The translations under genes and the position numbers were made by a program. Of a stretch of 38,377 nucleotides of DNA, positions 1 to 38,377 are shown piece by piece (positions within the stretch are counted from its first letter, which is position 1; each line of letters opens with the position of its first letter). The DNA is from a virus. The notes under the pieces are model-generated. The model had not been told where the DNA came from and made no database searches. It was given only the letters and a program-made list of their open reading frames with translations. The stretch lies in IMG/VR virus record IMGVR_UViG_3300047472_000153, positions 1 through 38,377 of that record, one strand, 5' to 3'.

Positions 1-476
1 CGTGGTAGGCGTTCACGTTTTGCACGTGAACGGCGCCGCGCGTGCGCACACCGGCGCGCAGGTTCACCGCTGCGTGGGTAAAACCAGCTTCGCGTGCAAA
101 GGCCCGGTAAGTGGCATTGCCATCGGTCACTAGCAAGACATCGTGGTCGAGCACGGGCGCGAGATCGCGGTGCAGTTGTTGCTTGGTCACGGGGCCATTG
201 CCAGTCACGAAATCAACGGTTTCACCAGTGCGATCGCGTGCCACCAGAATGCAAACCTGGTCACTGGAGATGCCGCGCCTGGCCGCTTTGCCGCCACGCC
301 GGCGCGCTGGCCGGTCCAGTTGACGCGCACCTTTTTCCGATGCGAGCAGGAAGGTTTCGTCGGCCTCGGCAATGCCGTTCAGGCGTTTGAGCGGCACCTC
401 GCCAAGACCCGTCAAAAAACGATGACGCCAACGAAAACTCGTGGTGCGGTCGATGCCTGCCATGTCGGCGGCCTTG
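1..476 (-). pseudogene. IS1595-family (ISXO2-like) transposase, C-terminal part, interrupted by the prophage
   Basis: Read on the minus strand from 475 down to 1, one frame stays open with no stop and gives about 158 residues typical of an ISXO2-like DDE transposase: a TTSFRWRHRFL segment near the start, then EADETFLLAS with the first catalytic Asp, then DVLLVTDGNATYRAF with the second. The rest, including the third acidic residue, lies beyond the window. The fragment has no start of its own. The missing N-terminal part is at 38251-38377, so one gene was split by the phage. Family assignment is from recalled motif patterns; the split is visible in the sequence. Confidence 0.85.
473..476. repeat. 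Target-site duplication, left copy (CTTG)
   Basis: CTTG directly precedes the phage terminus at 477 and recurs at 38251-38254 directly after the other terminus. Counting it once rejoins the split transposase in frame, as SVRK followed by AADMAGIDRTT. Mu itself makes 5-bp duplications. Here only 4 bp match exactly, so a 5-bp duplication with one changed base cannot be excluded. Confidence 0.65.
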
Positions 477-526
477 TGTAAAGCGCCGCGACATTTGGCA
501 CGAAGTTACATGACATTTGGCACAAG
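477..526. repeat. Phage left terminus with two inward transposase-type sites
   Basis: The terminus reads TGTAAAGCGC, and the motif ACATTTGGCAC follows at 491-501 and again at 513-523, 22 bp apart. The inner edge of the first motif lies 25 bp from the end, the same as GTGCCATATCT at the opposite terminus. The two 25-bp ends agree at about 18 positions. Repeated end sites are the expected binding sites of a Tn552/TnsB/MuA-class transposase. Binding itself is inferred. Confidence 0.75.
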
Positions 527-558
527 AATTTAGCTTGATTTGACCCTAATAGTGCTAA

Positions 559-575
559 ACGCCTCTCTGCGGCGT
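559..575 (-). terminator. Weak hairpin after the terminal accessory gene
   Basis: On the minus strand ACGCC, a 7-base loop and GGCGT form a 5-bp stem about 20 bases after the stop of the gene at 595-1155, followed only by TTTAG. It is a possible weak terminator between the last phage gene and the terminus. The region 477-594 otherwise holds only the end sites. Confidence 0.3.
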
Positions 576-594
576 CCTGTTAGTGGTCAAGGTG

Positions 595-1155
595 CTACAA
601 ACCCTTTGATGGCACTTCCACGCGCAGTACGGTCGAGGCCGTTACGAAGTCGTGATCGTCCTTCATATCTTTGGTCTTCGTCCCATTCGCCACCTCAACC
701 TGGGCTGTAAGCTCGACTGTTATACCTGCTGGCAATATAAGGATGCATGTATTGTCGAACTCAGCGCTAGGGAGTAACTGCACGTCTTGCTCCAGAAAAT
801 CAACGCTTGCAAGTAGAACACCATCGCCTTCACGAACTACCGATCCGGTCTTCAAACCATCGGGCACCTCTCGCGCATCAAGCCTGAAGGTATCCCGCCC
901 CTTCTGCAGGTCATTGGTCACGAGACGGGGATTCTTAGCCCGCACATGTACAACGACGATGCGTTGCCCTTCTTTGTATGGCAAGACGTCAGCCTGAACC
1001 GACAGATTAGTCATCCAATCTTGCGCGCCGCCTATTTGGAATTGAAAACCAGCCCAAATGCCCCCGGCTATTAAGGCAATTATCGATAGAATTTTGTATA
1101 TCAAGTCAACGATATCGGCCGCGGTTTTTTTAACCGCCTTGGCTTGTGGTTTCAT
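595..1155 (-). CDS. Membrane-anchored accessory protein at the phage terminus
   Basis: This 186-residue protein has one hydrophobic segment near residues 18-38 (IYKILSIIALIAGGIWAGF) after a Lys-rich start, then a soluble beta-rich domain with no recognised motif. The layout suggests a single-pass protein with a small exposed domain. The start is the ATG at 1155, which lacks a clear Shine-Dalgarno sequence and is preceded five bases upstream by a perfect hairpin. A good sigma70-type promoter lies at 1183-1211. Its position at the extreme end, after the methyltransferase and with its own promoter, is what one expects of a lysogenic-conversion gene (moron), for example one altering the cell envelope or excluding other phages. 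That role is inference, and I do not recognise the family. Confidence 0.75.
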   Translation of the reverse strand: MKPQAKAVKKTAADIVDLIYKILSIIALIAGGIWAGFQFQIGGAQDWMTNLSVQADVLPYKEGQRIVVVHVRAKNPRLVTNDLQKGRDTFRLDAREVPDGLKTGSVVREGDGVLLASVDFLEQDVQLLPSAEFDNTCILILPAGITVELTAQVEVANGTKTKDMKDDHDFVTASTVLRVEVPSKGL

Positions 1156-1160
1156 AATTA

Positions 1161-1183
1161 TTGCCCGGGTTTTAACCGGGCAA
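1161..1183 (-). promoter_or_regulatory. Perfect hairpin just upstream of the accessory gene start
   Basis: TTGCCCGG and CCGGGCAA form an 8-bp stem with a 7-base loop, ending five bases before the ATG at 1155. It sits where a ribosome site would be and overlaps the predicted start of transcription, so it may control translation or be an operator. It has no U-run on the minus strand, which argues against a terminator. Confidence 0.45.
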
Positions 1184-1211
1184 GAATACTTAGCTATTGC
1201 AAGAATGTCTA
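1183..1211 (-). promoter_or_regulatory. Sigma70-type promoter for the accessory gene
   Basis: On the minus strand, TAGACA at 1211-1206 is followed after 17 bases by TATTCT at 1188-1183. This is 5 of 6 and 4 of 6 consensus bases with ideal spacing. Predicted +1 is near 1176, about 20 bases before the ATG at 1155. It would allow expression from the prophage independent of the late operon. Confidence 0.55.
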
Positions 1212-1245
1212 GTACACGTTTTCCGTAAAGCTACAATATTCAACT

Positions 1246-2034
1246 CTAAAATAGCCCTACCGGGTCCGACTCCTTATCCCAACTGTAGATGATCAGTTCA
1301 CGACGATCCACGCCCTTTCCGCCACCCCCGACGTTGTACTGTATGTCGGTCGTATCCATCTGAAAAGCCGCAAAGACCTGGCGAATGTCAGGATGATCGT
1401 TGAGACTCAAGACCGCCTTGCCCTTGATCCGTCCCATGATTTCGGCCATACGCTGGTACTGAGCAAACTCGAAATCTACGCCATATCCGACGGTCTGCCA
1501 GTAAGGTGGATCGAGGTAGAACAGCGTGTGCGGTCGGTCATACCGTTCCATGCACGCGTACCAGTCGAGGTTCTCGATATAGGCGTTAGTCAGCCGTAAA
1601 TGCGCTGCTGACAGATTCTCTTCTATCCTGAGCAGATTGATAGGCGGCGCTGTCGTCGCCGTTCCCCAAGTCTGCCCATCGACCTTGCCGCCGAACGCCT
1701 GCTGCTGAAGATAAAAAAACCGGGCGGCGCGCTGGATGTCGGTCAAGGTTTCTGACCGGGTTTCCTGCAGCCATTTGAAAATCTGCCGGCTCGACAGCGA
1801 CCATTTAAAGTGTCGGACAAACTCTTCCAGATGGTGCTGCACAACTCGATACAGACACACCAGGTCGCCGTTGATATCGTTAATGACTTCGACCTCGGCT
1901 GGTGGCCGCATGAAGTACAGAGCGGCGCCGCCAGCGAACACCTCAACATAGCAGGTGTGAGGTGGAAACTGTGGAATCAGTCGATCAGCCAGGCGGCGTT
2001 TGCCACCGATCCAGGGAATAATTGGCATTGCCAT
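1246..2034 (-). CDS. D12-class DNA N6-adenine methyltransferase
   Basis: The 262-residue protein carries the expected motifs of Dam/D12-class enzymes: an N-terminal IGGKRRLA (residues 9-16), the AdoMet-binding EVFAGGAAL (31-39) and the catalytic DPPY (175-178). It should transfer methyl groups from AdoMet to adenine N6. The likely benefit is protecting phage DNA from host restriction; the target sequence cannot be read from the protein. The start is the ATG at 2034, with AAGG eight bases upstream; a second in-frame ATG follows at residue 3. No cognate endonuclease gene is nearby, so it is an orphan methyltransferase. It lies beyond the tail-fibre genes and is separated from them by a structured element at 2077-2172. 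Confidence 0.92.
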   Translation of the reverse strand: MAMPIIPWIGGKRRLADRLIPQFPPHTCYVEVFAGGAALYFMRPPAEVEVINDINGDLVCLYRVVQHHLEEFVRHFKWSLSSRQIFKWLQETRSETLTDIQRAARFFYLQQQAFGGKVDGQTWGTATTAPPINLLRIEENLSAAHLRLTNAYIENLDWYACMERYDRPHTLFYLDPPYWQTVGYGVDFEFAQYQRMAEIMGRIKGKAVLSLNDHPDIRQVFAAFQMDTTDIQYNVGGGGKGVDRRELIIYSWDKESDPVGLF

Positions 2035-2076
2035 AAGTAAACCTTTTTCTTGCTCTATATGCTAGACTCCTGCCCG

Positions 2077-2172
2077 CCTCCCGGGAGGTACAGGGCCTTG
2101 GCTTGGTTCACTGCTTACTCAGTGGATTGAGGCTTGCCGAGGGTGTTGACGCACACTCGGCAAGCGCCCTGT
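2077..2172 (+). ncRNA. Candidate structured RNA element A (three-way junction)
   Basis: Read on the plus strand, ACAGGGC (2090-2096) pairs with GCCCTGT (2166-2172). They enclose a 7-bp hairpin TTCACTG/CAGTGGA (2107-2126) and a 9-bp hairpin GCTTGCCGA/TCGGCAAGC (2132-2165) that abuts the closing stem. CUUUU follows. A 12-bp palindrome, CCTCCCGGGAGG, precedes at 2077-2088. One stem has a G-U pair that works only on the plus strand. It shares closing and internal motifs with the element at 22041-22131. It may be an antisense RNA, or a processing or termination structure of the late transcript. No strong plus-strand promoter was found. Confidence 0.45.
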
Positions 2173-2182
2173 CTTTTAACGC

Positions 2183-2410
2183 TTAATTCGGGCCATCCGG
2201 CTCTTCGCTCCCACTCGGCGCGACCACCACAGCGGTCCCATTCCATAGACATTCATCGGCCGAGTAGCCATCTGGCAGCTTCGCGTTGAGGACCTGATAC
2301 TGACCTATGACACTGAGCGGCAGTTCTGCTCCATCGCAGGTCAAACAGTCGGCCGACACGTCGACCTTGGTATAGGGGCCATATACGACGGTACCGGTGA
2401 TGACGATCAT
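2183..2410 (-). CDS. Small protein after the tail fibre, unknown function
   Basis: The 75-residue protein begins with MIVITGTVVYGPYTKVD, has a CLTC pair near the middle and an acidic, Pro-rich C-terminus. Its ATG overlaps the stop of the large fibre-like gene (ATGA overlap at 2407-2410), so it is translated with it. Position suggests a tail-tip accessory or fibre-associated protein. I do not recognise the family. It is the last gene of the tail operon before the structured element and the methyltransferase. Confidence 0.75.
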   Translation of the reverse strand: MIVITGTVVYGPYTKVDVSADCLTCDGAELPLSVIGQYQVLNAKLPDGYSADECLWNGTAVVVAPSGSEEPDGPN

Positions 2411-4674
2411 GCGACCCTCACTTTCTGAATAGTTACGGCGGTGTCGGGCGCTTGGTTGAATGCGATCCAAGCCTCGGAGGAATCAATGCCTTTCGCGGCC
2501 AGCGTCATGTCGGCAATCGGCAACATGCCGCCGTTTGCGGTCGAGAGCACCGATTGCCCGCGATTTACGAATGCCGATTTCGAGCCATCCCCGAGCACCG
2601 CCGCCTGGCCAGTCCCGAGGCTGGCAATAGTATTTCTGGCCACTGCGGTGCGGATATCGGTCGTGCTGGCAGCGCCAGGCGCCGTAGCAACCATCGACAA
2701 TGCACCCGTGCGCGATTCAGCAGCGATAGATAGCGCGGCCGAATCGATGGTAAACATCACCGCTTCTTTCGTGCTGTAGGCAGCGACCGACATCAGGCCA
2801 TTTGCGGAGTTTTGGCCGAAGAATGCGACGGTGGGCGCAGCGCCGAACGCGCGGCGGATCGTGGTTCCCTGCAGCGCACCGTTGACGTCCAAAAAGGTTA
2901 AGTCGATCACGAAACGACCCGAAGCATCCGTGCCCGAGATCACCGCCAGAGCGCCCGATGCGCCGCTTTCCCCGCCTACTGGTATCAAGGTCGCCGACGT
3001 GACCGTCGTAAGCGGCGAGAGCGCGACCGGTGCGGAAAACGCAGGCGTCGTCGCGGCCATCGACAGCAGCGTGCCTTTCATCGTGGTGCCGAAGAGCGAG
3101 ACCATGTAGGTTGCTGCAGCAGGACGCGGATTGATCATAGCTGTTTTGACGTTGCTCGCCGCCGTTGCAGGCGTCGTCGTCGTGCCGCCTGCAGTCTGAG
3201 AGGTGCCCGACATCGTGTAGCCCTTTGCCGTTATCAGCGTGGCCGACGAGGTGAGCACAATATAGGTCGATGTTCCATTCGCCGCGATATTGCCGTTCAA
3301 GGTTTCGTTGACGGGAAGGACAGCACAACTGCCGACAGTCGCATTGGCGACGTCGGTGCCGAGAACCGGAGCGCCTCCCGCACAATCGATGGCGATGGTA
3401 TGAAACGCCGTCGTGCCGACCATGTATGCGAGCAGCGATCCACCGACCAGCCCGTCCAGTGACACCAGCCGCGCGGCCGCTGCGGCCAGTGTGGTGGACA
3501 CTGGCGCATCTACGGTAAGCCCGAGGCCATTGGGATGGACCAAAACCGATTGCAGCGCGGTGGAATTTTCCGTCAACGAACAGATAAGAACGCCGAAGGT
3601 GCGCCATCCGTTCGATGCCAAGGCCGCGACCACGTTGCCGTCGGCGCCGGCCGTAGAGAGCCCCGAGCGGATCAACACAGGCGCTCCAAACTGGTGACTT
3701 GTTTCGTCGTACAGAACTGCATGCACCGATGTCCCGTGGACGATGATCAAATTCAAATTTCCGTTGTTCGGGTCGGCCGCGCACGTACGAATAAACGTGC
3801 CGCCCGTGCCGCCGACCGAGGCGGCCAGGACCAGCTGAGCAAACGCGGTCGTGCCAGTCGCCGACACCCCGCGAAGCGCCCAGGCTCCCGCCTCTGTGGG
3901 GTTGTCGAGCAACTCCGATTGTACTTCGCCACCTGCCGGCGCGAAGCCCAGCAGCTTGCCCGTAAAATCTCTGATCGCCAGGTCAAAGTTCTGGCCGATA
4001 CCGGGGATAGAACGAATGATTGGCTGGTTCTCGGCGCCGAGCATCAGTGTCGTCGCATCGGGGAGATAAACTGACAGGCCGGCCTTTGTAGGCGTTACGG
4101 CGATCAGCCGCGCACTCTCAACCGTTAAAACCAAGTCGGACGAAATCGGGCCTATCATCGAACCGCCGACCGGACCGTCAGCGAACGCCGGACCGGAGAG
4201 GCTGACGATGGCAAATGTCAGGACCGCGTCGGTTTCGGGCGGAACCTGTACGCGCTGCAGGTCGATCAACAGATTGGGCGCGCCGCTGACATCGTCGCCG
4301 TCGTACGACAAGACATCGCCATATGCCCATAGTCGTGCATTGTCGGCGCTGGCCACCTTGACGCTATTGCCCTTCACAAAGCTTTTTCCGGCCGGGATTG
4401 TAAACCAGGTCTCACCAAGAATCATCGGCGTGGCCGTACCATCGGTTGCCGCATTGGTGTTGGGCGACATCGCCGCCGATGCCGCGCTTGTAGCGGCCGC
4501 CAGTGCCGACTGCGCTGCATTCGATACCACCGCGACTGTGTCGGCCGCCAGGCTGCCGAGCGCTACGACGGCGTTATAGCCGATGAACTGATATTCCGGT
4601 GGCACGTTGGCGCTCAGGACGACGACGGGGTCGTTCGTGTAGCGGTGGCCGTTGATCGTGAAATCGATAGACAT
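2407..4674 (-). CDS. Large tail fibre or tail-tip protein
   Basis: At 755 residues, it is the last large gene of the tail module, where receptor-binding fibres usually sit. It is very rich in Ala, Gly, Thr, Ser and Val, with regular beta-strand-like stretches. An Ala-rich segment near residues 40-80 (AADTVAVVSNAAQSALAAAT and on) resembles the trimeric linker seen near the base of fibres. An N-terminal segment INGHRYTNDP may form the tail-binding part. No enzymatic motif, collagen repeat or chaperone domain is visible. The start is the ATG at 4674. Receptor binding is inferred from position and composition. Confidence 0.75.
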   Translation of the reverse strand: MSIDFTINGHRYTNDPVVVLSANVPPEYQFIGYNAVVALGSLAADTVAVVSNAAQSALAAATSAASAAMSPNTNAATDGTATPMILGETWFTIPAGKSFVKGNSVKVASADNARLWAYGDVLSYDGDDVSGAPNLLIDLQRVQVPPETDAVLTFAIVSLSGPAFADGPVGGSMIGPISSDLVLTVESARLIAVTPTKAGLSVYLPDATTLMLGAENQPIIRSIPGIGQNFDLAIRDFTGKLLGFAPAGGEVQSELLDNPTEAGAWALRGVSATGTTAFAQLVLAASVGGTGGTFIRTCAADPNNGNLNLIIVHGTSVHAVLYDETSHQFGAPVLIRSGLSTAGADGNVVAALASNGWRTFGVLICSLTENSTALQSVLVHPNGLGLTVDAPVSTTLAAAAARLVSLDGLVGGSLLAYMVGTTAFHTIAIDCAGGAPVLGTDVANATVGSCAVLPVNETLNGNIAANGTSTYIVLTSSATLITAKGYTMSGTSQTAGGTTTTPATAASNVKTAMINPRPAAATYMVSLFGTTMKGTLLSMAATTPAFSAPVALSPLTTVTSATLIPVGGESGASGALAVISGTDASGRFVIDLTFLDVNGALQGTTIRRAFGAAPTVAFFGQNSANGLMSVAAYSTKEAVMFTIDSAALSIAAESRTGALSMVATAPGAASTTDIRTAVARNTIASLGTGQAAVLGDGSKSAFVNRGQSVLSTANGGMLPIADMTLAAKGIDSSEAWIAFNQAPDTAVTIQKVRVA

Positions 4675-4684
4675 ATTGAGCCTT

Positions 4685-5554
4685 TTAAAATGCTTCTTCG
4701 ACAGAAATTGGAAGAGAATTAACGTTGAGCGAGACGCGCACCGGAGGCCCTAAACTACTGGCCGTGCACATGAACGATTGCCGTTGACGGACGGCTTGCT
4801 CCGCATCGGAATCGTGGATATAAAACATCGGCTTGGACACGCCGTAGCGCCGGACCATTTCAAAAAATCCGCTGTACAGCTCGTCGCCGCTGAGCCAGTC
4901 AAATTGAATCTTGGCCGTCCGGTACGACTGCTGGGGCTCGATGAACTGCGGGCCGCCTTTGGCGCGGGTTTTGGTCGACGGATCGGTGTAATACGGTGGG
5001 TTGCTGCCGTATGAAATCGTGTATTTCGCCGTCAGCGCTGGCGCCGCGACGATCTGACCAACATCGATAAAGCCAGCCGGGTTTTTGGTCCAATCGAATT
5101 GAATATCGAGGTAGCGACCGATATAGGCGGTGTCGGCGACATACATCCATGGGATTTTGTAACCGACGGCGTCTTCGGGCGTCAGGCGGCCATCAACCCA
5201 TTCGACCCGCGTTGGATCGAGTGTGCCAAACGGATAAATCACGCCGAAAAATTCCAGCCAGCCGGTGTCGATGACCGCGTCGGTCAAGGCCGCATCGGTG
5301 CAGACGCGAATGCGGGCACGATCAAAGGTGCTGGCGTTATGTAGAGGAATGGCCAGCACCTGTACGTTGCGCAGCGTGCCGAGGTCGATAACCAGGCGGG
5401 AGCCGGCCAGGTCGGTTGCCGGATAGCGGGCCATTTCGGACAATACATCGCCCGACAGCTTGTCCAGGTCGATCCAATTCTGACCGGTGAACAGGGGCGT
5501 TACGAGCGACGTCGGTAACGTCCAGTTGGGAAAGCAAAATTTCGGTGATGCCAT
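4685..5554 (-). CDS. Tail-tip protein
   Basis: The 289-residue protein lies between the 533-residue tip protein and the fibre. It contains beta-rich segments such as ATDLAGSRLVIDLGTLRNVQ and a WLEFFGVIYPFGTL region, resembling the carbohydrate- or protein-binding folds common at siphovirus tail tips. It has no catalytic motif that I can see. The start is the ATG at 5554; an upstream in-frame TTG at 5569 is unlikely because it overlaps the preceding gene's end. The spacing to both neighbours is a few bases, which indicates one operon. Confidence 0.7.
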   Translation of the reverse strand: MASPKFCFPNWTLPTSLVTPLFTGQNWIDLDKLSGDVLSEMARYPATDLAGSRLVIDLGTLRNVQVLAIPLHNASTFDRARIRVCTDAALTDAVIDTGWLEFFGVIYPFGTLDPTRVEWVDGRLTPEDAVGYKIPWMYVADTAYIGRYLDIQFDWTKNPAGFIDVGQIVAAPALTAKYTISYGSNPPYYTDPSTKTRAKGGPQFIEPQQSYRTAKIQFDWLSGDELYSGFFEMVRRYGVSKPMFYIHDSDAEQAVRQRQSFMCTASSLGPPVRVSLNVNSLPISVEEAF

Positions 5555-5556
5555 GA

Positions 5557-7158
5557 TTAACCCCAGCAAGTAATTTCAGTTTTTCGCGTTTGCCGGTCGA
5601 TCATCACGCCGGCAACGCGCATCAGACGTCCGGCGCCGAGGTTCCAGCGAGGTTGCGTGACTCTGACCACCGATCCGGCACGCACCAGGTCAATCTGGTC
5701 GGCCGACAGCCAGAGCGAGATAGTCGGCATGTAACGCGCGGCGCAGTACATGGCAAATTGCGCGCTACAGAACGCCTGCGCCGCCGTTGGGTCGGCGATC
5801 AGGGAAGTCAGCTCTAACGTGATCGCGTTCAGGTAAGCCGCTTGCACTGTGATATCTGTTGCCGACGCGGTGCGATATTGAGAGTTGAGCCAGGCGCGGG
5901 CAGCGAGGCCGGTGCGAGCGCCCGGTGCGGTGACCGGGTCGGTCGCGCTCGATGCGTCGCCGCCCAGGTCGGCATCCGTTTGGGTGGTCCAATTGCGGCC
6001 GTACGACAGATTTAGCAGGTAGGCCGGGGCGACGTTGCCGTTGCCGATAGGGTCTTCGATATCGATGGTATCGGTGCGCAGCGCCGTCAAGTTCGCCACT
6101 GGCAACCCCGTTGGCAAGCTCCATTGCGTCAGACGATACGTGCCGAACTGGTCGCCGTACCAGGCACAGGCCGCGCTGTTTGCCACTTCGGTCAAGGCAT
6201 CGCTGACCTGTGCCTCGTCCAGGGACGCATATTCAACCTCGGCCGGCAGCGCCAGGTCTAGCGCGGCGATGTCGGTTGCAGAAATCGTTTTGATATCTAC
6301 ACCGGCATATGTCAGGATGCGTGCCCAGGTCTGCGCGTGTGTCCGGTCCGCAGCCGCGCCATACGCGGCGTCGCAAGTGAGGCCATGTGTAGCGCTGCTG
6401 CCGGTACGCACATAGGTGCCGTCGGTGGTGTTGGCCAGCACGCGGTACTGGCCAGCGGCCGGCGCCGTGGCCATCATGTCCGCCATCGACGCATACGCGG
6501 CGCCGGCCGTCATCGCCACGCCGCCGTCGCGCACAGCATTGACGTTGACGGGCATCGCACCGCAAGGAATCGACACCTGGTAGACCAGCTTGCTCGTGTT
6601 GCACAATACCGGCGTCATGTTCGAGCAAAGCGCCCACACAATGGGCTTTACCTTGGCGGCCAGGTCATCCAATCCTTCGACGCCGTCGGGCAGCACATTG
6701 GTGCCGGCATATCGCACCGTTTGCAAGGTCTTGCTTTGTGCGGTGGTCAGGTCGGCTGGGTGAAAGGTGATCGATGTGTTATCGAACAGCGGCTGGCCAG
6801 TAATCGTGCCGTTGATGACGGTCACATAGCCGGCCGGGTATGGCGCGCCGCGCTCGCCGATCCGCACCACGATGCTGCGGCCGTCGAACGCGTAGCCGAT
6901 CAGTTTGGCGCCGAGTTCACCGCTGGAATCGTCCAGAACACATTCACCAGGTGTGACGCGGGCGTATTGGCCCGGCGCCGTATAGACGTCGATGCGGCAC
7001 CAGCCCGGGTCAGTCAGAAACGGCCGAAACAGCGCATTGGCCGGCGTCTCGCTTGGCAACGTGCGGTATGCCAGCCCATCACAAAAGCGCAAGACTTCGA
7101 CCTGTCCACTGGCCAAGTGATAACCCGTGATTTCGACAAGTACGATTTGATCGCTCAT
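5557..7158 (-). CDS. Tail-tip / tail hub-like protein after the tape measure
   Basis: The 533-residue protein directly follows the tape measure, with its ATG overlapping the tape-measure stop (7155-7158). In D3112/B3-type and other siphophages this place is held by distal-tail and hub proteins that close the tube and carry the fibres. The first half is beta-rich (MSDQIVLVEITGYHLASG) and the second half ends in a segment on residues such as RQTRKTEITCW. No peptidase or muramidase motif was found. Function is inferred from gene order. Confidence 0.72.
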   Translation of the reverse strand: MSDQIVLVEITGYHLASGQVEVLRFCDGLAYRTLPSETPANALFRPFLTDPGWCRIDVYTAPGQYARVTPGECVLDDSSGELGAKLIGYAFDGRSIVVRIGERGAPYPAGYVTVINGTITGQPLFDNTSITFHPADLTTAQSKTLQTVRYAGTNVLPDGVEGLDDLAAKVKPIVWALCSNMTPVLCNTSKLVYQVSIPCGAMPVNVNAVRDGGVAMTAGAAYASMADMMATAPAAGQYRVLANTTDGTYVRTGSSATHGLTCDAAYGAAADRTHAQTWARILTYAGVDIKTISATDIAALDLALPAEVEYASLDEAQVSDALTEVANSAACAWYGDQFGTYRLTQWSLPTGLPVANLTALRTDTIDIEDPIGNGNVAPAYLLNLSYGRNWTTQTDADLGGDASSATDPVTAPGARTGLAARAWLNSQYRTASATDITVQAAYLNAITLELTSLIADPTAAQAFCSAQFAMYCAARYMPTISLWLSADQIDLVRAGSVVRVTQPRWNLGAGRLMRVAGVMIDRQTRKTEITCWG

Positions 7159-10100
7159 GCGGCCACCCTCGGCCTGGTGGCCATGACTTTGCCAAGATAC
7201 TGTGTCTGCTTGCGGATATCGGCCGACGTGGCGCTGCTGCCGAGCTGCTTGTTGATCGAGTCGAGCAGTTTGTTCTGGTCATCGAGCAGTTTGTTCTGCT
7301 GGTCGACCATGTCGGCCTGGCGCTGCACCGCTGCAGGCGTCGCCACATTGGCCGCGGATTGGACCGGCGCGGCCGTGGTCACCGACCTGGACGAATTCAT
7401 GGCCTTCCAGATAGCATTCTGACCGGCCGTCAACACGCCCTCGCCCTGGTGTAACTCGGCGTAGTAGCCATCGAAGGGCACATTAGCCAGGCCGTTAAAG
7501 TGCGAGCCATGCAACTTGACGTATTCTGGCGACGACTCGATGCCGGCAGTGATCTGCGCAAGCGTCTGTCCCGAATCAAGCGCGTTGGTCCAAAATGCCA
7601 GGCCCGCATCATCGCCCGCGACCGACCGCCCCAACAAACTTTCATAAAGCGAATTGATGACGCCGGTTTCGGCGGTGCTGGCCGTGGCGGTGTCGGCGTC
7701 GCCGCTGCCAGGCGTTAAATCATTGGCGGCCGTGGCGCTCGCTTTTAACGCTGTGGTCAGGTCGAGGATCGCCTGCAGCACCTGGTCGGTGGTGGTGTTG
7801 AGGTCGACCAGCTGGCCGACCTCGTCCGTCATCGCATCAAGCTGCGCCTGGTCGGCTGAAATTTGCTTTCCGGTCGAGGCGGCGAGCGCGGTCAGGTCCG
7901 ACTGCACCTTCGCCGCGTCGTTCGCATATGCCTGCGTCGAGCCGTTATATGCCTTGTCGGCGGTGAGATATGCCTGTGCCGCCGCCGAGAGCTGGCCCTG
8001 CGCGGTGGCGTCGCCGCTGTTGGCCAGCGACAGCGTACTTTCGTACGTCTGCTTGGTCTCAGCGAGTTTCTGTTCAGGGCTGAGCGATGACAGGTCGCCC
8101 GTGTCCAGGCTTTCCTTTAGGTTCAGTACGGTGTCCTGGAACTGCGTCAGCTTGTCGATCACATCCTGTTGCGCCGACGCCTCCGATTTATAGGCGGTCA
8201 CCAGGTCGTCGCTCTTGCTCAAGACATCGGCGGCGGCCTGCGCCGCATAGAGCTGTTTCGTCAATGCCGCCATTGCTGGCGACAGCGCTTCAAGTGCGAG
8301 CTGATGCTGTTGTTCCAGGATGGCTGCGGCGCCGGCAGCATCGCCGGTCGCCGCGAAGATTTGGGATTGCAGGTCGAGCTGGTCGGAAAGTTCGTCAGGG
8401 TGTGTCTGCGCGAACGCACTTTCTAACTGCATCAGCGATTCAAATTCTTGCTCGCCGGCGGCGGTGGACAGATCAAGGCTGTCGACGACGTCTTTAAATT
8501 GATCTTTGGTCGTCACGCTGGAAAGGCCGAGAGCATCCATGGCGTCCGATACTGCCTTTGTTTCTGGCGCCAACTTTTGAGCATCGGTGAGGTAATCGCT
8601 GGCAAAGGATGCCGCCTGAGAATTGAGCGTATCGGCGCCGCCAGCTAGCAATATCAGCTGGGCGCGTGCACCCTCCGAGGCCAGGCCAACGGCGCCAAAC
8701 GCCGAAGCCGCATCCTTGCCAAGGAAACTGGCCACCTGGTTGGTGGCGGTGAATTCCTCGGTTACGCGATTGAGCGCAACGCTCGTCGCCTCGGTCGGTG
8801 CTTTTAACGCGGCGATGTCTTCGAGCGTTACCTGCGTACCAAAGATCGCCTGGCCGGAGTCCTTGAGCGAATTGCGATAAGTCAGCAGTGCCTCGGCCTC
8901 GGTGGCCAGCTGTTCCGACGTGCCGCTAAAGCCCGCCTCAAGCTGCCCGAGTGCGGGATCAACAGCGTTCAAAATCGTGGTGATGCGGTCGGCGAACACG
9001 GCGTCGAGCTGGCCCGAAGCATTCTGGTCGGTCCCCTCGGCGCCGAGGTGGACTGAGTCCGTGTGGTCGGACAATGCTGCCGTGACGTCAGCTTTTTCCG
9101 ACGTCGTCAACAGGCTGGCCAGCGCGTCGTCGGTGGTCGAGACATTCTTGATGAGCGCCTGCACTTCCGACGAATTTGTATCGGACCAAAAACTGGACGA
9201 GACGCCGAACGTGCCAAAAGAGGATGTGCCGTAGCCGCCAATATAAGGATTGGTCGACTGGCCTTCGTTGCCACGCTCGTTGATACTGATATTGCCAGGA
9301 TCGTTGTTACTGGCGAAGGTCAGGCGCGTGTCGCTTTCTGGTCCATCCCCGCCACCGAAGATGGAATACGCCGCCAGCGCGGCCAGGCCGACCCAGCCAA
9401 CTGGGCCGATGGATGCCAGTGCCCCCTCGGCGCCGGCCGCGCCCGCTCCCGCTGCCGCAGCGCCACCTTCCGCAGCACCGGCAGCGGCGACGCCGCTTTC
9501 AGCCGCTGCGGCCGCCGTGCCTGCGGCTGCGCCAGCTGTGGCGCCGGCCTCTGTCGCGGCCGACGTCCAGCCTTCCAGCGACGCCAGCGTGCCGATGGCA
9601 TCGCCGCCAGTTGCGCCGGCCACATTCGCCGCCAGCACCGACGTCGGCGCGACCGAGGTCGAGCCAGCGAGCCAAGCACCGATTGAGCCTGAACCCGTGG
9701 CCGTGATGGCGGTGTAGGCCGATTTCGCCGTATTGACAGCGTTGATAAGGCTACCGATGCTGCCTGAGGCCGACGCAGCGGCGGAGCTTTGCGGCGCGGT
9801 CGGATTGAGGATCGACGCGGCCAACGTGCCGACGAAATTGATGGGGATGTTCAGAGCCTGGCTGACCAAAGTGGTCTTCAGCTTTTTCCACGCATTTGCG
9901 CCACCATTGGCGATAGCATCGGCGAGCGTTTCCTCAACGTGCTTGGCAGTTGAGTCCCAGGCGGCCGACGCGGCCTTCGAGGCATCGGCATTGGCCTGCG
10001 CTACCGCATTTGAGCCCAGCACCGTGGCCAACTGCTGGCGGGCCGCGATCTGTGCATTGATCTGGCTGAGAACGTCCGTGTAGATTCCCCGTGCCGCCTC

Positions 10101-12677
10101 ATTCAAGTCGTCCTGTTTGAGCAGGTTTTCAATCGCCGCTTTCTGATTTTTCAGGTCAGCGGTGGCGGCATCCTCCTGCGCCTTCTTGAGCGCGTCGACC
10201 TGAGCCTTGGTTTTTCCAATCTCGGCGCCGTGTTCGGTCTCTTTGCTGATCTGGTCGTCCAGCGATTTCACTATCGCTTGGCCGCCCTTATCGATGGAAT
10301 CAATGTAATCGTCATACGTTTTCTGCGCATTGGCAGACTGTAGGGCGCTATCATCACCACCGGCCGCGCTCATTTTTTGGACGAAATCCTGGTGCACCTT
10401 CACCAGTTGGTCGGCCTTTTCCTTGGCTGCGGCGACCTCGGACGGATTCTTAGCCTGGGCCAGTGATGCCGCGACCAGCGACATTTCCTTCGCGTACGTC
10501 TGCGCCTCGGCGGCGCTGTACTCGTCGCGCGCCGCCTTACGGCCGGCGAAATATTCATCGTCGGACGTGGCAAATTTTGTGTGGTACAGCGTCAGCATCT
10601 TGTCGCGGGCGTCGAAGATTGCCTTGCTGCTGTCCAGGGCGGTTTGCTCCTGCAGCAACGCATCCTGCAATACCTTCGAGCGGTCATCGGTTCCGCTGGT
10701 ATCGGTGTGCGCTTTGGTGAGCGCCGCGACGTGGTCGGAAATAGCCTGATCAGTCACCAGGGGACTGTCAGGATTGACTGCCTTGATGTTGTTGACGTTC
10801 TCGTAATACTTGTCCAGGGCGATCTGCAGTTCGCTCAAGCCCTTCTTTTGTATCTTCAAATCATCGGCGGCAATTTCGGACGCGGAATGCGCTGCCTTCG
10901 ACTGCGCCATTGCGGCGGCGCTTTTCTGCGCAGCGGCGTCATTGACCTTATTGAGGTCTGCCTGAGCTGCGGCCAGCGCAGTCACATCGGCGGCGCGGAC
11001 TTTTGCCAGATATTCCTGGCTGTATGCTGCGGGCGCACCCTCGTCGCTGTCCGTGTAGGTGCCGTTGTCAATCGACGCGATTTCTTTCTTAATGCTAGCT
11101 ACCTGGATAGCCGGCGTCTGCTTCTTGCCCAAGTCACCGAGGGCGTCGACGGCGCCATTGATCGACTCTTTGATCGCATTCCATTTTTTTGCGATGGTGC
11201 CGAGATTGTCGTTAATCTCGTCGGCGCGATCCTTCGTCGCCTTGGCGAACGTTTCAGTGGCAAGCGCCGAGGCGCCCTTCGCGTCGCCTTCTTTCTCCAG
11301 CGCGACGATCTGTTCATAGACCGCTTCGGTCAAGAAATGATAGGTGTCGTCCAGTTTGAGCGTGGCGCGGGAAATGACGTCCGTCGACCGCGCCGAGCTG
11401 CCTTCACTTTGAACGGCCAGGCTTTCGAACTGGGCGATGGTGGAATCGATCGACTTGCCGGTCGCCTTTTCCATGGCGACGGCCGCTTCGGAGATATAAC
11501 CGATCTGGTCGCCCGTAAATTTACCGCTGCTGGCCAGTTCGGTAACGGCCTTTTTTGCCTCGTTGAGGCTTCCGCCGCTGGCCGCCGCCGCGTGCGCCAG
11601 GTCGTTAAGACCATCGCTGGTAACGCCGGCATAGTCGTTCGTCAGGATCAGGGCATCCGCCATTTCCTTCTGTTCGGATGCACCTTTGATCGCCGCGTAA
11701 CCGACGCCGGCCACGGCCACCGTCAGCGCGGCCGCCGTAAGGCCAGCAGCGCTAAACAGTAAACTGGCGGCGCCGGTCGATTCGGCCAGGACCATCATCG
11801 AACCGCCGAACTTAGAAAAATTGCCTTGGCTCAGCTCATGGGCGAGCACGATGACTTCCCGCCGGGCGGCGTTGGACGACAGGCTGAAACCATCCATGTG
11901 GCCGCCAGCGCCTTTTGCACCGTCGCCGGCTTTGCCCAGCGCATCGATCAACGGCGCGGCTTCTTCGCTGACGCCCAGTTGGGCGGCGCGCATTGCCAGC
12001 AGCTCGCTCTTGTTCAGGCCGATTGCAGCGGTTTGCGCTTTGAGCGAGGCAATGAAAGTGTCAGCGGCCTGGCCATTCTTCTGTTCTGCGGCGATCTGCT
12101 CGCGCAGCGCCTCGGCGTTGCCGGCAATCGCTGCGGCCTGCGCCTGGACGGCTTGCGTGCCACCCTTAAGCGCCGCCTCGTACTCGGCGATTTCAGCGGC
12201 GTTCTTTCCCAGCATGTCGTATTGACGCTGCAGGGAAGCGACATATTTTAGCGATTCCTCGCTGGCCACGCTGCTGACAGCTGTCCCCGTCTGGGGCTGC
12301 GACATCTGTGCATTGGCTGCGGCGACGGCTCTGGCGTAGTTGACGCTCTCGTCAGCGGCCGCGCGAACGCTGGCAGCATTGAGGTCGAGCGAACTGGTGG
12401 AATTGTCTACGACGGCAATCTGTTGAAGCGATGCAGCGACCATGTTGCGGATGCGGTCGGTCGCAGCAGCTTCGGATTCGGTCCAGGCTTGCGCCGATTG
12501 GGCGGCGCTGGCGGTCGACGCGGCGCTGTCAGAAAACGCGGCGGCCATCTGCTGGCCGGCCTGCACAGCCTGGTTGCCGGTGGCCGTCGACGCGGCGCCA
12601 ATCTTCTCGATATCCGCGACGGCGGTTTGACCATCGACATCGATGCGAATACCAAATTGAATCTGATTGGCGGCCAC
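7155..12677 (-). CDS. Tail tape measure protein with C-terminal DUF4214-like segment
   Basis: At 1840 residues, it is the longest gene and lies after the tail chaperones, as tape measures do. It is dominated by Ala, Gln, Lys and Asp in long helical stretches, with hydrophobic segments near residues 300-330 (SLLFSAAGLTAAALTVAVAGV) and in the middle (Gly/Ala-rich, near 1030-1130). Near the C-terminus, an SLYESLLGRSVAGDDAGLAF stretch followed by SSPEYV resembles a DUF4214 domain. The protein sets tail length and helps DNA pass the envelope. At about 0.15 nm per residue the tail would be roughly 275 nm. The start is a GTG at 12677 with AAAGG upstream. There is no in-frame ATG close by. Confidence 0.93.
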   Translation of the reverse strand: MAANQIQFGIRIDVDGQTAVADIEKIGAASTATGNQAVQAGQQMAAAFSDSAASTASAAQSAQAWTESEAAATDRIRNMVAASLQQIAVVDNSTSSLDLNAASVRAAADESVNYARAVAAANAQMSQPQTGTAVSSVASEESLKYVASLQRQYDMLGKNAAEIAEYEAALKGGTQAVQAQAAAIAGNAEALREQIAAEQKNGQAADTFIASLKAQTAAIGLNKSELLAMRAAQLGVSEEAAPLIDALGKAGDGAKGAGGHMDGFSLSSNAARREVIVLAHELSQGNFSKFGGSMMVLAESTGAASLLFSAAGLTAAALTVAVAGVGYAAIKGASEQKEMADALILTNDYAGVTSDGLNDLAHAAAASGGSLNEAKKAVTELASSGKFTGDQIGYISEAAVAMEKATGKSIDSTIAQFESLAVQSEGSSARSTDVISRATLKLDDTYHFLTEAVYEQIVALEKEGDAKGASALATETFAKATKDRADEINDNLGTIAKKWNAIKESINGAVDALGDLGKKQTPAIQVASIKKEIASIDNGTYTDSDEGAPAAYSQEYLAKVRAADVTALAAAQADLNKVNDAAAQKSAAAMAQSKAAHSASEIAADDLKIQKKGLSELQIALDKYYENVNNIKAVNPDSPLVTDQAISDHVAALTKAHTDTSGTDDRSKVLQDALLQEQTALDSSKAIFDARDKMLTLYHTKFATSDDEYFAGRKAARDEYSAAEAQTYAKEMSLVAASLAQAKNPSEVAAAKEKADQLVKVHQDFVQKMSAAGGDDSALQSANAQKTYDDYIDSIDKGGQAIVKSLDDQISKETEHGAEIGKTKAQVDALKKAQEDAATADLKNQKAAIENLLKQDDLNEAARGIYTDVLSQINAQIAARQQLATVLGSNAVAQANADASKAASAAWDSTAKHVEETLADAIANGGANAWKKLKTTLVSQALNIPINFVGTLAASILNPTAPQSSAAASASGSIGSLINAVNTAKSAYTAITATGSGSIGAWLAGSTSVAPTSVLAANVAGATGGDAIGTLASLEGWTSAATEAGATAGAAAGTAAAAAESGVAAAGAAEGGAAAAGAGAAGAEGALASIGPVGWVGLAALAAYSIFGGGDGPESDTRLTFASNNDPGNISINERGNEGQSTNPYIGGYGTSSFGTFGVSSSFWSDTNSSEVQALIKNVSTTDDALASLLTTSEKADVTAALSDHTDSVHLGAEGTDQNASGQLDAVFADRITTILNAVDPALGQLEAGFSGTSEQLATEAEALLTYRNSLKDSGQAIFGTQVTLEDIAALKAPTEATSVALNRVTEEFTATNQVASFLGKDAASAFGAVGLASEGARAQLILLAGGADTLNSQAASFASDYLTDAQKLAPETKAVSDAMDALGLSSVTTKDQFKDVVDSLDLSTAAGEQEFESLMQLESAFAQTHPDELSDQLDLQSQIFAATGDAAGAAAILEQQHQLALEALSPAMAALTKQLYAAQAAADVLSKSDDLVTAYKSEASAQQDVIDKLTQFQDTVLNLKESLDTGDLSSLSPEQKLAETKQTYESTLSLANSGDATAQGQLSAAAQAYLTADKAYNGSTQAYANDAAKVQSDLTALAASTGKQISADQAQLDAMTDEVGQLVDLNTTTDQVLQAILDLTTALKASATAANDLTPGSGDADTATASTAETGVINSLYESLLGRSVAGDDAGLAFWTNALDSGQTLAQITAGIESSPEYVKLHGSHFNGLANVPFDGYYAELHQGEGVLTAGQNAIWKAMNSSRSVTTAAPVQSAANVATPAAVQRQADMVDQQNKLLDDQNKLLDSINKQLGSSATSADIRKQTQYLGKVMATRPRVAA

Positions 12678-12682
12678 TAATA

Positions 12683-13380
12683 TTACCTTTCGTTTAAGAC
12701 TGGAAGCGCAGCGGCTTCCATCACCTGCAGGCCGTCAAAAATGTCGGCCCACTCGGCCCTGTCGATGCCCATCAGCTCCAGGGTCGCCTTGACCTTTTGG
12801 TAATCGAGCCCCTGGTAGACAACAGCGCCGATACCGACCAGCATTTGCCACTGGCTGCTAAGCGCCGTGAAGACGCGGACGGTGGTGACGTTTTCGGGGA
12901 AGAGTTCGTATGTAACGACGCGGCGCCGGAGATATTCGTCGGCCTCTTTGAAGCGGCCGAGAACCCGGAGGTCTTCGGCCACTTCGTCGGGACCGCTGTA
13001 CTTTCTGCCACCTGCAATCCAGATGGCGGCGCCTTCTAGTTTTTTGCTTTGGCCGCGTTCAACGAGGCGTAGAAGGCACGTACGATGCATTGACGAACCG
13101 GGAACACATCGAGCACGGCCGCAAAATTCGCGTCGTTGAAGTCCAACGGCGTGCCGTTCGCATCGGTAACGTCAGTGCCCCAGCCCGCCATCACTTGCGT
13201 GGCAAACTCGGCGTCGGTGATGCTGCCCGCCGTCGATTGTTCCCGCAGCGAGTCCAGTTGCGATTGCGAGAACCGTTTGAACAGCGCGGTAAAAGCGGAC
13301 AAAACAGCCTCGCCGTTATCGCCTGGCTGCGTAACGGTGACTTGGGCCGAATAGGTCGGGGATTGGGCAATGGTAAACAT
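12683..13380 (-). CDS. Tail assembly chaperone, -1 frameshift fusion form (GT-like)
   Basis: The downstream frame, ending at 12683, has no convincing start. It is joined to the upstream frame at the slippery heptamer A AAA AAC (13045-13039), directly before the TAG stop. A -1 shift there gives a protein of about 232 residues that continues KKLEGAAIWIAGGRKYSGPD. This matches the lambda G/GT arrangement, in which the longer form binds the tape measure and recruits tail tube subunits. The gene lies between the tail tube and the tape measure, as expected. The slip is predicted, not shown. Confidence 0.85.
13036..13380 (-). CDS. Tail assembly chaperone, short form (G-like)
   Basis: The 114-residue product of the unshifted frame starts at the ATG at 13380 and ends at a TAG directly after the slippery site. 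It begins MFTIAQSPTYSAQVTV and contains a helical region, FSQSQLDSLREQ. Short and long forms share this N-terminus. In siphophages the short form is made in large excess and coats the tape measure during tail assembly. It lies between the tail tube gene and the tape measure. Confidence 0.82.
   Translation of the reverse strand: MFTIAQSPTYSAQVTVTQPGDNGEAVLSAFTALFKRFSQSQLDSLREQSTAGSITDAEFATQVMAGWGTDVTDANGTPLDFNDANFAAVLDVFPVRQCIVRAFYASLNAAKAKN
13039..13045 (-). promoter_or_regulatory. Programmed -1 ribosomal frameshift site, A AAA AAC
   Basis: On the minus strand the zero frame reads GCA AAA AAC TAG. The X XXY YYZ heptamer A AAA AAC is the canonical -1 slip sequence, and the stop follows at once. 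After the slip the frame opens into the tail chaperone extension. GC-rich sequence follows downstream; I did not establish a stimulatory stem or pseudoknot. Confidence 0.85.
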
Positions 13381-13444
13381 ATGTTCTTCTCTTTCGCGGT
13401 GGTGGGTGGTAAAAAATTGCTCGGCGTGCGGTGAGCGTTAAAAA

Positions 13445-14401
13445 TTACTTGCAGGTCAGTGCAATCTCGTCATTGCCGTTGACCGGTTTCGGGCTCAGCG
13501 TCAACTTGTAGGCAAAGACGCCGTCGACGTTGGTCTCTTCGACGTTGGTGATGGACGCCTTCAGGTCGGTCTGGATGCGCTTGCCGACGACCGAGCCGTG
13601 CGTGTTGGAGAACGACACCACCTCGTTCGATTCAGCGATGGCGTACGGATCGAACACAGTCAAACTCGGTGCCAACACGGTGCAATCGGCGGTAGGCTTA
13701 CGGTCGGTCAACTGCACCTCGCGTTGCGGGCCCGGGAGATCGGTCTGAGTCAAGGTGTTGCCGCAGGCCCAGTTGAAGTCCGAGAACACCATATCGACGC
13801 CGGCAATCGTCATCGGGCCAGTGTTGGCCGAGTTGATCGCCTCTTCAACCTGCCAACCAGTGGTATCGGTCGGCACGGCGTCAGCGGCAACTGGACGCAG
13901 GTAGAGTGCATTCAGTTCGACTGTCATCAGAGGGATGCCGGCCGACGTCATCTTGATTTTTGGATCGACCCGGGCGCCCTGGAATTTGTACAGGCCACCA
14001 TCGATGTTCAGGTAAGCGCACAGGCTGGCGACGTTTTCGCTGACCAGGTTGTATGCGGCCGTCTGACCAGCGGTCAGCGTTTCGGCGAAACCGGATGCCA
14101 GCAGCAGCGGCGCCCATTTCGGCGCGGTGCCGGCGACCCCAGAGGGTGCCAGCGCGATATCGAAGGTCAGTGAAGACCAGATCGATACGACCAGCGTGCC
14201 GCCGTTACCGAAGTAAGGCATTTCGATATTGCGGTCGACCGTCTTGGCATCAAACGACTTGAGCGAGACATTGCGCGCCTCGTACCAGTTGAGCAGGCCC
14301 GTCAGGACCGGGTCGACGCCATAGGTTGTTTCCAGGCCCACCAGAACCAGCTTCTTCGTCCAGAAGCGTGGCTTGGCTAAGATGTTCGGCGTTGCAGCCA
14401 T
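13445..14401 (-). CDS. Major tail tube protein
   Basis: The 318-residue protein is placed directly before the tail chaperones and tape measure, which is where the tail tube subunit lies. It begins MAATPNILAKPRFWTKKLVL and has an alternating beta pattern with a C-terminal half (DLKASITNVEETNVDGVFAY) typical of two-domain tube proteins. The start is the ATG at 14401, with AAGGAG seven bases upstream; the open frame extends further but without initiation signals. No tail sheath gene is present beside it, which indicates a non-contractile tail. Confidence 0.8.
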   Translation of the reverse strand: MAATPNILAKPRFWTKKLVLVGLETTYGVDPVLTGLLNWYEARNVSLKSFDAKTVDRNIEMPYFGNGGTLVVSIWSSLTFDIALAPSGVAGTAPKWAPLLLASGFAETLTAGQTAAYNLVSENVASLCAYLNIDGGLYKFQGARVDPKIKMTSAGIPLMTVELNALYLRPVAADAVPTDTTGWQVEEAINSANTGPMTIAGVDMVFSDFNWACGNTLTQTDLPGPQREVQLTDRKPTADCTVLAPSLTVFDPYAIAESNEVVSFSNTHGSVVGKRIQTDLKASITNVEETNVDGVFAYKLTLSPKPVNGNDEIALTCK

Positions 14402-14402
14402 A

Positions 14403-14612
14403 TCAATTCTCCTTCGATTGTTGGGACATTTGTTCTTGCGGTGCTGTTTCGGCCGGCGTGGTGTCCGGCGCCGAGGCGGCACTCGGTTGCGTTGCCGCCG
14501 TGGCCTCGCCGGCCGGAGCCCGCGCACCGGATTGCGGGTCAACGACGTAGCGCCCGCCGATGCCCCAGTACGGGTCGCCGATGAACTGCAGGCCGGTATC
14601 GGTGTTCAACAT
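14403..14612 (-). CDS. Small Mu gp38-like protein (DUF2635-like)
   Basis: The 69-residue protein has a conserved-looking head, LNTDTGLQFIGDPYWGIGG, and a low-complexity Ala/Pro/Thr tail. It lies between the gp37-like gene and the tail tube, the place of the small gp38-type gene of Mu-like phages. AGGAG lies six bases before the ATG at 14612, better spaced than for the GTG one codon earlier. Role unknown; position suggests tail or neck assembly. Confidence 0.65.
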   Translation of the reverse strand: MLNTDTGLQFIGDPYWGIGGRYVVDPQSGARAPAGEATAATQPSAASAPDTTPAETAPQEQMSQQSKEN

Positions 14613-15028
14613 CACATGCTCCTGTCATAAAAGGCGGTGACATACACGTCCTGCCACCACATGTAGCCGTCCTTAAACAGCATCAGATTGGCCGCGCCGC
14701 GCTGCAATGGATCGCACTCGGCGTTCGGTTGCCAACCCAGCAGCGACGCCTTGACGGCCTGGCGCAGCACCGTCATGTCCAGGCCGGCCGCCACGCCCTG
14801 CGCGTCGCTGACGTTGCGCACCACCAGCATCACGGCCACCTTGGCGGTTACGCGCTGCAGGACGATGTTCACGTTCTGGTTTGGCGCAGCGTCCTCCTCC
14901 AGCGGAAAAACGAAAGCGCATGGCGTCAGGTTCGGATTCTTTTCAGCGGCGGCCTGGAAGGCGGCGGCGCCCCCCACCAGTTTCAGTTCGGCCACGCTGC
15001 CCAGGCGATCAATGATTTCCTGGATCAT
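14612..15028 (-). CDS. Mu gp37-like protein (DUF1834), tail terminator or neck
   Basis: The 138-residue protein begins MIQEIIDRLGSVAELK and ends QDVYVTAFYDRSM. Its size, fold pattern (helix, then beta strands with a helix) and place after the gp36-like gene match the gp37/DUF1834 proteins of Mu-like phages, thought to act at the head-tail junction. Its ATG at 15028 overlaps the stop of the upstream gene (ATGA). The open frame extends upstream but only as an overlap with that gene. Confidence 0.75.
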   Translation of the reverse strand: MIQEIIDRLGSVAELKLVGGAAAFQAAAEKNPNLTPCAFVFPLEEDAAPNQNVNIVLQRVTAKVAVMLVVRNVSDAQGVAAGLDMTVLRQAVKASLLGWQPNAECDPLQRGAANLMLFKDGYMWWQDVYVTAFYDRSM

Positions 15029-15429
15029 GGCCGGCCCGCCCGTTTGAAGACCGAAGGCGAGCTGGTGTAAAGCACGGTTGCCGCGTCCGTATTGCCCGGT
15101 AGCTGCGCCGCGCCGACCAGGGCGAAGCGGCCAGCCTGCACGTCCTTCAACCACAACAGCGCGTCCTTGTAGTTGTTGCGTGCGGCGTCGGATGCGGATT
15201 CACCCAGCAGGTTGTAACGGGCGATGGTGCATGCCACCTGGGGAATCACGGCCGGGACCGGCTGCAGCGGGACGCTGTAACGCCCGCTGACATAGCCATC
15301 GATCATGGCCGAGGCATCCGCCAGGCGCTGGTCGACGGCGCCGGCCGGCAGCACCGACTCTCGCTGACTAACCTCGTCTTCACCGAACAGGTCGGCAAGG
15401 TCAGCCCGGGTTGCGTACGCGGTGGTCAT
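15025..15429 (-). CDS. Mu gp36-like protein (DUF1320), head completion
   Basis: The 134-residue protein has the DUF1320 pattern: MTTAYATRADLADLFGEDE at the N-terminus, a LADASAMIDGYVSGRYSVPL helix and strand, and a VACTIARYNL segment. In Mu-like phages this gene follows gpT and is thought to be a head-completion or connector protein. It lies three bases after gpT and overlaps the next gene by four bases. Confidence 0.85.
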   Translation of the reverse strand: MTTAYATRADLADLFGEDEVSQRESVLPAGAVDQRLADASAMIDGYVSGRYSVPLQPVPAVIPQVACTIARYNLLGESASDAARNNYKDALLWLKDVQAGRFALVGAAQLPGNTDAATVLYTSSPSVFKRAGRP

Positions 15430-15432
15430 GGA

Positions 15433-16356
15433 TTACTGACCGGTGCCAGTGCTACCGAAGCCCAGCTGCCAGAAGCCGTAACCGCCCGCCGCACGCGCTT
15501 CAGCACCGAACTTGTACTTCTTGGTGGTGAAGACGAGCTCGCTGTTCAGGTCGGTCTGGCTGACGAAGACCGCCTTTTTGCGTTCCTGGTAGATGAACGG
15601 CATGATGGGCTTGGTGCAGTCGAGCAGGAACCAGGCCGTGTCCGACGTTAGGCGCGCGTCTTCCACCACTTCGGCGGTGTTCTTGTACGGATTGGGCTCC
15701 TGGTCGGCCAGCTTGTCGCTTGTCATCAAGAGGCGGGCCGCATCGCCCAGCGCGGGAGGAACCAGCAAGATGGTCGGTGTGATGTTGAGCGGACGGCCTT
15801 CGTCATCTGCCATCTTGCGCATGGCCACGCGGGCAGCACCGTAACCGGCCTGGGCCAGCGCGAGCGAAGCGATGGAGAGAGGTACCGTGCTCATATTGGA
15901 CACGGTGATGGCCTTGCCTTTCGCATCCTTCGCCGGATGGCTGGTCGAGAAAAACGGCTGACCATCAAAGCACTTGTTGACGAACGCGCCGTTGGCCAGT
16001 TCCATGACGATTTCGTCGGGCAACTGCGAAGCCGAAAAGCCGGCGCCCTGTGCCTGAATCGAGTACATGCCGGTTTGGTCGTCGTCCAGGTCGTTGCGGT
16101 CAACTTCGACCGTCGCTTCCCAGTCGTCATTGACGACGCTGTATTTGCTGGCGGCCAGCGACTTGACATTCTTCTCGCCGATCCAGCGGCGCATCTTCGG
16201 AAAGCGGCTCAACCAGGCGTAGTCATTCTGGCTGCCGGTCGACGGCACGAGCATGGCGATTTTCTGCCAGACGGTTTGCGTACCGGTGAACGCGTTGTTG
16301 AACGTGGTCTTCAGGATGATGAAGAACGACGTTACGTTTTCTTTGTTGATTAACAT
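15433..16356 (-). CDS. Major capsid protein, Mu gpT family
   Basis: The 307-residue protein is close to the usual length of Mu gpT. The N-terminus MLINKENVTSFFIILKTTFN and the PKMRRWIGEKNVKSL segment are characteristic of the Mu-type major head subunit, as are the motifs FFSTSHPAKD and a C-terminal KKYKFGAEARAAGGYGFW. It forms the icosahedral shell with an HK97-type fold. Upstream are the protease/scaffold and the decoration-like gene, and downstream the gp36-like gene. Confidence 0.93.
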   Translation of the reverse strand: MLINKENVTSFFIILKTTFNNAFTGTQTVWQKIAMLVPSTGSQNDYAWLSRFPKMRRWIGEKNVKSLAASKYSVVNDDWEATVEVDRNDLDDDQTGMYSIQAQGAGFSASQLPDEIVMELANGAFVNKCFDGQPFFSTSHPAKDAKGKAITVSNMSTVPLSIASLALAQAGYGAARVAMRKMADDEGRPLNITPTILLVPPALGDAARLLMTSDKLADQEPNPYKNTAEVVEDARLTSDTAWFLLDCTKPIMPFIYQERKKAVFVSQTDLNSELVFTTKKYKFGAEARAAGGYGFWQLGFGSTGTGQ

Positions 16357-16412
16357 ACTTGCCTCTAATTAGAAGGATGGTGTTGGACTGCGGTTGCCTG
16401 GCCAAGCTGCGG

Positions 16413-16811
16413 TTATTCGATCCAGACGCCGTTCGAGTCGATGCCGACGATGCGGCCGGCCGCCGAGCGCGTATTGCCGCCGTTGGTCTTGCCCACGGTT
16501 TCGTCGTCAACGATGTAGGCGGTTTTGTACATGTCGGCCTGCGTGATCAGGTCAGCTGCTGCGTTGAACCATTTGAAGGCTTTCTTGCGGCGAACCAGAA
16601 CCATGGCCGCACCGTCGGCGCCCAGGGTGTTGTCCACGTACGCATCGGCGCGGCCAACGTAGGTCAAGGTCGTGGCGACCTGCCCATTGACGGCGTAGCC
16701 GGTGGCGTTGACGCACACAATGGCGCCCGCGAAAATCCGGGTGGCGGCCGCGACGGCCATTGGCATGACGCCGTTGTCGCGGTATTCGGTATTGCGGTCT
16801 GCAACTAACAT
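16413..16811 (-). CDS. Head decoration or capsid cement-like protein
   Basis: The 132-residue protein is almost entirely short beta strands (MPMAVAAATRIFAGAIVCVN, then GYAVNGQVATTLTYVGRADA) and lies between the protease/scaffold and gpT, where many Mu-like phages carry a cement protein. The C-terminus, GRIVGIDSNGVWIE, fits a small outer-surface domain. It should bind the assembled capsid and stabilise it. The start is the ATG at 16811. The family was not confirmed by any search. Confidence 0.65.
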   Translation of the reverse strand: MLVADRNTEYRDNGVMPMAVAAATRIFAGAIVCVNATGYAVNGQVATTLTYVGRADAYVDNTLGADGAAMVLVRRKKAFKWFNAAADLITQADMYKTAYIVDDETVGKTNGGNTRSAAGRIVGIDSNGVWIE

Positions 16812-16853
16812 GGTGCTCTCCGATTGAGTGGGTAGAGGAACGCGACGATGCGA

Positions 16854-17432
16854 TTAGGCTTTTTCGGCGTTCAGCGTTTTGAGGAAATCGTCTTGCGCCA
16901 CGCCCATGGCGGTGCACAGCGCGATTTGGCTTTCGGTGAGCGTGCTTGCTGCGCCAGGCGCCACGACGCCGGCCGTCTGCATACCGGTCAGCGCAGCGAG
17001 CTTGGGTGCATTGCTCAGATAGCTGGTCAGCGCCGCGACGTCCTTGCCGCCGAATTCGCGCGCCCAGCCTTCCATCGACGGCAGCAGACGGCCATCTTTC
17101 AGCGCGGTGCCGATGGCGTCGTTCACGCGCCCCGTATTGATTTCGTTGGTCAATGCAGTGACCTGGTCGCGCAACGTGGTCACGGTGGCGATGTCGACAT
17201 ACTTGGCAGGATCTGGGGTGGCGCTGGCCGTGGCGATGCTGGCGGTCAGGCTGGCAATCGTGGTGCGCTGGTCCGTCACCAGGGCGATCAGGTCGCAGCT
17301 CGCTGCGGCCTGGCTGTCCTGGCCGTTCTGGATTGTCGTCTGCAGCTTGCCCAGCTGGGCAGAGACGTCAGCGGCGGTGCTGCCCACGGGCAGATTGAGC
17401 AGCCAGATCAGCTGTTCGAGCAATTCGTTCAT
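16854..17432 (-). CDS. Internal scaffold start within gpI (Z-like)
   Basis: An in-frame ATG at 17432 (residue 185 of gpI, MNELLEQLIWLLNLPVG) has GGAG nine bases upstream and would give a 192-residue protein made of the helical scaffold half alone. Mu makes its scaffold gpZ in this way from within gene I. Use of the start is inferred from the ribosome site and the Mu precedent. Confidence 0.55.
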   Translation of the reverse strand: MNELLEQLIWLLNLPVGSTAADVSAQLGKLQTTIQNGQDSQAAASCDLIALVTDQRTTIASLTASIATASATPDPAKYVDIATVTTLRDQVTALTNEINTGRVNDAIGTALKDGRLLPSMEGWAREFGGKDVAALTSYLSNAPKLAALTGMQTAGVVAPGAASTLTESQIALCTAMGVAQDDFLKTLNAEKA

Positions 17433-17984
17433 GGTGGAAGACTCCAGGGTTAATGCGGCGTTGTGGGTAAATTGAAGCGATGCGGCCGCCAGCAGGACTT
17501 CATCCATGCCGCCGATGGCCGGGTTATTGGTGACGGCCGCCATCAACAGTCCGGTGACGGCGCCGCTTTTGTCGTAGGCGATGACCGGCGAGATAAATTT
17601 GTATTCGCCGCCAGCAATCATTGCCTTGGCCGAAGCGGTCCATTCGACGTCGACGGCGTACAGGCCCGATCCTTCGCGCCATTCCAGCTTGTGGAACCAG
17701 CCGGCAGCGGGCGCGGGCTGGCCATTCGTCTTGGCGTGCAGGGTCTGGTGTTCGTAGTCGATGACATAGGGATTGGGTCGGGCGGTGGCCGCCGCGATCA
17801 GGTTCTGTGCCAGGGCGGCATCGAGGCGCCAGGACGGCGCGTTATGGGGCCGGCCATCGAACGCATGGAACTGGCCGGCCGGCATGAGCTGAATCTCCGT
17901 GCCGCTGGCCAGGCTCATAGAACAAGCGGCCACGGCCATCAAGGCAGCGGTGAAAGGTGGATGTTTTGGTGTTTTCGATGACAT
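16854..17984 (-). CDS. Prohead protease and scaffold, Mu gpI family
   Basis: The 376-residue protein matches the Mu I architecture: an N-terminal protease domain with EIQLMPAGQFHAFDGRP near residue 30 and VIDYEHQTLHAK near 75, then a helical scaffold half rich in Ala, Thr and Leu. The protease cuts itself and head proteins during maturation, and the C-terminal half guides shell assembly. The start is taken as the ATG at 17984. No clear Shine-Dalgarno sequence is seen there, so a nearby start is possible. The gene lies directly after the bidirectional terminator region, so its transcription needs readthrough or a local promoter. Confidence 0.85.
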   Translation of the reverse strand: MSSKTPKHPPFTAALMAVAACSMSLASGTEIQLMPAGQFHAFDGRPHNAPSWRLDAALAQNLIAAATARPNPYVIDYEHQTLHAKTNGQPAPAAGWFHKLEWREGSGLYAVDVEWTASAKAMIAGGEYKFISPVIAYDKSGAVTGLLMAAVTNNPAIGGMDEVLLAAASLQFTHNAALTLESSTMNELLEQLIWLLNLPVGSTAADVSAQLGKLQTTIQNGQDSQAAASCDLIALVTDQRTTIASLTASIATASATPDPAKYVDIATVTTLRDQVTALTNEINTGRVNDAIGTALKDGRLLPSMEGWAREFGGKDVAALTSYLSNAPKLAALTGMQTAGVVAPGAASTLTESQIALCTAMGVAQDDFLKTLNAEKA

Positions 17985-18086
17985 GCCGCCATGTTGTCAG
18001 GCGCGCGCGAGGAAGTAAGACTGGCAAGCGTCACATCTAAAAATTGCCGCTAGTAATCGAAATGGCGGAGGAACTTTCCAAATGGA

Positions 18087-18134
18087 ATGCCCGTAGAGGC
18101 CGTTACAAGGCCGTTAATAGCCGTTTTCGGGCAT
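18087..18134. repeat. Hairpin enclosing tandem GGCCGTTA repeats
   Basis: ATGCCCG (18087-18093) and CGGGCAT (18128-18134) form a 7-bp inverted repeat around two perfect GGCCGTTA copies (18098, 18109) and a third variant (AGCCGTTT, 18119), at a spacing of 10-11 bp, one helical turn. That spacing suits cooperative protein binding. The 250-base gap 17985-18233 holds this, the terminator next to it, and no gene that I can support. Confidence 0.4.
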
Positions 18135-18162
18135 CGGATGGGGCAATGCCGCCCCCGGGGGT

Positions 18163-18198
18163 AAAAAAATGCCTAGAAACTGCTTCTAGGCATTTTTT
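18163..18198. terminator. Strong bidirectional intrinsic terminator
   Basis: ATGCCTAGAA and TTCTAGGCAT form a perfect 10-bp stem with loop ACTGC, flanked by seven A on the left and six T on the right. It therefore works as a Rho-independent terminator on either strand. It follows the stop of the gene at 18234-18791 and closes the inserted hydrolase module on its downstream side. Confidence 0.9.
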
Positions 18199-18233
18199 CG
18201 GTTTGGAAACTTTATGCTGTGTTTAGTGCCGAT

Positions 18234-18791
18234 TTAGAACGTAAAAGCGTAATCCCAAACGCCTGGCGTTAGAAGCCCTGGCAGCAGATGCAGCTTTCCG
18301 GGCACAGCGAAACAATGCTTGTTCGACGTGAGCGCATAAACGCCACCGGCCACCGTGATCAGCACTCCCATTGGCAACCCATAGTTCCACTCGATGCTGT
18401 CGCCGTTATCGCGACGCCGGGCCAGGAAACGGACATAGCGACCGTCGCAAGGAATCTTGTCCCAAACGGTCAACGTCAGCGGCACCGTCGCGTTCGCCGT
18501 GACGATGACCTGGTTGTTGCAAGCGAGCTGGTTGGCTGCTTGCAGGTCGCGGCCCCACAGCGCTACTGGCTGGTCAATGCCTGCGGCACCCGTGCCAGGT
18601 ACGGTAATGACATCATCGCCGCCTGCTACTGGTGACGAATCGACGACCGAGATAACCTGGGTATTTTTTGTTACCGCCGCGCTGGTCTGCATTGTGACGA
18701 GCGTGGCGTTCACGGTCAGAGTGCCGAACAATTGTGGCTGCAACGGGTCGGTGACGCGAGCGAAGTTTGTTACGGTTTGATCGATAGCCAT
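18234..18791 (-). CDS. Virion-associated protein of the inserted module, unknown
   Basis: The 185-residue protein begins MAIDQTVTNFARVTDPLQPQ and is beta-rich throughout, with no catalytic motif seen. It follows the SGNH-domain protein by two bases and has AAGGAG eight bases before its ATG. The terminator at 18163-18198 ends the unit. Composition and company suggest a structural or fibre-like surface protein working with its two upstream neighbours. I do not recognise the family. Confidence 0.7.
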   Translation of the reverse strand: MAIDQTVTNFARVTDPLQPQLFGTLTVNATLVTMQTSAAVTKNTQVISVVDSSPVAGGDDVITVPGTGAAGIDQPVALWGRDLQAANQLACNNQVIVTANATVPLTLTVWDKIPCDGRYVRFLARRRDNGDSIEWNYGLPMGVLITVAGGVYALTSNKHCFAVPGKLHLLPGLLTPGVWDYAFTF

Positions 18792-18793
18792 AC

Positions 18794-20539
18794 TTATTCT
18801 CCTTGGAAAGCGGCAAGGGCAACGCCCTTCATATACGGTTGGCCCACGGCGGGATTGGGGTGCGTGCCGTCGGTCGTGTTGAGCATCGTCGCGTTGATCC
18901 AGCCAGCCTCGATGTCGATGATGCGATAGCCCCCTTTGACGGCGTTGTCACGCAGGCGCTGGTTCAGCGCGAGAATGCGCGACTTCGTGGTGGCAGTGGC
19001 GAAAGTGCCAGTCAGCCCGGCGTAGGTCAGCCACACGTAGACGCGCTTGCCGGCTTTCTTGCACATGCGGATGTGCGCCAACAGGGTCGCCTCGATACCG
19101 GCGATATAGGCATCGGTAACACGGGCGTCACTGAAGTTGTTGGAGCTAAATGACGGCAACAGGATATCGGTCAATTCCGGTGTCGCTCGCAATTGGGTAC
19201 GCAAGGTGGCCAGATATTGGTCGGCAATCATGGATGACGCGCCGAAGTTCACGGCGTAGCATGGCGCCTGCGGTGTGGACAAAGCACGTACGGCGTCCTG
19301 CCACCAGTTGTACGCCTCCGTGATCGAGTCGCCGAAAGCCCCGAAATTGCGCACCGGGATACGATGGTCCAGGAACAAGCCGATGTTCGGCCAGGCACCG
19401 CCCGTCGTCGGATCGTAGCCCGTCGTGGCCCCCATAGCGACGGTAGGGTCCGTGACGATATCGGCCGTGGTAGCCAAGCTTGGGCAATAAAACAGCCGGC
19501 CGGCGCCGCCAACGTATTTGGTGTACTCGTTGACAACATAGCTCACGCCAGCGTTGCTTTCCGACTCGCCGATATTGGAATCGTGGTTATAGGCCAGGAT
19601 GCCGAGAGGACGGACACCTGTCGTAGGCGCCACCGTGATAATGGGAATCTCATCGCTGTCGATGTAGTTGGTGTCAGTTTCGGCGCCGCGACCGGACGCA
19701 GTGCACCCGCCTGGATGAACGAAACCCGATTGCGGCGCGCCACCCCAAGTCACAGGATTGAACCCTAGCGGGTCGCCCGTGCTCGCCAGCACGTTATGCG
19801 TGACGCCCGCGACGGTGGGCGTGATGGTACCGGCCAAGTCAGCAGCCGTCACGGTGGCTGAGTCGGTCGGCGCGAAACTGCAGCGGACGGTAGACATGCC
19901 CGATTGCGGCTCTTTGTTATAGACCCGTACGCGCAGGCTATATGCGAGGCCTTCCATCTGGAACTTGATACGGCGCGACAGGCGAGCAATCGGCGCGGTC
20001 AGGACCGAACCAATCGAGTACCAGGCTTGATTGCCCTGAATCTTCATCAGACCGATAGTGTTAATTTCGCCGCGCATTTGACGCAGGAAGGTGACGTCGG
20101 CGCCAGTCCACTGGCCGGCCGGGTGATCGACCTTGAACTTGTACTGCGCTCCAGCATAGATGCAAATGCTGTCGGCCTTGAAGTTCACGTCGGGCCGAAA
20201 CTCTGTGGCACTACCGACGATCAGATTCGACATTAGCCGCGCACTGATGCGAACCTCGAACTTGTCGCCGGCCTTCCATGCCGCCGCCGTGCCGTCGGTG
20301 GGCCTGACAATGGTCACAACGTCGCCGGCCACGGCGGTGATGCGGACGAGTTCCCAGCTAGTTTCCGAAGAGCCAGCCGCAGCGGTCGATTGTGTGAGTG
20401 TCCCTTCCACGTAGTCGCCATTGGTCAGCGCCGGCAACTTGGCGCCTGCGCCGGCCGAGAGCGTCGCGGTCGTTGCGGCAGCGGTAAGCGCCTGGGCGAG
20501 TACGGATGCAAAATTATTTACAATCAATTGCTGGTTCAT
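18794..20539 (-). CDS. Structural protein with C-terminal SGNH/GDSL hydrolase domain
   Basis: In this 581-residue protein the first 100 residues (MNQQLIVNNFASVLAQALTA, then Ala/Thr-rich) look like a phage attachment segment. The C-terminal third carries the SGNH blocks: GDSIT at 403-407 (Ser405), NFGASS with Gly433, SSNN with Asn467, and DGTH with Asp557 and His560. All catalytic and oxyanion residues are present. SGNH enzymes are esterases or deacetylases, so a virion-bound form could remove O-acetyl groups from surface polysaccharide during adsorption; the substrate is inference. It is placed between gpG and gpI, unusual for a fibre or depolymerase. Confidence 0.85.
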   Translation of the reverse strand: MNQQLIVNNFASVLAQALTAAATTATLSAGAGAKLPALTNGDYVEGTLTQSTAAAGSSETSWELVRITAVAGDVVTIVRPTDGTAAAWKAGDKFEVRISARLMSNLIVGSATEFRPDVNFKADSICIYAGAQYKFKVDHPAGQWTGADVTFLRQMRGEINTIGLMKIQGNQAWYSIGSVLTAPIARLSRRIKFQMEGLAYSLRVRVYNKEPQSGMSTVRCSFAPTDSATVTAADLAGTITPTVAGVTHNVLASTGDPLGFNPVTWGGAPQSGFVHPGGCTASGRGAETDTNYIDSDEIPIITVAPTTGVRPLGILAYNHDSNIGESESNAGVSYVVNEYTKYVGGAGRLFYCPSLATTADIVTDPTVAMGATTGYDPTTGGAWPNIGLFLDHRIPVRNFGAFGDSITEAYNWWQDAVRALSTPQAPCYAVNFGASSMIADQYLATLRTQLRATPELTDILLPSFSSNNFSDARVTDAYIAGIEATLLAHIRMCKKAGKRVYVWLTYAGLTGTFATATTKSRILALNQRLRDNAVKGGYRIIDIEAGWINATMLNTTDGTHPNPAVGQPYMKGVALAAFQGE

Positions 20540-20548
20540 ATATAGGCC

Positions 20549-21469
20549 TTAATGTGAGTTGACGGAGAAACCATTGACCGTCTGGGCGGATGGTGAAGAA
20601 ACGACAGGCGTGCTACCACCGGGGGTAACGCTGTTTGATGGCAAGGAGAAATCGCCTACGCCGAGCAACGTGATCGCGGCGACGCTCGCCGTGACCGGAA
20701 CGCCTGACGGTAAAGCGTAGAACGTGAGAGAGGATGCAAAGACGGGCGCAGGCAATCGTTCGCCATTCGACAGGACGACGAGGTAGCCAAGCACAGGCAG
20801 ACCGCCGACATGGACGGGCAACTGCGTCCAGTGGGCGGTCACGTCGTTGCCCGATAGCGTCAGTGCGCCAATCGTAGGCGCCTGCGCCTTGCCCTTCGCC
20901 GCCGAGACAAACGCCAGCGCGGCCGGTTGGGCAAAGCCCTGGCTCGCCTTGCCGGTTATCGTTAACGGCCCGTCGGCGGCCGGCGTGTAGACAAACGATG
21001 CCGACGCCGCGCCAAAACTAAGATCAGCACTTGCCGGCTCAAATTGTCCGCCTGCACCGCCGTCGCTCGGCGTGAACGTAAAGGGCGAAAAGTAGCCGCC
21101 TGCGGGCGTTACCGCGACGGTGATCGCGTCCGACGGCTCGCCGACAGTGCCTGTCGCCGCGCCGGTGATGGCAAGGCCCGTCGCGGCTGTACCGACCAGA
21201 AGAGGCGCTGATTCCGTTTGAAGCAGACCGCCGTTCCAAGTCTTGGTGATCTTATAGCTGCGGCCGTTGCGGTCCGGGCCGTAAGTGATCGTTGCCGGAT
21301 TGCTGTTCGCGTCATAGGTGTACGCCTTCGGCAAGGAGCTGGGATCGAAGGTATAGAGCCCAGATGACTCCGTGACGCTGCCCAGCGTCAGGGTGCGCCC
21401 CTGGCTATCGACAATGGCAACAGCGTCGACCTTCTGCAGGTCCGGTAAAGTCTCGTCTTTGTAGGTCAT
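20549..21469 (-). CDS. Beta-rich structural protein with Ig/FN3-like repeats
   Basis: The 306-residue protein starts MTYKDETLPDLQKVDAV, and its central part, VGEPSDAITVAVTPAGGYFS and following, and its C-terminal part, APTIGALTLSGNDVTAHW and following, look like bacterial Ig-like and fibronectin III-like domains. Such domains on virions bind surface sugars weakly. It is the first gene of the three-gene module inserted between gpG and gpI. The ribosome site is weak. The exact family is not certain. Confidence 0.65.
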   Translation of the reverse strand: MTYKDETLPDLQKVDAVAIVDSQGRTLTLGSVTESSGLYTFDPSSLPKAYTYDANSNPATITYGPDRNGRSYKITKTWNGGLLQTESAPLLVGTAATGLAITGAATGTVGEPSDAITVAVTPAGGYFSPFTFTPSDGGAGGQFEPASADLSFGAASASFVYTPAADGPLTITGKASQGFAQPAALAFVSAAKGKAQAPTIGALTLSGNDVTAHWTQLPVHVGGLPVLGYLVVLSNGERLPAPVFASSLTFYALPSGVPVTASVAAITLLGVGDFSLPSNSVTPGGSTPVVSSPSAQTVNGFSVNSH

Positions 21470-21496
21470 ATGGTTCTTTCTTGCAGTGCGTTGCGA

Positions 21497-22018
21497 TTAG
21501 CCCTGGAGATAGTCACGCAACTGGTTGATGATCAATTCCTGTTCGTCTGGGTACAGATTCCCGTCAGCGGTGATGGGCATGTACTGGCGCGCGGGGATGT
21601 CGCCCCACAGGTGCGAATAGATGGCCTTCTTGCCGCCGAACTGCATCATTGCGGCGTAGACCATGGTCGAGCCCACCGTTAAAGAGTTGGCCGTAGCCTG
21701 GTAAATCTGCTGGCGCGCCAGGTCGCCCGACTGCCCCTGCAGCGGGCGTTTGTTCGCCGCCAGCACCTGGCCCTTGGCCAGAATCTTTCCGGTCTTGCCC
21801 GAGAACGCGCCGCGCTTGCTCAGGTAATTCATAATGGTTGCCTGGGTGTTCGCCTTCCAGCGAACGCCGTCAGGGCCTGTGCTGGTGGCGAAGCGCTGTT
21901 TGACCCGGGCGACCATGTCTTCGCCGACGGCGCCGAGGTATGGCTGGGCGTTCTCGACGCGTTCCGACATCTGCGTCAGGGCGTCGGTCGATCCTGTGAC
22001 GGTGATAGATGTGCTCAT
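21497..22018 (-). CDS. Virion morphogenesis protein, Mu gpG family
   Basis: The 173-residue protein has the phage virion morphogenesis pattern: MSERVENAQPYLGAVGEDMV, a GVRWKANTQATI segment, and a C-terminal FGGKKAIYSHLWGDIPARQY. In Mu, G acts in tail-head joining or tail completion (P2 S-like). It follows gp30 as in Mu. A 109-base gap with structured element B separates the two genes. Confidence 0.87.
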   Translation of the reverse strand: MSTSITVTGSTDALTQMSERVENAQPYLGAVGEDMVARVKQRFATSTGPDGVRWKANTQATIMNYLSKRGAFSGKTGKILAKGQVLAANKRPLQGQSGDLARQQIYQATANSLTVGSTMVYAAMMQFGGKKAIYSHLWGDIPARQYMPITADGNLYPDEQELIINQLRDYLQG

Positions 22019-22028
22019 AAAATTGGTC

Positions 22029-22034
22029 TATACT
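22029..22034 (+). promoter_or_regulatory. Candidate -10 for structured RNA B
   Basis: TATACT on the plus strand matches the -10 consensus in five of six bases and lies seven bases before 22041, where the closing stem of element B begins. The -35 region (TAGATG at 22006-22011, 17-base spacing) matches only three of six. A promoter here would make an RNA starting exactly at the stem. Confidence 0.35.
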
Positions 22035-22040
22035 CGGTTG

Positions 22041-22131
22041 ATGGACAGGTGAGGCGTGGAAATTCGGAGTCCACGCGCACGGGCAGCTATGCCATGTGGA
22101 TGAGGGGACGTCCGGCCCTCCGCCTGTTCAT
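22041..22131 (+). ncRNA. Candidate structured RNA element B (cloverleaf)
   Basis: On the plus strand ATGGACAGGTG (22041-22051) pairs with CGCCTGTTCAT (22121-22131), 11 pairs including two G-U that would be mismatches on the other strand. Inside are GCGTGGA/TCCACGC (22054-22076), GGCA/TGCC (22082-22093, extended by CAC/GTG) and GAGGG/CCCTC (22102-22120). The gap between gp30 and gpG holds nothing else. Shared motifs ACAGG, GTGGATGAGG and GCCTGT link it with element A at 2077-2172. Candidate antisense RNA; function unknown. Confidence 0.5.
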
Positions 22132-23372
22132 TTCACTTCAATAAAAAACCCACCCTTAATTTCCGCGTCGATGTCCTTCTGAGCCACCTTGAAGCCGGAA
22201 ACAATCATGTTGGTCTGCCCCTTTCCGCGTTTGAGCAGATAGTCGAATTCGACCGCCAGCTTGCCGAGGGCGTCGCCGTCTGCGGCAATCACGTAAATCA
22301 GCTTGCCCGTCCTGGTATCGAATAGGATTTGCTCCGGGTTTTCGACGGCGTCGGGCAGGCGCGCCCAGTCTTCGTCGTTCATGGCGTCGCCGGCCAGCTG
22401 GTGGCGCGCGGCCTTTTTGCCGACGATCAGACCGTCCTGAATCGTCACCTCGGCGCCGGCCGGCTCAACGCCGCGCTGATTCAACAGCCAACTCAGCGTG
22501 CCGGGATCGATGGCGCCCACCGTCGCCAGACGGCCGCGCTTGACCGGATCAGCCAGCACCTGCCCCAGGAACTGCTGATAGGCGGCCTTGCGCTCGGCCT
22601 GCAGGACCGGCGCCATGGCCTCGTACATGGCCGCCCCGACCGGCGCGCTGACGTTAATGAGCTTCTGGTCGATGAAGTCTTTTAACGGCCTGGTGACGTT
22701 CGCGCCTGGCGCGTAGGCCCAGCCCTTATCGATGCCTGGCGGCGCGGCGGTCTTCGGGTCGATGGTGTCCCAGCCTGGCGGCGGCTCGGCGCGGCCCTCG
22801 GCCTGGGCCTTCCGATATTCGGCCTCGTCGACGGCGACCACACTGCAGTGACAGCCCCAGCCATTGGGCGGGAAGTGCGTCGCCCAGAACGGATGGTCAT
22901 GCGGTAGTACCAGGCCGTTCCAGGCTTCGTGCAGCGGCCGAGGGTGCAGCACGCCGTCCGCATGGACGTACTTCCAGTACGGCCGAACCTTGAGCAGCGC
23001 CGGGCTCTTGAGCTGCGCCCAGCGGCCAGCGGCATAGCTGGTGGCCATGTTGGTGGTGTAAATGACGCGCGTGCGCCACGCCTGGCCGGCCGCGCTGCCT
23101 TCGCCAGTCCATCCGGTCCAGCCATTTTTCAGCACCAGGGCGTTAAAGTCCTTGCGGAACGCCTCGATGCCGGCGCCGCTGGCGATGCTGTTCTCGACGG
23201 CCGTGCGCAAGTCCTGGAGTAGATCGGCGTCGGCGGCGCCGGCCACGACGAAGGCACGGTCATGCGCGGACTGCTGCACGTCGTCCCAGCGTGACGTCGG
23301 CAGGTTCAGCTTGTTGCGAAAGAACTCCAGCTGCTGATCGAAAGGCGTTCCCAGGGTGATTGCGGTCGGCAT
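22128..23372 (-). CDS. Head morphogenesis protein, Mu gp30 / MuF type, with C-terminal nuclease-like domain
   Basis: The 414-residue protein has the MuF core (HEAWNGLVLPHDHPFWATHF followed by PPNGWGCHC, residues 148-176), a minor head protein bound at the portal. After residue about 320, a separate segment, ARLPDAVENPEQILFDTRTG then KLIYVI and a final GGFFIEV strand, resembles the phage barnase/EndoU/ColicinE5-RelE-like (PBECR) domains often fused to MuF proteins. Such domains may be injected nucleases. The start is the ATG at 23372, overlapping the portal stop by one base; the open frame continues upstream only as a shadow of the portal gene. Confidence 0.87.
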   Translation of the reverse strand: MPTAITLGTPFDQQLEFFRNKLNLPTSRWDDVQQSAHDRAFVVAGAADADLLQDLRTAVENSIASGAGIEAFRKDFNALVLKNGWTGWTGEGSAAGQAWRTRVIYTTNMATSYAAGRWAQLKSPALLKVRPYWKYVHADGVLHPRPLHEAWNGLVLPHDHPFWATHFPPNGWGCHCSVVAVDEAEYRKAQAEGRAEPPPGWDTIDPKTAAPPGIDKGWAYAPGANVTRPLKDFIDQKLINVSAPVGAAMYEAMAPVLQAERKAAYQQFLGQVLADPVKRGRLATVGAIDPGTLSWLLNQRGVEPAGAEVTIQDGLIVGKKAARHQLAGDAMNDEDWARLPDAVENPEQILFDTRTGKLIYVIAADGDALGKLAVEFDYLLKRGKGQTNMIVSGFKVAQKDIDAEIKGGFFIEVK

Positions 23373-24964
23373 CAGGCCTCCCCGGCAACATCGGCCATGC
23401 CGCGCAGCTGCGCCAGCGCGTAGCCGGCCGACATCAGCTTGACCAGCTCTTCCTGCGGCTTGTCGCCGAAGGTCGCCAGCAGGTCGCCCTGCAGCGCCGC
23501 CAGGTTGCCGGCGCGGTCGACCAGATCGGTCAGCTGGGCGATCTGGGCAGACCACAGCGGCGCCGCCGCGTCGCCGAGCTGGTCGACGGCGCCAGCCATC
23601 GGGTCGATATTGGACGCGGCCGGCTTGGTAGATGGGGGCACCACCGCCGACAGGGAGGCGGTTTCGTCGGTAACGCTGCCTGGCGCGTCGGGGCCGCTGA
23701 CTACCTGTTTCAGGATCAGCACGTCTTCACCGTCCTGCGGCTCGGGGATATGGACCTTGTCTTGTGCCCAAGTACGTGGCACCTTGAAGCCAACACCGAC
23801 CAGCTTGGGCAACGCGTCGGCGTAGGCGGCCATGTCTTCCGGGGTGCTGGTATTGAGCACCACGCGCGGGCAACGCGCCAGGCCGTCGATCCCAGGAAGG
23901 TTCACCGCGACCAGCGGATACGCCAGGTCGCGTGTCAGCGTGGCCGAGATACTGCGGCCGTCGCTGCGCGAAATGTCGTGGCGCACCTCGTTGTGCACTT
24001 TGCCGAGGGCGTAGCTGCCGCCACCTTTAGAGCCAGTGTCGGCAGAGAGGGTCTGCCCGAGGATCGACTTACTGATCGAGGCCTCGGCCCAGCTCATCAT
24101 CGCCAGGTGAGCGTCGCCGCCACCCTTGGCGCTGACGTCCTGGATTTCCACCGACATCTGATCTGGCATGATCGCCCGGGCGTCATGGCCCAGCGCCGTG
24201 ACGGCGCGCATGAGGCTGGCTTTCTCGTCGCTGGTGGCGCCGGCAAAATACTTACCCATAATGATCGGCAGGCCGTAGGTCTCCAGGAATTCGGCGAAGT
24301 CGCCCAGCGCATACGCTTTATAGATGAACGGCCACACGAGCGTGCGGTACAGGCCCAAGCGCCCCATGTAGCCACTCTTCGCCTTGCTGGGCGTGTGAAC
24401 GATCCAGCCAAAGGGGTTGAGCGGTGCGCCATAGATCGAGCCATCGCGCAGCGTCAGATTGGTCCGACTCTGGTCGAGCTGCAACCATTCTTGGGGCTGC
24501 GGGTGATACGACGGTAATTGGAGATTGCCCTCGTAGCGCCACTCCAGTTCGATAGCGGAAAAGCCGTGGCCGACACCTTCCATGAGCGAGATGATCAATT
24601 CTTCCAACGGGTCTACGGCATCCTGCAGCGTCTCGGTCAGCCAGTCGGCCGCGTATTTTTCCGCCTTGCTGGGGTTGCGCGGCGGGACGACGCTCCACGG
24701 GACGCCGGCAACAGCAAGCTTGCGCTTGTCCATCTCAGCGCGCAGATGTCCGTCGCGCTCTTCCATGTCGGCAAACAGCCGGTGCTGTTCCAGCAACTGG
24801 CCGTTATCCGCCTCGCGCAGCGTGCGCGCCAGTCTGGCAGGCGTCAGCCCGCCCAGCATCGGCGTCAGGTATTGGTTTTGCAGCGTCGTCACGCGCGACG
24901 TCTGGGGTTCTTCAAAAGTGGCCGCCTCGATGGGCCGGCCGTACTGGTCAAGGATGCTGCTCAT
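23372..24964 (-). CDS. Portal protein, Mu gp29 family (DUF935)
   Basis: The 530-residue protein carries typical DUF935 segments: MSSILDQYGRPIEAATFEEP, a GVPWSVVPPRNPSKAEKYA region, GHGFSAIELEW and PLNPFGWIVHTPSKAKSGYM. It forms the ring through which DNA enters and leaves the head. Its ATG at 24964 overlaps the terminase stop (ATGA). The order terminase, portal, MuF is as in Mu. Confidence 0.93.
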   Translation of the reverse strand: MSSILDQYGRPIEAATFEEPQTSRVTTLQNQYLTPMLGGLTPARLARTLREADNGQLLEQHRLFADMEERDGHLRAEMDKRKLAVAGVPWSVVPPRNPSKAEKYAADWLTETLQDAVDPLEELIISLMEGVGHGFSAIELEWRYEGNLQLPSYHPQPQEWLQLDQSRTNLTLRDGSIYGAPLNPFGWIVHTPSKAKSGYMGRLGLYRTLVWPFIYKAYALGDFAEFLETYGLPIIMGKYFAGATSDEKASLMRAVTALGHDARAIMPDQMSVEIQDVSAKGGGDAHLAMMSWAEASISKSILGQTLSADTGSKGGGSYALGKVHNEVRHDISRSDGRSISATLTRDLAYPLVAVNLPGIDGLARCPRVVLNTSTPEDMAAYADALPKLVGVGFKVPRTWAQDKVHIPEPQDGEDVLILKQVVSGPDAPGSVTDETASLSAVVPPSTKPAASNIDPMAGAVDQLGDAAAPLWSAQIAQLTDLVDRAGNLAALQGDLLATFGDKPQEELVKLMSAGYALAQLRGMADVAGEA

Positions 24965-26472
24965 AACATGCTCCGGGAGCTGGATTGGTTGTTGTCGTTG
25001 TCGCCGAAGCCCTGGCCGCGTCGGGGGATCGTCTCTAAGCCCTCGCATACGCCTGCGAACGTCATTTGATGGACGGCGTAGTAGGACATCGCCAGGGCGA
25101 CAGCCGAATCGCCGTGCCGCTTCATGCCATCGCTGCCGAAGGTATGGGCGTTGTCTGGAACCTTGGGCACGCCCTGTTCGATCTTGATGGCGCGCAGGTC
25201 AGCCAACACGTCCGCGTCTTTCGGCACGACCAGGGTGCGGTCCTCAAAAGCCGCTTTGAGCGGCGGCATATTTTCTCGATACCAGCCGACCGACAGCATC
25301 ACCATGGCGATGCGCTGCGCGCCGTAGCGCTGCATGGCGACCTCGGCCAGGTACTGGCCATTGCCCCGGGCATCCATCGCGCCGGCCCGAAAGCGCGGCA
25401 GGCGGTCGACCAGGTAGAAAAGAATCTGTCGCTGCTGCTCGAACGGCACGTTGCGCATTTCCAGCACGAACGGCGTCACCAGGCGCAAATCCTTTGTTTC
25501 TTCTAACGGCCAGATGCTGCTCAAATCTCCCGACCTGGCGAAGTCTTCGCCGAAATAGTGGTCAAGGTTCGGGTCCAGCTTGAGGATCAGCGGCAGCAGA
25601 TGCTCTTCGCAAAAGTCGCGGGTCTCGGCCTCGCGGATGTGGGCGGGCAGTAGCGTGAATTCGTCGGTGTGGCGCAGGCGAACAATAGGTATGCCGTCCT
25701 GCATGCACGACTCGATGATGGCGCGCGACAGGTAGGTTCCGCTTCCGCTTCCTGGGATGACGTCAAGCTCTTCCGATGCGTTGCTCGCGTAAAACGCCCG
25801 TATACCCGCGACCCATGCCGCTTCGGCTTCTTCCGACCATTCCTTCTTAGTTGAGAGGCAAATCCGCCGAAACAGTCCCGCCTCCACCGCCGCGTTGAAT
25901 TCGATCCGATGCACCGAATAGGGCAATTTGTGTGCGCGGCAGTCTTGCACCACTTCATTAAAAGCATTGGTATCCCCATCGTGAGTTGAAATGATCCGGA
26001 CCCGGCCACCCCACATCAGGAGCGCCATCGCGGCCTTGATCAGGCCGGCCAGGTCGTTATGGAAAGCGGCTTCGTCAATGACGACACGGCCTTGCTTGCC
26101 GCGCAGATTCGACGGGCGGCTCGATAGCGCAGTGACGCGAAAGCCAGAGGCGAACGTGATGCCGAAGGTCAGGATGCTTCTATCCTGGTCGATGAAGACT
26201 TCCTCTTCCATGGCGCCTGCGGCGAGCTGGTAATGTGTCGCCCAAAACGCCACGTCTAGAATGAATTCCTTGGCCATGTCCTGGTTGTAGCCGATGTACC
26301 AGGTGTCATCGCCGCCCGCTTCCCGGCTGGCGGCGCCGGTCAGCGCTGCGTCGGCCGCCTCGGCCCAGGAGATACCGACGCGGCGGCTTTTCTCGCAGAT
26401 CTTGACTTGCGACTGATCCGCCACCCAGGCCTGCTGGTAGGGCAAGAGGACGGTAGGTGCCGAGAGCGTCAT
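24961..26472 (-). CDS. Terminase large subunit, Mu gp28 family
   Basis: The 503-residue protein has a terminase-type ATPase: CEKSRRVGISWAEAA (residues 26-40) as a variant Walker A and GRVVIDEAAF (128-137) as Walker B with the catalytic Glu, followed by an ISTHDGD coupling-like motif. The C-terminal half, with DGMKRHGDSAVALAM, fits the RNase H-like nuclease of terminases. It packages DNA by headful from integrated copies in Mu-like phages. The start is the ATG at 26472, overlapping the stop of the small-subunit-like gene (TAATG). Confidence 0.93.
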   Translation of the reverse strand: MTLSAPTVLLPYQQAWVADQSQVKICEKSRRVGISWAEAADAALTGAASREAGGDDTWYIGYNQDMAKEFILDVAFWATHYQLAAGAMEEEVFIDQDRSILTFGITFASGFRVTALSSRPSNLRGKQGRVVIDEAAFHNDLAGLIKAAMALLMWGGRVRIISTHDGDTNAFNEVVQDCRAHKLPYSVHRIEFNAAVEAGLFRRICLSTKKEWSEEAEAAWVAGIRAFYASNASEELDVIPGSGSGTYLSRAIIESCMQDGIPIVRLRHTDEFTLLPAHIREAETRDFCEEHLLPLILKLDPNLDHYFGEDFARSGDLSSIWPLEETKDLRLVTPFVLEMRNVPFEQQRQILFYLVDRLPRFRAGAMDARGNGQYLAEVAMQRYGAQRIAMVMLSVGWYRENMPPLKAAFEDRTLVVPKDADVLADLRAIKIEQGVPKVPDNAHTFGSDGMKRHGDSAVALAMSYYAVHQMTFAGVCEGLETIPRRGQGFGDNDNNQSSSRSML

Positions 26473-27008
26473 TACGCAATGCCCAGGATTTCACGCCTGA
26501 TCTGGTCGACGGCGTCAGGCGTCAGCCCGGCTTTCTTGACCATGGACGTGACAGCGGCGGCAGCAGCGGCGGCGCGCATCTGCACCTCGCTGGCGTATTT
26601 CTTGTTGGAGATCGATGCACGCGCCAGGTCGGCGATGGCGCGCGTGATGCCGGCGAGATTCAGTTTGCCCGGGTCCACCTGCAGGTCCATGACAACGTTA
26701 AACAGCTTTTCCTGGGTCATGCGAATTAACGCCTGGCTGACAGCGTCTTCGTCGTCGGGCGCGCCGCCGATGATCGCCTTGGCCTGCTCGCTCACAAGCT
26801 TCAGGTTCTTGATACGGTCTTCAAAGCTGCTGCCGTAACGGTGAATGCTGGACTTGCCCAGGCGGAAATCAGCGCCGGATTGCTCCAGGCGCTTATTGAC
26901 CTCGGCTTCCAGCGCAGCGTAGCCGGCGAATGCGCCGGCCACCAGTTCGGCGTCGAGCCAGGCTTTAATTTCGGCCGGCAACTGCTCGACCTTGGGACGG
27001 GGCGCCAC
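26472..27008 (-). CDS. Mu gp27-like protein (DUF3486), small terminase-like
   Basis: The 178-residue protein matches DUF3486: a start PRPKVEQLPAEIKAWLDAEL, then KSSIHRYGSSFEDRIKN and a long helical C-terminus. In Mu-like phages it precedes the large terminase and probably recognises the packaging site. I take the GTG at 27008, directly after the upstream stop at 27011. A TTG at 27020 is also in frame, so the exact start is uncertain. Confidence 0.87.
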   Translation of the reverse strand: MAPRPKVEQLPAEIKAWLDAELVAGAFAGYAALEAEVNKRLEQSGADFRLGKSSIHRYGSSFEDRIKNLKLVSEQAKAIIGGAPDDEDAVSQALIRMTQEKLFNVVMDLQVDPGKLNLAGITRAIADLARASISNKKYASEVQMRAAAAAAAVTSMVKKAGLTPDAVDQIRREILGIA

Positions 27009-27010
27009 GG

Positions 27011-27319
27011 TCAGCCCCAATTCTTCACTGGACGAGCGATACCCGGCTCGCAGTCGATGGTGTACTCGGCGATGTCCGTTCCGTAGCGGGTCAGCTCAGC
27101 GAACCAGCGGCCGTTCGGCTCGCGCTTGACCTTCACCAGGTCGCGAGCTTCGAGGTAGCCAACTTCCTTGCGGATTTCCATGCTGGTCGCGTCCGGGTAA
27201 ATCGCGCTGATGGTCGAGAACAGCACTTCCTCGTAGCAGCCGACCGGCGCAGCGTTGTGCAGCGTCAGCAGCAGATACCACCGCAGCGATTCGCGGCGTA
27301 CCTTCTCGTAGTTAATCAT
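27011..27319 (-). CDS. Mu gp26-like small protein with winged-helix pattern
   Basis: The 102-residue protein (MINYEKVRRESLRWYLLLTL, then TSMEIRKEVGYLEARDLVKV) looks like a winged helix: a helix-turn-helix followed by a basic hairpin, PNGRWFAELTRYG. It occupies the gp26 place before the gp27-like gene. It might act as a DNA-binding accessory in packaging or regulation. The start is the ATG at 27319. It overlaps the upstream gene by eight bases. Confidence 0.78.
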   Translation of the reverse strand: MINYEKVRRESLRWYLLLTLHNAAPVGCYEEVLFSTISAIYPDATSMEIRKEVGYLEARDLVKVKREPNGRWFAELTRYGTDIAEYTIDCEPGIARPVKNWG

Positions 27320-27665
27320 TAACGTTCCTCGTCAATTGAATGTTTTGAACCCGCTGCGATATCGTGTCGAGCTTCGCCTCGATCACGGTCTGGTTACGGA
27401 TAAAGTCATCGCGGCGTACGTACTGGTTGGGCATCTCGCCACGCCACAGCAGCCAGTCGCGTTCCAGCTCCTGGACCTTGCTCATCGTTTTGCCCTGGTC
27501 GGACAGGTAGCGCGACATCAGCTCTTCGTGGGAGGTGAACCGCTCGGCCAGGCGCTTTTCAAATTGGGCGAACAGCAACTTTCCCCAGGCAGCGACGGCG
27601 CCGAAAAACATCACTAGCATCAAGAAGCACTGCCACACTTCAATCTCGATCTTCATTCCAGTCAT
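27312..27665 (-). CDS. Small membrane protein with coiled coil (Mu gp25 position)
   Basis: The 117-residue protein has one hydrophobic segment near residues 10-30 (QCFLMLVMFFGAVAAWGKLL) and a helical, charged remainder likely to form a coiled coil. Genes of this shape stand before gp26/gp27 in Mu-like phages; their job is not established. The start is the ATG at 27665, overlapping the upstream stop (ATGA). Confidence 0.75.
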   Translation of the reverse strand: MTGMKIEIEVWQCFLMLVMFFGAVAAWGKLLFAQFEKRLAERFTSHEELMSRYLSDQGKTMSKVQELERDWLLWRGEMPNQYVRRDDFIRNQTVIEAKLDTISQRVQNIQLTRNVND

Positions 27666-27907
27666 GGCGCCCCCTTTGCCGTAAGGCGCAGGGCCAGCTC
27701 CAGGTCTTCCTGGCATTCGATACAGGTCTGCACGCCGGGCACTGCGGCACGGCGCGCGCGCGAGATGGGTTCGAGGCAGACCTCGCAGTCGGTCGCCGAG
27801 TCCTCGACGGTCTTGCCGGCCAAGCCGGCGCGGCGCGCCTGTTGGTCAATGGCGTCGAGGCGCTGTAGCTCTTCCACCTCGGACGCTCGGTCATTAAGGT
27901 CAGTCAC
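27662..27907 (-). CDS. TraR/DksA-type zinc finger protein
   Basis: The 81-residue protein has the C4 zinc finger of the family: CEVCLEPISRARRAAVPG followed by CIECQ. Phage and plasmid TraR proteins of this size bind RNA polymerase in its secondary channel and alter promoter choice without ppGpp. Acidic residues of the N-terminal helix (EVEELQRLDAIDQQ) could reach the active site. The start is a GTG at 27907, overlapping the Rz stop (GTGA). A role in tuning host or late transcription is inferred from the family. Confidence 0.87.
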   Translation of the reverse strand: MTDLNDRASEVEELQRLDAIDQQARRAGLAGKTVEDSATDCEVCLEPISRARRAAVPGVQTCIECQEDLELALRLTAKGAP

Positions 27908-28157
27908 TGGTGACCTCCAGCCACTCCACCAGGCCGTTGTGACTCTCCCGGCACAGGTGGTAAATCTCCGCCGACTGGACGTGGTTGCGCAGCAGGTCCG
28001 GAAGGCGCGGGCTTTCCGGCTGCGGTAGCGTCGCCGGGCACTGGGCCAGCAGGCTCGCTGGCGGGAGCAGTTTGACTGTCGGCATTGGCATCTCGCCAGA
28101 TGCGCAGCCCGTCAGCATCGAGGCTGCAATCAGCAGCAGTAGGATGGGTTTCTTCAT
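27900..28157 (-). CDS. Outer-membrane spanin lipoprotein, Rz1-like
   Basis: The 85-residue protein has a lipoprotein signal, MKKPILLLLIAASMLTGCAS, with the lipobox LTGC (Cys18), then a Pro-rich stretch (MPMPTVKLLPPAS) as in Rz1. It is encoded almost wholly inside the Rz gene in another frame, starting at the ATG at 28157. With Rz it should span the periplasm and fuse inner and outer membranes at the end of lysis. Confidence 0.88.
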   Translation of the reverse strand: MKKPILLLLIAASMLTGCASGEMPMPTVKLLPPASLLAQCPATLPQPESPRLPDLLRNHVQSAEIYHLCRESHNGLVEWLEVTSD

Positions 28158-28407
28158 GAACTTGTACCTCGGTTTCTAATCTGGCGAAATTCGCCCGGGT
28201 GGTGGCCTGGACGGCAACGGCTTTTGTTTCGGCCTGCTGGCCGGCGACAGCCTTCTCGTTGTGCACTTCGATGGCCTGACGCAAGGGCTTGACCTCGGCG
28301 ACCTTCTCGGCCAGGTGCGTGTTGTGGACGCCCAGCCAGTAAGCGCCGCCAAGCATCGCGGCCAGCATCAGTGCATGGATAAGCGCTGCGCGCAGTGTCA
28401 GGTTCAC
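27904..28407 (-). CDS. Inner-membrane spanin, Rz-like
   Basis: The 167-residue protein has one N-terminal membrane segment (ALIHALMLAAMLGGAYWLGV), a helical coiled-coil-like region (LAEKVAEVKPLRQAIEVHNE) and a Pro/Gly-rich C-terminus. The Rz1-like lipoprotein frame is nested inside it. The start is a GTG at 28407, overlapping the transglycosylase stop (GTGA), so it is coupled with the other lysis genes. Confidence 0.85.
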   Translation of the reverse strand: MNLTLRAALIHALMLAAMLGGAYWLGVHNTHLAEKVAEVKPLRQAIEVHNEKAVAGQQAETKAVAVQATTRANFARLETEVQVHEETHPTAADCSLDADGLRIWRDANADSQTAPASEPAGPVPGDATAAGKPAPSGPAAQPRPVGGDLPPVPGESQRPGGVAGGHQ

Positions 28408-29003
28408 AGGCAGCTCCCCGGACCCCAGTCGGCGTCGACGTAAAGGTGTTGCCAGCGGCCGATAATGGCCACGGGATAGCCACGGTTCTCACGGAACATG
28501 GCCGGCGCCCTGCCGGCGTTGAATGGCGCGACCGCCACATAGCTGCGTGGATCGGCGCCACTGACATGTGCCAGGCGCTTATCTCGCAAGACCCATCCTT
28601 CCCCGCCGTTGTAGGCCCACAGCGCAAACCACATGCTGTCGCATGGCGTCGCGCCGGCCGCACGGCCGACCAGGTAGAAGTCGTAACGCACCAGGGCGCG
28701 CAGCGCCCAGGCCGGCGACGTCGGCTGTGCCGCCGCCAGCTCGGGGAACAGACCGCCGATCCAGGTGGCAGTCGCGGGTGTGAACTGCGCCAGACCGGCC
28801 GCATAGGCCGACTTGGCGTCAGGGCGGCAGGCCGACTCCTGGTGCATTTGAGCCGCCAGGGTGGCGACCGGCGCCGACATGCCCCAAACTTCACGGGCAT
28901 TGCGGACCAGGTCATTGCGGTACTTGAGGCAATCGCGGGGGATCGTGTCGGCGGTTGCCAGAGCGCTGCAGCACAGCAGCATCAAGAAGGCCAGGACGCG
29001 CAT
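28404..29003 (-). CDS. Endolysin, lytic transglycosylase (SLT-like) with signal peptide
   Basis: The 199-residue protein has an N-terminal signal sequence, MRVLAFLMLLCCSALATA, and an SLT-like core: QMHQESACRPDAKSAYAAGL with catalytic Glu56, then AQFTPATATW, and a later WAYNGGEG. It cleaves the glycan strand of peptidoglycan. Secretion by the host system means the holin need not release it. The start is the ATG at 29003. A much longer frame open upstream is only a shadow of the holin gene. Genes run holin, endolysin, Rz, Rz1. Confidence 0.9.
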   Translation of the reverse strand: MRVLAFLMLLCCSALATADTIPRDCLKYRNDLVRNAREVWGMSAPVATLAAQMHQESACRPDAKSAYAAGLAQFTPATATWIGGLFPELAAAQPTSPAWALRALVRYDFYLVGRAAGATPCDSMWFALWAYNGGEGWVLRDKRLAHVSGADPRSYVAVAPFNAGRAPAMFRENRGYPVAIIGRWQHLYVDADWGPGSCL

Positions 29004-29005
29004 GG

Positions 29006-29374
29006 TTACGCTCCCAGCGCGCCGGCCACCATGGCGGCAGCGACGATGATGGCGCGGCGCAGGCTGGCGGCGGCGCGCTCGTTCGGCGTCAGGTCCATAT
29101 TGCCGGGCCGGGTTTGCGGGGCAATGCCCCGGTCGAACCAGTAGCCAATCCAGCCGCTCAGCGTGACCTGGCAGACCTTGAACAGAAGCACTGGAAGTTG
29201 GACGGGGGAGGTAACGCCCACCAGGCTGAGCATGATGGCGGTGACGAACATCCATTCGATCATGCGCAGGCGCTTGATGCGCGACGCGGTTGCCTTGACC
29301 GTGGTGGCCAGGGCCGTGAGGTATCCGAGAACGACGGTGGCCGCCCGGGAAACCCAACTGAGGAAACGTTTCAT
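29006..29374 (-). CDS. Putative holin
   Basis: The 122-residue protein has three or four hydrophobic segments: near 8-26 (VSRAATVVLGYLTALATTV), 38-57 (MIEWMFVTAIMLSLVGVTS), 62-83 (VLLFKVCQVTLSGWIGYWF) and 104-122. Its place as first gene of the lysis cassette, directly before the endolysin, supports a holin. AGAGG precedes the ATG at 29374. It is the first gene after the Mor-type promoter region, so it should be switched on with the late genes. Confidence 0.75.
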   Translation of the reverse strand: MKRFLSWVSRAATVVLGYLTALATTVKATASRIKRLRMIEWMFVTAIMLSLVGVTSPVQLPVLLFKVCQVTLSGWIGYWFDRGIAPQTRPGNMDLTPNERAAASLRRAIIVAAAMVAGALGA

Positions 29375-29420
29375 TGCGAGCCTCTTAGGAAAACCCGCCC
29401 TTGATTGAGCGAGTTATCCC

Positions 29421-29472
29421 AAGATACGCATGCGCACGCGCGCGCTACAGGGGGACACGCGCCAGATGTAGC
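29421..29472 (-). promoter_or_regulatory. Mor-dependent-type promoter for lysis and late genes
   Basis: On the minus strand the 119-base gap between the Mor-like gene and the holin holds the dyad GCTACA-17 bp-TGTAGC (29472-29444) and a -10-like TATCTT (29426-29421). With +1 near 29414 the dyad centre is at about -44, close to the -43.5 known for the Mor site of Mu Pm. No -35 consensus is seen, as expected of an activator-dependent promoter. Confidence 0.6.
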
Positions 29473-29494
29473 GGGCCCCTGAGGTGGAGAGGTG

Positions 29495-29929
29495 TTAAAT
29501 AAGGCTTAGCTGCCGTTCATCAACGGGCTTTTTAACGAGGCGCGGCACGTCGGCCGTTTTGAGGATGCGCCATATCTGGCGTTCGGTCAGGCCGAACGAT
29601 TCGACAATATGGTGAATGGCGCGCTGGCCGGACAAGCCCTGCGCGCCGGTAAGTCTATCAAAGTCGGCGTGAATGCGCGAATTGCGCAGCTCGCGCAGTG
29701 CGGCCGTGCAGCGCGGCACGCCGATGGGATCGCTGCCGAAGTAGTCGAAGAGCTTGTCGGCTTCGGCCCGGCCGATGATCGCGGCCAGGTCGGCAACGCT
29801 GTTACCGCGTGCGTACAGTTTCAGCTCCTTGCCGCCGTGCCTCTCGACCAGCAGCACCGTGGCAGGCAATCCGATTAGGGCGACCAGGCGCTGGGCGCTA
29901 CTCGGCAGATGAGAGACGTTCGGTTCCAT
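29495..29929 (-). CDS. mor: Mor/C-family transcription activator
   Basis: The 144-residue protein matches Mu Mor/C: a dimerisation part (QRLVALIGLPATVLLVERHG, residues 13-32), then RAIHHIVESFGLTERQIWRI (103-122) as the C-terminal helix-turn-helix. Mor binds a dyad just upstream of -35 and recruits RNA polymerase. Only one such gene is present, so it may control both middle and late transcription. GGAG lies seven bases before the ATG at 29929. The likely target promoter is directly downstream at 29421-29472. Confidence 0.92.
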   Translation of the reverse strand: MEPNVSHLPSSAQRLVALIGLPATVLLVERHGGKELKLYARGNSVADLAAIIGRAEADKLFDYFGSDPIGVPRCTAALRELRNSRIHADFDRLTGAQGLSGQRAIHHIVESFGLTERQIWRILKTADVPRLVKKPVDERQLSLI

Positions 29930-29939
29930 GGTTTCTCCG

Positions 29940-30398
29940 TTACGGGTTGGCGGCGGCCGCAGCAGGCTTCTCTTCGCGCCGCTTGGCGTCGAACATCAGG
30001 GCGGCGATCACCTTGGTCAGGTGTTCGCCGTCGCAAAACTCGATGCGCTCGACCTTGGTCGTTGTGGCGAAAAGCTTTTTGGCCACGCCGTCAGCGTATG
30101 CCCAGGAACGGCCCGCATCGGCCAGCAGTGCCTCGATCTTGCGCATCCGAGGCATCCGGTCGGCGCCGACCTGCGGCAGCGCGCGACCAGCCTTGGGCGC
30201 CATCACCTTGAAGCCCAGCTTCTTGAAGTGGTCGATCATCTTCTTACGACCTTGCCAGTTCAGGCTGGACGCGCTGCGCTTGCCCGTCACTGACAGCAGC
30301 AAGTCGCGGTACGCTTCCTCGTCCAGCTTGAGCTGGGCCTTGGCGACGTGTATTGTCGCCAGCTCGCGCTTGCGCAGCGCTTCGGCGTCGGCTTTCAC
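29940..30398 (-). CDS. gemA: GemA-like protein (Mu gp16, DUF1018)
   Basis: The 152-residue protein shows the gp16/GemA pattern: RKRELATIHVAKAQLKLDEE, then a Trp-containing SLNWQGRKKMIDHFKKLGFK and a C-terminal helix. In Mu, GemA modulates host gene expression and DNA topology. Gene order GemA, then Mor is the same in Mu. The start is a GTG at 30398, overlapping the upstream stop (GTGA). It belongs to the early/middle run of genes ending with mor. Confidence 0.87.
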   Translation of the reverse strand: MKADAEALRKRELATIHVAKAQLKLDEEAYRDLLLSVTGKRSASSLNWQGRKKMIDHFKKLGFKVMAPKAGRALPQVGADRMPRMRKIEALLADAGRSWAYADGVAKKLFATTTKVERIEFCDGEHLTKVIAALMFDAKRREEKPAAAAANP

Positions 30399-30787
30399 AG
30401 CGCCGCCAGGGATTGGGGCTTATCCACTACGTTGCCGGCGGCAGGTCGGAGCAACAGCTGGCGGCAAGCCGGCAGCTCGGCATCTAGAGCCGGTTCTGCG
30501 CCAGCCGGGAAAGGCTCCAGAAAGAAATCAAGCAGCGCTGCGAACCAGGGCTGATCGTCCAGGGCATTGCTGGAATCGAATTGGGCGCCAGTATCGTCGG
30601 TGCCAAAGAATCTCCCGCTGACCGGGGCAAATAAAACCTTCGCCTCCGGTGCCTTCGGCGAAAAGACGACGATATGGTCGGCGCCGCCAGTTTCGTACCA
30701 AGCCGAATGGCAGATTAAGGCTTGGACCATGCATTGCCCTTTAATTGTTTCGAGCGTCTTCGGCCCTTTGAATTGTTTAAGGTTCAT
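30395..30787 (-). CDS. Hypothetical early protein
   Basis: The 130-residue protein begins MNLKQFKGPKTLETIKGQCM and has a central beta-rich part (ADHIVVFSPKAPEAKVLFAP) and an acidic, hydrophobic C-terminus. I do not recognise it. The start is the ATG at 30787, with a purine-rich AGAGAACGAA upstream. It overlaps the GemA-like gene by four bases, so the two are co-translated and probably expressed together. Confidence 0.72.
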   Translation of the reverse strand: MNLKQFKGPKTLETIKGQCMVQALICHSAWYETGGADHIVVFSPKAPEAKVLFAPVSGRFFGTDDTGAQFDSSNALDDQPWFAALLDFFLEPFPAGAEPALDAELPACRQLLLRPAAGNVVDKPQSLAAL

Positions 30788-30828
30788 TTCGTTCTCTTCT
30801 CTTTTGTTTGGTTTTTAGCGCCGCGACG

Positions 30829-31455
30829 TCAGGCGCCCGCCAGGTCAAGGTTGATGGCGCGGTATTGATCCGTATCGCCGATACGCTCGTACACGCGGAT
30901 ATAGCTCTTGCTGCCGGCGACCTGTACGGCCTCGCCGATGGCTTTCATGGCCTGCTGCCACTGCTCGTCCTCGATGCTGAGCCGGCGCAGACTCAGTACG
31001 CGGCCGGTGTTGATGGCGCCGCTTTTGTCCACCTGAAATGCGTCATCGATCAGTACCTTGATTTCGGGCTGCGATCCCTCAGTCCAGCGCTGCAGGCAAC
31101 TGTCGATCAACGCCTTGGCCGCCTGCAGGCGCTCGTCGAAGACCAGCGTTTCGGATATTGCGCGCAGAACCTTGTACTTGCCGTCAAAGGACAGCAGCTG
31201 GACATTGCCCTTATCGCCGCCGACCTTCGCGCCGTATTGCTCGGCGCTCAGGCTGATGAACGCGGCGATATCGGCAAAAAAGCCGCCCTTGAGCTGGCCT
31301 AGCAGCTCGGCCATCGATTTCGCCTTCGAGACAATTTCGGTGACCAGGGCGTCACGCGCCAGGTCAATCGGGCGGATCAGTTCTTCGGGGACGAGGCGGC
31401 CGCGTGCGTCCATGCGATAACCTTCGGGAATTTTCGGTGTGGTTTGGGTCGTCAT
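30829..31455 (-). CDS. DUF3164-family early protein
   Basis: The 208-residue protein has the DUF3164 features common in Mu-like phages: an N-terminal PEGYRMDARGRLVPEELIRP, a helical part, LLGQLKGGFFADIAAFISLS, and a basic segment with a C-terminal ERIGDTDQYRAINLDLAGA. The function of the family is not established; it occurs in early regions beside transposition genes. The start is the ATG at 31455. Confidence 0.85.
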   Translation of the reverse strand: MTTQTTPKIPEGYRMDARGRLVPEELIRPIDLARDALVTEIVSKAKSMAELLGQLKGGFFADIAAFISLSAEQYGAKVGGDKGNVQLLSFDGKYKVLRAISETLVFDERLQAAKALIDSCLQRWTEGSQPEIKVLIDDAFQVDKSGAINTGRVLSLRRLSIEDEQWQQAMKAIGEAVQVAGSKSYIRVYERIGDTDQYRAINLDLAGA

Positions 31456-31482
31456 ACGGTCTTTCGAATTAGAGAGAAAAAG

Positions 31483-31794
31483 TCAGTTCAGTTTCGATGG
31501 CGGAACAGCGCCGGTTATTTCGCAACGCTCGCGGACCAGCTCATCCATACGTGCATGCAGCGTTTCCGTATCGCCGTTGATATGCGGGACAATCAACTTT
31601 CCCATCCACGTTGCCAGCTCGGATACGACCTGGCGCAATGCGTTGCGCTCGACCAGAGCCTCGTTCAAGGCCGCCTCGTATTCATCAGCGCTCGGAATTT
31701 TCGATGCGCCCAACAAGGCGGCGACTCTGGCGATGGCGCCCTGGCTTTCATCTTGGACGTTAGCCGGTACTGCGATAGGAGTGGTTTGGTTCAT
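31483..31794 (-). CDS. Hypothetical early protein, helical
   Basis: The 103-residue protein begins MNQTTPIAVPANVQDESQ and is mostly helical and acidic (EYEAALNEALVERNALRQVV). The start is the ATG at 31794 with GAGG upstream; the longer open frame upstream overlaps the preceding gene and lacks a ribosome site. It is part of the early operon. No family recognised. Confidence 0.7.
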   Translation of the reverse strand: MNQTTPIAVPANVQDESQGAIARVAALLGASKIPSADEYEAALNEALVERNALRQVVSELATWMGKLIVPHINGDTETLHARMDELVRERCEITGAVPPSKLN

Positions 31795-31807
31795 CTTGGG
31801 TCCTCGG

Positions 31808-32050
31808 TTAAACATCTCGGTGGTCGACATGGCGGAACTCATGCAGGTCGCAAACCAGGTTGGACGTGACGTTGATTGCCAAGCTCGTGCAGCGCTTGCC
31901 CATCTTTTCGATATAGTCGCCACGCATACCCATCCGTTCGGAAGCATCGTAGGTAAAGTGCTTACAGTTTTTGCAGGCAGGCACGATCTCAGGCTTGCGT
32001 GCCTTACGGATATTGACCGCTTGAGCTGCGGCTTTCAGCGCTGGCGTCAT
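31808..32050 (-). CDS. Small Cys-containing early protein
   Basis: The 80-residue protein has CKNCKHF near residue 26 and further Cys residues (RCTS, LVCDLHEFRH), which together could bind one zinc ion. A basic N-terminus (ALKAAAQAVNIRKARKPE) would suit nucleic-acid binding. Its ATG overlaps the stop of the upstream gene (ATGA). No family recognised with confidence. Confidence 0.72.
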   Translation of the reverse strand: MTPALKAAAQAVNIRKARKPEIVPACKNCKHFTYDASERMGMRGDYIEKMGKRCTSLAINVTSNLVCDLHEFRHVDHRDV

Positions 32051-32274
32051 GATTTGATGTCTCCGCTTAGCTCTTCGATCTTTGCCAACAACCGACGCTT
32101 ACGGTTGTCGTTTTCGGTCGTCTGCCGGTTAAATTCGATTGCGGCATGCATACGGCAGTCGGAGGCATACAGCATGTTGACCAGGCTGCTGCGCTGCCGG
32201 TTTTCCACTGTCTTCACCTGATGCGCCAGCAAGGCGAGGCGCACGGCGATCATGAATTTTTTCAAGCGTGTCAT
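32047..32274 (-). CDS. Small helical early protein
   Basis: The 75-residue protein begins MTRLKKFMIAVRLALLAHQV and is basic and helical throughout. The ATG at 32274 overlaps the stop of the upstream gene by four bases and the stop overlaps the next start in the same way. Longer upstream frames lack signals. Function unknown. Confidence 0.68.
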   Translation of the reverse strand: MTRLKKFMIAVRLALLAHQVKTVENRQRSSLVNMLYASDCRMHAAIEFNRQTTENDNRKRRLLAKIEELSGDIKS

Positions 32275-32597
32275 TGCAGTTTCTCCTTCACTGGTTTGTG
32301 TGGGCATGTCTGGCAGGTGGTCCATTGCGCGTTCCGGGCGCTTCCGCCGAAAGGCTCTGGTGTCAGAGCCTTGCGGTGGCAAACGTCAGGTGTCACTTCG
32401 GTTCCGGTGTGCGGGCATGCACGGCGGTCGTAGTGTTTTTTGATCGCGTCCTCGATGCTGTCAACGCCGTCGAGATCGTCATTCAGGTAGCGCGAGAGGT
32501 ATGGCCGCGATATCCCTATTGCTGCCGCTGCTGCGGCGATACTGCCGGCGTTGCCGACCGCTGCCTGAGCAAGTGCTACTACGCGGGAGTCACGCAT
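32271..32597 (-). CDS. Helix-turn-helix protein with C-terminal Cys cluster
   Basis: The 108-residue protein has a likely helix-turn-helix at about residues 16-40 (GSIAAAAAAIGISRPYLSRY) and a C-terminal set CPHTG...CH...CQTCPHKP that could bind zinc. AGGAG lies six bases before the ATG at 32597, which decides this start over an ATG at 32654. It is probably a small DNA-binding regulator of the early region. It overlaps the upstream gene by eight bases. Confidence 0.75.
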   Translation of the reverse strand: MRDSRVVALAQAAVGNAGSIAAAAAAIGISRPYLSRYLNDDLDGVDSIEDAIKKHYDRRACPHTGTEVTPDVCHRKALTPEPFGGSARNAQWTTCQTCPHKPVKEKLQ

Positions 32598-32979
32598 CTT
32601 TTTCTCCTTTCTTGATCGGATACGACTTTTTGTTATTTGGGTCGTAAATCTCATTGAAATCCTGGCGCCACAGCGGCGCTAACCGACCGTTATCGATTTC
32701 TAGGTCGTAACGGAAATAGCTATGGCCTTTATTCAAACCGTCGTTTTCACGTTTGGTCCGTACGCTGAGCAGGCCTGCGTAGACCAGGGCGCGCAGATAT
32801 TTAATGAGCGTGTGACGCATGCTCGGCTGGTCCGCCGTTGCCAAGACGTCGAGCAACTCATTCAATGTGACCGACTTGCGTTTGCGGATCACCCACCATG
32901 CGCGCTGACGAATGCCACCGGCTTGTGCGCGCGGCTGGCGTTGCTTCTTCGGTTGTTTAGTCGCTCCTGCCTCGATCAT
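32590..32979 (-). CDS. Winged-helix-like early protein after the B ATPase
   Basis: The 129-residue protein has a basic N-terminus (ATKQPKKQRQPRAQAGGIRQ) and a probable winged helix, VTLNELLDVLATADQPSMRH then LIKYLRALVYAGLLSV. It is coupled to the ATPase by an ATGA overlap and has AAGGAG nine bases upstream of the ATG at 32979. Its close link with the transposition genes suggests a role in replication or early regulation. This is inference. Confidence 0.75.
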   Translation of the reverse strand: MIEAGATKQPKKQRQPRAQAGGIRQRAWWVIRKRKSVTLNELLDVLATADQPSMRHTLIKYLRALVYAGLLSVRTKRENDGLNKGHSYFRYDLEIDNGRLAPLWRQDFNEIYDPNNKKSYPIKKGEKDA

Positions 32980-33710
32980 TGGCGGCGCTCCTTCTTCAGC
33001 GCCTTCATCGCGTCTTCGCACAAGCTGATGCCCTTCACATCTGGTCCGCTCAGGTCTGTCTTACCGAGCTTGCCGGCGATCAGTTCCAGCGTGCGGCCTG
33101 CGTTGGCCATCAGGCGATATCGGCCACGCGATGCCTCGAAAACCTGTTTTACGATGGCCCCGTCCACCTTCACTTCACACAGGTCGTTCAAGTAAGTTGC
33201 GCAGTCTTCCAGGCTGGCGGGTAATAACACCGGTGCGTCCGAAATGCGCGTGGCAATGTGGGCGAGGCGGTCCTCAGCAAACCGGAAGCGCTCGCTGGTG
33301 TGACAGACCAGAACCAGGATCACCTTGGCCGCCTCGGCGATACGGCGCAGGTACTCGATGCACTCGGCCTTATTGGCCAGGCCGTGCTGAGCCTCGTCCA
33401 AAATGATCGGCTGGCCGCTTCGGGTGAAGTGCGCGACCATCGCCTTGTACTCCGCGAACTTGGCGCCTTTTGGCACGCCGGTCTGGTCGGCCAGGTAGTC
33501 CCGGACAAAAGACAACGTCATGCCGGGCATGCCTTCCAGGTAAATCGCATCGGCGTGGGCCGCCCAATGATCTACCGTGGTGCTCTTGCCTGTTCCGGGC
33601 GCGCCGGTAAGCAGGCAGATGCAGGCTTCCGGGCTTCCGCGATTTTCGACGGCGGCGATGCCGGCCATAAAGCGTTGGTGGTTACTGGTTTTGACGTATT
33701 GGCGTTTCAT
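32976..33710 (-). CDS. AAA+ ATPase, target selection protein (MuB/TniB-like)
   Basis: The 244-residue protein has Walker A GAPGTGKST (residues 36-44) and Walker B PIILDEAQH (101-109), followed by a LVCHTSERFRF sensor region. MuB-like ATPases bind DNA cooperatively, choose the target and activate the transposase; they also prevent insertion near themselves. The start is the ATG at 33710 with AGGAT upstream. It follows the transposase after a 73-base gap that contains a strong hairpin. Confidence 0.93.
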   Translation of the reverse strand: MKRQYVKTSNHQRFMAGIAAVENRGSPEACICLLTGAPGTGKSTTVDHWAAHADAIYLEGMPGMTLSFVRDYLADQTGVPKGAKFAEYKAMVAHFTRSGQPIILDEAQHGLANKAECIEYLRRIAEAAKVILVLVCHTSERFRFAEDRLAHIATRISDAPVLLPASLEDCATYLNDLCEVKVDGAIVKQVFEASRGRYRLMANAGRTLELIAGKLGKTDLSGPDVKGISLCEDAMKALKKERRQ

Positions 33711-33765
33711 GTATCATCCTTCTGGTGGTAAAAATCGGGTTTTGAAAATTTGATTTGGTATTCCC

Positions 33766-33803
33766 GCCGCCGCGTAGCTGTAACTACGCGGCGGCACTTT
33801 TTT
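33766..33803 (+). terminator. 12-bp hairpin between transposase and ATPase genes; plus-strand terminator
   Basis: GCCGCCGCGTAG and CTACGCGGCGGC form a perfect 12-bp stem with a 6-base loop. On the plus strand it is followed by six T, the form of an intrinsic terminator. On the minus strand it spans the stop of the transposase gene but has no U-run, so it may act there as an mRNA-stabilising or translation-modulating hairpin. Confidence 0.65.
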
Positions 33804-35868
33804 GTGCATCGTCATCCGATGCGTCACCGTAGAGCCAGGCGTTCAGCTCTTCGCGGCTTTTCATCTCAGGTGCCGCCTCAGTAGTTGGCAGAAAATCGGT
33901 CATCTTCAGCAGCTTCTCTTCCACCGGCTTGGCGTCCACATCGACGAAGTCGGCGACAGACAACTGGCGCGGCTCGTCGCGCAGCTCGCCTTCGTTTTCG
34001 ATGACAAGGCCAGGCACCTTGGCCCGCACGGATTCCACCTTCTTGTCGAGGCGTGCGATCTGCTGTAGCGCTCGTTTTTCGAGGGCGGCGTCAACTGCTG
34101 TCTGACCGCGCATTTCCGACTCGGGTGCCGGAATCGCCTCGCAAATTATTTCGCCCGAGTGCTTCTTGATCCAGACTCGCGAGTGGTCGTTTTCATCGAA
34201 GGCGACGATGACCATCTTGCCCTCCCACTCAGCGAGCGCCGGGTCATAGAAGCGCATGCCGCCGTATGGCCGGACGGTTTGCCGCGAGACCTTTTTCTCC
34301 ACGTGCTGCCAGAACATGTCGACTAAGTGATATTCGTCGAGCATCACCGGTTCCCAGCCGGCTGCCCGATGTGCCGCAATGGCCTCATTAGGCGACTGGC
34401 GGCGCATGCGCCCAGTTTCGCTATCGCGAATTTTCTCCAAACTACTGTGCGGGTTGCTGTTGAACTTTTGGCGCTTATCTTCTAGCCACGCGACTGCCTC
34501 GGCGTAACTGTCAAATACCTTGCCCTTGCCCATGCGTTGGGCCTCAAGCCGCAGTCGCGCGCGCTCGCCGCTTTCACCCTTCGCAGTCGCAGCGACCATC
34601 TTGGCAGTCAGCTTTTTGACGCGCTTCAGTGTCAGCGCATCCATATCTTTAGCCTGGTATGTCGCCAGCTCGCGACTGCAGCGGTCCAAATAGGTGTTGA
34701 AGTTCTCAGCGATGCCGTTCGCCTGCGAGTTGCCTACCTTGACCGGGTGGACAATAGTGAAGCCGGCCCGGTCCGCCAACGACGTGGCCGGGTTGGTCTT
34801 GAGGCGTTCGCTTTTCTTGACGATGGCGGTGCTGTCGGTTTGGACAATGGCCGGCACGCCACCGCAACGGATGATGTTTTCAAAGCACTTTGCGATGACC
34901 TCGAAGTTTTCAGTCAGGCCAATACTGAATGGCGGCACGTAACGGGTAGCGACGTCGTGGGCATGCCATACCTCGTAGGTTACGAATTCGCCGCTTACCG
35001 GGTGCGGCGCGGTAAAGTGCGTGTTCCATCCGTCAGCGTGAATTTCGTCCCATGGCTGCATGCCTGAGGTCGACCGTTTGGTGTAGACCACGTGAGGACT
35101 GAGCGCTGATCCGGTGTGACGGCCCTTGAGCTGATCCAGAGCGCTGAACTTCTCGGCGAAAAAATAGCCCACAGCACGCTTGGTCGGTGGAGTATCGCCC
35201 CAGGCGGGGTTCCACTGGCGGGCTATCTCCTCGGCGATCCAAACCAGCAGCGACCCCTGCGGACGTTGCTTAAGTTCTACCGCAAGGCTGTGCCATGGCT
35301 TGATCGTCATATCGGGCTGCACCTTCTTCGGCGCTGCACGGCCGCGTTGGCTCTTCGCCGATAGCCAGTTGTAATAGGTCTTTGGAGTCAGGCGATTTGC
35401 CGCCCTAGGCTTGTCCCATGCATGTTCGTACGCCCACAGCAATGGGCCAGTCAGGCTCCCAGTGAATTTCTCGTCATTTAGCCATGTCAAGGCCGCTTTA
35501 ACGCCTCCTTGATAGCCCTCAGTGAACTGGAAAATTCGGTCGCGGGCAAGTTCGACGTCAAGCTGGTGGGTTGTCATATCTTCTGAGAACGATGCGACAT
35601 CACCGTTATCAGCTACAGCGCGGGACTTTGACACTCCCGGCGTAATCTCTGGTGATTGCATTTCACTGACGTGTAATGCATTTACGATTTCCTTAGGCAA
35701 CGCGGCCAACGGATATAGGCGTCTCTTTCCGCCGATACCAGGCACTTCGTCGAATATCCAGCATTCCCTCGTCGCACGACGCTCTACGCCGCGCTTACTA
35801 ATTCCGAGCGCGGCAGCGATCTCGATGAGCGCCCGCTTTTCGGTCGCCAGTTGAGGCATGTGGCTCAT
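33784..35868 (-). CDS. DDE transposase (MuA-like, rve integrase core)
   Basis: The 694-residue protein has an N-terminal DNA-binding domain (IEIAAALGISKRGVERRATR, residues 15-34, MuA-like helix-turn-helix), then the catalytic core with Asp279 (EIHADGWN), Asp345 (VQTDSTA) and Glu388 (SQANGIAENF), and a C-terminal domain of the Mu transposase type with acidic end residues that may contact the ATPase. It cuts the phage ends and joins them to target DNA. The start is the ATG at 35868, overlapping the upstream stop (ATGA). Expected binding sites are the repeated motifs at both termini. Confidence 0.95.
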   Translation of the reverse strand: MSHMPQLATEKRALIEIAAALGISKRGVERRATRECWIFDEVPGIGGKRRLYPLAALPKEIVNALHVSEMQSPEITPGVSKSRAVADNGDVASFSEDMTTHQLDVELARDRIFQFTEGYQGGVKAALTWLNDEKFTGSLTGPLLWAYEHAWDKPRAANRLTPKTYYNWLSAKSQRGRAAPKKVQPDMTIKPWHSLAVELKQRPQGSLLVWIAEEIARQWNPAWGDTPPTKRAVGYFFAEKFSALDQLKGRHTGSALSPHVVYTKRSTSGMQPWDEIHADGWNTHFTAPHPVSGEFVTYEVWHAHDVATRYVPPFSIGLTENFEVIAKCFENIIRCGGVPAIVQTDSTAIVKKSERLKTNPATSLADRAGFTIVHPVKVGNSQANGIAENFNTYLDRCSRELATYQAKDMDALTLKRVKKLTAKMVAATAKGESGERARLRLEAQRMGKGKVFDSYAEAVAWLEDKRQKFNSNPHSSLEKIRDSETGRMRRQSPNEAIAAHRAAGWEPVMLDEYHLVDMFWQHVEKKVSRQTVRPYGGMRFYDPALAEWEGKMVIVAFDENDHSRVWIKKHSGEIICEAIPAPESEMRGQTAVDAALEKRALQQIARLDKKVESVRAKVPGLVIENEGELRDEPRQLSVADFVDVDAKPVEEKLLKMTDFLPTTEAAPEMKSREELNAWLYGDASDDDAQKSAAA

Positions 35869-36356
35869 TGCGCACCTACCTCGCCGAACATTGGCAGATC
35901 GGGCTGGGAATGGCGCTCGACATTTGCTCGGTGCCAACCGATCTCGCCCATCAGACCCGTTAAGGCACACGATGCCTGGCTGCTTTCAACCGAACTCTGC
36001 TGAAAACCAATGAGCAGGCTTATCGCATCGGAAAAACTCCTCTGCAATTCCATAATGTCAGTTTGCGTGAGCTTGCGGCCGGTCGGCATTTCGACGGCTA
36101 ACAAGTGCGCTTGAGCGCACATATATTCGGTGACATACGTCACACCACAGGCATTCTCGAACGGGCCGATCATATTCATAGGCATCCGGTCCTCACTGAG
36201 CCATTTGTACAGCGTGTCCAGCTTTACACCGATCAGATCCGCAACGCGCTTTGACCCACGGTTGTGGCGCTTTACCGAATGGTCCAGGCACATCTGCGTG
36301 GCCTCGCCAAAGCTGTGCGCGAGCCGCTTACCATGTTTTCTATTTAATAAGTTCAT
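35865..36356 (-). CDS. Helix-turn-helix early regulator-like protein
   Basis: The 163-residue protein has a probable helix-turn-helix, SKRVADLIGVKLDTLYKWLS near residues 35-54, and a helical C-terminus. It is coupled to the transposase by an ATGA overlap and is the first gene of that run. AAGGG lies before the ATG at 36356; a TTG at 36422 would give a longer protein but has no ribosome site. It may regulate early expression; family not recognised. Confidence 0.75.
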   Translation of the reverse strand: MNLLNRKHGKRLAHSFGEATQMCLDHSVKRHNRGSKRVADLIGVKLDTLYKWLSEDRMPMNMIGPFENACGVTYVTEYMCAQAHLLAVEMPTGRKLTQTDIMELQRSFSDAISLLIGFQQSSVESSQASCALTGLMGEIGWHRANVERHSQPDLPMFGEVGAQ

Positions 36357-36396
36357 TTGGATATCCCTTAAACCACCGCTTCCGATTTTGTCGTTG

Positions 36397-36416
36397 GTGT
36401 TTTTCACAACAAACAC
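36397..36416. promoter_or_regulatory. Dyad between divergent early genes
   Basis: GTGTTT (36397-36402) and AAACAC (36411-36416) form a 6-bp inverted repeat with an 8-base centre, lying in the 106-base gap between the leftward gene starting at 36356 and the rightward gene starting at 36463. It could be an operator for either. No clear sigma70 promoter was found in the gap. Confidence 0.35.
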
Positions 36417-36462
36417 TGACAATAGCTGCTTCCGTCGAAAGACCTACTTGAAGGAGTTACAT

Positions 36463-36765
36463 ATGCAAAACCGCCCGCCGCAGCATTCCGATGAGGAAAT
36501 TCCAGAAGAGGAAATCGATACGGACGCGAGGCTCTATGCGTTAGAATCGGCGTTTATCGCTATGGCATACGCCTTGGTCGAATCTGGAGCCCTTCAAGCC
36601 AATCTTCTTGTGCACCATCTTCAAAGCCAGGCGGACAAATGTGATCGAAGGGGCATTCGGGACTCGGCGCAGCATCTGGACCTGATCGCTCAGTGTTGCG
36701 TGAAAGAAGGCGTGCTAACGCGCCTGCGGCCCGCTTCTCCTGCGCGGCCTCGTGGGGACATGTGA
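36463..36765 (+). CDS. Small acidic protein on the plus strand inside the early region
   Basis: The 100-residue protein begins MQNRPPQHSDEEIPEEEIDT and continues with a helical part, LYALESAFIAMAYALVESGA. AAGGAG lies six bases before the ATG at 36463, which fixes this start over a TTG or GTG far upstream. It runs against the early operon and ends 12 bases from the 3' end of the Ner-like gene, so early transcription passes through it in antisense. Its orientation matches the repressor, suggesting a role in lysogeny. No family recognised. Confidence 0.7.
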   Translation: MQNRPPQHSDEEIPEEEIDTDARLYALESAFIAMAYALVESGALQANLLVHHLQSQADKCDRRGIRDSAQHLDLIAQCCVKEGVLTRLRPASPARPRGDM

Positions 36766-36777
36766 TTGACATGGAAC

Positions 36778-37131
36778 TCATGCTGCGGCCAGCGACTGGT
36801 GAACTGAAGCGCGCGTTTTTTTGCTTGCAGCGGCGTTCTGACGCATTTCAGCAGTGCAGGAAATGGCTCGGATTCCGCGAAGTTTTGGAGAGCCATCCTG
36901 TTCATAACGACTGGGCCATATCGAAGCAGCAGGTACGCCTAGTGCGTCTGCAATTCGCTTTTCGTTTGCCGGCATTGGGCGAACGAGGCAGGCGGACAAA
37001 CTGGAGGAACTTGTTAGGCCAGCGTCTAACGCAATGCGCGATAAAGTTGTGCCTCGCTTATGCAAAGCCGCCTTTATGTCTTCGGGGTGCCAGTCCTCTC
37101 GACTGGTTTTTTTTACGGTTGAGGTAGTCAT
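36778..37131 (-). CDS. ner: Ner-like DNA-binding regulator
   Basis: The 117-residue protein matches Mu Ner and host Nlp: REDWHPEDIKAALHKRGTTL, then LSRIALDAGLTSSSSLSACL and IADALGVPAASIWPSRYE. Ner turns down early and repressor promoters after induction. The start is the ATG at 37131; the longer frame to 37278 runs over the promoter and is not plausible. No strong ribosome site is seen. It is the first gene after the early promoter at 37165-37206, and has a C-terminal extension of about 40 residues beyond the usual Ner length. Confidence 0.9.
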   Translation of the reverse strand: MTTSTVKKTSREDWHPEDIKAALHKRGTTLSRIALDAGLTSSSSLSACLVRPMPANEKRIADALGVPAASIWPSRYEQDGSPKLRGIRAISCTAEMRQNAAASKKTRASVHQSLAAA

Positions 37132-37164
37132 GTTTTGCCAATACAAGTTGAGTTGCAAAACATA

Positions 37165-37206
37165 AGGATACTTCCCGATAGGGAAGCAAGTCAACACCCA
37201 ATTGGG
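37165..37206 (-). promoter_or_regulatory. Early promoter with palindromes in the spacer and upstream
   Basis: On the minus strand TTGACT (37194-37189) and TATCCT (37170-37165) are 18 bases apart. The spacer is filled by a perfect palindrome, CTTCCC-4-GGGAAG (37171-37186), and CCCAATTGGG (37197-37206) adjoins the -35 upstream. Both are likely operators for the Ner-like protein or the repressor. It would drive the ner and transposase run. Confidence 0.7.
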
Positions 37207-37219
37207 ATGCTTCGAACGA

Positions 37220-37351
37220 GTTCGCACTTTTTTTAATCTTTTTTTCTGGAAGATTATGGATTTTTTCAATGTTTTCAATGGGTTATGGAGAGTGCGAACA
37301 CATGAAATTTTCTGACGTCAAAGTTCGCACTTTCGTTTCTGAGGTGCGAAC
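37220..37351. promoter_or_regulatory. Four operator copies of GTGCGAAC in the control region
   Basis: The 8-base GTTCGCAC/GTGCGAAC occurs at 37220-37227, 37292-37299, 37323-37330 and 37344-37351, in alternating orientation. They lie between the early promoter and the repressor start. The last copy overlaps the ribosome site (GAGG, 37341-37344) of the repressor. This is the expected pattern of repressor operators with self-control. The 222-base gap 37132-37353 contains only regulatory sequence. Confidence 0.7.
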
Positions 37352-37353
37352 AA

Positions 37354-37785
37354 ATGATTGAAACGGTGAAAGACGAGATTGACAACGTTGGGAGCAGGCT
37401 CTTGGCCGTCCGTGCGCATCTAAAGATGACGCAGGTATCATTCGGGGAGGCGACGGGAATTCCAAAGTCAACACTACAAAAATATGAAGGGTCGCACCGT
37501 GATCCAGGCTGTGAGGCGCTTGCAGCCATTGCCCGCCTTGGCGTCAATGTCAACTGGCTGCTGACCGGCGCTGGAGAAATGTTGGCTACTGCACAGCACA
37601 AGCAGGCGACGATAAACTACGACGCGTTAATCGCGGCTATCGTCGGTATGATGCAAGCGGCTCCAAAGGGGGAGGAGCCATTGCAGACCGCCAAAAAGGC
37701 AGTCCAGTTCTATCAATACTTGCTTCAACAAGAGTTGATAACCCCAACCGGCATAGGCAAGGGAAAATTCAGCACAGCCGCTTAG
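37354..37785 (+). CDS. Prophage repressor, cI-like helix-turn-helix
   Basis: The 143-residue protein has an XRE/HTH_3 domain: SRLLAVRAHLKMTQVSFGEA, then TGIPKSTLQKYEGSHRDPG (residues 14-52), followed by NVNWLLTGAGEM, often found in phage repressors. The C-terminal half would form oligomers. It is the divergent plus-strand gene at the control end and should hold the early promoter off. The start is the ATG at 37354 with GAGG nine bases upstream. A shorter upstream ATG frame ends at once. Confidence 0.9.
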   Translation: MIETVKDEIDNVGSRLLAVRAHLKMTQVSFGEATGIPKSTLQKYEGSHRDPGCEALAAIARLGVNVNWLLTGAGEMLATAQHKQATINYDALIAAIVGMMQAAPKGEEPLQTAKKAVQFYQYLLQQELITPTGIGKGKFSTAA

Positions 37786-37824
37786 ATACATCCCCATCGT
37801 GAACGTTTTGTTTCAGAGGCTGTT

Positions 37825-37847
37825 ACATTTCGTTAGTATTGAAATGT
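37825..37847. promoter_or_regulatory. Dyad after the repressor gene
   Basis: ACATTTC (37825-37831) and GAAATGT (37841-37847) form a 7-bp inverted repeat with a 9-base centre in the 91-base gap between the repressor and the next plus-strand frame. It overlaps a weak promoter-like TTACAT-18-TATTAG. It could be an operator or a hairpin. Confidence 0.35.
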
Positions 37848-37876
37848 ATTAGAAACATTACGCAGTAGAATGCGTT

Positions 37877-38290
37877 ATGTCTTTAGAACAATATAGTTGG
37901 GTAGTTGCCATGGCGGCCATGTGGGGTGCTGGGATCGACCCGATCAATCCTCCTAACTTTACCGAAATGGAATTTATCAACGCGGTGGGGGGCACCTTCG
38001 CTAGCCCTGAAAGGTCGGCCGCAAATGATAGTGGAGATGGTGGAGACAAGTATGAAGCCTTGTTGATCTATCTCATACTCAGGGCAGAGTGTGCCAAATG
38101 GTACGTTTTTTCTGTTGTTCGAGCGTTGGTATGTGCCAAATTGCTCGGAACCCTAAAAATTCATGCGTCCCATGTTCTCCCAGGTAATCCCGGCTCTTCC
38201 CGGATCGAATGCACAATCTTTGGTTGTGCCATATCTCTTGTCCCTTCACACTTGCGTACGCTCGTTGCGTCGAGCAGACAATCGAGGTAA
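37877..38290 (+). CDS. Uncertain protein running off the phage end
   Basis: The frame of 137 residues begins MSLEQYSWVVAMAAMWGAGI, and its first 75 residues look protein-like. It then passes through the end sites at 38091-38141 and over the phage terminus at 38250 into the interrupted transposase gene. The last 13 residues would be host-derived and change with each insertion. There is no clear ribosome site. It may be a true terminal gene that ends by chance, or only an open frame. Confidence 0.35.
   Translation: MSLEQYSWVVAMAAMWGAGIDPINPPNFTEMEFINAVGGTFASPERSAANDSGDGGDKYEALLIYLILRAECAKWYVFSVVRALVCAKLLGTLKIHASHVLPGNPGSSRIECTIFGCAISLVPSHLRTLVASSRQSR
38091..38250. repeat. Phage right terminus with three inward sites
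   Basis: GTGCCAAAT occurs at 38091-38099 and 38133-38141, and the variant GTGCCATAT at 38226-38234; the end itself is CCCTTCACA. Inward from the terminus the outermost site has the same distance as at the other end. Three sites here against two at 491-523 give asymmetric ends, as in Mu and Tn7-like elements. Confidence 0.75.
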
Positions 38291-38377
38291 TCGAACCAGC
38301 GCGAGCGCTCCCTTAACCGCGCCAATGGTGTGCCCGTCAGGGCATTGAAGGTCTTGCCGCAGCCGCGACAGCGATAA
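38251..38377 (-). pseudogene. IS1595-family transposase, N-terminal part, interrupted by the prophage
   Basis: On the minus strand from 38376 an open frame reads YRCRGCGKTFNALTGTPLAR, then the segment RSRWFDYLDCLLDATSVRK, typical of the zinc-ribbon and helical N-terminus of ISXO2-like transposases. The frame runs straight into the phage end. Its continuation is at 476-1. The true start lies beyond the window. The CTTG at 38251-38254 is the second copy of the target duplication. Confidence 0.85.

Follow-up and report, generated by a model that had tools for sequence, protein, structure and literature searches.

We found that a small structured RNA encoded opposite the late genes of a Mu-like transposable phage carries, in its middle hairpin (P2), a same-sense copy of the translation initiation region (TIR) of the neighbouring DNA methyltransferase gene. 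This copy, which is new, changes together with the TIR across 31 lineages. The RNA, called element 1 here, occupies 2060-2178 on the plus strand of the window, the 38.4 kb stretch of IMG/VR virus DNA that we analysed, and is predicted to be an sRNA of about 95 nt just upstream of the methyltransferase gene. We infer that it acts as an RNA switch for the methyltransferase.

The late genes of the phage, whose closest relatives are harboured by Oxalobacteraceae and Burkholderiaceae genomes, lie on the minus strand and encode terminase, portal, minor head, neck, head, tape measure and tail proteins as well as the methyltransferase; a transposase and a B-like protein are also annotated in the window. 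ARAGORN detected no tRNA in the window or in the minor-head loci. The Dam-type methyltransferase is presumed to be the gene regulated by element 1, which is laid out as follows:

1246-2034, minus strand: Dam-type DNA adenine methyltransferase, 262 aa (PHROG 56, E 4.8e-92)
2037-2043, minus strand: GGTTTAC, the TIR partner of the copy, between the Shine-Dalgarno site and the ATG (2034-2032)
2063-2068, plus strand: hexamer of an extended -10-like box, TGC-TAGACT (TGCTAGACT, 2060-2068), conserved in homologues
2077-2088, plus strand: palindromic 5' hairpin CCTCCCGGGAGG
2090-2096 with 2166-2172, plus strand: closing stem P1, enclosing P2 and P3
2102-2113 with 2120-2131, plus strand: middle hairpin P2, with many G.U pairs
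2105-2111, plus strand: GGTTCAC, same-sense TIR copy in the 5' arm of P2
2132-2165, plus strand: last hairpin P3, loop TGTTGACGCA
2132-2177, plus strand: terminator-like end formed by P3, the 3' strand of P1 and a CTTTT tail

The alignment of homologues points to a putative promoter and terminator for element 1. The -10-like box, which a preliminary description of this DNA had overlooked, is kept as TGNTANNNT or TANNNT at a constant distance from the 5' hairpin, and the 3' end is a stem followed by a T-run. No consensus -35 box was found at element 1, nor did a simple sigma-70 consensus scan call a promoter or a simple terminator scan the 3' end. The 5' hairpin differs in sequence among phages and is a perfect palindrome of at least 6 bp in 89 of 92 members; a DNA operator is unlikely here, since the sequence varies freely among close relatives while the palindrome persists. 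P1 shows compensatory changes in all seven of its pairs, with 98% of cells paired. P2 is so rich in G.U pairs (222 G.U versus 5 A.C cells) that it is stable on the plus strand and broken on the minus strand, with mean folding energies for the region of -16.9 and -10.6 kcal/mol, respectively, in 31 lineages.

Because BLAST searches with the bare elements returned almost nothing, both for element 1 and for the second element described below, homologues were collected through their flanking genes. For element 1, we sampled 80 viral contigs that carry a related methyltransferase and built a covariance model from 25. This model matches 67 of the 80 loci, in every case ahead of the methyltransferase, or ahead of com where com comes first; in two contigs (L085 and L087) the element sits at a second place, again directly ahead of a methyltransferase. 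All 13 named phages with a homologous methyltransferase that we examined possess it: Pseudomonas phages B3, UMP151 and Lodos, Vibrio phage VP882, Halomonas phage phiHAP-1, Burkholderia phages KS9 and BgVeeders33, Acidovorax phage Aval, Shewanella phage MuM16-1, Stenotrophomonas phages S1 and Bhz63, E. coli phage PhiKM and an Acinetobacter phage. In VP882 (EF057797) the element occupies 20854-20969 on the minus strand; this phage reportedly has a published sRNA, VpdS. When 299 Pseudomonadota genomes were scanned without bias, four matches emerged, each adjoining a methyltransferase and three of them with com. Element 1 also occurs at loci where no com gene is seen, and the model did not find it in the com-mom region of Mu.

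Covariation in element 1, which is thus conserved in many temperate phages, is overwhelming. Among 92 aligned members the covariation score is 0.680, as opposed to 0.222 after shuffling, with 94% of cells paired and double changes in 35 of 36 pairs, the cells not being independent because the sequences are related; sliding the partners against each other destroys the signal. The pairs include 486 G.U but only 43 A.C cells when read on the plus strand, which places the RNA there, as the preliminary description had concluded from the G.U pairs of the window itself. Its claim that the element folds best on this strand also holds (-51.7 versus -43.8 kcal/mol on the minus strand, z -4.85 on the plus strand) and extends to the whole sRNA in 31 of 31 lineages (-52.7 versus -39.3). 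Nine relatives that lack element 1 show, 16-25 bp ahead of the start codon, a LexA-like box instead, which suggests that one regulator has replaced another and that the methyltransferase gene tends to be tightly controlled.

Nearly everywhere, the 5' arm of P2 looks like a same-sense version of the TIR belonging to the following gene. In the window, GGTTCAC in the arm corresponds to GGTTTAC in the TIR; other lineages have GGCTCAC, GCTCGCA, GGCTTGCA, GGTTCACAG, GCTTTTG, CCCAC or GAAGCATGCA/GAAACATGTA. In permutation tests each copy tracks the TIR of its own lineage (z 4.85, p = 2e-5 across 31 lineages; p = 1e-4 with 18 lineages), where p-values serve as guides because the lineages are related. 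Reverse-complement copies of the TIR gave no signal in the same test of 31 lineages (z 0.4). The copied part varies and may be the spacer, the Shine-Dalgarno site or the start codon, start codons having been assigned by rule. Among 20 loci of phages with com, the better match to the copy is com in only 10 and the methyltransferase in five, with five ties, a proportion that is partly due to misplaced start codons.

Since the copy is in the same sense as the TIR, the mRNA leader transcribed from the opposite strand carries its complement, an anti-TIR. The duplex of leader and TIR is lineage-specific (z 5.2, 31 lineages), and in folded read-through mRNAs the anti-TIR forms 5.39 bp with the native TIR versus 1.82 bp with swapped ones (z 7.06). 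The anti-TIR of the leader is thus predicted to sequester the methyltransferase start site, and the predicted mRNA fold of the window itself joins GTGAACC to GGTTTAC. As P2 is G.U-rich and about 6 kcal/mol weaker on the minus strand, this arm should be held within the hairpin in the sRNA but available in the leader; the contrast in TIR pairing by strand (5.4 versus 3.0 bp) is not independent evidence of this, because P2 is weaker on the minus strand by construction. Little TIR pairing is predicted in about 10 of the 31 lineages (for example L043, L052, L139 and L179).

We therefore propose, with a little more confidence than doubt, that element 1 works as a two-faced RNA switch controlling either the methyltransferase or the activator gene ahead of it, com. 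The computed part of this proposal comprises the conserved plus-strand structure, its location, the TIR copy and the predicted leader pairing. On the plus strand, transcription from the element's own host-type -10 box would yield a separate sRNA, some 95 nt long, that finishes at the terminator-like end. On the minus strand, the same DNA would become the 5' leader of the methyltransferase mRNA when late transcription coming from genes upstream reads through. The P2 hairpin would form in the sRNA and fall apart in the leader, and translation would then be blocked by pairing of the freed anti-TIR with the start site, which lies about 65 nt further downstream. Complementarity might allow the sRNA to anneal to the leader and thereby free the start site, or expose it via RNase III cleavage. 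A leader concealing the start site, together with an sRNA able to anneal to that leader, is the most economical reading. Opening of this kind predicts, most directly, that the sRNA activates, the sign of the effect following from the pairing scheme. Methyltransferase output from read-through mRNA would accordingly be low and depend on the level of the sRNA.

Such a switch may address a problem of timing. Phage DNA methyltransferases shield incoming phage DNA from restriction and, made too early, can disturb the host, so that the moment of their synthesis matters. To our knowledge, this timing is largely unexplained outside the Mu com-mom system. An RNA family that is unlisted in Rfam and stands ahead of the methyltransferase in phages as well studied as B3, VP882 and KS9 is a concrete candidate for this control, and the coevolving start-site copy offers a clear, testable mechanism. 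We know of no earlier description of a design in which G.U pairs are used in a strand-selective manner. It is conceivable, at somewhat short of an even chance, that double-sided switches of this kind are widespread in phages: an sRNA with a decoy copy of the start site on one strand and a leader with an anti-start arm on the other, the hairpin being restricted to one strand by G.U pairs and both RNAs timing phage DNA methylation.

In a rival account, element 1 is a cis-encoded antisense sRNA of the ordinary sort, acting in the lysogen much as a type I antitoxin does: it would bind the leader, provoke decay by RNase III and in this way repress the methyltransferase or com, and the TIR copy would be secondary. 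An antisense RNA as such, suggested in the preliminary description, is a sound reading for element 1, because, as expected of a cis-encoded sRNA, a conserved structured RNA lies on the strand opposite the gene, and it shows compensatory changes in its homologues. The divergent position just upstream of the gene and the LexA-like boxes in the nine relatives, which suggest a repressor, speak for repression, as does a resemblance of the last and middle hairpins to the antisense repressor SymR (25.5 bits in the window, 34.1 bits in L062). However, the sRNA has no lineage-specific complementarity to the TIR (z -0.5 in 31 lineages), so that direct pairing with the start site can be rejected, and, with a putative promoter placed 20-40 nt ahead of the gene, it leaves the start site uncovered. 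This account also leaves the coevolution of the TIR copy unexplained, and we judge it rather unlikely.

No Rfam family fits element 1, and symR is the nearest, with scores (25.5 bits as above; 34.1 in L123, which is the element of L062) below the gathering score of 61 of RF01809. The two RNAs share two hairpins, the second being terminator-like with a GUGUUGNCGCAC loop, and an antisense location on the 5' side of a gene. symE, the target of SymR, is SOS-controlled, and some element 1 relatives have LexA boxes in the corresponding gap. Unlike SymR, element 1 encloses both hairpins in a closing stem and possesses a palindromic 5' hairpin; the neighbouring gene encodes a Dam-type methyltransferase, and the sRNA begins upstream of and lies beside the start site, whereas SymR is antisense to symE across the start. 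Type I antitoxins such as TimR, paired with timP, are likewise sRNAs whose partner mRNA has a leader that hides the ribosome site, and structured leaders of type I toxin mRNAs typically do so until opened (PMC11228461). Those sRNAs are complementary to their targets, whereas what element 1 contains is the start site copied in the same sense, and its presumed target is not a small toxin.

Alternatively, the sRNA could be a decoy, its TIR copy titrating some further RNA or protein whose binding site is the start of the methyltransferase or com gene, for instance Com or a host sRNA. The copy is in the same sense and its position within the sRNA is constant, the Com protein of Mu recognises CC(N)2-3GAG in hairpin loops next to the mom start site (PMC6483171), and phage decoy sRNAs are known, such as AgvB, which mimics GcvB targets (PMC12197685). 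Yet the copied sequence is lineage-specific and not always the same part of the TIR, a pattern better suited to base pairing than to a protein site; element 1 is present where no com gene is seen; and the leader already provides a perfectly complementary partner in cis. We consider a decoy improbable. It is highly improbable that only the minus-strand leader matters, as a translation-inhibiting structure with the plus-strand fold as a by-product of a near-palindromic layout: the leader:TIR pairing is indeed the strongest lineage-specific signal, but the excess of G.U over A.C cells, the better plus-strand folds in every lineage and the conserved -10-like box and T-run tail, which exist on the plus strand only, argue against it.

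The switch that we favour has its closest functional parallel in the com-mom system, where a start-site structure (TIS) holds back mom translation and the Com protein releases it (PMC6483171). In both, the start site of a phage DNA-modification gene is buried in mRNA structure, and in B3-like phages element 1 precedes com. The difference lies in the opener, which is a protein in Mu; the predicted inhibiting arm in front of our methyltransferase comes from the complement of the sRNA gene itself.

The preliminary description had coupled element 1 with a second structured stretch (element 2) between the neck and minor head genes, as members of one family that might be related to C4 antisense RNAs. 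Its features are:

21497-22018, minus strand: neck gene
22128-23555, minus strand: minor head gene
22029-22034, plus strand: -10-like box TATACT; TATAAT or TATACT stands there in most homologues
22041-22131 (model match 22027-22137), plus strand: element 2 RNA, closing stem 22041-22051/22121-22131
22054-22076, 22078-22098 and 22102-22120, plus strand: hairpins
22065-22068 with 22111-22114, plus strand: predicted kissing loop, CGGA with TCCG

Each element is a genuine structured RNA of the plus strand that lies opposite late genes, and both structures covary strongly in homologous gaps. Element 2 folds better on the plus strand (-43.7 versus -31.1; z -3.0 versus -1.0), and the TATACT box indeed stands some seven bases ahead of its closing stem. 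A single family is ruled out, since each covariance model finds only its own element in the window (2060-2178 and 22027-22137); element 2 is an antisense-strand RNA separate from element 1. The ACAGG/CCTGT stems and GTGGAT(T)GAGG strings that had suggested kinship do occur in both. They are coincidental, as they occupy differing structural positions (GTGGATTGAGG is the 3' arm of one hairpin in element 1, GTGGATGAGG the junction and start of another hairpin in element 2) and other sequences replace the ACAGG/CCTGT stem in relatives of element 2.

Kinship with C4 is rejected for both elements, which gave no match to RF01695 even at E<=10 on stretches of 301 and 181 bases. The same search recovered a true C4 RNA in the related phage L048 (63.5 bits) along with a sub-threshold copy (34.0 bits), both of them RNAs separate from the nearby element. 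Element 1 and C4 are alike as small phage antisense RNAs with a closing stem and inner hairpins. C4 loops are complementary to the antirepressor (ant) mRNA around its ribosome site; the gene downstream of element 1 is a methyltransferase, to whose TIR the sRNA has no such complementarity (z -0.5).

Homologues of element 2, gathered through the minor head gene and DNA patterns, have a covariation score of 0.408 versus 0.162 after shuffling (22 distinct sequences). Where flanks are readable, most copies of the element are located at the 3' end of this gene, on the opposite strand, and some relatives cleanly lack it. The kissing loop is paired in 100% of cases, including a double change from A-U to C-G (CGGA/TCCG to CGGC/GCCG) in three sequences. 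Element 2 resembles the skipping-rope RNA (RF02924), which is said to have been named in a 2017 paper by Weinberg, with 33.4 bits (E 1.7e-6 in 181 bases) below the gathering threshold of 36.7. Two homologues (L111 and L118) have no skipping-rope match, and the element 2 model does not find the genuine skipping-rope RNA of L218. The cmscan alignment reproduces the skipping-rope topology in element 2, with a closing stem, a hairpin, a variable stem and a hairpin with a 9-nt loop; also shared are the three hairpins inside the closing stem, the 9-nt loops of the first and last of them, and the motifs GAGG, GGAAA and GAUG.

In nine related viral loci that lack the predicted sRNA upstream of the Dam-type methyltransferase gene (element 1), namely L010, L020, L021, L022, L027, L032, L035, L036 and L038, its place is taken by LexA-like boxes (CTGT-N8-ACAG) lying 16-25 bp upstream of the methyltransferase start. 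These boxes suggest that the phage methyltransferase is under SOS control in the sRNA-less relatives.

Where element 1 is present, both here (2077-2088) and in its homologues (set A5), its 5' hairpin forms a perfect palindrome, capped by a tetraloop that is itself palindromic (CCGG, CGCG, GTAC, TCGA, TGCA and AGCT among the variants); the hairpin's sequence differs from relative to relative. RNA dimerisation through this hairpin is possible.

The covarying RNA after the minor head gene (element 2) is cleanly missing between the same two genes in the relatives L086, L089, L090 and L091, in the manner of an insert that can be removed. L217 carries two tandem copies, at 357-461 (+) and 541-649 (+), on either side of a tRNA-like sequence. 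Such tRNA-like RNAs, with a T-arm (GGTTCGAATCC), adjoin the minor head gene in L095, L096, L098 and L217, inside or close to the gap that element 2 uses. ARAGORN called no tRNA in L095, L096 or L098, and the Rfam tRNA score in L098 is only 19.8 bits.

Further RNAs or RNA-like stretches lie in one related phage, L048, and in the contig L098:

L048:923-1009 (-), true C4 RNA, 63.5 bits
L048:1028-1112 (-), isrK-like stretch
L048:2714-2796 (-), another C4-like copy, a weak one, adjacent to element 1
L098:5079-5164 (+), Rfam sRNA-Xcc1 match, over threshold, in a phage contig whose minor head gene is related

Follow-up and report, generated by a model that had tools for sequence, protein, structure and literature searches.

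A putative enzyme-tipped fibre module at the gpG-gpI accessory site of a Mu-like phage

SGNH-domain receptor-binding proteins are described as common in Klebsiella prophages, where two of them are active esterases, and gp63.1 of phage G7C serves as a precedent for SGNH domains in receptor binding, according to one report (PMC13123978). A separate line of work concerns the region between gpG and gpI, the gene for the head-maturation protease: in the study of Pseudomonas Mu-like phages, anti-CRISPR genes are placed in plasticity region G (PMC4378225). In Mu itself, gene I, starting at 18056, follows gpG, whose end is at 17859; this agrees with the order given in the initial annotation, and the 196 bp in between have a gyrase site as the single annotated feature. 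This gap presumably also holds the late promoter P_I. Exactly between gpG and the protease gene, JBD30 has acrF1 and a gene of the winged-helix type that we take to be Aca1.

Here, we analyzed a 38,377-base IMG/VR virus record of a Mu-like phage (the window, that is, the whole stretch of DNA studied), in which three genes occupy this junction. As in G7C gp63.1 and the Klebsiella prophage proteins, an SGNH domain would be part of a virion fibre-type protein with a proposed role in deacetylation of surface polysaccharide. However, the window gene differs from these in lying between Mu-like head genes and in having an FN3 partner and a GP4-type anchor, and its activity is predicted. The first ~107 residues resemble the GP4 and PHROG 8469 anchor (8jov; Burkholderia phages DC1, JC1 and BcepIL02) in both sequence and fold, whereas GP4, DC1, JC1 and BcepIL02 are not Mu-like and the window phage is, with a long tape measure and no tail sheath recognised among its scanned proteins. 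The junction is the one that holds variable cargo in the Pseudomonas Mu-like phages (JBD30; PMC4378225), but the cargo there consists of small anti-CRISPR and regulator genes and here of a fibre-type module of about 3.2 kb. The parts are of known kinds; it is their joint occurrence, a GP4-type anchor with an SGNH tip and an FN3 partner in a Mu-like anti-CRISPR-type site, that is new. In our literature coverage, which leaves out most subscription journals, an SGNH fibre at this junction is mentioned in no title or abstract opening.

The module and its insertion site

Together with the long tape measure, genes for a transposase, late activator, endolysin, terminase, portal, gpF, gpG, gpI, a cement-type protein, gpT and adaptors were recognised on the minus strand of the window. 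The three ORFs between gpG and gpI are on this same strand, as are the flanking late genes, and their limits and strands are as first annotated (Table 1). They are closely packed, with gaps of 27 bp from gpG to the FN3-like gene, 9 bp from there to the SGNH gene and 2 bp to the gene for a 185-aa protein. The last protein, proposed in the initial annotation to be a beta-rich partner, had no family match in Pfam or PHROG and no relative in the searches made, one of which had no positive control. A terminator-like hairpin follows, which folds at -19.6 kcal/mol on one strand and -18.2 kcal/mol on the other (z -7.2 and -5.2, respectively); none of 200 shuffles equalled either value. This bears out the bidirectional hairpin that was proposed earlier as a strong terminator. 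This hairpin is overlooked by a simple terminator scan and is detected when folding energy is compared with that of shuffled sequences. No compositional island was apparent, either by GC content (0.621, 0.605 and 0.581 for the three genes vs 0.592-0.656 in portal and head genes) or by codon distance (0.179, 0.111 and 0.209 vs 0.074-0.184 in eight other late genes). The three genes may be the last of a lysis/early-head late operon that is closed by the terminator, with gpI beginning a new unit. Insertions would be harmless to the head genes because the site ends one late unit behind the hairpin and lies before gpI.

Table 1. Features of the gpG-gpI region of the window
Feature	Position	Strand	Basis or remark
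gpG (virion morphogenesis/neck), left boundary of the site	21497..22018	-	Pfam, PHROG
FN3/Ig-like protein, 306 aa	20549..21469	-	starts 27 bp past gpG end
Tag VNGFSVNSH at the C-terminus of the FN3-like protein	20552..20578	-	proposed docking tag for the anchor domain
Putative SGNH fibre/spike protein, 581 aa	18794..20539	-	ORF, Pfam, PHROG
Tail-fibre anchor domain at the N-terminus of the SGNH protein (residues 1-107)	20219..20539	-	PHROG, PDB 8jov
SGNH/GDSL hydrolase domain, residues 401-564 (S405, D557, H560)	18848..19339	-	Pfam, motifs
185-aa protein without family match, third and last gene	18234..18791	-	ORF
Bidirectional intrinsic-terminator-like hairpin, end of the module	18163..18199	both	16 pairs on the minus strand
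Head-maturation protease gpI, bounding the site on the right	16854..17984	-	Pfam, PHROG
Cement-type virion protein, the window's own	16413-16811		phrog_1731

Occurrence of the module was assessed in 108 Mu-like loci, comprising the window, 3 further loci, 24 found via gpT in genome contigs and the best 80 of 173 viral loci; a search of genome contigs with the protease alone gave no match. Of these 108, 13 were dropped as gpG or gpI was not found, and 28 had gpG downstream and thus no gpG-gpI junction. In the other 67 loci, gpG was just upstream of gpI; these formed 54 clusters at 95% gpI identity, the window being one of them. Among the 53 other clusters, the gap was below 350 bp in 28, 350-999 bp in 5 and at least 1,000 bp in 20, so that 25 of 53 non-redundant relatives had a gap of at least 350 bp, with D12 adenine methylases (Dam), HEPN-type proteins and unknown proteins as cargo. 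Neither the SGNH nor the 185-aa protein was detected in any of the 107 other loci (the window is alone among 12,249 ORFs, its own included), and the FN3-like protein was detected in one, L029. The junction comparison proposed in the initial annotation thus found that most relatives do not carry the genes of the module. The same annotation stressed that the genes stand among head genes rather than tail genes; their position is as described, and its significance is reduced because the junction is an accessory-gene site (acrF1 in JBD30; methylases and HEPN proteins elsewhere).

Several other Mu-like prophages have candidate defence or accessory genes in the same region (L007 5562-7580 and L042; L015 5222-8136; L012, L049 and L067), including a 672-aa protein that looks ATPase-like by eye, HEPN proteins and unknown proteins, some on the opposite strand. 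In a Mu-like prophage (L008 6593-8456), three junction genes code for 97, 395 and 129 aa, and the 395-aa protein, which had no family match, appeared lectin-like by eye. A D12 adenine methylase gene, of the kind that relatives carry at the junction, is located at the far tail end of the window (1246-2034). In addition, the tape measure (7155-12677) has a DUF4214 domain at residues 1669-1722 (E 3.9e-6).

An SGNH domain behind a tail-fibre anchor

The C-terminal part of the SGNH protein matched nearly the whole Lipase_GDSL_2 profile (PF13472) with an E-value of 3.7e-8 at 34.5 bits for the whole protein and 37.7 bits for the domain alone, compared with a curated cut-off of 32.9. Four SGNH blocks were present in order, FGDSIT (402-407), NFGASS (431-436), SSNNFSD (465-471) and DGTHPN (557-562), which we assign to blocks I (Ser), II (Gly), III (Asn) and V (Asp-x-x-His), respectively. 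Ser405, Asp557 and His560, proposed as catalytic in the initial annotation, are all in place, and NFGASS and SSNNFSD provide oxyanion blocks that it had not named. A single-sequence model of the full protein had a low mean pLDDT (34.9), and the alpha/beta/alpha fold was not readable in it. The pattern GDSx...DxxH, set after both examples had been seen, occurred in 2 of 1,103 ORFs of at least 300 aa, those of the window and of L029. Most likely, the domain is an esterase that would remove acetyl groups from capsule, O-antigen or exopolysaccharide at adsorption. No full-length relative of the SGNH protein was detected in 50,697 phages, in viral contigs or in 8 genomes, and matches in 399 genomes were confined to the N-terminus (3 of 399).

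This N-terminus, which the initial annotation overlooked, matched PHROG tail-fibre families over residues 1-107 of 581, that is, at the start of a longer fibre gene (best phrog_8469, E 3.7e-17). It also matched the GP4 tail fibre of PDB 8jov, presumably from a Ralstonia phage, by sequence (E 2.6e-4) and by profile (E 1.6e-32). By tblastn, 43 phage records were found at E up to 0.1 (Burkholderia, Escherichia and others); those with annotation were mostly named tail fibre or tail protein, and none of the 43 covered 80% of the SGNH-protein query. A structural model based on an alignment of 67 viral-contig sequences (pLDDT 83.4) superimposed on 8jov with a Foldseek E-value of 3.8e-6, TM 0.81, Z 15.1 and an rmsd of 1.5 over 105 residues. 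The next fold matches were well below this: capsid entry 9in6_M (Z 10.1), a tail-tube entry (9.0) and part of the JBD30 baseplate (PDB 8rk3, Z 8.2). Among 42 BFVD fold matches at E up to 0.001, 9 were plainly named tail fibre and the remainder were mostly unnamed or uncharacterised. Given this modelled fold and the sequence matches, the SGNH protein would be a fibre by architecture.

Considering the best 79 of 251 viral-contig loci with the anchor domain, most were podophage-like, and gpI, gpG, gpF and a Mu-type portal were found in none of the 79 (contig DNA only). When the records of those viral Mu-like loci that have long contigs (45 of the 80) were searched with the anchor profile, two matched. 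One match was on a 99.7-kb record, in a second region that lies on the opposite strand; the other was the same small beta domain internal to a baseplate-type protein of a Mu-like locus (L108, 19275-20921). A search with the whole phrog_8469 family (62 of 389 genomes) mostly matched its C-terminal part and was set aside. The best reading is that the fibre system was borrowed from one common in podophage-like contigs.

The FN3-like protein and a C-terminal tag

The first gene of the module had been described as Ig/FN3-like. This assignment is weak for the window protein, which matched Pfam fn3 at E 0.12 and no PHROG at E up to 1, and better for its L029 homologue, which reached E 0.0029, still below the cut-off of Pfam itself. 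No match was found among phages; the sole match in viral contigs was the contig of L029, and partial matches occurred in 3 of 399 genomes. L029 is also the locus whose gpT is most similar to that of the window (70% identity, the highest among the best 80 of 173 viral Mu-like loci). Its junction is a single ORF of 852 residues, in which about 300 residues with 52% identity to the FN3-like protein are followed by a second half. This half has AGDSII, AVSGSN, ITNALNND and SDDGTHQ in SGNH order as a motif reading; as an SGNH enzyme it was supported neither by Pfam nor by BLASTP similarity, and the search for relatives on which to base a structure alignment was negative.

A prophage in a bacterial genome (L115 in G185) has an FN3-like gene, an anchor gene and a third gene in the same order as the window. 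Its anchor gene is 53% identical to the anchor of the window, and its FN3-like protein, which ends in VNGYAVNSSI, is 36% identical over 63 residues that include this end (E 6e-4). An Acyl_transf_3 gene in the same genome (L121 17163-18254) directly adjoins a fibre module of this layout and is possibly an acetylating lysogen gene paired with the fibre.

The C-terminus of the window protein is VNGFSVNSH. By the pattern [VILM][ND]Gxx[VIL]N[TS], which was written after examples had been seen, the gene directly preceding the anchor gene ends in such a tag at 16 of 51 non-redundant loci (from the best 79 of 251 viral-contig loci, related contigs not being fully independent), compared with 3 of 676 other ORFs of these loci. 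Among 61 junction ORFs of Mu-like loci, the FN3-like protein was the only one tagged. The tagged upstream proteins listed had 92-139 residues and paired cysteines, unlike the FN3-like protein, and the restriction of the tag to a minority of anchor loci counts against a docking role. Tentatively, tag and anchor could form a general two-part dock, in which the tag on one virion protein would be the recognition site for the GP4-type anchor on the product of the following fibre gene. Fibres with enzyme tips might then be plugged into unrelated phages, here a Mu-like phage via its anti-CRISPR-type site, giving an acetyl-stripping fibre at the head or neck.

Place and function of the module

We consider it likely that this is a receptor-binding module of three genes, building a fibre or spike with an SGNH esterase at its tip, and that it entered the gpG-gpI accessory site. 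The shared strand and close packing of the genes, the same gene order in the G185 prophage and the fusion at the L029 junction speak for it. The SGNH protein would be the fibre, held by its N-terminal domain of ~107 residues as in podophage tail fibres such as GP4; the FN3-like protein may be a partner or adaptor, probably touching the anchor through its C-terminal tag, and the 185-aa protein probably sits at the distal end or helps in assembly. Once assembled, such a fibre would most likely de-esterify surface polysaccharide during adsorption. The initial idea is partly supported: the Pfam assignment of the domain and the PHROG assignment of the anchor bear out a module of virion type whose SGNH enzyme may plausibly act on sugars of the surface, and most relatives lack it. 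Counting against a fibre are the absence of full-length relatives of the SGNH and 185-aa proteins from the searches made, the mostly podophage-like setting of the other anchor loci, with no Mu-type head gene in any of the 79, and the usual cargo of the site, which is intracellular.

It had also been suggested that the module may decorate the capsid. Ig/FN3 domains occur on capsids, and the FN3/Ig-like protein might bind the head in the manner of Hoc or T5 pb10 and place the enzyme on the capsid surface. For the FN3-like protein of the G185 prophage there is a weak PHROG match to Hoc-like head decoration (E 0.0052), the second-best fold match of the anchor is the capsid entry noted above, and the fused L029 protein needs no anchor domain. 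However, the anchor belongs to a family of tail fibres and therefore points to a fibre, for which head, neck and tail are all possible docking places, and a cement-type protein is already among the virion genes of the phage. In JBD30, capsid decoration is assigned to a separate small gene (PMC11445458). Capsid or neck decoration appears unlikely, and the suggestion is not supported as it was made.

A role in the infected or lysogenic cell, such as de-esterification of a host surface polymer to block superinfection, could be envisaged because the usual cargo of the site is intracellular (anti-CRISPR proteins, methylases, HEPN proteins); the same site holds acrF1 and the winged-HTH gene in JBD30 and Dam or HEPN genes elsewhere, and the adjoining acyltransferase gene in G185 is in line with such a role. 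We regard it as highly improbable: the virion anchor domain, the late-gene orientation, the lack of a sigma-70-type promoter-like site on the minus strand of the region and protein starts with no obvious secretion signal (by eye) all argue against it.

On the preferred reading, an enzyme-tipped fibre, genes for adsorption would be a further kind of cargo at a site known for anti-CRISPR genes, and temperate phages could in this way acquire a surface-modifying fibre with their baseplate genes untouched. In addition, the tag and the anchor together provide a testable hypothesis for how fibre genes may move between unrelated phages.
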